Below are positions 1-44,060 of a stretch of DNA of 44,060 bases, piece by piece (the stretch's first letter is position 1; every line of letters begins with the position of its first letter). The stretch lies in the IMG/VR virus record IMGVR_UViG_3300010354_000168, positions 1-44,060 of that record. One strand, 5' to 3'. The position numbers and the translations under genes are program-made. The notes below the pieces were generated by a model. It was not told the origin of the DNA. It ran no database searches and saw only the letters and a program-made list of their open reading frames with translations. Source of the DNA: a virus.

Positions 1-168
1 CTCTGGATTGGCAATGATGAGGGTCTGTATCACCTTGCCCGTGAGTGTGGTGATTATCAAACCTTCTGCGATTGCATTGGTTCTGATGCACAAACTCTTG
101 ATGGGGTGCGTTATGATGACCCCAAGGTAAATGTGATTGAGATTAACTCTGACGTGTTTGACTTCTGA
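1..168 (+). CDS. Small hypothetical protein, 5' end cut by window
   Basis: Frame 1 is open from the first base to a TGA at 166-168 and gives 56 residues beginning LWIGNDEGLYHLAREC. The start lies outside the window. The piece is acidic, has three Cys (two of them close together in a CDCIG context) and ends in EINSDVFDF. No signal peptide or membrane segment is visible in the part seen. I do not recognise a domain; the size, base composition and ending resemble the run of small genes that follows. The protein may be not much longer than what is seen, but this cannot be told from here. The frame is supported by an uninterrupted reading of sensible composition and by the next gene starting 43 bases after the stop. 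Confidence 0.6.
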   Translation, partial: LWIGNDEGLYHLARECGDYQTFCDCIGSDAQTLDGVRYDDPKVNVIEINSDVFDF

Positions 169-170
169 GT

Positions 171-176
171 TATACT
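171..176 (+). promoter_or_regulatory. Possible -10 element (TATACT)
   Basis: TATACT lies just after the stop codon of the preceding gene and 35 bases before the ATG at 212. No -35 box stands at normal distance (a TTGACT at 158-163 is only 7 bases away), so this would be a -10-only promoter. A similar TGATATACT follows the stop at 884. Weak evidence, based on motif and position only. Confidence 0.25.
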
Positions 177-183
177 TAAGGAC

Positions 184-209
184 CACACAGTTCACTTCAC
201 TTTTTCTTC
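184..209 (+). repeat. Pyrimidine-rich leader repeat, copy 1
   Basis: The 26 bases ending 2 bases before the ATG at 212 begin CACACAGTTCACT and end in a run of T and C (TTTTTCTTC). A nearly identical leader stands before the ATG at 1010 (979-1003), with one substitution and one missing T. Neither copy contains a Shine-Dalgarno site. The likeness suggests a shared 5' untranslated element for the small genes, perhaps for translation that does not depend on Shine-Dalgarno pairing. Confidence 0.55.
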
Positions 210-211
210 AA

Positions 212-382
212 ATGTCTCAACTCCGTTACAACTTCCAGACTGGTCAATGTGAACCTCTGCCTGAGTATCTGCAGACTCCCGCTTATGATCAGGACTTTGA
301 CGATTACTATACTGCAGAGGACTATGATCGCCGTGCTGCTGAACGTGACGGATGGACGAGTTCTGTATGGGATGGGCGCTGA
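212..382 (+). CDS. Small acidic hypothetical protein (56 aa)
   Basis: The ATG at 212 gives 56 residues starting MSQLRYNFQTGQCEPLPEYL and ending WTSSVWDGR. The frame is open upstream to 137, but those codons (GTG/TTG starts only) run through the leader and the preceding gene, so the ATG right after the pyrimidine-rich leader is preferred. The protein is acidic and rich in Tyr and Asp, with the stretch YDQDFDDYYTAEDYDRR in the middle. No signal peptide, membrane segment or known domain is visible. There is no Shine-Dalgarno site. It belongs to the cassette of small genes in the first 1.2 kb; proteins of this type are common and uncharacterised in cyanophages. Function unknown. Confidence 0.65.
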   Translation: MSQLRYNFQTGQCEPLPEYLQTPAYDQDFDDYYTAEDYDRRAAERDGWTSSVWDGR

Positions 383-434
383 TTTGCCCGCTTAAGTAAC
401 ACTCACTTCTTCAGTCCTTAAATTACACTGCGTC

Positions 435-647
435 ATGAACATCACCAAGATGACTAACCTGGACATGGCAATTGCTGAGGCACAAGGTAAAGTTAAGGTC
501 ACACGGTTGGCAACACGTAAACCCCGTAAATCCGAACTTGTGATGACACGGGTTGGTGGATGTGGCACCCGATTCTATGCTGCTACTGGTAAGGGTAGGA
601 ATGGCATTGAGCAAGAACTTCGCATCCGTGCTGTTGCTAACTCCTGA
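435..647 (+). CDS. Small basic hypothetical protein (70 aa)
   Basis: The ATG at 435 opens 70 residues beginning MNITKMTNLDMAIAEAQGK; a second ATG at 450 (MTNLD) is a possible shorter start. The protein is strongly basic (KVKVTRLATRKPRKSE, later GKGRNGIEQELRIR), with a Gly-rich centre RVGGCGTRFYAATGKG. The basic charge would suit binding to nucleic acid, but no fold can be recognised. The leader is pyrimidine-rich (CACTTCTTCAG) without a Shine-Dalgarno site. The opposite strand also has an open frame here; it is taken as a shadow because every neighbour runs on the + strand and the leader fits this direction. Function unknown. Confidence 0.6.
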   Translation: MNITKMTNLDMAIAEAQGKVKVTRLATRKPRKSELVMTRVGGCGTRFYAATGKGRNGIEQELRIRAVANS

Positions 648-722
648 TCAGTAAGCATCAGTGAATGGGAATAAGATGCGCCCTATAAAGACACTTACCG
701 TTCATTCTTCATTAACACTCAA

Positions 723-884
723 ATGACTCAAGTTCGTACCGTCACCTACACCAACGTTCAGGACAATGTAGAGCGTACTGCCGAGTTCTCCAATATCAAT
801 CAAGCGATGGTATTTGTACAGTCTCTGCATCTTGCTGGTGTGGATGCTGTTGTGAATTTGCTGCCTGAAGATGTAGCAGTCTGA
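723..884 (+). CDS. Small hypothetical protein (53 aa)
   Basis: The ATG at 723 gives 53 residues, MTQVRTVTYTNVQDNVERTA at the start and NLLPEDVAV at the end, with TGA at 882-884. The N-terminal part looks like a beta hairpin (RTVTYTNVQD), and the rest looks helical (FSNINQAMVFVQSLHLAGVDAVV by eye), which suggests a small folded protein. There is no transmembrane segment. The leader ACACTTACCGTTCATTCTTC is again rich in C and T and lacks a Shine-Dalgarno site. The minus-strand frames over it are shadows. It belongs to the same small-gene cassette. No family recognised. Confidence 0.6.
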   Translation: MTQVRTVTYTNVQDNVERTAEFSNINQAMVFVQSLHLAGVDAVVNLLPEDVAV

Positions 885-972
885 TATACTCAACTCCTGT
901 CACAAGAGTATAAACTAGGCACGCTCCAAGAAGTAGCACCACTGCTACAACGAGGGAACTAGGGGCACCCTC
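885..972 (+). other. Intergenic region with three consecutive inverted repeats
   Basis: Between the stop at 884 and the ATG at 1010 there are three perfect inverted repeats in a row. TATACTC (885-891) pairs with GAGTATA (906-912). GTAGCA (933-938) pairs with TGCTAC (943-948) around a CCAC tetraloop. GAGGG (952-956) pairs with CCCTC (968-972). None is followed by a T run, so none is an ordinary terminator. TGATATACT at 882-890 could also be an extended -10 promoter. This could be a structured leader or small RNA; only the pairings are seen directly. Confidence 0.4.
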
Positions 973-978
973 ACTCAA

Positions 979-1003
979 CACACAGTTCACTACACTTTTC
1001 TTC
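979..1003 (+). repeat. Pyrimidine-rich leader repeat, copy 2
   Basis: Second copy of the leader seen at 184-209. It begins CACACAGTTCACT and runs into CACTTTTCTTC, then TTTATT and the ATG at 1010. One substitution and one length difference in the T run separate the two copies. Confidence 0.55.
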
Positions 1004-1009
1004 TTTATT

Positions 1010-1150
1010 ATGTCCAAGAACGTGATGCTTTCCCTGCTGGCACAAGGTAACACTGGCGATGAGATTCTGTCCATTCTGGATGCACTCATTGCTGATAATG
1101 TTTCTGATGATGCTGATACTCTGGGGACGCTGAATCCGATCGAGTTCTGA
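1010..1150 (+). CDS. Small hypothetical protein (46 aa)
   Basis: The ATG at 1010 gives 46 residues, beginning MSKNVMLSLLAQGNTGDEIL and ending GTLNPIEF with TGA at 1148-1150. Its heart, LLAQGNTGDEILSILDAL, looks like two short helices joined by a GNTGDE turn. Small cyanophage proteins with this look (MxKNVML...AQG..GDEIL) are familiar to me from general knowledge but have no assigned function. It follows the second copy of the shared leader and has no Shine-Dalgarno site. It is the last gene of the small-gene cassette: a strong hairpin follows 10 bases after its stop. The longer minus-strand frame here is taken as a shadow. Confidence 0.65.
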   Translation: MSKNVMLSLLAQGNTGDEILSILDALIADNVSDDADTLGTLNPIEF

Positions 1151-1159
1151 TACTAACTG

Positions 1160-1189
1160 AGCGCCCTCTGGTTGACACTGGAGGGCGCT
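1160..1189 (+). terminator. Strong hairpin after the small-gene cassette
   Basis: AGCGCCCTC (1160-1168) and GAGGGCGCT (1181-1189) form a perfect 9-bp GC-rich stem with a 12-base loop, 10 bases after a stop codon. The tract that follows (TATGTTATG) is not a proper T run, so termination may be weak or the hairpin may serve another use, such as mRNA 3'-end protection. The loop contains TTGACA, which also reads as a -35 box. Confidence 0.45.
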
Positions 1190-1200
1190 TATGTTATGCT
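1172..1200 (+). promoter_or_regulatory. Possible sigma-70-type promoter
   Basis: A perfect -35 box TTGACA (1172-1177) is followed after exactly 17 bases by TATGCT (1195-1200), 4 of 6 matches to the -10 consensus. Transcription would start near 1207 and lead into the membrane protein at 1356 and the genes beyond. The -35 box lies inside the loop of the hairpin at 1160-1189. Predicted from motif and spacing only. Confidence 0.4.
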
Positions 1201-1355
1201 AGGTCAGTGATGCTTATCGGCAGTGTTTTCTGGCGGTTTGTTATAGGCGCCGCGCGGCGTTGCGCCCCGTATAAAAAAGCGAAACTACCCTAACCTACAC
1301 TGTATGTCTTTTTCGACCTTTCTATCGCTCTCATAAAAAAAATTTTTCCAGAAGT
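1201..1355. other. Gene-free stretch with GC-rich palindrome
   Basis: About 155 bases lie between the promoter-like site and the next gene. At 1248-1259 stands the perfect 12-base palindrome CGCCGCGCGGCG, within a wider GC block (GGCGC ... GCGCC) that is striking beside the AT-rich sequence that follows. A 27-codon frame starting at 1210 (MLIGSVFWRFVIG...) exists but is too short to call. After the GC block come T-rich and A-rich tracts with nothing else recognisable. Confidence 0.4.
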
Positions 1356-1514
1356 ATGAAAGCATCAAATAAGCGCCGCAGAAAACCATACTGGAATTTT
1401 TGGAGAGTTATACTTGCAGGTTGGATAATCAGATATCCAAAGCAAATGGGAAGAATTGTATTCATTCCCCTTGGATTTTTGATAATACTGATATATAATG
1501 CAATAGTGAAATAA
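1356..1514 (+). CDS. Small single-pass membrane protein (52 aa)
   Basis: The ATG at 1356 gives 52 residues with TAA at 1512-1514. The N-terminus is very basic (MKASNKRRRKPYWNFW), then comes a mixed amphipathic part (RVILAGWIIRYPKQMGR). The C-terminal end is a hydrophobic stretch, about residues 34-50 (VFIPLGFLIILIYNAIV), long enough to cross a membrane once. The charge pattern suggests the N-terminus stays in the cytoplasm. A weak AGAAG lies a few bases before the start. The base composition is AT-rich, like the main phage genome and unlike the first 1.2 kb. Many phages have small membrane proteins of this shape; no function can be assigned. Support is the clean membrane topology and a tidy fit between its neighbours. 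Confidence 0.55.
   Translation: MKASNKRRRKPYWNFWRVILAGWIIRYPKQMGRIVFIPLGFLIILIYNAIVK
1471..1499 (+). promoter_or_regulatory. Possible promoter inside the 3' end of the membrane-protein gene
   Basis: A perfect -10 box TATAAT (1494-1499) is preceded at 17 bases by TTGGAT (1471-1476), a poor -35 (3 of 6). It would drive the gene at 1549. Such motifs arise by chance in AT-rich DNA, so confidence is low. Confidence 0.25.
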
Positions 1515-1548
1515 GTTCACTTGAAAAAATTCCGGAAATATTTTTTAA

Positions 1549-1767
1549 ATGGAAAAGATTTATCACATATATGCAAAAGATCAGTGTTTATTTCATTCTT
1601 TGAAGGAAGAAGAGTTTAAGAAGACTTGGAGTACCTTACACCAAATGGTTGGAGTAATGAAGACTGATTATAGTGTAGAAGATTTAAACTTTGTGGAACT
1701 CTTTAATAATATTGGAGGTGGTGGAAATAATGGGTCAACAGATCCACAAGGAAGTCCATCATATTGA
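1549..1767 (+). CDS. Conserved cyanophage small protein (72 aa)
   Basis: The ATG at 1549 gives 72 residues starting MEKIYHIYAKDQCLFHSLKE. The first two thirds are well ordered, with a hydrophobic strand at the start, then charged helical stretches (EEEFKKTWSTLHQMVGVMKT). The end is a Gly/Asn/Ser-rich tail (NNIGGGGNNGSTDPQGSPSY) that is probably flexible. I know proteins with this beginning (MEKIYHIYAKD...LFHSL) as a recurrent small protein of T4-like cyanophages with no established function; this is from memory, not from a search. There is no clear Shine-Dalgarno site, only A/T before the start. It lies 49 bases ahead of the glycosyltransferase gene and may share its transcript. Confidence 0.75.
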   Translation: MEKIYHIYAKDQCLFHSLKEEEFKKTWSTLHQMVGVMKTDYSVEDLNFVELFNNIGGGGNNGSTDPQGSPSY

Positions 1768-1816
1768 CAATGCATATATAGACTGTTAAAATTGAACTGA
1801 AAGGTTTGTTAATTTT

Positions 1817-2584
1817 ATGGCAAAAGGATTCACTGTTAAAGCAACTGCACCAAAACCCAAAACTGAAGAATGGGATATTGATGCAATTAAAGAAAGAATG
1901 AAAGGAAAGAGTATTGTATTCTGTCTACCTGGTAGAGGATGCTCTTTTATTTTTCTGAAGAACTTTGTACAACTGTGCTTTGATATGGTACAGAATGGTA
2001 TGAGTATTCAGATCTCACAAGACTACTCTTCAATGGTTAACTTTGCACGTTGTAAGTGTCTTGGAGCAAATGTACTTCGTGGACCAAAGCAGATTCCTTG
2101 GGATGGTAAACTGCAATATGATTATCAACTGTGGATTGATAGTGATATTGTTTTTGATACTAACAAGTTCTGGCAACTCTGTGATCTAGCTCTCAGTGAA
2201 GATGGTACTGAGCGTGAAGTTGTCGCAGGTTGGTATGCAACTGAGGATGGTCACACAACTTCTGTCGCACACTGGTTTGAAGAAGATGATTTCCGTAAGA
2301 ACGGTGGTGTGATGAATCATGAAACCGTGGAATCAATCTCCAAGCGCAGAAAGCCCTTCACAGTGGATTACACTGGATTTGGTTGGGTTCTGATTAAAAA
2401 TGGAGTCTTTGAGAATCTTGAGTATCCTTGGTTTGCTCCAAAGATGCAAGTCTTTGAGTCTGGAAATGTTCAGGATATGTGTGGAGAGGATGTTTCCTTC
2501 TGTCTTGATGCAAAAGAAGCAGGCTTTGAGATCTGGTGTGATCCTCGTATTCGCGTCGGGCACGAAAAAACTCGTATTATCTGA
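1817..2584 (+). CDS. Glycosyltransferase, GT-A type (255 aa)
   Basis: Probable sugar transferase of the GT-A fold. The chain has a Rossmann-like beginning (SIVFCLPGRGCSFIFLKNF, about residues 33-51). The central QLWIDSDIVFD (about 105-115) has the D-x-D type motif that holds the metal and nucleotide-sugar in GT-A enzymes. A late ...CGEDVSFCLDAKEAGF... segment and a final GHEK are typical of the acceptor and metal-binding end of GT2-like enzymes. No signal peptide or membrane segment, so it should act in the cytoplasm. The target is unknown: a virion protein, the phage DNA or host surface sugars are all possible. AAAGG at 1800-1804 may serve as ribosome site. Its stop TGA overlaps the ATG of the next gene by one base (TGATG), suggesting translational coupling. 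The family call is firm; the substrate is open. Confidence 0.75.
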   Translation: MAKGFTVKATAPKPKTEEWDIDAIKERMKGKSIVFCLPGRGCSFIFLKNFVQLCFDMVQNGMSIQISQDYSSMVNFARCKCLGANVLRGPKQIPWDGKLQYDYQLWIDSDIVFDTNKFWQLCDLALSEDGTEREVVAGWYATEDGHTTSVAHWFEEDDFRKNGGVMNHETVESISKRRKPFTVDYTGFGWVLIKNGVFENLEYPWFAPKMQVFESGNVQDMCGEDVSFCLDAKEAGFEIWCDPRIRVGHEKTRII

Positions 2585-2739
2585 TGATCTATAACGTACT
2601 TTATAAAGGACGTAAAATTTATATGAACCTCACTGCAGAGGAATGTAGTGAGGTTCTTCAAGACTTCTCCGAGCGTTTTTTCTCGGGTGAAGATGTTGAT
2701 CCTAATTTGATTGAACTGGAGGAAATTAAAGATGGCTAA
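2584..2739 (+). CDS. Small acidic conserved protein (51 aa)
   Basis: The ATG at 2584 overlaps the stop of the glycosyltransferase by one base and gives 51 residues, with TAA at 2737-2739. It starts MIYNVLYKGRKIYMNLTAEE and ends LIELEEIKDG. The pattern is a beta hairpin (NVLYKGRKIYMNL) followed by a helix (TAEECSEVLQDFSERFF) and an acidic tail. Such short proteins ending in LIELE-type tails recur in cyanophages, from memory. It overlaps the next gene by 8 bases, so glycosyltransferase, this gene and the next form a coupled run of three. Function unknown. Confidence 0.7.
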   Translation: MIYNVLYKGRKIYMNLTAEECSEVLQDFSERFFSGEDVDPNLIELEEIKDG

Positions 2740-2878
2740 AGGTGGTGGAAGTAACAAGACTCTTTTTGAACCTGGAGCACCTAAGAAAACTCGTCAAGGG
2801 CGTTCCGCTCGTACACTACTAAGCGCGACGTCTCGTAATGGACGTAAGAAAAAGTATCGTGGACAAGGTAGAGGTTAA
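2732..2878 (+). CDS. Small very basic conserved protein (48 aa)
   Basis: The ATG at 2732 gives 48 residues beginning MAKGGGSNKTLFEPGAPKKT and ending KKKYRGQGRG, with TAA at 2876-2878. It has a strong ribosome site, GGAGG at 2717-2721, 10 bases before the start, inside the preceding gene. The protein holds about 14 Lys and Arg and no Asp, with Gly-rich ends, so it should be flexible and may bind nucleic acid or an acidic partner. It is nearly the same as a short protein I recall from many cyanophage genomes; its function is not known. It is the last gene of the glycosyltransferase run: a rho-independent terminator follows 12 bases after the stop. Confidence 0.75.
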   Translation: MAKGGGSNKTLFEPGAPKKTRQGRSARTLLSATSRNGRKKKYRGQGRG

Positions 2879-2890
2879 TAATATAGATAG

Positions 2891-2915
2891 AGCAGGGAGA
2901 AATCCCTGCTTTTTT
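2891..2915 (+). terminator. Rho-independent terminator
   Basis: AGCAGGGA (2891-2898) and TCCCTGCT (2903-2910) make a perfect 8-bp stem with a GAAA tetraloop, followed directly by a T run (2910-2915). This is the clearest terminator in the window. It closes the glycosyltransferase run and separates it from the genes that lead into the baseplate region. Confidence 0.9.
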
Positions 2916-2926
2916 ATTAGCACTTT

Positions 2927-3622
2927 ATGGCATATCTTAATCATAATCTTCCAACAATTACTTGTTATATTCGAAATGAATTTCTCTACAATCACAAAAA
3001 AGGTCATAGAGAGGTAACTTTATGTGACGTACATTCTGTAGCGTCCTTAGAGAAGCACGTACCCCTCTTTGAGGCGTTTTTAGAGAATGGGGTCAACTGG
3101 ACACGTAGACCAATTCATGCATTTTGCTGGAAACCAGATGCACCAGTTCCTGAATTAGAGGAGTGTATGTGGTGGGATTGCTTTTCTCCTTATATTGATA
3201 TACAAGTACGTTCAAGATTGGCTAACTTACGTGCTGAACTAGTTAATTATCGTGGAGAAAAAAACGAAGGAACTTACATGTTCACTCTTGATTGGTCATG
3301 GGAGTCAAAATCAACTCTGAATACTAACTTTAGTGAGACTCCTGAGCATAAATGTGCTCATTTTTTTAAGATGGATAACGGAAATTTCTATGCATACCCA
3401 AATAATAAGATTTTATGGTACGATGATGCATGGACTCGCAACAGAATTACCAAAAATCCAGGATACGAAATTGATCTAACAGAATATTCCGTTGAAAATC
3501 GTCGTAAAATTGAGACATCAGACGATTTTATGTACGAGGTCAAAGAAATTCGGGATAGCAACCCCGTAAAAAGTTCTGATTTAACAAATCAGGAGCAAAA
3601 AAATGACCAAACAAGTCGATAA
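2927..3622 (+). CDS. Conserved phage protein of unknown function (231 aa)
   Basis: The ATG at 2927, only 11 bases after the terminator, gives 231 residues beginning MAYLNHNLPTITCYIRNEFL. The sequence is rich in aromatic residues and has several Trp/Cys clusters (HAFCWKPDAP, ECMWWDCFSPY, TLDWSWES), then EHKCAHFFKMDNGNFYAYPNNKILWYD. The pattern HKCAH followed by DNGNFYAYPNN looks like a conserved core. Proteins with this same beginning are present in many cyanophages and I know no assigned role. The C-terminal 40 residues are polar and charged. No signal peptide or membrane helix is evident. There is no clear Shine-Dalgarno site. The end overlaps the next gene by 20 bases in another frame. Position before gene 25 suggests, but does not prove, a late function. 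Confidence 0.75.
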   Translation: MAYLNHNLPTITCYIRNEFLYNHKKGHREVTLCDVHSVASLEKHVPLFEAFLENGVNWTRRPIHAFCWKPDAPVPELEECMWWDCFSPYIDIQVRSRLANLRAELVNYRGEKNEGTYMFTLDWSWESKSTLNTNFSETPEHKCAHFFKMDNGNFYAYPNNKILWYDDAWTRNRITKNPGYEIDLTEYSVENRRKIETSDDFMYEVKEIRDSNPVKSSDLTNQEQKNDQTSR

Positions 3623-3857
3623 AGACCAAAATTTCATGAAAAATCAATGGGGAACCGAATTTCTAGCAAGCGAATATGGTTGGGAAGAGAAAATTGACAA
3701 ACAAAAGATGCTTCGTGAGATTGCAAACGATGAATTAACCCCTAAAAAGCACGATTTCTTCCATCAAAATGAAATTCATGCAAAAATTCGAAATGATAAT
3801 GACTATGATGACTGGGAATATGGCACAGAACCTCTTTATGAATCAAAAAATCCATAA
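3603..3857 (+). CDS. Small conserved protein upstream of gene 25 (84 aa)
   Basis: The ATG at 3603 gives 84 residues starting MTKQVDKDQNFMKNQWGTEF, highly charged throughout, with Tyr/Trp-rich pieces (SEYGWEEK, YDDWEYGTEPLYES). AGGAG lies about 8 bases before the start, inside the preceding gene, and explains the 20-base overlap. No domain recognised. Its TAA stop (3855-3857) runs into the late-promoter-like AATAAATA of gene 25, so this gene probably ends the unit before the baseplate block. Function unknown. Confidence 0.7.
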   Translation: MTKQVDKDQNFMKNQWGTEFLASEYGWEEKIDKQKMLREIANDELTPKKHDFFHQNEIHAKIRNDNDYDDWEYGTEPLYESKNP

Positions 3858-3863
3858 TAAATA
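3856..3863 (+). promoter_or_regulatory. T4-type late promoter (AATAAATA), gene 25
   Basis: AATAAATA matches 7 of 8 bases of the T4 late promoter TATAAATA and fits the looser NATAAATA form described for cyanophages. It lies 20 bases before the ATG of gene 25 and overlaps the TAA stop of the previous gene. Confidence 0.6.
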
Positions 3864-3883
3864 AGATAGAATCATAATATTCA

Positions 3884-4285
3884 ATGCCTCTAGAAAGGGT
3901 AAGTCAAGGTTTCAAAGATATTAGTATGACTTTTCAGAGTAATCCTCTGAACAGTGACTTGATTGCGCTTAAAAATGAAAGCGCAATTTCTCGTTCTATC
4001 AGAAACATTGTATTTACCCTTCCTGGTGAGAAGTTTTTCAATTCAGATTTTGGATCAAGAGTAACAAGAATGCTCTTTGAGAATGTTGATGAGATTGTAG
4101 CATCAAATGTTAGAGATGAAATTGCAACATCAATTATAAATTATGAGCCAAGAGTTGAATTGATAGATGTCATAGTTATACCAGACTACGATAACAATTC
4201 TCTTGATGTGATTATTCAATATCAAATTATAGGAATTAGCGTTCCAGCACAACAATTACAATTCGTTTTGCAGCCAACTAGGTAA
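3884..4285 (+). CDS. 25: Baseplate wedge protein gp25
   Basis: Homologue of T4 gp25, a wedge subunit at the tail-sheath end of the baseplate. The length of 133 residues equals that of T4 gp25 (132). The family's conserved E-P-R motif is present at about residues 88-90 within INYEPRVELIDVIV, where it helps join gp25 to gp6 and gp53 in T4. The preceding piece RSIRNIVFTLPGEKFFNSDFGS is also typical: the family folds a helix, then the FTxxGEKxFxPxFG-type turn. The ATG at 3884 follows a late-promoter match. Gene 6 starts one base after the stop (TAAAATG), the usual 25-6 order of cyanophages. Confidence 0.95.
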   Translation: MPLERVSQGFKDISMTFQSNPLNSDLIALKNESAISRSIRNIVFTLPGEKFFNSDFGSRVTRMLFENVDEIVASNVRDEIATSIINYEPRVELIDVIVIPDYDNNSLDVIIQYQIIGISVPAQQLQFVLQPTR

Positions 4286-4286
4286 A

Positions 4287-6212
4287 ATGCCACTAGTAAA
4301 TTTTTCTAACTTGGATTTTGACCAAGTTAAAACAACACTTAGAGATTACTTAAAAGCAAATTCTAATTTCACTGATTATGATTTTGAAGGATCTAATCTT
4401 TCAACAATTCTTGATGTTTTGGCATATAATACCTACATTACCTCATATAATGCAAACATGGTTGCAAATGAGGTGTTTATTGACAGTGCAACCTTAAGAG
4501 AGAACGTTGCTTCCTTAGCAAGAAACATTGGATATATACCAAGATCAAAAAAAGCATCTACTGCTTCAATATCCTTTTTTGTAGATCTGTCCAACGTTAC
4601 TCCTTCTCCAGCATCTTTAACTTTAAAGAAAGGAATTGTAGCAACCTCCTCTGGAAACTTTGGTAATCAATCTTTTGCGTTTTCAATACTAGATGATATT
4701 ACAGTTCCAGTTTTTAATGGTATAGCAAGGTTTGATAATATAAAAATTAGTGAGGGAATACTACTCACAAATAACTTTACATATTCATCAAGAAATCCAA
4801 ATCAAAGATTTATTTTACCAAATTCTGGTGTTGACAGCGGTTTAATATCAGTAACTGTTAGAAACAACGAAAATGCAAATACTTCAGTAAAATATGCATA
4901 TCAAGATAGTTTATTTGATATAAATGGATCTTCAAATGTATATTTTTTACAAGAAATAGAAGACGAGAGATATGAATTAATTTTTGGTGATGGAATTTTT
5001 GGTAGAAAACTGGAAGAAGGTAATTTTATTACAGTAAACTACATCACAACCAATGGCGATAGTGCTAATGGAGTGAATAGTTTTACATTTTCAGGAAGAT
5101 TAACATATACAAGAAATTCAATTGAATACACTGTTACTTCTGGAATATCATTATTGACTACGCAAGTATCTGCTAGAGGTGGAGAAAACATTGAGAGTGT
5201 AGAGTCTATCAAAAAATATGCACCAAGAATCTATGCTTCACAAAATAGAGCACTTACTGCAAATGACTTTGAAACTTTAATTCCATCTAAAATTTATCCA
5301 GAAACTGAGGCTATTTCTGTTTTTGGTGGAGAAGAATTAATACCTCCACAATATGGAAAGGTTTTTATTAGTATAAAACCAAGATTTGGAGATTTTCTAC
5401 CAAACCTAGAAAAAGAAAGTATTAAGTTAAAATTAAAAAAATATGCTGTTGCTGGAATAGTTCCAGAAATTTTAGACTTAAAATATCTCTATGTCGAGGT
5501 AGATTCAAAAGTATATTATAACACAAATCTTGCCCCATCATCAGCGTTTGTATCAAGTATTGTCCAAACAAATGCATTGAAATATTCAGAATCTACGGAA
5601 TTAAACCGTTATGGTGCTAGGTTCAAGTATAGCAAATTCTTGAAGTTAATTGATGACAGTCATGAATCTGTGACTTCAAACATTACAACTCTTCAAATGA
5701 GAAGAGATTTAAGAGTTTTATTAAACACTTTTGCAGAATATCAAATTGGATTTGGTAATGAGTTTCATATATCCAATATGAATGGATATAATATTAAATC
5801 AACGGGATTTCAAATAGCGGGAGTTGCTCAAACCGTATATCTTGGTGATCTTCCAAATACTAATAGAGAAACTGGATCTTTGTTCCTATTTACAGTTTCG
5901 AGTACAAACTCCAGAAATCCAACAATTTTAAGAAGAAATGTTGGTACAATAGATTATAAAAATGGTATCATAACTATTAATCCCATTAACATCTTATCTG
6001 GAAAAACTAAAGACGGACAAGCAATTGTTGAAATATCTGCTGTACCTAAATCAAATGATGTCGTTGGAAAACAGGATCTTTATTTGCAACTAGATATTAA
6101 TAACAGCAATTTTGAAATGGTTATTGATGAAATTGCGTCTGGATTAGATCCTTCAGCATCAAACTACATTGTTTCTTCAAGCTACAACAACGGGAACCTA
6201 GTAAGATCATAA
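4287..6212 (+). CDS. 6: Baseplate wedge protein gp6
   Basis: Homologue of T4 gp6 (660 residues in T4, 641 here), which forms the ring that clamps the wedges together around the baseplate hub. The N-terminus (NFSNLDFDQVKTTLRDYLKA, then NLSTILDVLAYNTYITSYNANMVANE) is the signature beginning of the gp6/J-like baseplate family. The middle contains YELIFGDGIFGRKLEEG and a later RALTANDFETLI segment that is also family typical. The C-terminal third is richer in beta strands. The gene stands directly between gp25 and the giant ORF with 1 and 4 bases of spacing, so all three should be made from one late transcript. Confidence 0.95.
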   Translation: MPLVNFSNLDFDQVKTTLRDYLKANSNFTDYDFEGSNLSTILDVLAYNTYITSYNANMVANEVFIDSATLRENVASLARNIGYIPRSKKASTASISFFVDLSNVTPSPASLTLKKGIVATSSGNFGNQSFAFSILDDITVPVFNGIARFDNIKISEGILLTNNFTYSSRNPNQRFILPNSGVDSGLISVTVRNNENANTSVKYAYQDSLFDINGSSNVYFLQEIEDERYELIFGDGIFGRKLEEGNFITVNYITTNGDSANGVNSFTFSGRLTYTRNSIEYTVTSGISLLTTQVSARGGENIESVESIKKYAPRIYASQNRALTANDFETLIPSKIYPETEAISVFGGEELIPPQYGKVFISIKPRFGDFLPNLEKESIKLKLKKYAVAGIVPEILDLKYLYVEVDSKVYYNTNLAPSSAFVSSIVQTNALKYSESTELNRYGARFKYSKFLKLIDDSHESVTSNITTLQMRRDLRVLLNTFAEYQIGFGNEFHISNMNGYNIKSTGFQIAGVAQTVYLGDLPNTNRETGSLFLFTVSSTNSRNPTILRRNVGTIDYKNGIITINPINILSGKTKDGQAIVEISAVPKSNDVVGKQDLYLQLDINNSNFEMVIDEIASGLDPSASNYIVSSSYNNGNLVRS

Positions 6213-6216
6213 TAAA

Positions 6217-9200
6217 ATGACAGAAAAAAGAATTCAAATTAAAGATATTGTAAAGAGCCAAATTCCTCAATATGTTAAAGAGGATTTTCCTCTTGTTCAG
6301 GAGTTTTTAACTCAATATTATCTTGCACAAGAATTTCAAGGTGCTCCCGCTGATCTATTGCAAAATATTGATCAATATGTAAAACTTGATAATATGACGA
6401 ATTTAAAATCGTCTACATTATTAGGATCTAATATATCTGCGGTAGATACAAATATTTCAATAAGTCTTCTAGACTCAGAAACAGGTACTGAGGGATTTCC
6501 TGATAAGTATGGACTAATCTCAATTGATAATGAATTAATTGTTTATGAGTACAAGACTTCTACTGGATTCAATAATTGTTACAGAGGATTCAGCGGAGTT
6601 GTAGCATATAAAAACACTAACATTGGTATTGGATCAACATTTAAGTTAAAATCCTCCGATCAATTAGTTTTTAAAGAGTCTAATGCAGACTCACACTTAG
6701 AAGGTGCAGAAATATTCAATTTAAGTGATCTTTTCTTAAAGGAATTTTTAATCAAAACAAAGTATCAAATATCTCCAGGGTTTGAAAATAGATCTTTCAC
6801 AGAAAAGGTAAATGAAGCTACCCTATTAAAGCAAATAAAGGATTTTTATAGAAGTAAAGGAACTGATAGATCTTTTGAAATTTTATTTAAAGCATTGTAT
6901 GGTGATGAAGTAAAAATCATAAGACCAAGAGATTTTCTTTTCAGACCATCTGATGCACAATATAAAATCACAAATGATTTAGTTGTTGAATTAATTTCTG
7001 GACCAATTGAAGATATACCAAATCTTACATTATTCCAAAATGAATATCAAGATATTTCAAAATCATACGGAACAGTATCTGAAATTGAAAGTATTATTGC
7101 AGATGATGGAAGATCTTTTTATAAATTAAAAATTGATGGTGGATATAATGGAGATCCAGCTTTTGATGGAGCAATTTATGGTAGATTCTCAGTACACCCA
7201 AAAACAAGATCTATTGGAATTTTTGAGGAAGGATCAACTGCAATTGATGTAGATTCCACAGTTGGTTTTCCAAATCAGGGAGAACTATTTGTAGAATTTG
7301 CAAATCAAACTACAGGAATTGTTTCATATAGATCAAAGACCTTGAATCAATTTTTGGAATGTAGTAATATTAGTTACCAAATATCCAATAACTCCAGAAT
7401 AGGAATCAACACATACGCATCAGCAGTTACTGGATTTGGAACAGAAATCAGGGTTAGAATTAATTCTATCTTAAGTGACGTTTCAATTGATGCTGATAAT
7501 TATTTTTATAGTAAAGATGATACTGCAACTATACCAACACTTGGATATCAAGGAAAAACTTCCGCAGATAACGATTGGATTTTTAATACTGCAGCAACTT
7601 ATGATGTTGAATCATATGAGATTATCGATTCTTCAGACAAAACTTATAGTTTAACATTAAAAAATAGACACTCATTCCAAATAGGAGATAAATTAGATAT
7701 AATAGAACTTGGGAATGTTATTGCATCTTCAATTGTTTTGGATGTTTTATCCGAAAAAACAATATCAATAAGTCAGCAGGGTGTTTTAATTGGAAATGGA
7801 TTCAAGGTTAGAAGAAAAATTTTAAAAGTAGATTCATTAAAGTTTTCGGATGCCAATATTTTAGCAGCGAATGTACAAAATGTTTATAGAGATGGGAATA
7901 AGATTTTAGTTGCTTCTCCATCATTACCAAATTATGTAAATCAAAAATTAAATGCAAATAACCGATCATTAAAGTTCTCAGGAGTATTTGCAGCAAATAA
8001 TGATACATTTGCAATTACAAAATTAGAAGATCATGGTTTTTACACTGGTGATGCAGTTTATTATACACCAGAAAAAGTAACATCAACTTCAATTGACGTT
8101 GATGGAAATGAATTAACGTCCACAGTAATATCCTCATCCCTATTTGATGAGGGAATTTATTTTATAAAGAGAGTTGATGCAAATAATGTAAAGTTTGCAA
8201 AAAGCAAATCGGATATTTTAAATAATAAATTTTTATCATTAATTGGTGAAACTACAATTAATGATAATATTTTAGAACCTTATGATTTTGTTGGTAAAAC
8301 ATTAGAATCTCAAAAACTTTTAAGAGAGATTTCTCCACCAGTTTTATCAAATTCACATAAAAAAACATTACCAGGATTCACTGGAATTTTAGTTAATGGT
8401 GTAGAAATATTAAATTATAAGAGTAAAGATAAAATTTTCTATGGACCCATAGAAGAAATTGAAGTTTTATCTGAAGGATCTAATTATGACATCATTAATC
8501 CACCACAACTATCAATATCTGATTCTACTGGAGTTGGTGCTACTGGATATTGCTCTGTTTTTGGATCTCTTTCAGAAATCAGAGTTCTTGATCCAGGATT
8601 TGATTACATAAATGTTCCAACAGTTAAAATAACTGGAGGAAACGGAGTTGGTGCCCAAGCAAGGGCAAATATGAAGTTAATAACTCACGAAGTTTCATTC
8701 AATTCAGAATTTAAGTCAGCAAAAGTTGGAGTTGGTAGTACAGTATCAACTATTGGTTTTTCAACATCACACAAGTTTAGAAATGGTGAAGAAGTAATTT
8801 ATAGAACATTTGGGCAAAAGTCTATTTCCGGTTTATCAACCAATTCAAAATATTACGTTTCATCCATTTCACCAACAGTAGTAAAATTACATAGATCATT
8901 CAATGATGCAATAAGTGGCATAAACACCATAGTTCTTGGTGATTATGGAATTGGAAATCATGCATTTGAATGTACAAACAAAAAATCAGTTTTGGCATCA
9001 ATAGTAATTGAAAACTCTGGATTTGGATATCAAAATAAAAAGAGATCAGTTTCTTCTTCTGGAATTAATACGACGACAGATTCATTTTATATTAAAAACC
9101 ATGATTTTTCTTCCGGAGAAATTATAACTTATTCAACAACAGGTGTTTCAGTTGGTGGGCTCACAAATAATTCAAATTATTTTGTGACAAAAATTGATAA

Positions 9201-12200
9201 TGATAATTTTAGAATTTCTGAAGTTGGTAGTGGAAATGTTTCTGAAGATTTTTACTACAGAACAAAACAATTTGTAGATATTACATCAACTAATGATAGT
9301 TTACATACATTCAATTATCCACAGATAAGTGTAGAATTAATAGGAAATCTTGGAGTTTCTTCAGAATACAAAGCACAGGTACAACCAGTGTTTAGGGGTT
9401 CTATACGCTCAGTGCATCTCTCTTCTGGTGGATCTTCATACGGTGTTGAAGATATTTTTAATATTGATAGGCAACCAAATATCACTATTTTGAATGGATC
9501 TGGGTCTGAAATCCAACCAGTAATTTCTAACGGTAAAATAGTTCAGGTTTTAGTAAATAATACAGGAAAAAATTATACTTCCCTGCCAAATTTAGTAGTA
9601 TCTGGTCTTGGTAATGGAGCTATTTTAACTCCAGTCATATCAAATAATAAACTTACTGAAGTTAAAGTTATTGATGGTGGTAGTGGATATTCTCAAAATT
9701 CTACAAGTATTAGTGCTGTAGATCCTGGTTTAGGTGCAGCATTTAGAGCAAAAATAAAATCTTGGACTGTTAATCTTTACCAAAAGTATATTAATAAAAT
9801 TACAGAGGATGATGGATTCCTGACTTTAGGCACTGGAAAAGATTTTGGATTACAATATGCCCACATTTATGCCCCAAGAAAGCTAAGGGAATTACTTTTT
9901 TCTAGAGATCAATCTGGAAAAATATTATATTCGAATTCTGATTTAAGAATTTCCAACTCAGCAGAAATCAACTCTAAAGATCACTCACCAATAATTGGAT
10001 GGGCATATGATGGCAATCCAATTTATGGTCCATATGGTTATTCTTCAAAATCTGGAGGGGTTGTTTCCCAGATGAAGAGTGGTTATAGACTAGAAGTAAA
10101 TCCATCTAGACCCTCTTTAAATCACTTCCCAGAAGGATTTTTTATTGAAGATTATGTTTTCTATAAATCTAATGACGAGACTGTTCTTGATGAGAAAAAT
10201 GGAAGATTTTGTGTAACACCAGATTATCCAAATGGAACATATGCATATTTTGCAACAATTGATGATTCAAGTGTAGAATCGTCTGGTCCATTCTCTGGAT
10301 ATAAAAAACCAATATTCCCATATTTAATTGGTGATGCATACAAGGCAATTCCTAATGAATTTAATTTCAATAGATTCTCTAATCAAGATATAATCAATTT
10401 AAATAAAACAAATTGGATTAGGAATACTTATCCATATAATATTATAGAGAATGAGTCAACTTATGACTACATTACAATTCCAAACAAACTAAATCAAACA
10501 ATAGATGTTGTTGGTGTATCTCCAGGATCAATTGACAGTGTTGGTATTTTAACTGGAGGAAATAATTATAAAGTAAATGATCGTATAGTATTCAATAATA
10601 TTGATTCAAATCAAAATATTAGAGGTTACTCTGCTTCAGCAATAGTATCAAAAGTTTCTGGAAAAACAATTTCTAACATAAGTGTTTCTAGTAGTACATT
10701 GAATAATGTAGAATTCTACCCAATTGGTAATAAAGGCGAATATGTACTGTACACAGATTCTCCACATGGATTCACCAATTTTGATTTAGTTTCTATAACA
10801 GGATTGAGCACAACTTCTTCTTTAATAGAAGGAAATTACATTGCAGGAATAGAAACAAGTAAATTATCTCTTTCTGGGATTGGAACAACGACTATAGGAA
10901 TTGGTACTGTAGGTGCGACTGGAATAGTTACTTTTATTTCAGTAAAAGGTTCTTTAGGATTTTTAAATATAAGAGAGAATGATATTTTTGGATTAAACGG
11001 AGAGAAGATTAAAGTATTAAATATTGACAATGTATCATCAAGATTAAGAATTTTAAGACAAATTGATGGTACTATTGGTGCTTCTCACAGTGTAACATCC
11101 GTCTTATATGAAGATCCAAGAAAATTGAAAATAAATTCTGGATTTAAAACGGATTATTCATATACAATCAATAAGGAAATCTATTTTAATCCAGTTGAAT
11201 CTGTTGCTATTGGAACAAATTCATCAATTGGCATTGGATCAACAGTTAGATTTTCAAATCCAGGAGCTGGACTAACAGAAGTTTTTATTGGAAATAGTTT
11301 GATTTATCTACCAAACCATAATTTAAACACAGGAGATTTGTTAACATACAAAACAAATGGAGGAACTCCAATATCTGTTTGGTCTGTTGGTGTTGGCACA
11401 ACATCACTATTCACAAATACGAATGTATATGTTGCAAGATTTGATAAAGACTTTATTGGAATTTCGACGGTAAAAGTTGGATTGGGAACAACTGGATTCT
11501 TTGCGGGAATTGGAACAACAACCAGCAATATTAGACCACTATTCTTTACTGGATTTGGAACAGGAGTTTATCACAGTTTTACAACCAACTACTCAGTGAT
11601 AACTGGAAAAGTTTCAAAAAATGTTGTAACCGTTTCTACTGCAGAAACTCATGGTCTTTCCAATGGCGATTATGTAGAAATTGATGTAAATCCAGAATTA
11701 ACTACATCTATAATTGTCAAATATGATGATCATAATAGAAAACTGGTAATAAATCCAAAATCATTCTCATCCCCCAATGTGAATATTGATACAAATTCAA
11801 TTATAATAAATGATCACAACTTTAAAAGTGGTGATAAGGTAATTCATACTTCATCACTACCATCTGGTGGTCTTTTAAATGAAGAAATTTATTATATAAT
11901 CTTTGTAGACAAGAACACTATTAGACTTTCCGATAGTTATTACAATTCAACAAAAATAAATCCATATGCAATTGATATTACGAGTGCTTCTTCTGGATTT
12001 TTATCGTTGGTAAATCCACCATTAAAGCTTTATAAAAATTCATTAATTGAATTTGATTTATCAGATCCATCGCTATCATATAATTATCAATCAACTAGAT
12101 ACCCCGCATTTAGATTTGAGATCTATAAAGATAGTAATTTTTTAAATGTTTTTGATAGTTCACAAGTTAGTAGAATATTTAATGTACATAGAGATGGAAC

Positions 12201-15200
12201 AGTTGGCATTTCAAGTGATGCAAAAGTTAGATTCATTGTAAATGAATATCTTCCAAAAGTTTTATATTATAACTTAGTTCCAGTATACGATAGTGTTTTA
12301 CCACAAGAAAAGAAAGAAATATCATCAGATAACTCTGTAATTTCATACAATGAAATTCAGATAGAACAAAGTATATACAATGGACTCCACGAAATAACAA
12401 CCCCATCATCAACTACATTTAGATATTTTCTTGAAAAGGAACCAGAAGCAGTTTCATATGCATCATCAACTTCAATTTTGAAATATTATACAAATTCATT
12501 AACTGCTTTTGGACCAATTAAAGATATAAAAATATTGAATAAGGGGGTAAATTATTATTCATTACCTTCAATTTCCACAGTATCTTCTCTCAATGGAAGT
12601 AATGCTGTTCTTGAAGTAAAAAGCAATTCTATTGGAAAAATTAAAAAAACAAGAATAATTGATGTTGGATTTGATTATCCATCAGATTATACTTTAAAAC
12701 CAAAAATTTCTTTACCAAAAATAATTAAAATTGATGGTTTAGCATCCATAGAATCAATAGGTATAACTTCATTTGGTAGAGGTTATATTTCTCCACCAAA
12801 ACTTTTAGTTTTTGACGGAAAAACTAAAAAGTTAGTCCCAGAAGTTGATTTGAAATATACTTTAGGGAAGCAAAACGTAGAAATTAAAAATAATACTTAT
12901 GGAATTTATAATACTCCCCCAACAATACTACCAGTTGAAAATTCAAATGGAGTTGGAATAAAAACCATATCTTACAATAGTTCCTCTAAAAAAGTAACTG
13001 TTGGATTATCAACAGGGTTTAGTATTCCAGGATCTTTCCCATTCCAAGTTAATGATAGGGTTCTAATTGAAAATATAAGCGTTGGAATTAATTCCTCCGG
13101 AAAAGGATACAACTCTGAGAATTATGATTATCAATTGTTTACATTAACTGAAGTTGATGAAAATATTGGTGGTATTGGTTCTGTTACTTACAGTTTGGAT
13201 GGATATTTACTCGAATCTGAATTCCCAGGATCTTTTGATCCATCAAATTCTGCTGGTAGAATAATACCAGAAAAATTCTTCCCAGTATTTTCAACTGTAT
13301 TATCAACAAATGATTATAAAATTGGAGAAATTGTAAAGTCTGGCAATTCTGAGGGTGTTGTTGAAAATTGGGATTCATTCACAAACTATCTTAAGGTATC
13401 AACAAAAGACAGTTTCTTTGTTGATGATAGAATAGAAGGTCTCTCATCAAAAACTCAAGGAATCGCTTCATCAGTTACAGAATTTGATTCTTATGCAGTT
13501 CTTGATTCAACATCAAGATTTAAAACTGGGTGGAAAACTGATGTTGGATTTTTAAATGGAGATCAACAGAGAATGCAAGATAGTTTTTACTATCAAAATT
13601 TCTCATATGCTATAAAATCAAAGATACCTTTTGACACATGGAATGATGCGGTAAGTACATTAAATCATACTGTAGGATTTAAAAAATTCTCAGATTTGCA
13701 AATAGAATCCAAAATATCGGAAGAATCCAATACTTCATTAACCGTTGGTGTTTCAACTGAAAATACAAGTGTTGAAACCATAGTCGATATGGTTGGATAT
13801 GGAGATATAAATTGTGTTTCTGATTTTGATGTTGCAAAAGAAAATTCTTTAAAAATTAATTCAAGAGTATTTTCAAATCAAATATCCTTTGAGAATAGAA
13901 TTCTCACAGATTACTTTGAATCTTTTGGTAACAGAGTGTTATCAATTGACGATTTTAGCTCAGAATTTAATAGTAATCCACGTCCAACAAATTATAGTGA
14001 TGTTCATAGATTTGATTTACGTTCTATAAGAGCTCAAAAATATCTCACTTTTATAAAGGACAGGAGATATACTGGGCAAAGGCAGGCAATGCTTGTTACA
14101 TTGCTTCATGACGACGCAGTTGGTTATTTAAATCAATATGGGAGAGTGGAAACCACATATGACTTGGGTTCTTTTGATTTTGCAATAGATGGATCTGAAG
14201 GAATTTTACAATATTATCCAACAAGGTTTACTATTAATGACTATGATGTTGCAACAATATCATATAATATAAAAGATGATATGGCAGGTATTGGTAGCAC
14301 ATCTATCAGTTCTGCAGTTACTATTGATACATCTAATGTAACTACAGTTGGTATTGCAACTACAACGATTGTGAGTTTTGCTAAAACGAGTTTTACTTCA
14401 TCAAAGATTTTTATAGAAATTGCAAGTGATAGTGAGTATGAAATAGATGAAATAAGTATTGTTCATGATGGAACAAATATTGAAATGATTGAATATGGGC
14501 AGTTAACATCTTCACCATCACTTTTATCATCAAGCGGATTTGGAACATATTATCCATATATTTCTGGATCAAATGTAAAAATAGACTTTATTCCAAATTC
14601 AAGTGTAGGGTCTGCAACAACTATTAATACCATAAAAGTTTCTCTTGCTGGAACTTCGATAACTGGTATCGGTACTCTCGATATTAAACATGCACGCTTA
14701 GAAGCAAGAACACTAAACATCCCATCTTCAGCATCGCCAGGAATTACTACAGTTTTAAGTTATTCTGGTGAATATAGTGCAGCATATTGTTTGGTACAAG
14801 TATCAGATCTGACAAATAATAGACATCAGTTCTCTGAAGTTGTATTAATCAATGATGATACTGTTGAAGATGCATATATCACTGAATTTGCAAACATTGA
14901 AACTTATGCTGGACTTGGAACTATTGGTGGATCAGTTACTGGATTGGGTCAAACCACACAGTTAATTTTTAAACCATTACCAAATATTCAGACCCAAGTA
15001 AAAGTTTATGCAAATATTTTGAGAATTCAAGATGACACTAAAGATGTAGTTGATTTAAATAATGGAACAATAGAAACAAACAATGGTGTTTATTACGGAA
15101 CAGAAAGAGATTTAAGAAGATCATTTGATCTAAAGCATAAAACTTATCCAATTTTTGAAAGATATTTTGCTGGATTCAGTTCTTCTGTAATTAATGTTGA

Positions 15201-18200
15201 TGAAAATACTATTGAACTTCCAAGTCATTTCTTTGTGACTGGAGAAAAAGTAACATATAATTACGCAGGTGCAGGAACAACGCAAGCTATTGGAATTGCA
15301 ACTACAACTATAACTGGATTGGGATCTACAGATAAACTTCCAACTGAACTTTATATTGTAAAAATAACTGAAAATAAGGTAAAAGTTGCTGCATCAGCAA
15401 CTGATGCACTAAAATCAATTCCAAATATTTTAGATTTATCTTCTGTTGGGATTGGAACTTCACATAGATTTACTGCACACAATCAGAATGCTAAAGTAAT
15501 AGTTGCTTTAGATAATATCATACAATCACCAGTTGTTGCAACATCTCAAACAACTACTTTGTCTAAAAATGTATTTACTACAGATGATATACTATTCTTC
15601 AGTGGAATAACATCATTCTTTGGTGGAGATTTAATACGTCTCGGCAATGAGATCATGAAAATTGATTCTGTTGGTGTTGGTAGCACAAATGCAATACGGG
15701 TAAGAAGACCATGGCTTGGTACAGTTGTTGCCGGATATGCAACTGGAGATCTTGTAACAAAAGTTACTGGAACTTATAATATTATTGGAAGTAATATTAA
15801 CTTTGTAGAGGCTCCATATGGAAATGTACCTTTATCATCAACAACAAACAGACCAGATGAAAGAGATTGGACCGGCATAGCAACAGGATCTCACTTCCAA
15901 GGAAGATCTTTCATGAGATCTGGAATAACTAATAGCTCAAACGAATCTTATTACAAAAATTATATTTTTGATAATGTATCAAATTCATTTAATGGGTTAA
16001 ATAGAACATTTACACTTAAAAATTCTGGTTCAAATGTTTCAGGAATTTCAAACGAACATGCAGTCATTTTAATAAATGACGTATTCCAAGGACCAGGAAT
16101 AAGTGCAGATTATACACTGATCGAATCTTCCGGAATAACATCTGTTAGATTTGCAGGGACTGCATCATCAGTTTCGTATGACGTGAATAGTTCCAATCTT
16201 CCAATAGGGGGAATAATACTCTCGGTTGGTTCTACAGAGGGATTTGGATATCAACCACTTGTTGCGGCTGGAGGAACTGCTATAGTTTCTGGACTAGGAA
16301 CTATTTCATCAGTAAGCATTGCAAATAGTGGATCTGGATATAGAGTTGGAGTACAGACGGTAAGGGTTGGTGTACAAACTTCAGATAATAATGGATTCTA
16401 CCTCAAGTTCATTGGAACTGCAGTTGTAAGTAATGGAAATATTGTGAGCATTGGTATTACTAATCCTGGCGTTGGATATACTTCATCAAATCCACCAAAA
16501 GTCGTTATTGATACTCCACTATCATACTCGGATATACCTTTAGTTTATAGTTCTTCATCATCTGGGTTTGGAACTGCAGCAACTGTGGATATTGTTGTTG
16601 GTCAAGGATCTAGTGTTATTAGTTTTGAAATTAAAAATACTGGTTATGGATATAAAGAAGGTGAAGTTCTAACAGTTCCAATTGGTGGAAGAACTGGAAT
16701 TCCAACTGAATCATCATTTAAAGAGTTTCAACTGACAATACAAAACATTTTTGCAGATAAATTTACTGGATGGTCAATTGGAGAACTTCAATTGATGGAT
16801 GATATATCAGACTTGTTTGATGGGGAAACTAGAGCGTTCCCACTAAAAGTTTCTGGAAATCTAGTATCAATTAAGGCATCTAAAGGATCAAACATTAATG
16901 TTCAAGATTTATTACTAGTGTTCGTTAATGATGTACTACAAGTTCCAGGAGAAGGGTATATTTTTAATGGTGGTAGTATAATTACATTTACTGAGGCACC
17001 AAAAGGAAATAGTTTAGGAATTCCTGGAACAAATGATAAATGTAAGATTATCTTCTACAAAGGAAGTGGATCTGTCGATGTTGTTGAAAAAGATGTTCTT
17101 GAAACTGTCAAAGTTGGTGATAAATTAACTTTTGGGTATGATTCTTCAACTGGACAACCATCTTCTTTACAGGAAGAGGAAAGAACGGTTACATCAATAG
17201 TAGCAACTGATTTGGTTAATACCAATCCATACTTTGGACCAGGAAACACTGAAGATGAATCTATTGCTAGAACCATAACTTGGTGTCGTCAAACTGAAGA
17301 CAAAATAATTGATGAAAAAGAGATATCTAAAGATAGAATGCTATACGAACCTGCTATAAATCCTGTCGCATATTTGACAAAAACTGTTGGTATCGGATCT
17401 ACTATTGTTTATGTCGATAATCTCAGACCATTCTTCAACCAAATCAATGAAAGCAGCACTAGTTTAACCTTCCAAAAAGAGATCACATTTATCTCCCAAG
17501 ATACTAAGACATCAGCAGCAGCAACTGCAATAGTTTCTACCGCAGGAACAATAACCTCAGTGGTTGTTAGTGATGGTGGTTTTGGATATTCTGTTGCCCC
17601 AACAGTAATATTTGAAAATCCAGTTGGTTTGGGAACAACTTACAGAGCTTCTGGTATTGCTACTATTTCTTCGGCAGGAATAGTAACATCAATCTCCATT
17701 GTTGGAATGGGAACTGGATATTCTCAAGAAAATCCTCCAATAGTCTTTATTGAACCACCAAAATCTGTGTCAGAAACAAATACTGTTTCTCAATATAAAG
17801 GAGACTTTGGTTTTATAGTTGGAATTTCGACAACTTCTGATGGAGTTGCAGTAACAGGTATTGTTTTTAACCTTGCTATTGAAAAAAATTCTTTCCTAAG
17901 AAATGCCTCAATAACTGGAGTAACAACCATCAGTGGAATAACAACCGGAGATTATTTTGCAGTGTTTAACACAAATGTTGGGCATGGTGTTACTTCATTA
18001 AATGAAAGCGGTCAAATCATAGGTATTGGATCAACTTGTTTGGATAACATCTACAGAGTTGCTGCAGTTTCCATAGCACAAACAGGTGCTCCTGGACTTG
18101 GTATCACCTATGTTGCTAGAGTTACTGTTAGTGTTTCTGGTTACAATAGTTTAACTGGACTCGGATATAGTTCATTCTTCGGTAACTATAGTTGGGGAAG

Positions 18201-18330
18201 AATTGATCTCGATTCAAGATCTGCTGAAAATTCTTTCAATGCATACACCAGATCGGCATATATAGGAATATCAACAGGAACGCTGGTCAGAAGATCGAAG
18301 TCTCTGAAGTATTTTAATTATATTCCATAA
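6217..18330 (+). CDS. Giant baseplate/tail structural protein (4037 aa)
   Basis: One uninterrupted frame of 4037 residues fills the place of gene 7 between genes 6 and 8. The N-terminus (VKSQIPQYVKEDFPLVQEFL, then FYRSKGTDRSFEILFKALYG at about 210-230) is the conserved start of the large cyanophage structural protein found here. Residues about 1180-1350 carry a YHYH-like domain: GWAYDGNPIYGPYGY at 1261-1275 and NGTYAYF at 1339-1345, where YHYH has become YAYF. The rest is mostly beta and Gly/Ser/Thr/Asn-rich, with two recurring units: an H-x-F...G-D-x-V-x-Y...YYV...D-x-N-x-F unit and a G-x-G-Y...P-x-V-x-I unit. Its TAA stop is part of the late promoter of gene 8. Virion role is secure from context; equating it with T4 gp7 is inference. 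It may form a large peripheral part of the baseplate or bind host surface sugars. Confidence 0.85.
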   Translation: MTEKRIQIKDIVKSQIPQYVKEDFPLVQEFLTQYYLAQEFQGAPADLLQNIDQYVKLDNMTNLKSSTLLGSNISAVDTNISISLLDSETGTEGFPDKYGLISIDNELIVYEYKTSTGFNNCYRGFSGVVAYKNTNIGIGSTFKLKSSDQLVFKESNADSHLEGAEIFNLSDLFLKEFLIKTKYQISPGFENRSFTEKVNEATLLKQIKDFYRSKGTDRSFEILFKALYGDEVKIIRPRDFLFRPSDAQYKITNDLVVELISGPIEDIPNLTLFQNEYQDISKSYGTVSEIESIIADDGRSFYKLKIDGGYNGDPAFDGAIYGRFSVHPKTRSIGIFEEGSTAIDVDSTVGFPNQGELFVEFANQTTGIVSYRSKTLNQFLECSNISYQISNNSRIGINTYASAVTGFGTEIRVRINSILSDVSIDADNYFYSKDDTATIPTLGYQGKTSADNDWIFNTAATYDVESYEIIDSSDKTYSLTLKNRHSFQIGDKLDIIELGNVIASSIVLDVLSEKTISISQQGVLIGNGFKVRRKILKVDSLKFSDANILAANVQNVYRDGNKILVASPSLPNYVNQKLNANNRSLKFSGVFAANNDTFAITKLEDHGFYTGDAVYYTPEKVTSTSIDVDGNELTSTVISSSLFDEGIYFIKRVDANNVKFAKSKSDILNNKFLSLIGETTINDNILEPYDFVGKTLESQKLLREISPPVLSNSHKKTLPGFTGILVNGVEILNYKSKDKIFYGPIEEIEVLSEGSNYDIINPPQLSISDSTGVGATGYCSVFGSLSEIRVLDPGFDYINVPTVKITGGNGVGAQARANMKLITHEVSFNSEFKSAKVGVGSTVSTIGFSTSHKFRNGEEVIYRTFGQKSISGLSTNSKYYVSSISPTVVKLHRSFNDAISGINTIVLGDYGIGNHAFECTNKKSVLASIVIENSGFGYQNKKRSVSSSGINTTTDSFYIKNHDFSSGEIITYSTTGVSVGGLTNNSNYFVTKIDNDNFRISEVGSGNVSEDFYYRTKQFVDITSTNDSLHTFNYPQISVELIGNLGVSSEYKAQVQPVFRGSIRSVHLSSGGSSYGVEDIFNIDRQPNITILNGSGSEIQPVISNGKIVQVLVNNTGKNYTSLPNLVVSGLGNGAILTPVISNNKLTEVKVIDGGSGYSQNSTSISAVDPGLGAAFRAKIKSWTVNLYQKYINKITEDDGFLTLGTGKDFGLQYAHIYAPRKLRELLFSRDQSGKILYSNSDLRISNSAEINSKDHSPIIGWAYDGNPIYGPYGYSSKSGGVVSQMKSGYRLEVNPSRPSLNHFPEGFFIEDYVFYKSNDETVLDEKNGRFCVTPDYPNGTYAYFATIDDSSVESSGPFSGYKKPIFPYLIGDAYKAIPNEFNFNRFSNQDIINLNKTNWIRNTYPYNIIENESTYDYITIPNKLNQTIDVVGVSPGSIDSVGILTGGNNYKVNDRIVFNNIDSNQNIRGYSASAIVSKVSGKTISNISVSSSTLNNVEFYPIGNKGEYVLYTDSPHGFTNFDLVSITGLSTTSSLIEGNYIAGIETSKLSLSGIGTTTIGIGTVGATGIVTFISVKGSLGFLNIRENDIFGLNGEKIKVLNIDNVSSRLRILRQIDGTIGASHSVTSVLYEDPRKLKINSGFKTDYSYTINKEIYFNPVESVAIGTNSSIGIGSTVRFSNPGAGLTEVFIGNSLIYLPNHNLNTGDLLTYKTNGGTPISVWSVGVGTTSLFTNTNVYVARFDKDFIGISTVKVGLGTTGFFAGIGTTTSNIRPLFFTGFGTGVYHSFTTNYSVITGKVSKNVVTVSTAETHGLSNGDYVEIDVNPELTTSIIVKYDDHNRKLVINPKSFSSPNVNIDTNSIIINDHNFKSGDKVIHTSSLPSGGLLNEEIYYIIFVDKNTIRLSDSYYNSTKINPYAIDITSASSGFLSLVNPPLKLYKNSLIEFDLSDPSLSYNYQSTRYPAFRFEIYKDSNFLNVFDSSQVSRIFNVHRDGTVGISSDAKVRFIVNEYLPKVLYYNLVPVYDSVLPQEKKEISSDNSVISYNEIQIEQSIYNGLHEITTPSSTTFRYFLEKEPEAVSYASSTSILKYYTNSLTAFGPIKDIKILNKGVNYYSLPSISTVSSLNGSNAVLEVKSNSIGKIKKTRIIDVGFDYPSDYTLKPKISLPKIIKIDGLASIESIGITSFGRGYISPPKLLVFDGKTKKLVPEVDLKYTLGKQNVEIKNNTYGIYNTPPTILPVENSNGVGIKTISYNSSSKKVTVGLSTGFSIPGSFPFQVNDRVLIENISVGINSSGKGYNSENYDYQLFTLTEVDENIGGIGSVTYSLDGYLLESEFPGSFDPSNSAGRIIPEKFFPVFSTVLSTNDYKIGEIVKSGNSEGVVENWDSFTNYLKVSTKDSFFVDDRIEGLSSKTQGIASSVTEFDSYAVLDSTSRFKTGWKTDVGFLNGDQQRMQDSFYYQNFSYAIKSKIPFDTWNDAVSTLNHTVGFKKFSDLQIESKISEESNTSLTVGVSTENTSVETIVDMVGYGDINCVSDFDVAKENSLKINSRVFSNQISFENRILTDYFESFGNRVLSIDDFSSEFNSNPRPTNYSDVHRFDLRSIRAQKYLTFIKDRRYTGQRQAMLVTLLHDDAVGYLNQYGRVETTYDLGSFDFAIDGSEGILQYYPTRFTINDYDVATISYNIKDDMAGIGSTSISSAVTIDTSNVTTVGIATTTIVSFAKTSFTSSKIFIEIASDSEYEIDEISIVHDGTNIEMIEYGQLTSSPSLLSSSGFGTYYPYISGSNVKIDFIPNSSVGSATTINTIKVSLAGTSITGIGTLDIKHARLEARTLNIPSSASPGITTVLSYSGEYSAAYCLVQVSDLTNNRHQFSEVVLINDDTVEDAYITEFANIETYAGLGTIGGSVTGLGQTTQLIFKPLPNIQTQVKVYANILRIQDDTKDVVDLNNGTIETNNGVYYGTERDLRRSFDLKHKTYPIFERYFAGFSSSVINVDENTIELPSHFFVTGEKVTYNYAGAGTTQAIGIATTTITGLGSTDKLPTELYIVKITENKVKVAASATDALKSIPNILDLSSVGIGTSHRFTAHNQNAKVIVALDNIIQSPVVATSQTTTLSKNVFTTDDILFFSGITSFFGGDLIRLGNEIMKIDSVGVGSTNAIRVRRPWLGTVVAGYATGDLVTKVTGTYNIIGSNINFVEAPYGNVPLSSTTNRPDERDWTGIATGSHFQGRSFMRSGITNSSNESYYKNYIFDNVSNSFNGLNRTFTLKNSGSNVSGISNEHAVILINDVFQGPGISADYTLIESSGITSVRFAGTASSVSYDVNSSNLPIGGIILSVGSTEGFGYQPLVAAGGTAIVSGLGTISSVSIANSGSGYRVGVQTVRVGVQTSDNNGFYLKFIGTAVVSNGNIVSIGITNPGVGYTSSNPPKVVIDTPLSYSDIPLVYSSSSSGFGTAATVDIVVGQGSSVISFEIKNTGYGYKEGEVLTVPIGGRTGIPTESSFKEFQLTIQNIFADKFTGWSIGELQLMDDISDLFDGETRAFPLKVSGNLVSIKASKGSNINVQDLLLVFVNDVLQVPGEGYIFNGGSIITFTEAPKGNSLGIPGTNDKCKIIFYKGSGSVDVVEKDVLETVKVGDKLTFGYDSSTGQPSSLQEEERTVTSIVATDLVNTNPYFGPGNTEDESIARTITWCRQTEDKIIDEKEISKDRMLYEPAINPVAYLTKTVGIGSTIVYVDNLRPFFNQINESSTSLTFQKEITFISQDTKTSAAATAIVSTAGTITSVVVSDGGFGYSVAPTVIFENPVGLGTTYRASGIATISSAGIVTSISIVGMGTGYSQENPPIVFIEPPKSVSETNTVSQYKGDFGFIVGISTTSDGVAVTGIVFNLAIEKNSFLRNASITGVTTISGITTGDYFAVFNTNVGHGVTSLNESGQIIGIGSTCLDNIYRVAAVSIAQTGAPGLGITYVARVTVSVSGYNSLTGLGYSSFFGNYSWGRIDLDSRSAENSFNAYTRSAYIGISTGTLVRRSKSLKYFNYIP

Positions 18331-18333
18331 ATA
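18326..18333 (+). promoter_or_regulatory. T4-type late promoter (CATAAATA), gene 8
   Basis: CATAAATA, 7 of 8 matches to TATAAATA, stands 16 bases before the ATG of gene 8. The TAA of the motif is the stop codon of the giant ORF (18328-18330). Confidence 0.6.
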
Positions 18334-18349
18334 GATAAAAAACTCAAAA

Positions 18350-19897
18350 ATGTCCGCAATTATAACTGATCAGATTAGAATATTAAACGCAAAAAATTTT
18401 GTTGCTGGTGTAACCAATGCAGCAAATTCTTACTATTCTTTTATTGGCCTACCAAATCCCACAGATTATCAAACAAATTGGGATGAAAGTCCGCCACCAC
18501 CAAAAGATAGTTTTGATGATGAAAATAATTATTGGGATACTATGATTGCTCTGCAGAAAATTAATTCTTCAGATGTTAGACAGGTTGTGCCAAAAAGAGT
18601 TTGGACATCTGGAACAACTTATGATATGTATCGCCATGATTATAGTAGATCAAATGTAGCCAAAGTTTCGGGATCAACTAATTTATATTCTTCGTTCTAT
18701 TTTGTAATGAACAGTGAGTATAGAGTTTATATCTGTCTACAAAATGGAACAAATCCAGAAACTCCAAATGGAAAACCATCACTAGATGAACCTCTTTTCA
18801 CTGATTTAGAACCAAGGGTAGCAGGATCAAGTGGAGATGGATATATTTGGAAATACTTATATACTATTAAACCGACAGATGTTGTAAAATTTGAATCTAC
18901 AGAATTTATTCCAGTGCCTCAGGATTGGGAAACTTCGTCCGATAATTCTGCGGTAAGAAGCAATGCAGTAGATGGATCTATAAAAATAGTAACTATAAAA
19001 AATAGGGGAGTTGGTATAGGAACTGCAAATACTACATATACTCGCGTTCCAATCAGAGGAGATGGAACTGGAGCAGAATGTACAATTGTTGTTAACGGTG
19101 ATCAAGAAGTAGAAACTGTGGTGGTTTCAAGTCAAGGTTCTGGATATACTTACGCAAATGTTGATTTGGTTGGTGGAAATGTGCCAACTGGAACAACAAG
19201 ACCAACTTTTGATGTTATTATTCCACCAAAGGGTGGTCATGGTAGAGACATTTATAGAGAACTTGGTGCATATAATGTCTTATTATACTCTAGAATTGAA
19301 AACAATAACGAAAATCCAGATTTTATTACAGGAAATCAGGTAGCAAGAGTTGGAATTATAGAAAATCCAGAAGTTTCTTCAGGCACAGTATTAACTTCAT
19401 CTCAAGCAAGTGCAGTTAACGCACTTCGCTTAACGGGAACTGGTTATAGTACGGCATCTTTTACTTCAGATGCATATATTACACAAACCGTGTCTACTGG
19501 GACAACTGCTGTTGGTAGAGTAATCAGCTATAATCAAATAACAGGGGTTCTAAAGTATTGGCAAGACAGATCTCTATCTGGATTTAGTACGGTTGGTATT
19601 GCACAATCTACACCAGCATATGGATTTGATTTGACCGAGTTTACTTCATCACCAGGAAGTGGTGGTAATTTAACAATATTGGGCGGAACAGTCAATCTTT
19701 CAATTGATACTGCATTTACTGGTATATCAACAGTAATAAATAATAGAACATACTACCTTGGACAGTCATTTACCAATGGTCTTTCTGTTCCAGAAGTAAA
19801 AAGACACTCGGGAAATATTATTTACGTTGACAATAGACCCGCAATTACAAGGTCATCAAACCAAAAAGAAGATATTAAAGTCATTTTGCAGTTCTAA
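18350..19897 (+). CDS. 8: Baseplate wedge protein gp8
   Basis: Probable homologue of T4 gp8, a wedge protein. The beginning (MSAIITDQIRILNAKNFVAG, then YYSFIGLPNP and WDTMIALQKINSSDVRQVVPKRVW) and the segment SSGDGYIWKYLYTIKPTDVVKF (about 161-180) are typical of the gp8 family in T4-like phages. At 515 residues it is much longer than T4 gp8 (334). The extra length includes a stretch at about 205-300 with the G-x-G-Y repeat (VVVSSQGSGYTYANVDLVGG) also seen in the giant ORF and gp14. The C-terminal piece NIIYVDNRPAITRSSNQKEDIKVILQF is the expected family ending. It follows its own late-promoter match and is 6 bases from the next gene. Confidence 0.9.
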   Translation: MSAIITDQIRILNAKNFVAGVTNAANSYYSFIGLPNPTDYQTNWDESPPPPKDSFDDENNYWDTMIALQKINSSDVRQVVPKRVWTSGTTYDMYRHDYSRSNVAKVSGSTNLYSSFYFVMNSEYRVYICLQNGTNPETPNGKPSLDEPLFTDLEPRVAGSSGDGYIWKYLYTIKPTDVVKFESTEFIPVPQDWETSSDNSAVRSNAVDGSIKIVTIKNRGVGIGTANTTYTRVPIRGDGTGAECTIVVNGDQEVETVVVSSQGSGYTYANVDLVGGNVPTGTTRPTFDVIIPPKGGHGRDIYRELGAYNVLLYSRIENNNENPDFITGNQVARVGIIENPEVSSGTVLTSSQASAVNALRLTGTGYSTASFTSDAYITQTVSTGTTAVGRVISYNQITGVLKYWQDRSLSGFSTVGIAQSTPAYGFDLTEFTSSPGSGGNLTILGGTVNLSIDTAFTGISTVINNRTYYLGQSFTNGLSVPEVKRHSGNIIYVDNRPAITRSSNQKEDIKVILQF

Positions 19898-19903
19898 AGA
19901 ATT

Positions 19904-22900
19904 ATGGCCCAACAAACAAATCTCAATGTAGCACCGTATTTTGATGACTTTAATCCAAACAATGATTATCACCGAGTTCTTTTTAAACCTGGATATCCAG
20001 TCCAAGCTAGAGAATTAACAACTTTACAGTCAATTTTACAGAATCAAATTGAAAGATTTGGGCAACATTTTTTTAAAGAAGGTGCAAAAGTAATACCAGG
20101 AAATACTGGATATAATGCACTTTATTATGCAATTCAAATTCAAAATAGTTATCTTGGAGTTCCTGTTGCAGCTTATGTTGATCAATTAGTAGGATCAAAA
20201 ATAACAGGAAGAACTTCTGGAGTTACTGCAGTTGTAGACAAGGTTCTTTTACCTCAGGACTCCGAGAGAGGTAATTTAACTTTATATGTAAATTATTTAA
20301 GTTCAAACACCCAAAATAATTCAACCCAACAGTTTTCTGATGGAGAATTATTAGTATCAAATATTACTATTAGTTCGGGTCTTTTAGGAAATACAACTAT
20401 ACCATCCGGAGAACCATTTGCAGTTACTTTGGATACTAATGCGGCATCTGTTGGATCTTGCTTTAATATATCGGAAGGTGTATATTTTATTCGTGGAAAC
20501 TTTGTAAATGTAAACACAGAAACATTAATATTAGACCAGTATTCAAATACACCAAACTATAGAGTTGGATTGTTTATTAGTGAAGAAATAGTTACTTCAG
20601 ATACTGACGAGGCACTGACTGATAATTCTCAAGGAAACAATAATTATGGAGCTCCTGGTGCAGATAGATTAAAAATATCAACATTCCTATTTAAGAAAAG
20701 TTTAACCGATTTTGATGACAATAATTTTGTTGAACTTGCAACAATTGAAAATGGAGTTATTAGATCAAAACAAAATACAACAACTTATAGTTTAATTACT
20801 GATGAACTAGCAAGAAGAACTTATGCAGAATCTGGTGATTATGTCGTTTCACCTTTTGATATTTCAGTAAAAGAATCTTTAAACAATAGAAAAGGAAATA
20901 GAGGAGTCTTTGAAAGAGGACAATTTACTTATGGTGGAGCAACACCAAGTGATAATCTAGCATTATATCAAATATCTCCCGGTAAAGCTTTTGTAAGAGG
21001 ATATGAAGTTGATTTAGTATCAACTTCATTTTTGGATGTAGAAAAACCAAGAACCACAAAAACTTTAACAAATCAGTCATTAATTTACAACACTGGTCCA
21101 ACTTTAAGACTCAATAGAGTTTATGGTGCTCCTCAAGTTGGTCTAGGTAATACATTTGTTCTAAGTTTGCGTGATGAGCGCGTTGGAGTAAATACCGCAT
21201 CTGCTGCAGGAAAAGAAATAGGTTTGGCGAGAGTTTATGATTTTAAACTAGAATCTGGTGCATATAATGCATCAAACAAGAATTTGAATGAATGGCACGT
21301 ATCTTTATATGATGTTCAAACATTTACAGAAATAACCTTAAATAATACAACGTCCTTAACGACACCTACTTATGTTAAAGGTAGTAATAGTGGGTCATCG
21401 GCTTTCTTAAAAGATCCTGTTACTGTTGGTGCAGCTTTAACATTGTATGATGTAAAAGGATCATTTATTCCAAATGAATCACTACTATTCAATGGAGTTG
21501 AATCCGGATTAATTGGTGTTGCAGTAACTTCATATGGAATACCAAATGTAAAATCTGTATATGGACTAGTAAGTGCAGGTTCAACTTTTAACGCAGATAC
21601 TATTCAAACTCCTTCATTAAATATTGGAATTGCAACGATTAGCTCTTCTTCTAGCGGAGTGAGTACAATAAGAAGTTTAAGTTCGCTTCTCCCAGGAAAT
21701 ATAAAAGTTAATGATATTGTTCAATATACAGATACATCAAGATCTGTAGATCCGATTTATGCAAAAGTAACTGGCATAGGAACAACATCAATAGCAGTTA
21801 CTGGAGTTACTACAGTAACTGGAGTTGCAAATGGAACTCTACCATCTTCAACATTAAGTGTAACTGATCTAAAAGTTCTTAAAACAAATTTAGAATCATC
21901 TTTAGACAATACATTATACACAAAGTTACCAAAAAATAATATTTCAAATGTAGAAATTACAAACACAGTTTTATCAATCAGAAAGAGATTTACTGTTAAT
22001 ATTTCTGGAAATCAACTATCTGCAAATGTAACTGCTGGTGCAAATGAAACATTTGCACAATTTACTCCAGAAAGATATTCTTTGGTCAGATCCGATGGAA
22101 CTTATGAGACATTAACCTCGGACAGATTTGCATTTATTGCAGGTGGAACACAACTTCAAATTTATAATCTAGGATCTAATGATACTGGTGCAACACTAAC
22201 AGCAACTTTAGATAAAATTAATCCAAAATCGAAAGTAAAAAGAAAAAATAGAGTAAAATCAATTTTAGTAGATGCATCAAAATATGAAGCATCGGGTATT
22301 GGTGCAACAACATTTAATGATGGTCTAACATATGGAAATTACCCATATGGAACAAGAGTTCAAGATGAAATTATTTCGCTCAATAGTCCAGACATTATAG
22401 AAATACAAGGAATATACGAATCTGCAGATACTAGTGACCCATCTCCACCAAAAGTGGTTCTTGCGTCAATAACAAGTCCATCCTCTTCAACTTCAGAATT
22501 AATTATTGGTGAAGAAATAGTTGGACAAACCAGCGGTGCAATAGCAATAGTTGCTGAAAAATTAACAGCATCTCAAATTTCATTTATATATAAGAACCAA
22601 AACACTTTCAACGAAGGGGAGACTCTTCTATTCAGAGAAAGTGCAATTCAAGCTCAGGTTGTTACTTTAGATACACCAAGTTTTGATATATCATTTAATT
22701 ATACGTTTAATAATGGACAATCTGGAACTCACTATGGGCATGGACATATTACTAGAAAATCTGATGTATTTGAACCTGTTAGAAAGATAAAAATTTATTT
22801 TACTACTGGATATTACGAATCAACTGATGATGGTGATATAACTACAGCATCATCATACAGCACTTTTGATTATAACTATGAAATACCGGTAGTTGATAAT

Positions 22901-23095
22901 TATCGTGTAACAGATTTAATTGATATTAGACCAAGAGTTAAAGACTACTCTGTTTCTGAGGGAAGTCGCTCTCCATTAGAATTTTATGGAAGAAATTTTG
23001 ATTCTACTGGAAATTCATCAACAAGCACTCTTTCATCTGATGAAGAGTTAATTACTACATTTTCATTCTACTTAGGAAGAATTGATAGAATTTAA
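19904..23095 (+). CDS. DUF4815-type virion protein, N-terminal part, ended by in-frame TAA
   Basis: The first 1063 codons of a very large structural gene. The N-terminus (MAQQTNLNVAPYFDDFNPNN, then VLFKPGYPVQARELTTLQSIL and FFKEGAKVIPG) is the hallmark of the DUF4815 phage structural family. The frame stops at TAA 23093-23095 after FYLGRIDRI. Exactly in the same frame the reading goes on with LTKDGKLQVKYGTP, which in related cyanophage proteins follows directly, so the stop interrupts one domain. It is a substitution-type break, not a frameshift. Either the gene is truly split, the stop is read through at low level, or the base is an assembly or sequencing error. The gene follows gp8 by 6 bases and lies where T4 has genes 9-12. 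Role: baseplate or tail-tip structure, inferred from family and place. Confidence 0.8.
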   Translation: MAQQTNLNVAPYFDDFNPNNDYHRVLFKPGYPVQARELTTLQSILQNQIERFGQHFFKEGAKVIPGNTGYNALYYAIQIQNSYLGVPVAAYVDQLVGSKITGRTSGVTAVVDKVLLPQDSERGNLTLYVNYLSSNTQNNSTQQFSDGELLVSNITISSGLLGNTTIPSGEPFAVTLDTNAASVGSCFNISEGVYFIRGNFVNVNTETLILDQYSNTPNYRVGLFISEEIVTSDTDEALTDNSQGNNNYGAPGADRLKISTFLFKKSLTDFDDNNFVELATIENGVIRSKQNTTTYSLITDELARRTYAESGDYVVSPFDISVKESLNNRKGNRGVFERGQFTYGGATPSDNLALYQISPGKAFVRGYEVDLVSTSFLDVEKPRTTKTLTNQSLIYNTGPTLRLNRVYGAPQVGLGNTFVLSLRDERVGVNTASAAGKEIGLARVYDFKLESGAYNASNKNLNEWHVSLYDVQTFTEITLNNTTSLTTPTYVKGSNSGSSAFLKDPVTVGAALTLYDVKGSFIPNESLLFNGVESGLIGVAVTSYGIPNVKSVYGLVSAGSTFNADTIQTPSLNIGIATISSSSSGVSTIRSLSSLLPGNIKVNDIVQYTDTSRSVDPIYAKVTGIGTTSIAVTGVTTVTGVANGTLPSSTLSVTDLKVLKTNLESSLDNTLYTKLPKNNISNVEITNTVLSIRKRFTVNISGNQLSANVTAGANETFAQFTPERYSLVRSDGTYETLTSDRFAFIAGGTQLQIYNLGSNDTGATLTATLDKINPKSKVKRKNRVKSILVDASKYEASGIGATTFNDGLTYGNYPYGTRVQDEIISLNSPDIIEIQGIYESADTSDPSPPKVVLASITSPSSSTSELIIGEEIVGQTSGAIAIVAEKLTASQISFIYKNQNTFNEGETLLFRESAIQAQVVTLDTPSFDISFNYTFNNGQSGTHYGHGHITRKSDVFEPVRKIKIYFTTGYYESTDDGDITTASSYSTFDYNYEIPVVDNYRVTDLIDIRPRVKDYSVSEGSRSPLEFYGRNFDSTGNSSTSTLSSDEELITTFSFYLGRIDRI

Positions 23096-26000
23096 CTAAC
23101 AAAAGATGGGAAATTGCAAGTTAAATATGGAACTCCTGCAGAAAATCCAGAAAAACCAGTTTCTGTTGATGATGCATTAGAAATTGGAATAGTATCATTA
23201 CCACCATATCTTTATTCGCCATCACAAGCTTCTATAGAATTTTTAGAGCATAAAAGATATAGAATGGTTGATATTAAACAACTTGAGAACAGAATTAAAA
23301 ATTTAGAGTATTACACAACATTATCTCTTTTAGAAACAAATACAGCAAACCTATTTGTTCCCGATTCTGATGGATTGAATAGATTTAAGTCCGGATTTTT
23401 TGTTGATAACTTCTCATCATTTTTACCACAAGAATCTAGATTAGATGTAAAAAATAGTGTAGACCTTCAAACTAAAGAACTGAGACCAAGACATTATACA
23501 ACTGCAATTGATTTGATAGAAGGTCCAGTTGTTGGTTTAGATCCAACAACAGATCTTGCATTTGAACCTGTAGAAGGAATTAATGTTAGAAAAAATAATG
23601 ATATCTTAACACTCGATTATTCTGAAGTTGAATGGTTAAAGCAATCTTTTGCAACTAGATCGGAAAGTGTGACACCATTTCTAATTAGTTTCTGGCAGGG
23701 AACAGTAGAGTTAACACCAGCATCAGATACTTGGATTGATACAACAAGACTTGAAGCAAAGATTATCAATACTGAAGGAAACTACGCAGAAACACTTGCA
23801 AATGCAGCAAGAACTTTAAATGTTGATCCACAAACTGGATTTGCTCCAACTATTTGGAACGCTTGGGTTACTAATTGGACTGGTCAATCTGTTGTTAATA
23901 CTACAGCAATTAGAAGAACAACTAATGAGTCCTCCACATCATGGTGGGGGAGAGCGTTATGGGGAACAGTCACAGATTCAACGATTGAAGATACATTCAG
24001 AGAAGTTAGAGATACTGGAGTTCAAACAAGAAATGGTGTTAGAACTGTAGTTACTGAGCAGTTTGATAGAACTTCAGTTGGAGACAGAGTTGTTCGTAGA
24101 GATCTTGTTCCATACATGAGATCTAGAAACGTACAATTTGTATCTAAAAAAGTAAAACCTCTAACACAACTATATGCATTTTTTGATGGAGTTAATGTAA
24201 CAAAGTATTGTGTTCCGAAGTTACTAGAAATTTCAATGCTATCTGGTTCTTTCCAAGTTGGAGAGACCGTAGTTGGATATGTACAACAAACTGGATTGGG
24301 ACAAGGAACTGAAAACGTTTCTGCTAAAATAACATTTAGAGTTGCACAAACAAATCATAAAGAAGGTCCATATAATGCTCCATCTTCGGTATACACCCAA
24401 AATCCATATAATTCACAGTCTTTATCTGCATCATATTCATCAACATCAACGATATTAAATGTCGACACATTTTCATTATCAAATGCAACTCAAGGTGAGT
24501 ATAGTGGATGGGTAGAATCTGGTATGTTGCTTGTTGGTAGAACCAGTCAAGCACAGGCATCAATTACAAATGTACGTTTGATATCCGATTTGTCTGCAAC
24601 TTTAATAGGTAGTTTTTATATCCCAAATCCAAATTTAAATATTCATCCTAGATTTGAAGCTGGAACTAAAGTATTCACTTTAGTTAATGACACCGCAAAT
24701 AACCAGGATGTTGCATCAACAATTGCTGAAGAGTCTTTCACTTCAAGTGGAACTTTAGAAACTGTACAAGAAAATATTATTTCTGTTAGAAATGCTAGAG
24801 TTGAAAATAAGCAAGTATTTGAAGAAAGAGCAGTTTCCAGAACAACCGGAAGTCAACTGGTCAGTAGTAGAGTTATTGCACAAACTCAAAGACAAGGTAT
24901 TGTCGGTTGGTATGATCCATTAGCACAATCATTCTTAGTCGACAACGAAACTGGTGTATTTTTAACAAGTTGTGATGTGTTTTTTAGAACAAAAGATGAT
25001 ACCGATATACCAGTAACTTTCCAATTAAGAACCATGCAAGGTGGTTTCCCAACACAAAACGTGATACCTTTATCAGAAATTGTTTTGGAACCATCCGAAA
25101 TTAATACTTCTGGGGATGGAAGTGTTGCAACAAATATTCAATTTAAAGCACCAATTTACTTAGAAGGTGGTAAAGAGTATTGTATCTGTTTAGCATCTAA
25201 TTCAACTAAGTATAGTGTTTATATTTCCAGAATAGGTGAAAACGATATAATTAGTCAAACATTTATTTCCAATCAACCATACTTAGGTTCATTGTTCAAG
25301 TCACAAAATGCATCTACTTGGGAAGCAAGTCAATGGGAAGATTTGAAATTTACCCTATACAGAGCTGATTTTATTGATAGTGGATCTGTCGAATTTTACA
25401 ACCCAAACCTAACAGAAGGAAATGGTCAAGTTGCTAAACTATTACCAAATTCTTTAGGATTTAATTCTAAGAGGGTAAGAGTAAGTCTTGCATCGACTAT
25501 AAACGATCCTAATTTAAAACTTGGTTATACAATTACTCAAGTTGGAACAGGTGCTACAGGAAATTATGTTGGTAGTGCAGGAATTGCTACTGGCAATTTA
25601 ACTATTACCAATCCAGGAATTGGATATACTCCATCATCAGGTCAATTAGTATACAATAACGTGATTCTCTCGAGAATCACTGGAAATGGATCTGGAGCTT
25701 TAGCAAATGTAACCATTAATAATGGAGTTGCTATTGCAGCAACAATTGTCAGTGGAGGAAATGGATATAAAACTGGCGATGTTGTAGGAATAACAACGTT
25801 GGGATCAGTATCTGTTGGTAGAGATGTTAAATTTACAATAGTTTCTATTGCAAATACAAATCAACTTATAATTGATAATGTTCAAGGAGATTTTGCAGTT
25901 GGATCTGCAAATACTATTAGATATGTAACTAGTTCTGGAATAACAACTCTCACATCTACTATTGGTGCTGGTGTTACTATTGGTGTTACTCTCAGTGAGG

Positions 26001-27355
26001 TTATCACAGAAAGCGATGGTTTACATATTAAAGTAAATCATAAAAATCACGGAATGTATGCAGACAATAATTTTGTTGTACTTTCTGATGTGGAATCTGA
26101 TATTAAACCAACAAAATTATCAGTTGCATATGCATCAGATTCTATAGGTCCAATTTCCGTTGATGATGCTAGTGAGTTTTCAATTTTTGAGGGAGTTGGA
26201 GTTGGAACTACAAATCCAGGATATTTGAAGATTGGTAATGAAATTATTGAATATACTTCAGTTTCGGGTAATGTAATTGGTGGTGACATTATAAGAGGAT
26301 CAAATCCAGTTTCATATCCTTTAGGTTCTCAAGTTTACAAATATGAAAGTAATGGAGTTTCTCTAAGAAGAATCAATAAAACCCACAATCTTAATGATGC
26401 AGATATTGATAATGTAGTAGGTTTTGATCATTATCACATAAAACTGGATATGTCTACTGATGGAATAGATAGATCTTCTGGAACTGGATACAAAAAACTA
26501 TATCAAAATCAAACAAAGTCCAGTGGCGGTTATTCTATCAAGGCATCTCAAAATATTCCGTTTGAAATTATTACACCAATAATTCAAAATGTTACTGTTC
26601 AGGGTACTGCACTTAGTGCAGAAGTTAGAACAGTTACTGGAACAAGTATTAGTGGAACAGAAATTCCATTTACAGATGCCGGATTTGAAACTATCTCAAT
26701 AAACAATCCAAATTATCTACCATCACCAAGATTAATTTGTTCTGAAGTAAATGAAATTGCAAATCTTACAAATGTTCCAGAAAATAAATCTTTAAATATG
26801 AGATTAAGACTGGAAACAACAAATTCTTACTTATCTCCTGTTGTTGATATTCAAAGGGTAAGCACTATTTTAACAACAAATAGAGTTAACAGTGTGATTA
26901 CAGATTATGCAACAGATGGTAGAGTAAATTCAATCCTGGAGGATCCAACGGCATTCCAATATATTTCTAAAGAAATTTCTTTAGAAACTCCAGCAACTTC
27001 TATTAAAATTATTCTAAATGCATACGTAAATTCTTACTGCGATCTAAGAGGTTTCTATTCAATTAGCGAAAATCCAGGTTTTGATCCAATATTCACACCA
27101 TTCCCTGGATATGACAATCTAGATACAAAATCTCAAATAATTTCTTTTGAAGATAGTAATGGAAAATCAGATTCTTATGTAACACCATCTTCGGCATTAG
27201 AATTTAATTCTGAACTACTTGATTTTAAAGAATATACATTTACTGCGGACAACTTACCATCATTCAGAAATTATAGAATTAAACTTGTTGCAACATCAAC
27301 AAATCAAGTCTATGTTCCAAGAATTAAAGATTTGAGAGTTATTGCTCTGGCATGA
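23096..27355 (+). CDS. DUF4815-type virion protein, C-terminal part after in-frame TAA
   Basis: The continuation of the preceding gene in the same frame, 1419 codons from the base after the TAA to the stop at 27353-27355. If translated alone it must start at a non-ATG codon such as TTG 23114 (weak GATGGG before it) or at ATG 23264 (MVDIKQLENRIKN); neither has a good ribosome site. The beginning contains a likely coiled coil (FLEHKRYRMVDIKQLENRIK) followed by TNLFVP-like and FKSGFFVDNFSSFLP segments conserved in this family. Further on are a WYDPLAQSFLVDNETGVFLTS segment (typical of phage receptor-side or baseplate proteins), a pair of G-x-G-Y repeats at about 25600-25800, and a C-terminal beta domain ending VYVPRIKDLRVIALA. 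The reading is intact over 4.2 kb, so the break at 23093 is recent or functional. Confidence 0.75.
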   Translation, partial: LTKDGKLQVKYGTPAENPEKPVSVDDALEIGIVSLPPYLYSPSQASIEFLEHKRYRMVDIKQLENRIKNLEYYTTLSLLETNTANLFVPDSDGLNRFKSGFFVDNFSSFLPQESRLDVKNSVDLQTKELRPRHYTTAIDLIEGPVVGLDPTTDLAFEPVEGINVRKNNDILTLDYSEVEWLKQSFATRSESVTPFLISFWQGTVELTPASDTWIDTTRLEAKIINTEGNYAETLANAARTLNVDPQTGFAPTIWNAWVTNWTGQSVVNTTAIRRTTNESSTSWWGRALWGTVTDSTIEDTFREVRDTGVQTRNGVRTVVTEQFDRTSVGDRVVRRDLVPYMRSRNVQFVSKKVKPLTQLYAFFDGVNVTKYCVPKLLEISMLSGSFQVGETVVGYVQQTGLGQGTENVSAKITFRVAQTNHKEGPYNAPSSVYTQNPYNSQSLSASYSSTSTILNVDTFSLSNATQGEYSGWVESGMLLVGRTSQAQASITNVRLISDLSATLIGSFYIPNPNLNIHPRFEAGTKVFTLVNDTANNQDVASTIAEESFTSSGTLETVQENIISVRNARVENKQVFEERAVSRTTGSQLVSSRVIAQTQRQGIVGWYDPLAQSFLVDNETGVFLTSCDVFFRTKDDTDIPVTFQLRTMQGGFPTQNVIPLSEIVLEPSEINTSGDGSVATNIQFKAPIYLEGGKEYCICLASNSTKYSVYISRIGENDIISQTFISNQPYLGSLFKSQNASTWEASQWEDLKFTLYRADFIDSGSVEFYNPNLTEGNGQVAKLLPNSLGFNSKRVRVSLASTINDPNLKLGYTITQVGTGATGNYVGSAGIATGNLTITNPGIGYTPSSGQLVYNNVILSRITGNGSGALANVTINNGVAIAATIVSGGNGYKTGDVVGITTLGSVSVGRDVKFTIVSIANTNQLIIDNVQGDFAVGSANTIRYVTSSGITTLTSTIGAGVTIGVTLSEVITESDGLHIKVNHKNHGMYADNNFVVLSDVESDIKPTKLSVAYASDSIGPISVDDASEFSIFEGVGVGTTNPGYLKIGNEIIEYTSVSGNVIGGDIIRGSNPVSYPLGSQVYKYESNGVSLRRINKTHNLNDADIDNVVGFDHYHIKLDMSTDGIDRSSGTGYKKLYQNQTKSSGGYSIKASQNIPFEIITPIIQNVTVQGTALSAEVRTVTGTSISGTEIPFTDAGFETISINNPNYLPSPRLICSEVNEIANLTNVPENKSLNMRLRLETTNSYLSPVVDIQRVSTILTTNRVNSVITDYATDGRVNSILEDPTAFQYISKEISLETPATSIKIILNAYVNSYCDLRGFYSISENPGFDPIFTPFPGYDNLDTKSQIISFEDSNGKSDSYVTPSSALEFNSELLDFKEYTFTADNLPSFRNYRIKLVATSTNQVYVPRIKDLRVIALA

Positions 27356-27356
27356 T

Positions 27357-27584
27357 ATGGATTTCATGAAAGTAACTGGTCACGATAATTTAGTTCGTGA
27401 TCCAAAAACAAACTCAATAATTAACACAAACATGTCAGAATATCAAGAATATGTTTCAAGAAAAAAAATGAAAGGTGAGGAGCATCAAAAAATACAAAAT
27501 TTGGAAAGTGATGTTGCTAATATAAAGGATGATTTGAATGAAATTAAATTTTTACTTAGGAGTCTTATAAATGAATCCAAATGA
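27357..27584 (+). CDS. Small conserved protein before gene 13 (75 aa)
   Basis: The ATG at 27357, one base after the stop of the structural gene, gives MDFMKVTGHDNLVRDPKTNS and about 75 residues in all. ATG 27369 (MKVTGHDN) is an equally good start; an upstream TTG at 27342 would overlap the structural gene. The first part, VTGHDNLVRDPKTNSIINTN, looks like a short conserved peptide. The second part, with EYVSRKKMKGEEHQKIQNLE and further heptad-like Leu/Ile spacing (VANIKDDLNEIKFLLRSLI), is a likely coiled coil. Small proteins with this GHDNLVRDP beginning recur in cyanophages upstream of gene 13, from memory. It may be a virion or assembly factor that forms oligomers. Function unknown. It overlaps the next gene by 14 bases. 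Confidence 0.65.
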   Translation: MDFMKVTGHDNLVRDPKTNSIINTNMSEYQEYVSRKKMKGEEHQKIQNLESDVANIKDDLNEIKFLLRSLINESK

Positions 27585-27747
27585 TATTGAGTTAGAAAAT
27601 CTAACCAAAAATTTTGAATATGTTAAAGCATGTATGGAAATAGATGCTATAGATGATATTGAAGACCTTAGAAATATATCTAAAGCATATATGAAACTTT
27701 ATATGAAGCAGCAAGAAGTTCTTTCTACAATGTTAAGTAAAACCTAA
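27571..27747 (+). CDS. Small acidic helical protein before gene 13 (58 aa)
   Basis: The ATG at 27571 gives 58 residues from MNPNDIELENLTKNFEYVKA to LSTMLSKT, with TAA at 27745-27747. AGGAG at 27559-27563 is a good ribosome site and lies in the end of the preceding gene. The chain is acidic and almost wholly helical by eye, with repeated Tyr/Leu/Met faces (YMKLYMKQQEVLSTML), so it may dimerise or bind a partner. It sits between the coiled-coil protein and gp13, so a role in neck or packaging steps is possible, but this is only context. No family recognised. Its TAA is included in a late-promoter-like CCTAAATA. Confidence 0.65.
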   Translation: MNPNDIELENLTKNFEYVKACMEIDAIDDIEDLRNISKAYMKLYMKQQEVLSTMLSKT

Positions 27748-27750
27748 ATA
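27743..27750 (+). promoter_or_regulatory. Late-promoter-like site (CCTAAATA), gene 13
   Basis: CCTAAATA keeps the TAAATA core of the T4 late promoter but differs at two of the first positions. It uses the stop codon TAA of the 58-residue gene and lies 18 bases before the ATG of gene 13. Weaker than the other sites. Confidence 0.35.
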
Positions 27751-27768
27751 TTTTGAGAGGAAACAAAA

Positions 27769-28617
27769 ATGGCGCAACCAGCATCTAGACAAGAATTAAT
27801 AGATTACTGCAAGAGAAAACTTGGTGCGCCAGTATTGGAAATTAATGTTGCGGAAGAACAAGTAGATGATTTAGTTGATGACGCTATTCAATTTTTCCAA
27901 GAAAGACATTTTGATGGAGTTGGGCAAGTATTTTTAAAATATCAAATAACACAAGATGATATTAATAGGGGGCAAGCACCTAATGGAAAATCCCCAACTG
28001 CAGGAATAGCATCAACATCAGCAACAGCAAATATTGTAGGCACAGCAACTACATTCACATATAAAGAAAATAGCAACTATTTACAAATACCACCATCAGT
28101 AATTGGTGTAACTAAAATATATCATTTTGACGGCACTAATACAACTACAAATAACATGTTTAGTGTTAAATATCAGTTATTCCTCAACGACATTTATTAT
28201 TGGGGATCAACTGAAATTTTAACTTATGCAATGACAAAGACTTACCTTGAAGATATAGAATTTCTTTTAACTACACAAAAACAAATTAGATTTAATAAAA
28301 GACAAGATAGGTTATATTTGGACATAGATTGGGGAAGTGTGTCTGTTGGTGATTATATTATTATTGATTGTTATAGAACTTTAGATCCAAATGATTATTC
28401 TAGAGTTTGGAACGATTCATTTTTAAAGATGTATTTAACTTCGCTGATTAAAAAACAGTGGGGACAAAATTTAATTAAGTTTCAGGGAGTAAGACTCCCA
28501 GGTGGAGTTGAACTTAATGGTAGACAAATATATGATGATGCACAAAGAGAAATTGACGTTATTATGGAAAAAATGTCAAATACATATGAACTTCCACCAC
28601 TAGATATGATCGGATAA
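27769..28617 (+). CDS. 13: Neck protein gp13
   Basis: Homologue of T4 gp13, which with gp14 closes the filled head and forms the neck to which the tail attaches. The start MAQPASRQELIDYCKRKLGA, then VAEEQVDDLVDDAIQFFQERHFDG, is the clear signature of this family. The middle (YWGSTEILTYAMTKTYLEDIEFLL) and the end (FQGVRLPGGVELNGRQIYDD, then AQREIDVIMEKMSNTYELPP) are also family typical. The length, 282 residues, is near T4's 309. GAGAGGAA a few bases before the ATG at 27769 is a good ribosome site. It is followed 5 bases later by gene 14, as in other T4-like phages. Confidence 0.95.
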   Translation: MAQPASRQELIDYCKRKLGAPVLEINVAEEQVDDLVDDAIQFFQERHFDGVGQVFLKYQITQDDINRGQAPNGKSPTAGIASTSATANIVGTATTFTYKENSNYLQIPPSVIGVTKIYHFDGTNTTTNNMFSVKYQLFLNDIYYWGSTEILTYAMTKTYLEDIEFLLTTQKQIRFNKRQDRLYLDIDWGSVSVGDYIIIDCYRTLDPNDYSRVWNDSFLKMYLTSLIKKQWGQNLIKFQGVRLPGGVELNGRQIYDDAQREIDVIMEKMSNTYELPPLDMIG

Positions 28618-28622
28618 TTCAA

Positions 28623-30053
28623 ATGTTAAATCCATTTTTTCAACAAGGATCATCAACAGAACAAAGTCTCATACAAGACTTAATCAACGAACAGTTGAGA
28701 ATGTATGGAGTTGAAGTGCATTATTTACCAAGAAAGTATATAACGGAAAAAAGTGTTATAAGAGAAGTCATTGAATCAAAATTTGATGATGCTTATCCAA
28801 TAGAAGCATATGTTCAAAATTATGAAGGATATGCGGATAATACTACCATACTTTCAAAATTTGGAATTCAAGCAACAAATGAGATTTCATTAATTATTTC
28901 AAGAGAACGTTTTGATCTTTATATTGCACCACTAATAAAGGATAAACCAAATATAAAATTATCATCTAGACCAAAAGAAGGTGATTTAATTTATTTTCCA
29001 CTCGGAGATAGATTATTTGAAGTAAAATTTGTTGAACATGAAAAACCTTTTTATCAACTCCAAAAAAATTACGTGTATGAATCAAGATGTGAACTATTTC
29101 GTTACGAAGATGAAATTATTAATACTAGTATTGATGAAATTGATGATACTTTAAGTCAATTAAGTTCTGCAGACGGTGAAGAAATTTTTATTGGAAGAAC
29201 ACAAACATTAACACTGGTTGGAGTTGGATCTACAGCAACTGCTACAGCATCTATAGTAAATGGTGGTATAAGACAAATATTTGTAACTAACAGAGGAGGT
29301 GGATATACTAGCACTCCAACAGTTGCAATATCCTCTGCACCAGCTGGAGGTGTAACTGGAATTGCAACAGCAATAATGATAGGAGGAGTTGTTGCATGTA
29401 ATGATAACGTTAACCCATCAGCAAAATCAGTTCAAGCAGTTCAAATTATCAATGCAGGTGCTGGATATACTGTAGTACCAGGAATTCGCTTCATTGGTGG
29501 GGGAGGAAGTGGAGCTGCTGCAACTGCATCTATAGGAAGTGGAATTATTGGGTTAATAAATCTAAGTTATAATGGATCTGGATATTCATCACCACCAAAT
29601 ATTACTTTTACAAATCAAATTTTCCAAAGCGGTGTTACTACAGTAGCAGCTGCTGCAACCGCAATTGTAAGTGCTGCAGGATCAATAACAGCAATTCGCA
29701 TCACAAATGCTGGACTTGGTTACAGTGTAGCACCAACAATAGTAATATCATCTCCATATAGTAGTGGAATTGGAACATTCCAATTCAATGAAACAATCGT
29801 TGGAAGCACTAGTGGTGTAACTGCTAAGGTAAGAAAATGGAATGCCCCAACAAATCAATTAGAAGTTTCAAATATTGACGGAGCATTTATTCCCGGAGAA
29901 ACAGTTGTTGGTACAGCATCAAGTGCATCTTATCAAATTAGATTTGTTGATACAAATATAAATGAAGATGGTTATACGGATAATGTGGAAATTGAAACTG
30001 AAGCAGATAGTATTTTAGATTTCAGTGAGTTCAATCCTTTCGGAAATCCCTAA
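28623..30053 (+). CDS. 14: Neck protein gp14, with extended C-terminal region
   Basis: Homologue of T4 gp14, partner of gp13 in the neck. The N-terminal 180 residues (LIQDLINEQLRMYGVEVHYL, PRKYITEKSVIREVIESKFDDAYPIEAYV, FEVKFVEHEKPFYQLQKNYV) are typical. The protein has 476 residues against 256 in T4. The extra part is an Ala/Gly/Thr-rich insert at about residues 195-385 with four G-x-G-Y repeats (RGGGYTSTPTVAIS, GAGYTVVPGIRFIG, GSGYSSPPNITFTN, GLGYSVAPTIVISS). After it come a short FNETIVGSTSGVTAKVRKWN repeat and the normal gp14 ending (SILDFSEFNPFGNP). The same repeat occurs in the giant baseplate ORF and gp8. The insert may be a surface decoration of the neck, a place where other phages carry whiskers; that is inference. 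Confidence 0.93.
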   Translation: MLNPFFQQGSSTEQSLIQDLINEQLRMYGVEVHYLPRKYITEKSVIREVIESKFDDAYPIEAYVQNYEGYADNTTILSKFGIQATNEISLIISRERFDLYIAPLIKDKPNIKLSSRPKEGDLIYFPLGDRLFEVKFVEHEKPFYQLQKNYVYESRCELFRYEDEIINTSIDEIDDTLSQLSSADGEEIFIGRTQTLTLVGVGSTATATASIVNGGIRQIFVTNRGGGYTSTPTVAISSAPAGGVTGIATAIMIGGVVACNDNVNPSAKSVQAVQIINAGAGYTVVPGIRFIGGGGSGAAATASIGSGIIGLINLSYNGSGYSSPPNITFTNQIFQSGVTTVAAAATAIVSAAGSITAIRITNAGLGYSVAPTIVISSPYSSGIGTFQFNETIVGSTSGVTAKVRKWNAPTNQLEVSNIDGAFIPGETVVGTASSASYQIRFVDTNINEDGYTDNVEIETEADSILDFSEFNPFGNP

Positions 30054-30054
30054 A

Positions 30055-30062
30055 TATAAATT
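30055..30062 (+). promoter_or_regulatory. T4-type late promoter (TATAAATT), gene 15
   Basis: TATAAATT, 7 of 8 matches to the T4 late consensus, directly after the TAA stop of gene 14 (30051-30053, itself the start of TAAATA). It lies 35 bases before the ATG of gene 15. Confidence 0.5.
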
Positions 30063-30097
30063 AACAAGGATTAAAAAACCATAAACTGGGTAGACAA

Positions 30098-31099
30098 ATG
30101 TTTGAATATTTTTATCACGAAATCCTAAGAAGAACTGTTATTGCATTTGGTACATTATTCAATAATATATCAATACAACACACTAATAGTTCTGGTCAGG
30201 TTACAAGCATATTAAAGGTTCCTCTTGCATATGGTCCTACTCAAAAATTTCTTGCAAGATTAGAGCAGTCCCCAGACTTAAACAAATCTACGGCAATAAC
30301 TTTACCCAGAATGTCTTTTGAATTCACTGGGTTAGTTTATGATGCTTCTAGAAAAGTTACAACAACTCAAACTTTTACTACAAAAGATCCAACAAATGGA
30401 TCTGAAACTAAAAAGGCATATATGCCAGTTCCATACAATATGCAATTTGAACTGAGCATTATGTCAAAATTAAATGATGACGCACTACAAATTGTGGAAC
30501 AAATTTTACCATATTTTCAACCATCTTACAATTTGACGGTTGAATTGGTAGATTCAATTAATGAAAAAAGAGATATTCCCATTGTTCTCGAAAACATTAC
30601 AATGCAGGATGATTATGAGGGAAATTTCACAACAAGAAGAGTTCTTTTATACACATTAAGATTTACCGCAAAAACTTATCTGTTTGGTCCTGTTTCTTCC
30701 GCTACCAAAGATATTGTCAAAAAAGTTACTCTCAATTATCTTACTGGGGCTAGTAGAGATAATAATACGAGAGAAGTTATATATTCCGCAGAACCAAGAG
30801 CGATTAAAAATTACACTGGAACTGTTTTAACAACATTATCCAGTGATATATCAACAACGGATACAATAATTACAGTAAATGATGCATCAGCAATATCAGT
30901 AAACACATACCTTGATCTTGATGGTGAAGAAGTTTATGTGAGATTAAAGTCTGGTAACAATTTAACTGTAGATAGAGGAAGAGATGGCACTGCAATAACA
31001 TCACATTTAACAGGTGCTGAGATTAAATCAATAACAACCGCAGATAATGAACTTATACAAGAAGGTGATGATTTTGGTTTTAGTGGAACTATATCATGA
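30098..31099 (+). CDS. 15: Tail sheath stabiliser / tail completion protein gp15
   Basis: Homologue of T4 gp15, the ring at the top of the tail that locks sheath and tube and joins the neck. The beginning MFEYFYHEILRRTVIAFGTL followed by FNNISIQHTNSSG matches the T4 pattern (MFGYFYN...RR...LF.NI.I). The conserved piece VPLAYGPTQKFLARLE is in place, as is LPRMSFEFTGLVYD. The length is 333 residues (272 in T4). The extra C-terminal part (LTTLSSDISTTDTIITVND to IQEGDDFGFSGTIS) contains a small beta repeat (SAISVNTYLDLDGEEVYVRL...NNLTVDRGRDGTAITSH) like those in other proteins of this window. Its stop overlaps the ATG of gene 16 (ATGA). Confidence 0.93.
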   Translation: MFEYFYHEILRRTVIAFGTLFNNISIQHTNSSGQVTSILKVPLAYGPTQKFLARLEQSPDLNKSTAITLPRMSFEFTGLVYDASRKVTTTQTFTTKDPTNGSETKKAYMPVPYNMQFELSIMSKLNDDALQIVEQILPYFQPSYNLTVELVDSINEKRDIPIVLENITMQDDYEGNFTTRRVLLYTLRFTAKTYLFGPVSSATKDIVKKVTLNYLTGASRDNNTREVIYSAEPRAIKNYTGTVLTTLSSDISTTDTIITVNDASAISVNTYLDLDGEEVYVRLKSGNNLTVDRGRDGTAITSHLTGAEIKSITTADNELIQEGDDFGFSGTIS

Positions 31100-31530
31100 A
31101 GATGACTAAAAAATTCGATGATTTAAACAACACGTTCAACGTTGAAGGTGAAATAGTACCCGTAGAAAATACTGATGCTATAGAAAAAATAGAAAAAATA
31201 TCATCGAGTATGGATGATATTAAAAAAGATTATGAGTATACAAGGGGAAATTTGTATTCAATTATTGAAAAGGGACAAGAAGCAATCAACGGAATTCTTG
31301 AACTTGCTCAAGAAAGTGAAATGCCAAGAGCATATGAAGTAGCTGGGCAACTTATAAAAAATGTTGCCGATGCTACAGACAAATTAATGGATTTACAAAA
31401 AAAATTGAAAGAAGTTGAAGAAGAAAAACAATCAAAAGGACCAACAAACGTTACAAATGCTCTTTTCATAGGTTCTACCGCAGAATTATCAAAGATTCTC
31501 AAACAACAATCTAAAGATGAAAACGTTTAA
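31096..31530 (+). CDS. 16: Small terminase subunit gp16
   Basis: Probable homologue of T4 gp16, which recognises the DNA and regulates the gp17 motor. The protein is 144 residues, all helical by eye (T4: 164). The ending SKGPTNVTNALFIGSTAELSKIL agrees with the T4 ending motif in which a TxxxNxxNAxxFxGSxxELxxxI pattern is seen. The central region (DDIKKDYEYTRGNLYSIIEK, ESEMPRAYEVAGQLIKNVADATDKLMDL) aligns with the T4 region of coiled-coil helices, including the SPRxxEV-like element. Start at ATG 31096 overlaps the gp15 stop by four bases; ATG 31102 is the alternative. The gene is followed by the small head-associated genes and then gp17, which is not immediately adjacent as it is in T4. Confidence 0.88.
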   Translation: MKMTKKFDDLNNTFNVEGEIVPVENTDAIEKIEKISSSMDDIKKDYEYTRGNLYSIIEKGQEAINGILELAQESEMPRAYEVAGQLIKNVADATDKLMDLQKKLKEVEEEKQSKGPTNVTNALFIGSTAELSKILKQQSKDENV

Positions 31531-31672
31531 ACAGTTTCAAGAAGAGTGGACTAATAAATATAAAAAGAGTATCGATTGTTCGAATCCAAAAGGATTTTCT
31601 CAGCGTGCCCATTGTGCCGCAAAAAGAAAAAGAGCAAGAGGTGAAGAAACTAAGTCTAAACCAGTTGAATGA
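31517..31672 (+). CDS. Small basic protein with capsid-targeting-like start (51 aa)
   Basis: The ATG at 31517 gives 51 residues beginning MKTFKQFQEEWTNKYKKSID and ending RARGEETKSKPVE, with TGA at 31670-31672. The first residues MKTFKQFQEE resemble the T4 capsid-targeting peptide (MKTYQEFIAE of internal proteins IPI-IPIII). In T4 this peptide is removed by gp21 after an (L/I)-x-E site; here F-Q-E is an imperfect site. The rest is basic with two Cys (SIDCSNPKGFSQRAHCAAKRKRARG), as expected for a DNA-bound internal head protein. It overlaps gene 16 by 14 bases and the next gene by four (ATGA). The match and the neighbouring head genes support a head protein; experimental role unknown. Confidence 0.7.
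   Translation: MKTFKQFQEEWTNKYKKSIDCSNPKGFSQRAHCAAKRKRARGEETKSKPVE
31553..31560 (+). promoter_or_regulatory. Late-promoter-like AATAAATA inside the 51-aa gene
   Basis: AATAAATA matches the late motif but lies within a coding region, 109 bases before the next ATG at 31669. It could give an extra late start for the head-protein cluster; a chance occurrence is equally likely in this AT-rich DNA. Confidence 0.3.
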
Positions 31673-33465
31673 AAACACCAAAATTTTCCCACTTAACACC
31701 ACATTTAAAAGGAAAACAACATCAGTTGGATCCTAATCTTGATCTCAAACAATCAATTAAACATGCGTCAATTCAGTATGTTGATTGGGATAATGATGGT
31801 GATGTTGATGAATATGATAAAAAACCAAAATTAGTTCCAGATGAAAATCCCCAAGCAGACTTTGGAACAGTATCTAAAAAATTAATTTCAAAACAAAAGG
31901 GTGAAATAAAACATACTAAAAGAGGTATAGCATATGAAGATTTGAGAAACTGGTTTGATAAAGATCATCCAGAAGGTAATTGGAAAAGATTTAATACTAA
32001 AGGAGAAGCAGTTGGTCCATGTGCCCGTGAACCAGGAGAACCTAAACCAAAATGCTTATCAAATGAAAAAGCAGCAAGTATGTCCAAATCACAAATTGCT
32101 GCAGCAGTAAAAAGAAAGCGAGGAAAAGATCCAGTAGCAGATCGTCAAGGTAAAGGAGGAAAACCAATTATGTCTTCAAATAAAATTGGTGAAAATTTTG
32201 AAAATTCTTTACCCGATTGGGAAGGACACATATACAGTGGGGAAAAAAGATATTGTCCAAAATGTGCAAAAATGGAATATCAAAAAGAATGTAGATATGG
32301 TCCAAAATATTGGGCACTATATTCATCCCCAATTGGTCCATCATCCGAACAAGGAAAAGCAGATCTTGCAAATATTGCCCCAACAAATGAAGAGAAGGAT
32401 CATGAGTTTTCAATGGCACGTTCGGAAATTTCCACAATTGTGAACGCAGCTAGAAGACTCAAAAAGAAAATGAAGGGAGAAGGTAATATTGAAGCATGGG
32501 TTCAATCAAAAATTACCAAGGCAGCAGATTATCTTGATACTGCCGCAGATTATGTTGAAAGTGGAGAGCATAAAGTTGATGAAGCATGTTGGAAAAAGTA
32601 TAAGCAAGTTGGTCTAAAGAAAAAAGGTAATAGAATGGTTCCAAACTGTGTTCCTGAGGAAACAGAATACATTGAAGAAAAAAATCAACCAACAAATCCA
32701 AAACTGTGGTCTAGAGCAAAAGCACTTGCTAAGCAAAAATTTGATGTGTATCCAAGTGCATATGCAAATGGATGGGCATCAAAATGGTACAAGTCAAAAG
32801 GTGGCGGATGGAAGTCTGTAAGTGAGCAGACTATTGAAGACTTAAATGGAAATACTTTTGCCGAAGTTATTGATATTATCAAACCAGAACCAATTAAGGG
32901 ATTTAAATCTCAAATTGAAGAAATGGCAAGAGTTGACTCTAAAAATGGAAACTTAATGATGGTTGTTGCCATGTGGAGAGGAAAAACTTATGCACTCAAG
33001 ATATTTTTCCCACAAGTAAAACTACCAAACAGAAAAGAAATTGAAGATCAAATTCAAAAAATTTATCCAGGTGCCAAACTAGTTTATTCTAAAGTTTCCG
33101 AATGTGAACCTGGACAATCATTTCTATATGCTGGAGGGTCTGCGGCAAAACCTGGTCCAAGTAACAAATACATTAAACCAATGGGAGAAGAAGTAGAACT
33201 TGAAGAAGATTGGCAAAAAGTCAATCGTCAAGATAAAACTGATGGATTAAGTCCTGCTGCAGTTAAAGCATATCGCCGCGAAAATCCAGGTTCAAAACTT
33301 CAGACCGCAGTAACTGAGAAAAAACCAAAAGGAAAAAGAGCAAAGCGTCGTGCTAATTTCTGCCGTAGAATGAAAGGAATGAAGTCTAAACTGACTTCGG
33401 AAAAGACTGCAAGAGATCCAGATTCAAGAATTAATAAAGCACTACGTCGTTGGAGGTGCAGATAA
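31669..33465 (+). CDS. Multi-module head-associated protein (598 aa)
   Basis: A patchwork of small modules, very rich in Lys. Residues 39-50 form an EF-hand-like calcium loop (D39, D41, D43, G44, D45, D47, D50). Residues 88-155 hold a DUF6321-like module (NWFDKDHPEGNWKRF ... SMSKSQIAAAVKRKRGKDP). Residues about 196-208 have CPKC and a further Cys. Residues 245-300 are helical (MARSEISTIVNAARRLKKK ... ITKAADYLDTAADYV). Residues about 346-382 are a DUF5872-like module (WSRAKALAKQKFDVYP ... KWYKSKGGGW). Residues 427-477 are a domain shared with the next gene. The C-terminus, 525-598 (GLSPAAVKAYRRENPGSKL, then FCRRMKGMKSK ... DPDSRINKALRRWRC), is a module known in many phage head proteins. The module names are from memory. 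No capsid-targeting start is seen. Likely a DNA- or capsid-bound virion protein. Confidence 0.75.
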   Translation: MKTPKFSHLTPHLKGKQHQLDPNLDLKQSIKHASIQYVDWDNDGDVDEYDKKPKLVPDENPQADFGTVSKKLISKQKGEIKHTKRGIAYEDLRNWFDKDHPEGNWKRFNTKGEAVGPCAREPGEPKPKCLSNEKAASMSKSQIAAAVKRKRGKDPVADRQGKGGKPIMSSNKIGENFENSLPDWEGHIYSGEKRYCPKCAKMEYQKECRYGPKYWALYSSPIGPSSEQGKADLANIAPTNEEKDHEFSMARSEISTIVNAARRLKKKMKGEGNIEAWVQSKITKAADYLDTAADYVESGEHKVDEACWKKYKQVGLKKKGNRMVPNCVPEETEYIEEKNQPTNPKLWSRAKALAKQKFDVYPSAYANGWASKWYKSKGGGWKSVSEQTIEDLNGNTFAEVIDIIKPEPIKGFKSQIEEMARVDSKNGNLMMVVAMWRGKTYALKIFFPQVKLPNRKEIEDQIQKIYPGAKLVYSKVSECEPGQSFLYAGGSAAKPGPSNKYIKPMGEEVELEEDWQKVNRQDKTDGLSPAAVKAYRRENPGSKLQTAVTEKKPKGKRAKRRANFCRRMKGMKSKLTSEKTARDPDSRINKALRRWRCR

Positions 33466-33779
33466 TGAAATCCTTTAAACAGTTTCTTTCAGAAAATATC
33501 AATATTTCCGGAGATTTCAATGGAAATCTTTATGTAAATAGTTCTGATATTCAATGCGAACCAGTTAAAGAATCCTTTATTGCTGATGTGGTTTGGGAAG
33601 GAAAATTATATAGAATGGAAGTTGAGGGGGTTATGCTATCAAAAAATGAGTTAGCGGAGCAGTTGCAATCAGAATATCCTGGAGCAATTGTCCACAACGT
33701 TTATCCATTGGCACAAAATTCTTTAAAGATTAAAAGTGCTCAAAGATATAGACCAGAAAGTTTAACATGGGGTGATTAA
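33465..33779 (+). CDS. Predicted internal head protein with cleavable targeting peptide (104 aa)
   Basis: The ATG at 33465 overlaps the stop of the previous gene (TAATG) and has an excellent ribosome site, GGAGGT at 33452-33457; the upstream TTG at 33450 is rejected for this reason. The first residues MKSFKQFLSENINISG fit the T4 capsid-targeting peptide, with L-S-E as a proper (L/I)-x-E site so that the gp21 protease would cut after residue 10. The remaining part starts with a beta segment and carries VVWEGKLYRMEVEGVMLSKN, then ELAEQLQSEYPGAIVHNVYP. This is a copy of a domain in the previous protein (residues 427-477). A role inside the head is inferred from the peptide and neighbours. Confidence 0.78.
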   Translation: MKSFKQFLSENINISGDFNGNLYVNSSDIQCEPVKESFIADVVWEGKLYRMEVEGVMLSKNELAEQLQSEYPGAIVHNVYPLAQNSLKIKSAQRYRPESLTWGD

Positions 33780-33782
33780 TTT

Positions 33783-35222
33783 ATGGCTCAGTGGAATATA
33801 ACCACTCAAGATTATTTAAATCAAGAGAGGAGTTTATTTGAAGTTGTTGGTGTTGCATCAAGTGATGGTCAAATAATTAGTGATCAAAATCCATTTCCAG
33901 TTACTGGAAATATTGGAATACAAACTGGAACTTATGTAACGATTAATCCAGATACAACAGCACTGGATGCTTTTGGTAGGCAAAGAATTTCAGAACCATT
34001 TACTCTTGGGGATTATAAGCATCTTTATGCAATTGATACTAACTTTATAGACAGCGTTTCTGGTGCAGGTTCTACATTATCATTTATATCAAACCAAGCA
34101 GCAGCAAGATTGCAAACAGGTATTGGAAGCACTGCATATTGTGTTCATCAAACAAAGGCATATCATCACTACCAACCAGGAAAGTCCCAACTGATTTTTA
34201 GTTCTTTTAATTTCTATGCACCTCAACAAAATGCAACTAAAAGAACTGGATACTTTGATGATAGAGATGGAATATACCTAGAACAAGTTGGATTAAGCAC
34301 CTCCGATGGTATAAATGCTGGTATAGGTACGTATAACTGGGTTATCAGAACATTCACAAGTGGAATTGCAACAGAAACCAGAATTCCACAATCTCAGTGG
34401 AACAAAGATAAATGTGATGGAACTGGAGAATCAGGATTTAATATTGATTTCACAAAAACTCAACTTATGTTCATTGATTTTCAATGGTTAGGTGTAGGTA
34501 GAGTTCGTTGCGGTTTTGCTCACGACGGAAAATTAATTTCTGCTCACGAATTTTTACATTCCAATAATAATTCAAAAGTTTATATTTCAAATCCAAACCT
34601 TCCGGTTCGTTGTGAAATAAGAAATACTGCAGTAGGTGTCGGAGCATCATTTGACCAAATTTGTTCTACAGTTGCAAGTGAGGGAGGATATACAGAAAGT
34701 GGTGTTGATTTTTCTCACACAATGTTGAGCACAAGGGTAGTTCCCACTCCCGGAGGAACAGAACTCCCATTAATTGCAATTCGTCTTAAAAATAGTTATC
34801 AAGGATATCCTAATAGAATGTCTGTTAGATTAAATCAATTATCAATGTATGCAGAAACAAATAGCGTTGTTTTTAAAATAGTTAAGTTGCCAGGATCTGC
34901 TTATATTGGATTGACAACTTTAGGGCAAGGCACTATTTGGACTTCTGCTTCTAATAACAGTGGGGTTGAATATTGTGAAAATGCAACAGTATATGATGAT
35001 GGCGATGAGTTTGCTTCAGGTTATGTTCCATCCGGTGCATCACAAAACTCGTTATCTCCAGTTTCTTCTGGATCTCTTACTGCAGCAAAGAAAAATATTA
35101 TTGTTCAAAACATTGATTCAACTGATTCCGAAATCTACGCCATTATTGTAAGAACATTATCGACTAGTGTAGGTGCAGGTGCTAACGTGGCAGCAGCAAT
35201 TCAGTGGAGAGAGATTTACTAA
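33783..35222 (+). CDS. Conserved virion structural protein (479 aa)
   Basis: The ATG at 33783 gives 479 residues beginning MAQWNITTQDYLNQERSLFE. Much of it is beta-rich with Gly/Ser/Thr. Conserved-looking pieces are DAFGRQRISEPFTLGDYKHL, FDDRDGIYLEQVGLSTSDG, FDQICSTVASEGGYTESG and the C-terminal VAAAIQWREIY. Proteins with this combination occur in nearly all T4-like cyanophages just before the large terminase gene and are usually labelled structural, from memory. The segment FDWQWLGVGRVRCGFAHDGK-like (here FQWLGVGRVRCGFAHDGK) is like a lectin or coat strand pair. No signal peptide. It follows the head-protein cluster by 3 bases and precedes gp17 by 3 bases, so it is co-transcribed with both. 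Exact place in the virion unknown. Confidence 0.8.
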   Translation: MAQWNITTQDYLNQERSLFEVVGVASSDGQIISDQNPFPVTGNIGIQTGTYVTINPDTTALDAFGRQRISEPFTLGDYKHLYAIDTNFIDSVSGAGSTLSFISNQAAARLQTGIGSTAYCVHQTKAYHHYQPGKSQLIFSSFNFYAPQQNATKRTGYFDDRDGIYLEQVGLSTSDGINAGIGTYNWVIRTFTSGIATETRIPQSQWNKDKCDGTGESGFNIDFTKTQLMFIDFQWLGVGRVRCGFAHDGKLISAHEFLHSNNNSKVYISNPNLPVRCEIRNTAVGVGASFDQICSTVASEGGYTESGVDFSHTMLSTRVVPTPGGTELPLIAIRLKNSYQGYPNRMSVRLNQLSMYAETNSVVFKIVKLPGSAYIGLTTLGQGTIWTSASNNSGVEYCENATVYDDGDEFASGYVPSGASQNSLSPVSSGSLTAAKKNIIVQNIDSTDSEIYAIIVRTLSTSVGAGANVAAAIQWREIY

Positions 35223-35225
35223 TTT

Positions 35226-36878
35226 ATGGCAAATTCTAATGATGTTTATCTTGGCAATCCGTTACTAAAAAAAGCAAATACTCCGATTGAATTTACTCAA
35301 GAACAAATTATTGAGTTTGTTAAGTGTAAAGATGATCCTGTGTATTTTGCTAAAAATTATGTAAAAATTGTAACTCTTGATCATGGATTACAACCATTTA
35401 GGATGTATCCATTTCAAGAGAAACTTGTCAATAGGTTTCACCAAAACAGATTTAACATCTGTAAGATGCCTAGACAGACAGGTAAATCGACCACAGTAGT
35501 GTCCTTCCTACTCCACTACGCGGTGTTTAATGACAACGTTAATATAGGTATCCTAGCAAACAAAGCAGCAACCGCAAGAGAGCTCCTAGACAGGTTACAG
35601 ACAGCTTATGAAAACCTACCAAAGTGGATGCAACAAGGAATTATCTCCTGGAACAAAGGTTCTTTGGAATTGGAGAACGGAAGTAAAATCTTGGCTGCTT
35701 CTACTTCTGCTTCTGCAGTTCGTGGTATGTCATTCAATATTATATTTTTGGACGAATTTGCATTCGTCCCAAATCATATTGCAGACGACTTCTTTAGTTC
35801 AGTATATCCAACGATTTCTTCGGGTAAATCAACGAAGGTAATTATTGTTTCCACCCCTAAGGGTATGAATCATTTTTACCGCATGTGGCATGATGCAGAA
35901 CGCGGTAAAAATGAATACATCTACACAGATGTTCATTGGTCGGAAGTTCCGGGAAGAGATGAAGCATGGAAAGCACAAACAATTGCAAACACTTCGGAGC
36001 AGCAGTTTAAAGTTGAGTTTGAATGTGAGTTTTTAGGATCCGTAGATACTCTTATTGCACCAAGTAAACTACGAAGTTTAGTTTATGATCACCCATTAAA
36101 GAGAAATGCTGGTTTAGATGTATATGAAGAAGTTCAAGAAGAACATGATTATGTAATGACAGTTGACGTTGCCAGAGGAGTAAGTGAAGACTATTCTGCA
36201 TTTGTTGTCACAGATATAACAAACTTTCCACATAAAATTGTGGCGAAGTATAGAAATAATGAAATTAAACCAATGCTATTCCCAAATATTATTTTTGAGG
36301 TGGCAAAAAATTATAACTCGGCGTATATCCTATGTGAAGTAAATGATATTGGAGATCAGGTAGCATCTCTTCTTCATTACGACTTAGAGTATCAGAACGT
36401 TTTGATGTGTTCAATGAGAGGTAGAGCAGGACAAATAGTTGGTCAAGGTTTTTCTGGAAAGAAAACCCAACTTGGCGTAAAAATGTCCAAAACAGTTAAA
36501 AAGATTGGATCTCTTAATCTTAAAACTCTTATAGAAGAAAATAAATTAATATTTAATGACTATGAGATAATTTCAGAATTAACAACTTTTGTACAGAAGC
36601 ATAATTCATTTGAGGCAGAAGAGGGGTGTAATGATGACTTAGCAATGTGCTTAGTCATCTATGCCTGGTTAGTTGCTCAAGATTACTTTAAAGAACTAAC
36701 TGATCAGGATGTAAGAAAAAGAATATATGAAGAGCAAAAGAATCAGATAGAACAAGATATGGCACCATTTGGATTTATTGTCGATGGTATAGATGATTCT
36801 AGTTTTGTTGATAATAGTGGTGATCGTTGGTTTACCGACGAATATGGTGATATGGCATATATGTGGGAATATAGATAA
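35226..36878 (+). CDS. 17: Large terminase subunit gp17
   Basis: ATP-driven DNA packaging motor and headful nuclease. The ATPase domain is N-terminal: the conserved FQEKLVNRF helix, then Walker A PRQTGKST at about residues 82-89, Walker B IIFLDEFA at about 172-179, and the coupling motif KVIIVSTPKGMNHFYRMW. The nuclease domain has the acidic residues expected for an RNase H fold: the Asp of MTVDVARGVSEDYSA (about 313), the Glu/Asp of CEVNDIGDQVA (about 370) and the Asp pair of GCNDDLAMCLVIYAW (about 468). All catalytic motifs are intact. The protein has 550 residues (T4: 610), with a shorter N-terminal end. TAATG overlaps the following small gene. A shift to better codon quality (GTCC, CTCC) is seen around 35480-35620. 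Confidence 0.97.
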   Translation: MANSNDVYLGNPLLKKANTPIEFTQEQIIEFVKCKDDPVYFAKNYVKIVTLDHGLQPFRMYPFQEKLVNRFHQNRFNICKMPRQTGKSTTVVSFLLHYAVFNDNVNIGILANKAATARELLDRLQTAYENLPKWMQQGIISWNKGSLELENGSKILAASTSASAVRGMSFNIIFLDEFAFVPNHIADDFFSSVYPTISSGKSTKVIIVSTPKGMNHFYRMWHDAERGKNEYIYTDVHWSEVPGRDEAWKAQTIANTSEQQFKVEFECEFLGSVDTLIAPSKLRSLVYDHPLKRNAGLDVYEEVQEEHDYVMTVDVARGVSEDYSAFVVTDITNFPHKIVAKYRNNEIKPMLFPNIIFEVAKNYNSAYILCEVNDIGDQVASLLHYDLEYQNVLMCSMRGRAGQIVGQGFSGKKTQLGVKMSKTVKKIGSLNLKTLIEENKLIFNDYEIISELTTFVQKHNSFEAEEGCNDDLAMCLVIYAWLVAQDYFKELTDQDVRKRIYEEQKNQIEQDMAPFGFIVDGIDDSSFVDNSGDRWFTDEYGDMAYMWEYR

Positions 36879-37105
36879 TGGAACTAGATAAGCAAATAAA
36901 ACTCGGTCATTTATTGCTTGTCGACAGAAAATGTAGAGTGTGTAGTGAGACTAAAAATTTAATAGATGGTTTTTATAGAACACGTAAAGATAGGGGTGCA
37001 GTTGCATCCTCATATTCTTATGAGTGTAGAGATTGTACAATACAAAGAATAAAAGATAAAAATAAAAAGACTAATCTCAATAAATGGGAGTATCCTGACT
37101 GGTAA
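36878..37105 (+). CDS. Small zinc-finger protein after terminase (75 aa)
   Basis: The ATG at 36878 shares one base with the stop of gene 17 (TAATG) and gives 75 residues. The core KCRVCSETKNLIDGFYRTRK ... SSYSYECRDCTIQR contains two C-x-x-C knuckles 30-odd residues apart, a typical small zinc-binding fold. The C-terminal tail is basic (KDKNKKTNLNKW). This arrangement resembles the zinc part of HNH-type proteins, but the HNH catalytic residues (His, Asn) are not present, so it is probably a binding protein rather than a nuclease. It could bind DNA or terminase. Recurrent in cyanophages at this place, from memory. After it follow a hairpin and the late promoter of gene 18. Confidence 0.75.
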   Translation: MELDKQIKLGHLLLVDRKCRVCSETKNLIDGFYRTRKDRGAVASSYSYECRDCTIQRIKDKNKKTNLNKWEYPDW

Positions 37106-37108
37106 AGA

Positions 37109-37134
37109 TTTCACGTCTCATTTCCCCCGTGAAA
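37109..37134 (+). terminator. Hairpin between the terminase block and gene 18
   Basis: TTTCACG (37109-37115) and CGTGAAA (37128-37134) form a perfect 7-bp stem with a 12-base C/T-rich loop, 3 bases after the zinc-finger gene's stop. A T run (37141-37145) starts 6 bases after the stem. It may be a weak terminator or an RNA 3'-end stabiliser; the gap before the T run argues against a strong one. Confidence 0.4.
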
Positions 37135-37145
37135 AGTAAGTTTTT

Positions 37146-37153
37146 AATAAATA
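37146..37153 (+). promoter_or_regulatory. T4-type late promoter (AATAAATA), gene 18
   Basis: AATAAATA, 7 of 8 matches to the T4 late consensus, lies in a true intergenic stretch 35 bases before the ATG of gene 18, behind a hairpin. This is one of the best-placed late promoters in the window; the sheath gene is highly expressed in T4-like phages. Confidence 0.65.
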
Positions 37154-37188
37154 TTTTTTAGATAAACTGAGACTTTACGGAGAAAAAC

Positions 37189-39396
37189 ATGGCGACTCCT
37201 CAATTATCTCCAGGCGTACTCGTCAGAGAGGTTGATTTAACGGTAGGAAGAGCTGATAATGTTTTAGATAACATTGGTGCAATTGCGGGACCCTTTCCAA
37301 TTGGACCAGTTGATTACCCAATTGACATCACTACAGAGCAAGAGTTAATTAACGTATTTGGAAAACCACTCTCTACAGATTCCCAATACGAATATTGGAT
37401 GAGTGCGTCATCATATCTTTCATATGGTGGTGTTCTTAAGGTTGTAAGAACTGGTGGATCAACACTTAACAATGCAAATGCTGGTGTTGGTGTTGCATTT
37501 ACAACGATACTGGATATCGATAATTATGATGATTACATGACCAATCATTCTGACGGTAATAATTTCACATTTGCCGCTAAGAATCCTGGATCATGGGCAA
37601 ACAATCTTAAAGTTTGCTTTATTGATGATTATGCAGATCAAACCATTGGAATTACAACTACTAGTTTAGCGGGACTTGGCGCTACAGTTGGATATGGTGT
37701 AACTGTAGCATTAAGTAATGTTGTTTTGCCAGGTGCTGGTTCAACCTCAGTATTCAGTGGTTATTTGAAGGGTATTATCACTGGAGTAACAACTGCTACT
37801 TCAGGATCAACAAGTTCAACAATTGATGTTAAGATTCTATCAAGAGTATCAACTGCCGGAACTGAAACTAGAATCAGTTATGCCGAGGGAACTAATTTTG
37901 CAGCGTTTAGTGCTAGCGATGCTCTGAAATTTATCAATAGCTCTGGAGCACAAGCAGGATCAGCAACCGCAGCTTCAATTTCAGATTGGTATGATAATCA
38001 AACTTTAAATCTGGCAAACTCAACAATTTATTGGAAGTCAATTGCACCTAAGCCAGGAACAACAAGATATGCATCTGAAAGAAATTCATATAATGATGAA
38101 CTTCACGTAGTTGTTGTTGATGATCTGGGAACCATTACTGGAAACCAAGGAACTCTCTTAGAGAAGCACGTTGGATTATCCAAAGCACTTGATGCCGTAT
38201 CTGCAGTTAACTCACCACAAAAAATTTGGTATGAGCAGTTCCTTGCAGACTATTCATCACAAATTTATGCTGGAGGAAATCCAGGATCAACCGCAGATTC
38301 TGTCCATGGAACATCTCCAAGAGCAACAGGATTTACAACATATTCTGGAGTTGGTTCCGTATCATTCAATCCAGTTTCAACTTCAGATGGAACATGGGGT
38401 CTGAATACACAAGATGTTCAATTCAATGTAATTGGCAATAAGACATATACACTTAGAGGTGGAGTAGATTATAGTGCATCTGGTGGAATGAAGCCAGAGC
38501 TTGGAAGCCTCATTACATCATATGGATTATTCTCAAATAAAGATGAAATTCAGGTTGATTATTTAATCATGGGTCCTGGATTTGATAACGAATCAGATTC
38601 TCAGGCAAAAGCAAGTTATCTAATTTCTCTTGCTGAGCAAAGAAAGGATTGTGTTGCTACAATTGGAGCTCATAGAGCAAACTTAATTGGCGTAACAAAT
38701 ACCACAACTCAGACAACAAACCTGGTTAAGTACTTTAGTTCACTACCATCATCTTCATATGCTGTGTTTGATAGTGGATACAAGTATACCTATGATAGAT
38801 TCAATAATAAATTCCGTTACATCCCATGTAATGCTGATGTTGCTGGTTTAATGTGCCGCACAAACATTGTTGCTTATCCATGGTTCTCTCCTGCAGGTCA
38901 GCAAAGAGGAATTATCAACAATGCAGTTAAACTGGCATACAATCCAAATAAAGCACAGAGAGATCAACTCTATCCACAAAGAATCAACGCAATCGTTACT
39001 CAACCTGGAATAGGAACTCTCCTCTTTGGTGATAAGACTGCACTTGGCTATGCATCGGCATTTGATAGAATCAATGTTCGCCGCTTGTTCCTGACAATTG
39101 AGCAGGCATTGCAAAGAGCTGCACAAGCTCAACTATTTGAATTGAACGATGAGCTCACAAGAGCAAACTTTAGAAACATTGTTGAACCATATCTGCGTGA
39201 TGTTCAGGCAAAGAGAGGTCTTTATGGATTCTTAGTTGTTTGCGATAGCACAAACAACACTCCTGATGTTATTGATAACAATGAGTTTAGAGCTGACATC
39301 TTCTTGAAACCAGCCAAGTCTATTAACTTCATAACACTCACATTTGTTGCTACACGCACTGGTGTAAGTTTTGAAGAAGTAGTTGGTAGAGTTTAA
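37189..39396 (+). CDS. 18: Tail sheath protein gp18
   Basis: Homologue of T4 gp18, the contractile sheath subunit. The N-terminus (QLSPGVLVREVDLTVGRADN) and the C-terminal domain (LFLTIEQALQRAAQAQLFEL, then NDELTRANFRNIVEPYLRDVQAKRGLYGFLVVCD and ADIFLKPAKSINFITLTFVA) are the interlocking arms that link sheath subunits in the T4 family. The length is 735 residues (T4: 659). The extra piece around residues 150-240 (GLGATVGYGVTVALSNVVLP, then SGYLKGIITGVTTATSGSTS) is a Gly/Thr/Ser-rich beta insert, probably on the outside of the sheath. GGAG before the ATG is the ribosome site. Followed by the tube gene. Confidence 0.96.
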   Translation: MATPQLSPGVLVREVDLTVGRADNVLDNIGAIAGPFPIGPVDYPIDITTEQELINVFGKPLSTDSQYEYWMSASSYLSYGGVLKVVRTGGSTLNNANAGVGVAFTTILDIDNYDDYMTNHSDGNNFTFAAKNPGSWANNLKVCFIDDYADQTIGITTTSLAGLGATVGYGVTVALSNVVLPGAGSTSVFSGYLKGIITGVTTATSGSTSSTIDVKILSRVSTAGTETRISYAEGTNFAAFSASDALKFINSSGAQAGSATAASISDWYDNQTLNLANSTIYWKSIAPKPGTTRYASERNSYNDELHVVVVDDLGTITGNQGTLLEKHVGLSKALDAVSAVNSPQKIWYEQFLADYSSQIYAGGNPGSTADSVHGTSPRATGFTTYSGVGSVSFNPVSTSDGTWGLNTQDVQFNVIGNKTYTLRGGVDYSASGGMKPELGSLITSYGLFSNKDEIQVDYLIMGPGFDNESDSQAKASYLISLAEQRKDCVATIGAHRANLIGVTNTTTQTTNLVKYFSSLPSSSYAVFDSGYKYTYDRFNNKFRYIPCNADVAGLMCRTNIVAYPWFSPAGQQRGIINNAVKLAYNPNKAQRDQLYPQRINAIVTQPGIGTLLFGDKTALGYASAFDRINVRRLFLTIEQALQRAAQAQLFELNDELTRANFRNIVEPYLRDVQAKRGLYGFLVVCDSTNNTPDVIDNNEFRADIFLKPAKSINFITLTFVATRTGVSFEEVVGRV

Positions 39397-39404
39397 TTTT
39401 TAGA

Positions 39405-39412
39405 TCTAAATA
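39405..39412 (+). promoter_or_regulatory. Late-promoter-like site (TCTAAATA), gene 19
   Basis: TCTAAATA differs from the T4 late consensus in one position and lies 20 bases before the ATG of gene 19, in the 36-base gap after gene 18. The gap also carries a very strong ribosome site, AAGGAGG at 39417-39423, consistent with high expression of the tail tube. Confidence 0.5.
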
Positions 39413-39432
39413 ACAAAAGGAGGACCTAAACA

Positions 39433-40023
39433 ATGGCATCAACTAGAGAAAACAAAACGATTTCCCAGTTTAAATCTGCACTAGTTGGCGGCGGCGCCCG
39501 CCCCAACCTGTTTGAAGTAGAACTAGCAACACTTCCAGGTAATATTGATTGGGATTCTGATAATTTCAGATTCATGTGCAAAGCAGCACAACTTCCTGGT
39601 CAAACAATTGGGGCAATTGATGTTCCATTTAGAGGAAGAGTATTTAAAGTTGCTGGTGACAGAACTATCGATGCATGGACAGTAACAATCATTAACGATG
39701 AGGGATTTGTCTTAAGAAATGCATTTGAAGCTTGGACCGAACTAATTGCAAAACTTGATACCAACATTGGTGCCACGGATCCATCTGCATACATGGTAAA
39801 TGCAAAAGTTTATCAACTTGGAAGAGGATCTACCGCAAGTAGCCAAGATAACACAGGATCGGCAAATGCAGTTCTTAAGGAGTATGAATTTATTGATATT
39901 TTCCCAACTGCAGTAAGTGCTATTGATCTTTCATATGATAGCAGTGGGACAATTGAGGAATTTACGGTTGAATTCCAAGTTCAAAGCATTAACGTAACTG
40001 GTGCTGGTGGTCCAAACGGTTAA
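39433..40023 (+). CDS. 19: Tail tube protein gp19
   Basis: Homologue of T4 gp19, the inner tail tube subunit through which DNA passes. The beginning (NKTISQFKSALVGGGARPNL, then FEVELATLPG) and the central motif FMCKAAQLPGQTIGAIDVPFRGRVFKVAGDRT are the family signature, with the PGQ-x-I-G and P-F-RG turns. The length is 196 residues (T4: 163), the difference lying mainly in the loop AKVYQLGRGSTASSQDNTGS. The last part, EFIDIFPTAVSAIDLSYDSS, then EFTVEFQVQ, is also typical. A perfect ribosome site precedes the ATG. The stop TAA runs directly into the late promoter motif of gene 20. Confidence 0.96.
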   Translation: MASTRENKTISQFKSALVGGGARPNLFEVELATLPGNIDWDSDNFRFMCKAAQLPGQTIGAIDVPFRGRVFKVAGDRTIDAWTVTIINDEGFVLRNAFEAWTELIAKLDTNIGATDPSAYMVNAKVYQLGRGSTASSQDNTGSANAVLKEYEFIDIFPTAVSAIDLSYDSSGTIEEFTVEFQVQSINVTGAGGPNG

Positions 40024-40029
40024 TAAATA
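40022..40029 (+). promoter_or_regulatory. T4-type late promoter (AATAAATA), gene 20
   Basis: AATAAATA lies 30 bases before the ATG of gene 20 and overlaps the TAA stop of gene 19 (40021-40023). A second, weaker AATAAATT stands directly before the ATG. Confidence 0.55.
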
Positions 40030-40059
40030 GTCTAAAGGTTATTCTAAAACTAATAAATT

Positions 40060-41751
40060 ATGGCAAAATTATTTGGATTCTCTATTGAGGATACTGAACC
40101 ATTATCACCCAATGTGGTTTCCCCCGTCCCCCCTAACAATGAGGACGGGGTTGACCATTATTTAAGTGGTGGTTTTTTTGGTTCGTACGTTGATATTGAG
40201 GGAGTTTATAGAACAGAATTTGAGTTAATTAAAAGATATCGCGAAATGGCACTTCACCCTGAAGTTGATAGTGCAATTGAAGACATTGTAAACGAAGCAA
40301 TTGTTTCGGATACAAATGATACTCCAGTACAAATTGATCTAGATAATCTAAATGCTAGTGATGGAATCAAGAAAAAAATTCGTCAAGAATTTAAACATAT
40401 TTTAAATCTATTAGATTTTGATAAAAAGTCTCATGAAATTTATAGAAATTGGTATATTGATGGAAGAATTTACTATCATAAAGTAATTGATCTTAAGAAT
40501 CCAAATGATGGTATTCAGGAATTGAGGTATATTGACGCAATGAAAATGCGTTATATTAGGCAAGATAAAAAGAAAAACAAAGATAAGTATAAAGTTTCTG
40601 TAGTACAAAGTGATAATCCAATGGATTATGACTTTCCAGAAATTGAGGAGTATTTCATTTACAATCCAAAATCACAATATCCAACTGGAAATTTAAATGC
40701 AACTGGATCAAGTCAGGGTATAAAAATTGCAAAGGATGCAGTTACATACTGCACTTCGGGTTTAGTAGATAGAAATAAAGGAACTACTCTATCATATCTA
40801 CATAAGGCAATCAAATCTCTCAATCAACTCCGCATGATTGAAGATTCTCTTGTTATTTACAGACTTTCAAGAGCACCAGAAAGAAGAATTTTTTATATTG
40901 ATGTAGGAAACCTACCAAAAGTTAAGGCAGAACAATATCTCCGTGACGTTATGATGCGGTATCGTAATAAGTTAGTTTATGATGCATCAACTGGAGAAAT
41001 TCGCGATGATAAAAAATACATGGCAATGCTTGAAGACTTTTGGCTTCCACGCCGTGAAGGTGGCAGAGGAACTGAAATCTCCACTCTTCCAGGGGGTCAA
41101 AATCTTGGGGAGATTACAGATATTGAATATTTTAAGAAGAAGCTATATCGCTCACTAAACGTTCCACCATCAAGAATGGATGGAGAAGGTGGATTTAATC
41201 TTGGTCGTTCATCAGAAATTCTTAGAGATGAACTTAAGTTCACAAAATTTGTTGGTCGTCTAAGAAAAAGATTTTCAAACATGTTTAATGACATGTTGAG
41301 AACTCAACTCATTCTTAAAAACATTGTAACCCCAGAAGACTGGGAGATTATGAGTGAGCATATTCAGTATGATTTCTTATATGATAACCACTTCTCAGAA
41401 CTCAAAGACTCCGAGTTGTTGAATGAAAGGTTAAATATGGTTGCCGTTGCAGAACCATATGTTGGTAAGTATTTCTCACAAGATTATGTGAGAAGAAAGA
41501 TTCTTCGCCAAACAGATGTTGAGATTCTAGAACAAGATGCACTCATTGAAAAAGAAATTGAAGATGGTGTAATTCCCGACCCGAGCGCACAAGCAATGGG
41601 TATGGGTGGAGAAGAAGTTCCACTAGAACAAGATGGATCACAATCCACTATGGATTTGGGTGCTCCAGTTATGGAGCCAGACCTTGAATCACAAGGTCAA
41701 GCAACTGAAGCACCTGGCATTACAAAAATGCCCAAGGGTGGAGAAATATAA
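40060..41751 (+). CDS. 20: Portal vertex protein gp20
   Basis: Homologue of T4 gp20, the dodecameric ring through which DNA enters the head and on which the head is started. The length is 563 residues (T4: 524). Typical elements are YRTEFELIKRYREMALHPEV followed by DSAIEDIVNEAIV, the wing region RYIDAMKMRYIRQDKKKNK, the stem RLSRAPERRIFYIDVGNLPK ... AEQYLRDVMMRYRNKLVYDA, and the LPGGQNLGEITDIEYFKKKL with NVPPSRM segment that is the best-known part of the family. The C-terminal 50 residues are acidic and Gly/Met-rich. This gene has been the usual marker for cyanomyovirus diversity. Its TAA stop lies inside the perfect late promoter of the next unit. Confidence 0.97.
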   Translation: MAKLFGFSIEDTEPLSPNVVSPVPPNNEDGVDHYLSGGFFGSYVDIEGVYRTEFELIKRYREMALHPEVDSAIEDIVNEAIVSDTNDTPVQIDLDNLNASDGIKKKIRQEFKHILNLLDFDKKSHEIYRNWYIDGRIYYHKVIDLKNPNDGIQELRYIDAMKMRYIRQDKKKNKDKYKVSVVQSDNPMDYDFPEIEEYFIYNPKSQYPTGNLNATGSSQGIKIAKDAVTYCTSGLVDRNKGTTLSYLHKAIKSLNQLRMIEDSLVIYRLSRAPERRIFYIDVGNLPKVKAEQYLRDVMMRYRNKLVYDASTGEIRDDKKYMAMLEDFWLPRREGGRGTEISTLPGGQNLGEITDIEYFKKKLYRSLNVPPSRMDGEGGFNLGRSSEILRDELKFTKFVGRLRKRFSNMFNDMLRTQLILKNIVTPEDWEIMSEHIQYDFLYDNHFSELKDSELLNERLNMVAVAEPYVGKYFSQDYVRRKILRQTDVEILEQDALIEKEIEDGVIPDPSAQAMGMGGEEVPLEQDGSQSTMDLGAPVMEPDLESQGQATEAPGITKMPKGGEI

Positions 41752-41754
41752 ATA
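41747..41754 (+). promoter_or_regulatory. Perfect T4 late promoter (TATAAATA), gene 67
   Basis: TATAAATA is identical to the T4 late consensus. The TAA in its core (41749-41751) is the stop codon of gene 20. It lies 28 bases before the ATG of the gp67 homologue and would serve the prohead-core and protease genes. Confidence 0.7.
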
Positions 41755-41782
41755 AAAACGATTATTTCTAGGTATTAAAGAA

Positions 41783-41965
41783 ATGGATGATCTCATGGAT
41801 ATGATTATTGCTGATGAATCACCATCCCAAATCAGTGATAAAATCAAAGAAATTCTTTTTGCAAAATCTGCAGAACGTATTGATTCTTTTAGACCAATGG
41901 TATCACAGAACATGTTTGGTCAAGAAGATATTGAAGATGAAGAAGAAATTGGAGAAGAGGAATAA
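41783..41965 (+). CDS. 67: Prohead core protein gp67 (PIP)
   Basis: Probable homologue of T4 gp67, a small prohead core protein that is cut by gp21 during head maturation. The 60 residues start MDDLMDMIIADESPSQISDK and continue with a helix (IKEILFAKSAERIDSFRPMV). They end in an acidic tail (EDIEDEEEIGEEE). T4 gp67 has the same plan: an N-terminal helix with small A/I/E residues, then a strongly acidic tail. Position directly after gene 20, as in T4, supports the call. The sequence alone would be too short to be certain. The opposite-strand frame is a shadow. Confidence 0.82.
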   Translation: MDDLMDMIIADESPSQISDKIKEILFAKSAERIDSFRPMVSQNMFGQEDIEDEEEIGEEE

Positions 41966-41972
41966 TTAATTT

Positions 41973-41980
41973 AATAAATA
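41973..41980 (+). promoter_or_regulatory. T4-type late promoter (AATAAATA) before the 183-aa gene
   Basis: AATAAATA lies 23 bases before the ATG at 42004, in the short gap after gene 67, followed by a T-rich and A-rich tract (GTGTTTTTTTAAAATA). Matches 7 of 8 bases of the T4 consensus. Confidence 0.55.
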
Positions 41981-42003
41981 ACTAAAAGTGTTTTTTTAAA
42001 ATA

Positions 42004-42555
42004 ATGGCTCATAGACCAGTTGGGGCAGGTTCCTCATTTAGTTTTGTAGCAGGTGCTGCCACTACATCATCTGCTTTTTCTGTACAATCAAGTGTTCTGC
42101 GAGTTGTTGCCGTTGGTGCATCGGCACATGTTGCAGTAGGAGCAACTCCTACTGCAACAAATACTGATTATTATGTTGCACCCGGAGAATCTGTAACACT
42201 GGGTTTAACTAAAGCATCAAACAGAGTTGTTGGTGTTACAACAGGAACAACAACAATTGTCACTGTTCCAGAAGGAACTCAAGTTCCCTTTGGAGTTGGT
42301 GATTATGTTTCTTTAGTTTCTGCGGCTCAAACATATTATAATTTTACACATCAAGAAGTATTATCTGTTAACACTTCTTCTGGAATTGATGGATACTATC
42401 AAACAAGAATGACGGTTAATTATAATTCTTCTGGAATTGTAACAGCATTTTCTTCAAGAGATGCTTCCGTTACTCTTTCAAATAAAGTTTCCGCATATGG
42501 GTTAGGTTCAGGAATACTTCATTTCCAACAAGTACAAATTTCAGGACAAGCATGA
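42004..42555 (+). CDS. Conserved protein in the place of gene 68 (183 aa)
   Basis: The ATG at 42004 gives 183 residues beginning MAHRPVGAGSSFSFVAGAAT. It is small-residue-rich (Ala, Gly, Ser, Thr, Val) and seems to be all beta: long alternating strands (VLRVVAVGASAHVAVG, ESVTLGLTKASNRVVGVTTG, TTIVTVPEGTQVPFGVGDYV, KVSAYGLGSGILHFQQVQIS). This is unlike T4 gp68, a charged helical prohead core protein, so it is not a recognisable gp68 although it holds that gene's place between 67 and 21. The strand pattern would suit a small jelly-roll or coat decoration protein. Present at this place in many cyanophages, from memory. It ends overlapping gene 21 (ATGATG). Confidence 0.75.
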   Translation: MAHRPVGAGSSFSFVAGAATTSSAFSVQSSVLRVVAVGASAHVAVGATPTATNTDYYVAPGESVTLGLTKASNRVVGVTTGTTTIVTVPEGTQVPFGVGDYVSLVSAAQTYYNFTHQEVLSVNTSSGIDGYYQTRMTVNYNSSGIVTAFSSRDASVTLSNKVSAYGLGSGILHFQQVQISGQA

Positions 42556-43205
42556 TGAAACTAATCAGAGAGGAGATCGAAAAGGTTGAAGTTCTTACCG
42601 AAAAGGTAGGCAATCAGACAAAACTTTATATTAAGGGTCCTTTTCTTCAAGCAGAATGCGTTAACCGTAATGGGCGCATGTATCCAATGCAAATTATGGA
42701 GCGTGAAGTAAAGCGTTACACTGAACAGTATGTTCAAAAAGGACGTGCTCTTGGAGAACTTGGGCACCCAGATGGTCCAACCGTAAACCTAGACAGAGTA
42801 TCACATAAAATTGTGGATCTTTGCCGTGAAGGAAATAACTTCATTGGTAAGGCACAAATTTTATCAACTCCAATGGGAAAAATTGCAGAATCTCTTCTTA
42901 AGGATGGAGTGACTCTTGGAGTTTCTTCTCGTGGTATTGGATCTTTAAGAGAAAATAACAAAGGATATAAAGAAGTTGGTGAAGACTTCATGCTTGCAAC
43001 TGCTGCAGATATTGTAGCAGATCCTTCCGCACCAGATGCTTTTGTTCAAGGAATCATGGAAGGAAAGGAGTGGGTATGGGATGGTGGCATCTTAAGAGAA
43101 AAAATTGCAGAAAATACTAGACGTAAAATTAACACTTTAGTTGACCAAAGACTTTTGGAAGACTATAAGTTGAGTTTATTCAATGAGTTCTTAAACTCAT
43201 TGTAA
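42552..43205 (+). CDS. 21: Prohead core protease gp21
   Basis: Homologue of T4 gp21, the serine protease (family S77) that matures the prohead by cutting after (L/I)-x-E sites. Landmarks: LYIKGPFLQAECVNRNGRMY (the T4 AEVVNRNxRxYP element), GRALGELGHPDGPTVNLDRV with the catalytic His at about residue 72, and LGVSSRGIGSL with the catalytic Ser at about 125. The later DIVADPSAPDAFVQG is also typical. 217 residues (T4: 212). Two adjacent ATG codons, 42552 and 42555, overlap the previous stop; the second (MKLIREE) may be the true start. It should process gp22, gp67, the major capsid protein and the predicted targeting-peptide proteins upstream. Confidence 0.96.
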   Translation: MMKLIREEIEKVEVLTEKVGNQTKLYIKGPFLQAECVNRNGRMYPMQIMEREVKRYTEQYVQKGRALGELGHPDGPTVNLDRVSHKIVDLCREGNNFIGKAQILSTPMGKIAESLLKDGVTLGVSSRGIGSLRENNKGYKEVGEDFMLATAADIVADPSAPDAFVQGIMEGKEWVWDGGILREKIAENTRRKINTLVDQRLLEDYKLSLFNEFLNSL

Positions 43206-43215
43206 TTTATTAATT

Positions 43216-43223
43216 TATAAATA
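43216..43223 (+). promoter_or_regulatory. Perfect T4 late promoter (TATAAATA), gene 22
   Basis: TATAAATA, identical to the T4 late consensus, lies 36 bases before the ATG of gene 22 in a clean 54-base gap. A good ribosome site (GGAGAG) follows. It would drive scaffold and the major capsid gene expected beyond the window. Confidence 0.75.
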
Positions 43224-43259
43224 AATATAGATTTCATACAGGAAAATCGGAGAGTTCAA

Positions 43260-44060
43260 ATGTCTCGTGGTAAACAATTACAAGAAATGGAAGTAGGCAC
43301 AAAGCAATCCAGGACTGCTGTTAATGCCGGTGCAAAACCAGCAGAAGCAATGCCAACGCTTTCAGGCAATATTCCACCTGGTCAAACTGGTGGTTGGGAA
43401 GATCTTGGTGGTCCTACTCCAGAGAATTATAAGTCTGATGATGATTCTGCAAAGCTTAAGACTCCAGGCGCAACTCTTAAGCAAGTTAAGGATGTTGTAA
43501 ATCAAAATGCTAAACCAGCTGAAGCAATGAAAGAAGAAGAAGAACTCGATGATGAGGACCTGATTGAAGAAGAAGGTGAAGAAGAGATTGAAGGTGCATT
43601 AGAAGATGAAGATGCTGCTGAAGATGGTGGCGAAGAGGAAGAAGAGGAAGTAGTTGAAGAAGAGTTTGACATTGAAGAAGATGTCAATGCCCTAATCGAG
43701 GGTGAGGATCTTTCAGAAGAATTCAAAGAAAAGGCAAAAATCATCTTTGAAGCTGCAATTACTTCAAGAGTAAATCAAATTAAAGAAGAAATTGAAGCAG
43801 TCTACGAAGAAAGACTCGTAGAAGAAGTAAAAGAAATTGCAGAAGCTCTATCAGAGCGCGTAGATTCTTATCTTGAGTATGTTGCTGATGAGTGGTTCAA
43901 TGAGAACTCACTTGCAGTTGAAAATGGTCTGAAGGAAGAGTTAACCGAATCCTTCATGACTGGTCTGAAAGGACTTTTTGAAGAACATTATGTATCAATC
44001 CCTGAAGATAAATATGATGTGCTTGAGAGCATGGTAGAAAAACTTGATGAAATGGAGACA
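43260..44060 (+). CDS. 22: Prohead core scaffold protein gp22, 3' end cut by window
   Basis: Open from ATG 43260 to the end of the window, 267 codons, no stop seen. Homologue of T4 gp22, the main scaffold of the prohead. The start MSRGKQLQEMEVGTKQSRTA contains LQE, a possible gp21 cleavage site. The middle is extremely acidic (long runs of Glu and Asp at about residues 93-140), then come long charged helices (KEKAKIIFEAAITSRVNQIK, EEIEAVYEERLVEEVKEIAE). The family's most typical part, SERVDSYLEYVADEWFNENS ... ENGLKEELTESFMTGLKGLF, EEHYVSIPEDKYDVLE, is near the end. The reverse-strand Ser-rich frame is only the shadow of the Glu codons. It follows gp21 by 54 bases and precedes, outside the window, the expected capsid gene 23. 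Confidence 0.95.
   Translation, partial: MSRGKQLQEMEVGTKQSRTAVNAGAKPAEAMPTLSGNIPPGQTGGWEDLGGPTPENYKSDDDSAKLKTPGATLKQVKDVVNQNAKPAEAMKEEEELDDEDLIEEEGEEEIEGALEDEDAAEDGGEEEEEEVVEEEFDIEEDVNALIEGEDLSEEFKEKAKIIFEAAITSRVNQIKEEIEAVYEERLVEEVKEIAEALSERVDSYLEYVADEWFNENSLAVENGLKEELTESFMTGLKGLFEEHYVSIPEDKYDVLESMVEKLDEMET

Follow-up and report, generated by a model that had tools for sequence, protein, structure and literature searches.

Paired GxGY repeats in neck and baseplate proteins of a T4-like cyanophage: a candidate family of Ig-like inserted domains

Introduction

The neck ring of bacteriophage T4 is made up of six gp14 subunits. Residues 178-256 of T4 gp14 are disordered before tail joining and are docked on gp15 in the virion (PMC12270204). 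Other phages carry small, variably present beta-sandwiches on tail or capsid proteins, such as the C-terminal Big_2 domain of lambda gpV, T5 pb6 and the FN3 domain of SPP1 (PMC8718954). Ig-like domains of this sort project from tails and have been proposed to bind surface carbohydrates weakly; removal of the lambda domain lowered activity 100-fold, and removal had no effect in other systems (PMC8718954). Another Ig-like domain is found in Dpo31, the tailspike of the marine phage Carin-1 (PDB 28lx, 28mg and 8ck1). Its published description presents D3* (Dpo31 residues 434-536) as an inserted, protruding domain that is soluble and monomeric by itself and that weakly resembles sugar-binding Ig domains (DALI Z 2.9); the accessible text neither describes D3* as two repeats nor links it to other proteins (PMC13317679).

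Here, we analyzed a 44-kb IMG/VR virus fragment (IMGVR_UViG_3300010354_000168; its 44,060 nucleotides are referred to below as the window). A preliminary description, based on the letters of the window, had noted a short Gly-x-Gly-Tyr (GxGY) repeat in four virion genes and had regarded it as a module copied between baseplate and neck genes. In the open-licence literature, we found no description of this repeat or of an Ig-like domain in the cyanophage neck, although an earlier account may exist elsewhere.

Results

GxGY units are present in four virion genes

The window derives from a T4-like cyanophage of the ocean. Among named phages, the best matches to its full-length gp14 were in Synechococcus phages, with S-SM2 first, and comparison to S-SM2 and P-SSM2 assigned gp6, gp7, gp8, VrlC/DUF4815, gp13, gp14, gp15 and gp16. 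The N-terminal core of gp14 is an ordinary member of the head-closure Hc2 families phrog_460 and phrog_679 (PF11649; 9mkb, 9lu4). The T4-type gp14, which has no GxGY pairs, is 256 residues long as compared to 476 residues here. The repeat copies and the features next to them are as follows:

6217..18330, plus strand: giant ORF of 4037 residues, gp7-like by PHROGs, called 'baseplate wedge initiator' after the S-SM2 annotation
8419..8661, plus strand: gp7 pair, GSNY and GFDY (profile 24 and 29 bits)
8998..9726, plus strand: gp7 units GFGY, GSSY, GKNY and GSGY (unit profile); by eye, another domain intervenes before the third strand of the first unit, GFGY
10516..10599, plus strand: gp7 unit GNNY (profile 27 bits)
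12499..12816, plus strand: gp7 units GVNY, GFDY and GRGY (unit profile); by eye, a degenerate fourth unit, YGIY, lies just downstream
16219..16686, plus strand: gp7 units GFGY, GSGY, GVGY and GYGY (motif and unit profile; clade analysis)
17500..17781, plus strand: gp7 C-terminal pair, GFGY and GTGY, closest to gp14 pair B (profile 42 and 38 bits; AlphaFold2 strands)
18947..19204, plus strand: gp8 pair, with a degenerate first half, GVGI, that has lost the tyrosine, and a second half GSGY (unit profile)
25526..25828, plus strand: VrlC/DUF4815 pair, GIGY and GNGY (motif; BLASTP to gp7, 4.7e-5; weak by unit profile)
28623..29156, plus strand: T4-like neck core of gp14, residues 1-178 (PF11649; T4 gp14 structures 9mkb and 9lu4 over residues 2-171)
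29205..29501, plus strand: gp14 pair A, units 1 and 2, residues about 195-293 (profile 47 and 44 bits; AlphaFold2 strands, pLDDT about 90)
29502..29774, plus strand: gp14 pair B, units 3 and 4, residues about 294-384 (profile 47 and 50 bits; AlphaFold2 strands, pLDDT about 90)
29778..29912, plus strand: small C-terminal beta module of gp14, residues 386-430; the corresponding region of S-RIM2-type gp14 holds an inserted pair

The motif GxGY occurred 12 times in the giant ORF, 4 times in gp14 and 3 times in gp8, as compared to 1.5, 0.19 and 0.22 occurrences expected from within-protein shuffles, and these counts were reached in 0/1000 shuffles of each protein. In the second half of VrlC, 3 occurrences were observed against 0.29 expected, a number reached by 3 of 1000 shuffles. 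The motif count was zero in gp15, gp6, gp17 and the first half of VrlC. All four repeat-bearing genes thus exceeded the level of shuffled sequence. With a unit profile seeded with the four gp14 copies only, the giant ORF yielded 12 copies and gp8 yielded 2; the scores of real copies went up to 50 bits, against 5.8 for the best of 200 block-shuffled sets. The VrlC copies were the weakest by this profile (E 0.26), but BLASTP tied the VrlC stretch to gp7 of the giant ORF (4.7e-5). BLASTP also aligned the C-terminal gp7 pair with gp14, at 45% identity over 88 columns (E 2.4e-11). Independently, PHROGs matched the giant ORF to the gp14 family phrog_460 (1.7e-27), and gp14 to the giant-ORF family.

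These results confirm that the motif lies in gp7, gp8, VrlC/DUF4815 and gp14 where the preliminary description had placed it, and the profile, BLASTP and PHROG matches bear out its view that one homologous module is common to the four proteins. The copies that it listed were real but did not make up the full set, as further ones lie at 9019, 10558, 16240 and 16642. Its proposal that the repeats supply much of the extra length over the T4 proteins held for gp14, where they provide about 180 of the 220 residues in excess; the gp8 pair, about 85 residues long, supplies roughly half, if T4 gp8 has 334 residues, as we assume. The units are rich in Gly, Thr and Ala, as would be seen if they were chance or low-complexity sequence of no common origin. 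However, shuffles failed to reproduce the repeat and significant profile, BLAST and PHROG matches were obtained across genes, which leaves this explanation a negligible probability; the shuffle tests rule out an origin by composition.

Other features of these genes were also seen. The giant ORF includes a YHYH domain (PF14240, 7e-25) at about 9967-10266 of the window, a domain proposed to be a tail-associated metal-dependent hydrolase (PMC7824862). By eye, it also holds another repeat module, H-x-F-x-x-G-e-x-V-x-Y ... Y-x-V, for example near residues 875, 960 and 1900, one copy of which lies inside the GxGY unit at gp7 residue 935. The gp14 module at 29778-29912 is shared with VrlC at 22502-22627 (F-x-x-x-E-x-I-x-G-x-x-S-G-x-T-A-x-V-x-x-W ... 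G-x-F-x-x-G-E), and fragments of it occur elsewhere. VrlC/DUF4815 is present as two ORFs in the same frame (19904-23095 and 23114-27355), with an in-frame TAA at 23093-23095. Because S-SM2 and a nearly identical virus contig each have the gene as one intact ORF, this stop reflects either a nonsense change or an error in the assembly of the record.

The working unit of the repeat is the pair

The preliminary description had treated the unit as a single short repeat, and had missed its pairing, its spread outside cyanophages and a solved example. The working unit of the GxGY repeat is the pair. Within the window, two units about 35-50 residues apart, each following a strand-turn-strand, were found in gp14 (two pairs), at the C-terminal site of gp7, in VrlC and in gp8, where the first is degenerate. 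In cellular genomes, 48 arrays had an even number of units and 7 an odd number (p 6.5e-9; 55 arrays from 45 protein clusters), when undetected units were filled in from the spacing. Arrays of three or more units were even in 15 cases and odd in 3, and by eye all seven odd arrays had one further degenerate unit in the flank.

Gp14 lineages gain or lose GxGY units in pairs. Four units were present at 80 gp14 loci and two at 69, and none of the loci had one or three. Units were absent from gp14 of an enterobacterial T4-like phage, phiN3, S-CAM1 and Syn2. Two were found in ACG-2014b, S-H9-2 and S-RIM2, and four in P-SSM2, B23, S-B43, S-SKS1, S-SM2 and the window, as well as by eye in S-CAM7. Sf-FS3 had six by eye, and S-8S53 had eight (seven by profile and one by eye). 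Comparison of the empty site in Syn2 gp14 with the filled site in S-RIM2 and ACG-2014b revealed a difference of one pair of approximately 80 residues, the remainder being 67-71% identical (67% for S-RIM2). Host domains that occur both with and without an inserted pair were thus seen in gp14 (Syn2 vs S-RIM2), and likewise in PF16460, PF07980 and PF11863 proteins.

Two of the gp14 genes had additional features. That of Sf-FS3 (595-2886) encodes a 763-residue neck protein with a LamG/ConA-like lectin domain (PF13385, 2.9e-7) between GxGY units. The gp14 gene of DSL-LC02 is spread over two frames, with only its second part included in the deposited CDS, probably owing to a frameshift in the record.

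Predicted fold and a solved relative

An AlphaFold2 model of gp14, with 59 gp14 relatives as input, had a pLDDT of about 90 in the repeat region. In this model, each unit of about 40 residues comprises a strand, a tight turn, a strand, the GxGY turn and a short strand. In a separate model of the C-terminal segment of gp7 (pLDDT about 80), this strand triplet recurred at the same positions. Unrelated folds in the different proteins, which the preliminary description had named as the outcome that would speak against it, were thus not borne out for gp14 and gp7. The gp14 model matched models of cyanophage baseplate initiators and other virion proteins in BFVD. In Foldseek searches of the PDB, no match with an E value below 0.001 was obtained with the gp14 or the gp7 model, and the Dpo31 chain was absent among the 50 matches listed in each search. 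The gp14 result may have been affected by its N-terminal core, which was poorly modelled (pLDDT below 50).

A profile built from 37 pairs (A6) found one convincing protein in the PDB, the tailspike Dpo31, at residues 440-506 (domain E 2.8e-5), a match that falls inside D3* (434-536) and was weaker with profile A4 (E 0.0063). Matches of A6 to BurrH (4cja, 4cj9) were rejected as summed insignificant pieces, of which the best had an E value of 31-35. D3* resembles the pairs of the window in that it comprises two GxGY units and is an insert within a protein of a marine phage; as published, it protrudes and has an Ig-like fold. Dpo31 differs in that it is the trimeric depolymerase spike of a podophage, whereas the proteins studied here belong to the neck and baseplate of a T4-like phage. 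The Ig-like assignment of GxGY pairs rests on Dpo31, and the presence of two units in the single domain of D3* agrees with the independently found even-number rule. On the strength of the pairing rule and the D3* match, GxGY pairs are probably Ig-like decoration domains, each formed from two half-domains.

The four gp14 copies are contiguous in the window and, by this locus alone, would also be compatible with a continuous stack of units. A beta-solenoid built of 40-residue coils, in place of paired Ig-like domains, could similarly explain why up to about 14-16 units occur head to tail in an array, at a spacing near 38-46 residues. However, a solenoid is expected to have a repeat number free of any pairing rule, and the numbers observed follow a strong even-number rule. 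Together with the Ig-like fold of D3*, this makes a solenoid very unlikely.

GxGY pairs also differ from the phage Ig-like domains described previously. None of the pairs or arrays scanned matched a Pfam or NCBIfam model; Big_1, Big_2, FN3, I-set and the other Pfam Ig models were among those without a sequence match. In addition, the GxGY pair has an internal two-fold repetition and usually lies within a loop, not at the C-terminus.

Units are inherited with their genes

The same module occurs in four neighboring genes, which would fit a mobile element that is actively copied among the virion genes of one phage and varies its surface. In addition, the unit at 17578 in gp7 scores slightly higher against unit 4 of the window gp14 than against the S-SM2 gp7 copy (117 vs 108). 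Against this idea, nucleotide identity among the copies in the window, a comparison that the preliminary description had called for, was at most 60%. The nearest neighbor of a unit in another phage was always at the same gene and position (four gp14 units in 59 phages and six gp7 units in 58), and gp14 units 1-4 formed perfect clades in unit trees of 59 relatives. Recent copying or exchange between genes is therefore not supported, since every unit keeps its gene and position among 59 close relatives. Judged from these sequence comparisons, active copying in this lineage is largely refuted, and we regard it as even less probable than a solenoid; the modules are ancient in this lineage and travel with their genes. 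Of the earlier interpretation, the single module in four virion proteins thus stands and its recent exchange between genes does not. A cyanobacterial host as the source of the module is not supported either: a pair was detected in only 3/194 cyanobacterial genomes at 1e-5, which does not suggest a recent host origin.

GxGY pairs occur beyond cyanophages

With the S-RIM2 gp14 pair as the query, 57 loci were found in bacterial and archaeal genomes, in Verrucomicrobia, Planctomycetota, Bacteroidota, Actinomycetota, Firmicutes, Proteobacteria, Methanoregula and Nostoc. The pair was present as an insert in lambda-like tail tube proteins (PF16460), a DUF3383 sheath, a Nostoc sheath and SusD/RagB proteins, and units were also found in tailspikes and multicopper oxidases. 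By profile, the unit is shared by the PHROG virion families phrog_2885, 701, 708, 4406 and 5342, which contain large cyanophage baseplate, fibre and virion proteins; these are whole-protein families, and the shared GxGY domain itself is not defined there.

The sheath protein of Nostoc foliaceum (2305-4407) has six GxGY units inserted ahead of its conserved C-terminal part; tube-like genes follow it, and judged by its neighbors the locus looks like a contractile injection system. In two Bacteroidota, SusD/RagB lipoproteins each have one pair, inserted at the same loop. In a Pseudomonas tail tube gene (2644-3756), the reading frame departs from the tube domain immediately behind the pair, unlike in a relative, possibly because of a frameshift or misassembly.

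A broader reading, which we put forward tentatively and at somewhat less than even odds, is that the GxGY pair is an uncatalogued, widespread Ig-like plug-in family that moves among phage virion proteins, injection-system proteins and bacterial glycan-uptake or secreted proteins. The cyanomyovirus neck ring would then be an adhesion collar, sized in steps of one domain per subunit and sometimes equipped with a lectin domain.

Discussion

Given the homology, pairing, insertion, beta secondary structure and inheritance with the gene observed for GxGY pairs, we propose, as the probable though by no means certain reading, that paired half-domains form Ig-like sandwiches in surface loops of the neck and baseplate. 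Each unit of approximately 40 residues would be a half domain, in which a beta-hairpin (A-x-A-x-V turn I-x-x-I-x-I) is followed by the G-x-G-Y turn and then by a short strand (P-x-V-x-I). Paired, two such units would form a single Ig-like beta-sandwich (about 80-100 residues), the ends of which would be close together and so fit into a surface loop. The baseplate proteins gp7, gp8 and VrlC would carry such domains, and so would gp14 of the neck, where each subunit has two of them, placed after the T4-like core and ahead of the C-terminal tail. Facing outward, they would most likely decorate the virion and touch the host surface through weak, non-specific contacts, for which glycans are the likeliest partner; they may also, or instead, pad neighboring subunits. 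From the insertion sites and the structures of T4 gp14 and Dpo31, we infer that the pairs are exposed on the virion surface. As they are located just after the T4-like core, they are expected to ring the neck outside the channel. Because the Ig-like domains of other phages project and have been proposed to be weak carbohydrate binders, accessory surface decoration is the most likely role by analogy, and surface decoration, as the preliminary description had suggested, remains the best reading of the shared module.

The main rival is structural cement. In gp14, the pairs would connect neighboring subunits, gp15 and the sheath, and those of gp7, gp8 and VrlC would brace an enlarged baseplate; all would stabilize the virion without touching the host. 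The gp14 pairs do lie beside the segment that is docked onto gp15 in the T4 virion (PMC12270204), the units are conserved and fixed in position in 59 relatives, and the Ig domain of lambda gpV adds to subunit contacts (PMC8718954). On the other hand, Syn2 and S-CAM1 assemble with no units and other phages with up to eight, and the module is also found in secreted bacterial proteins outside virions. We therefore consider cement rather doubtful.

Decoration could also be more specific, each pair being a true glycan-binding module with its own carbohydrate site that helps to set host range. The module occurs in a depolymerase tailspike and in SusD proteins, as well as beside the LamG/ConA-like lectin domain of Sf-FS3 gp14, and D3* has a weak resemblance to sugar-binding Ig domains (PMC13317679). 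However, it is also found inside multicopper oxidases, the invariant Gly, Tyr and Pro positions are turn residues that offer no obvious binding site, and gp14 and baseplate-core proteins are not the usual determinants of host range. Sugar binding by GxGY pairs is plausible by analogy, but a specific site in each pair is unlikely, more so than cement.

Large proteins without annotation abound in cyanophage virions. One domain explains part of this dark matter, namely gp14 and parts of the 4000-residue gp7, gp8 and VrlC. No Pfam or NCBIfam model for it was found, although at least several phyla have it and it is built into sheaths, tubes, spikes, injection systems and SusD proteins. For expression and structural studies, the pairing rule defines a domain boundary that is simple and can be tested, and gp14 proteins with 0, 2, 4, 6 or 8 units form a natural experiment on the effect of neck decoration.
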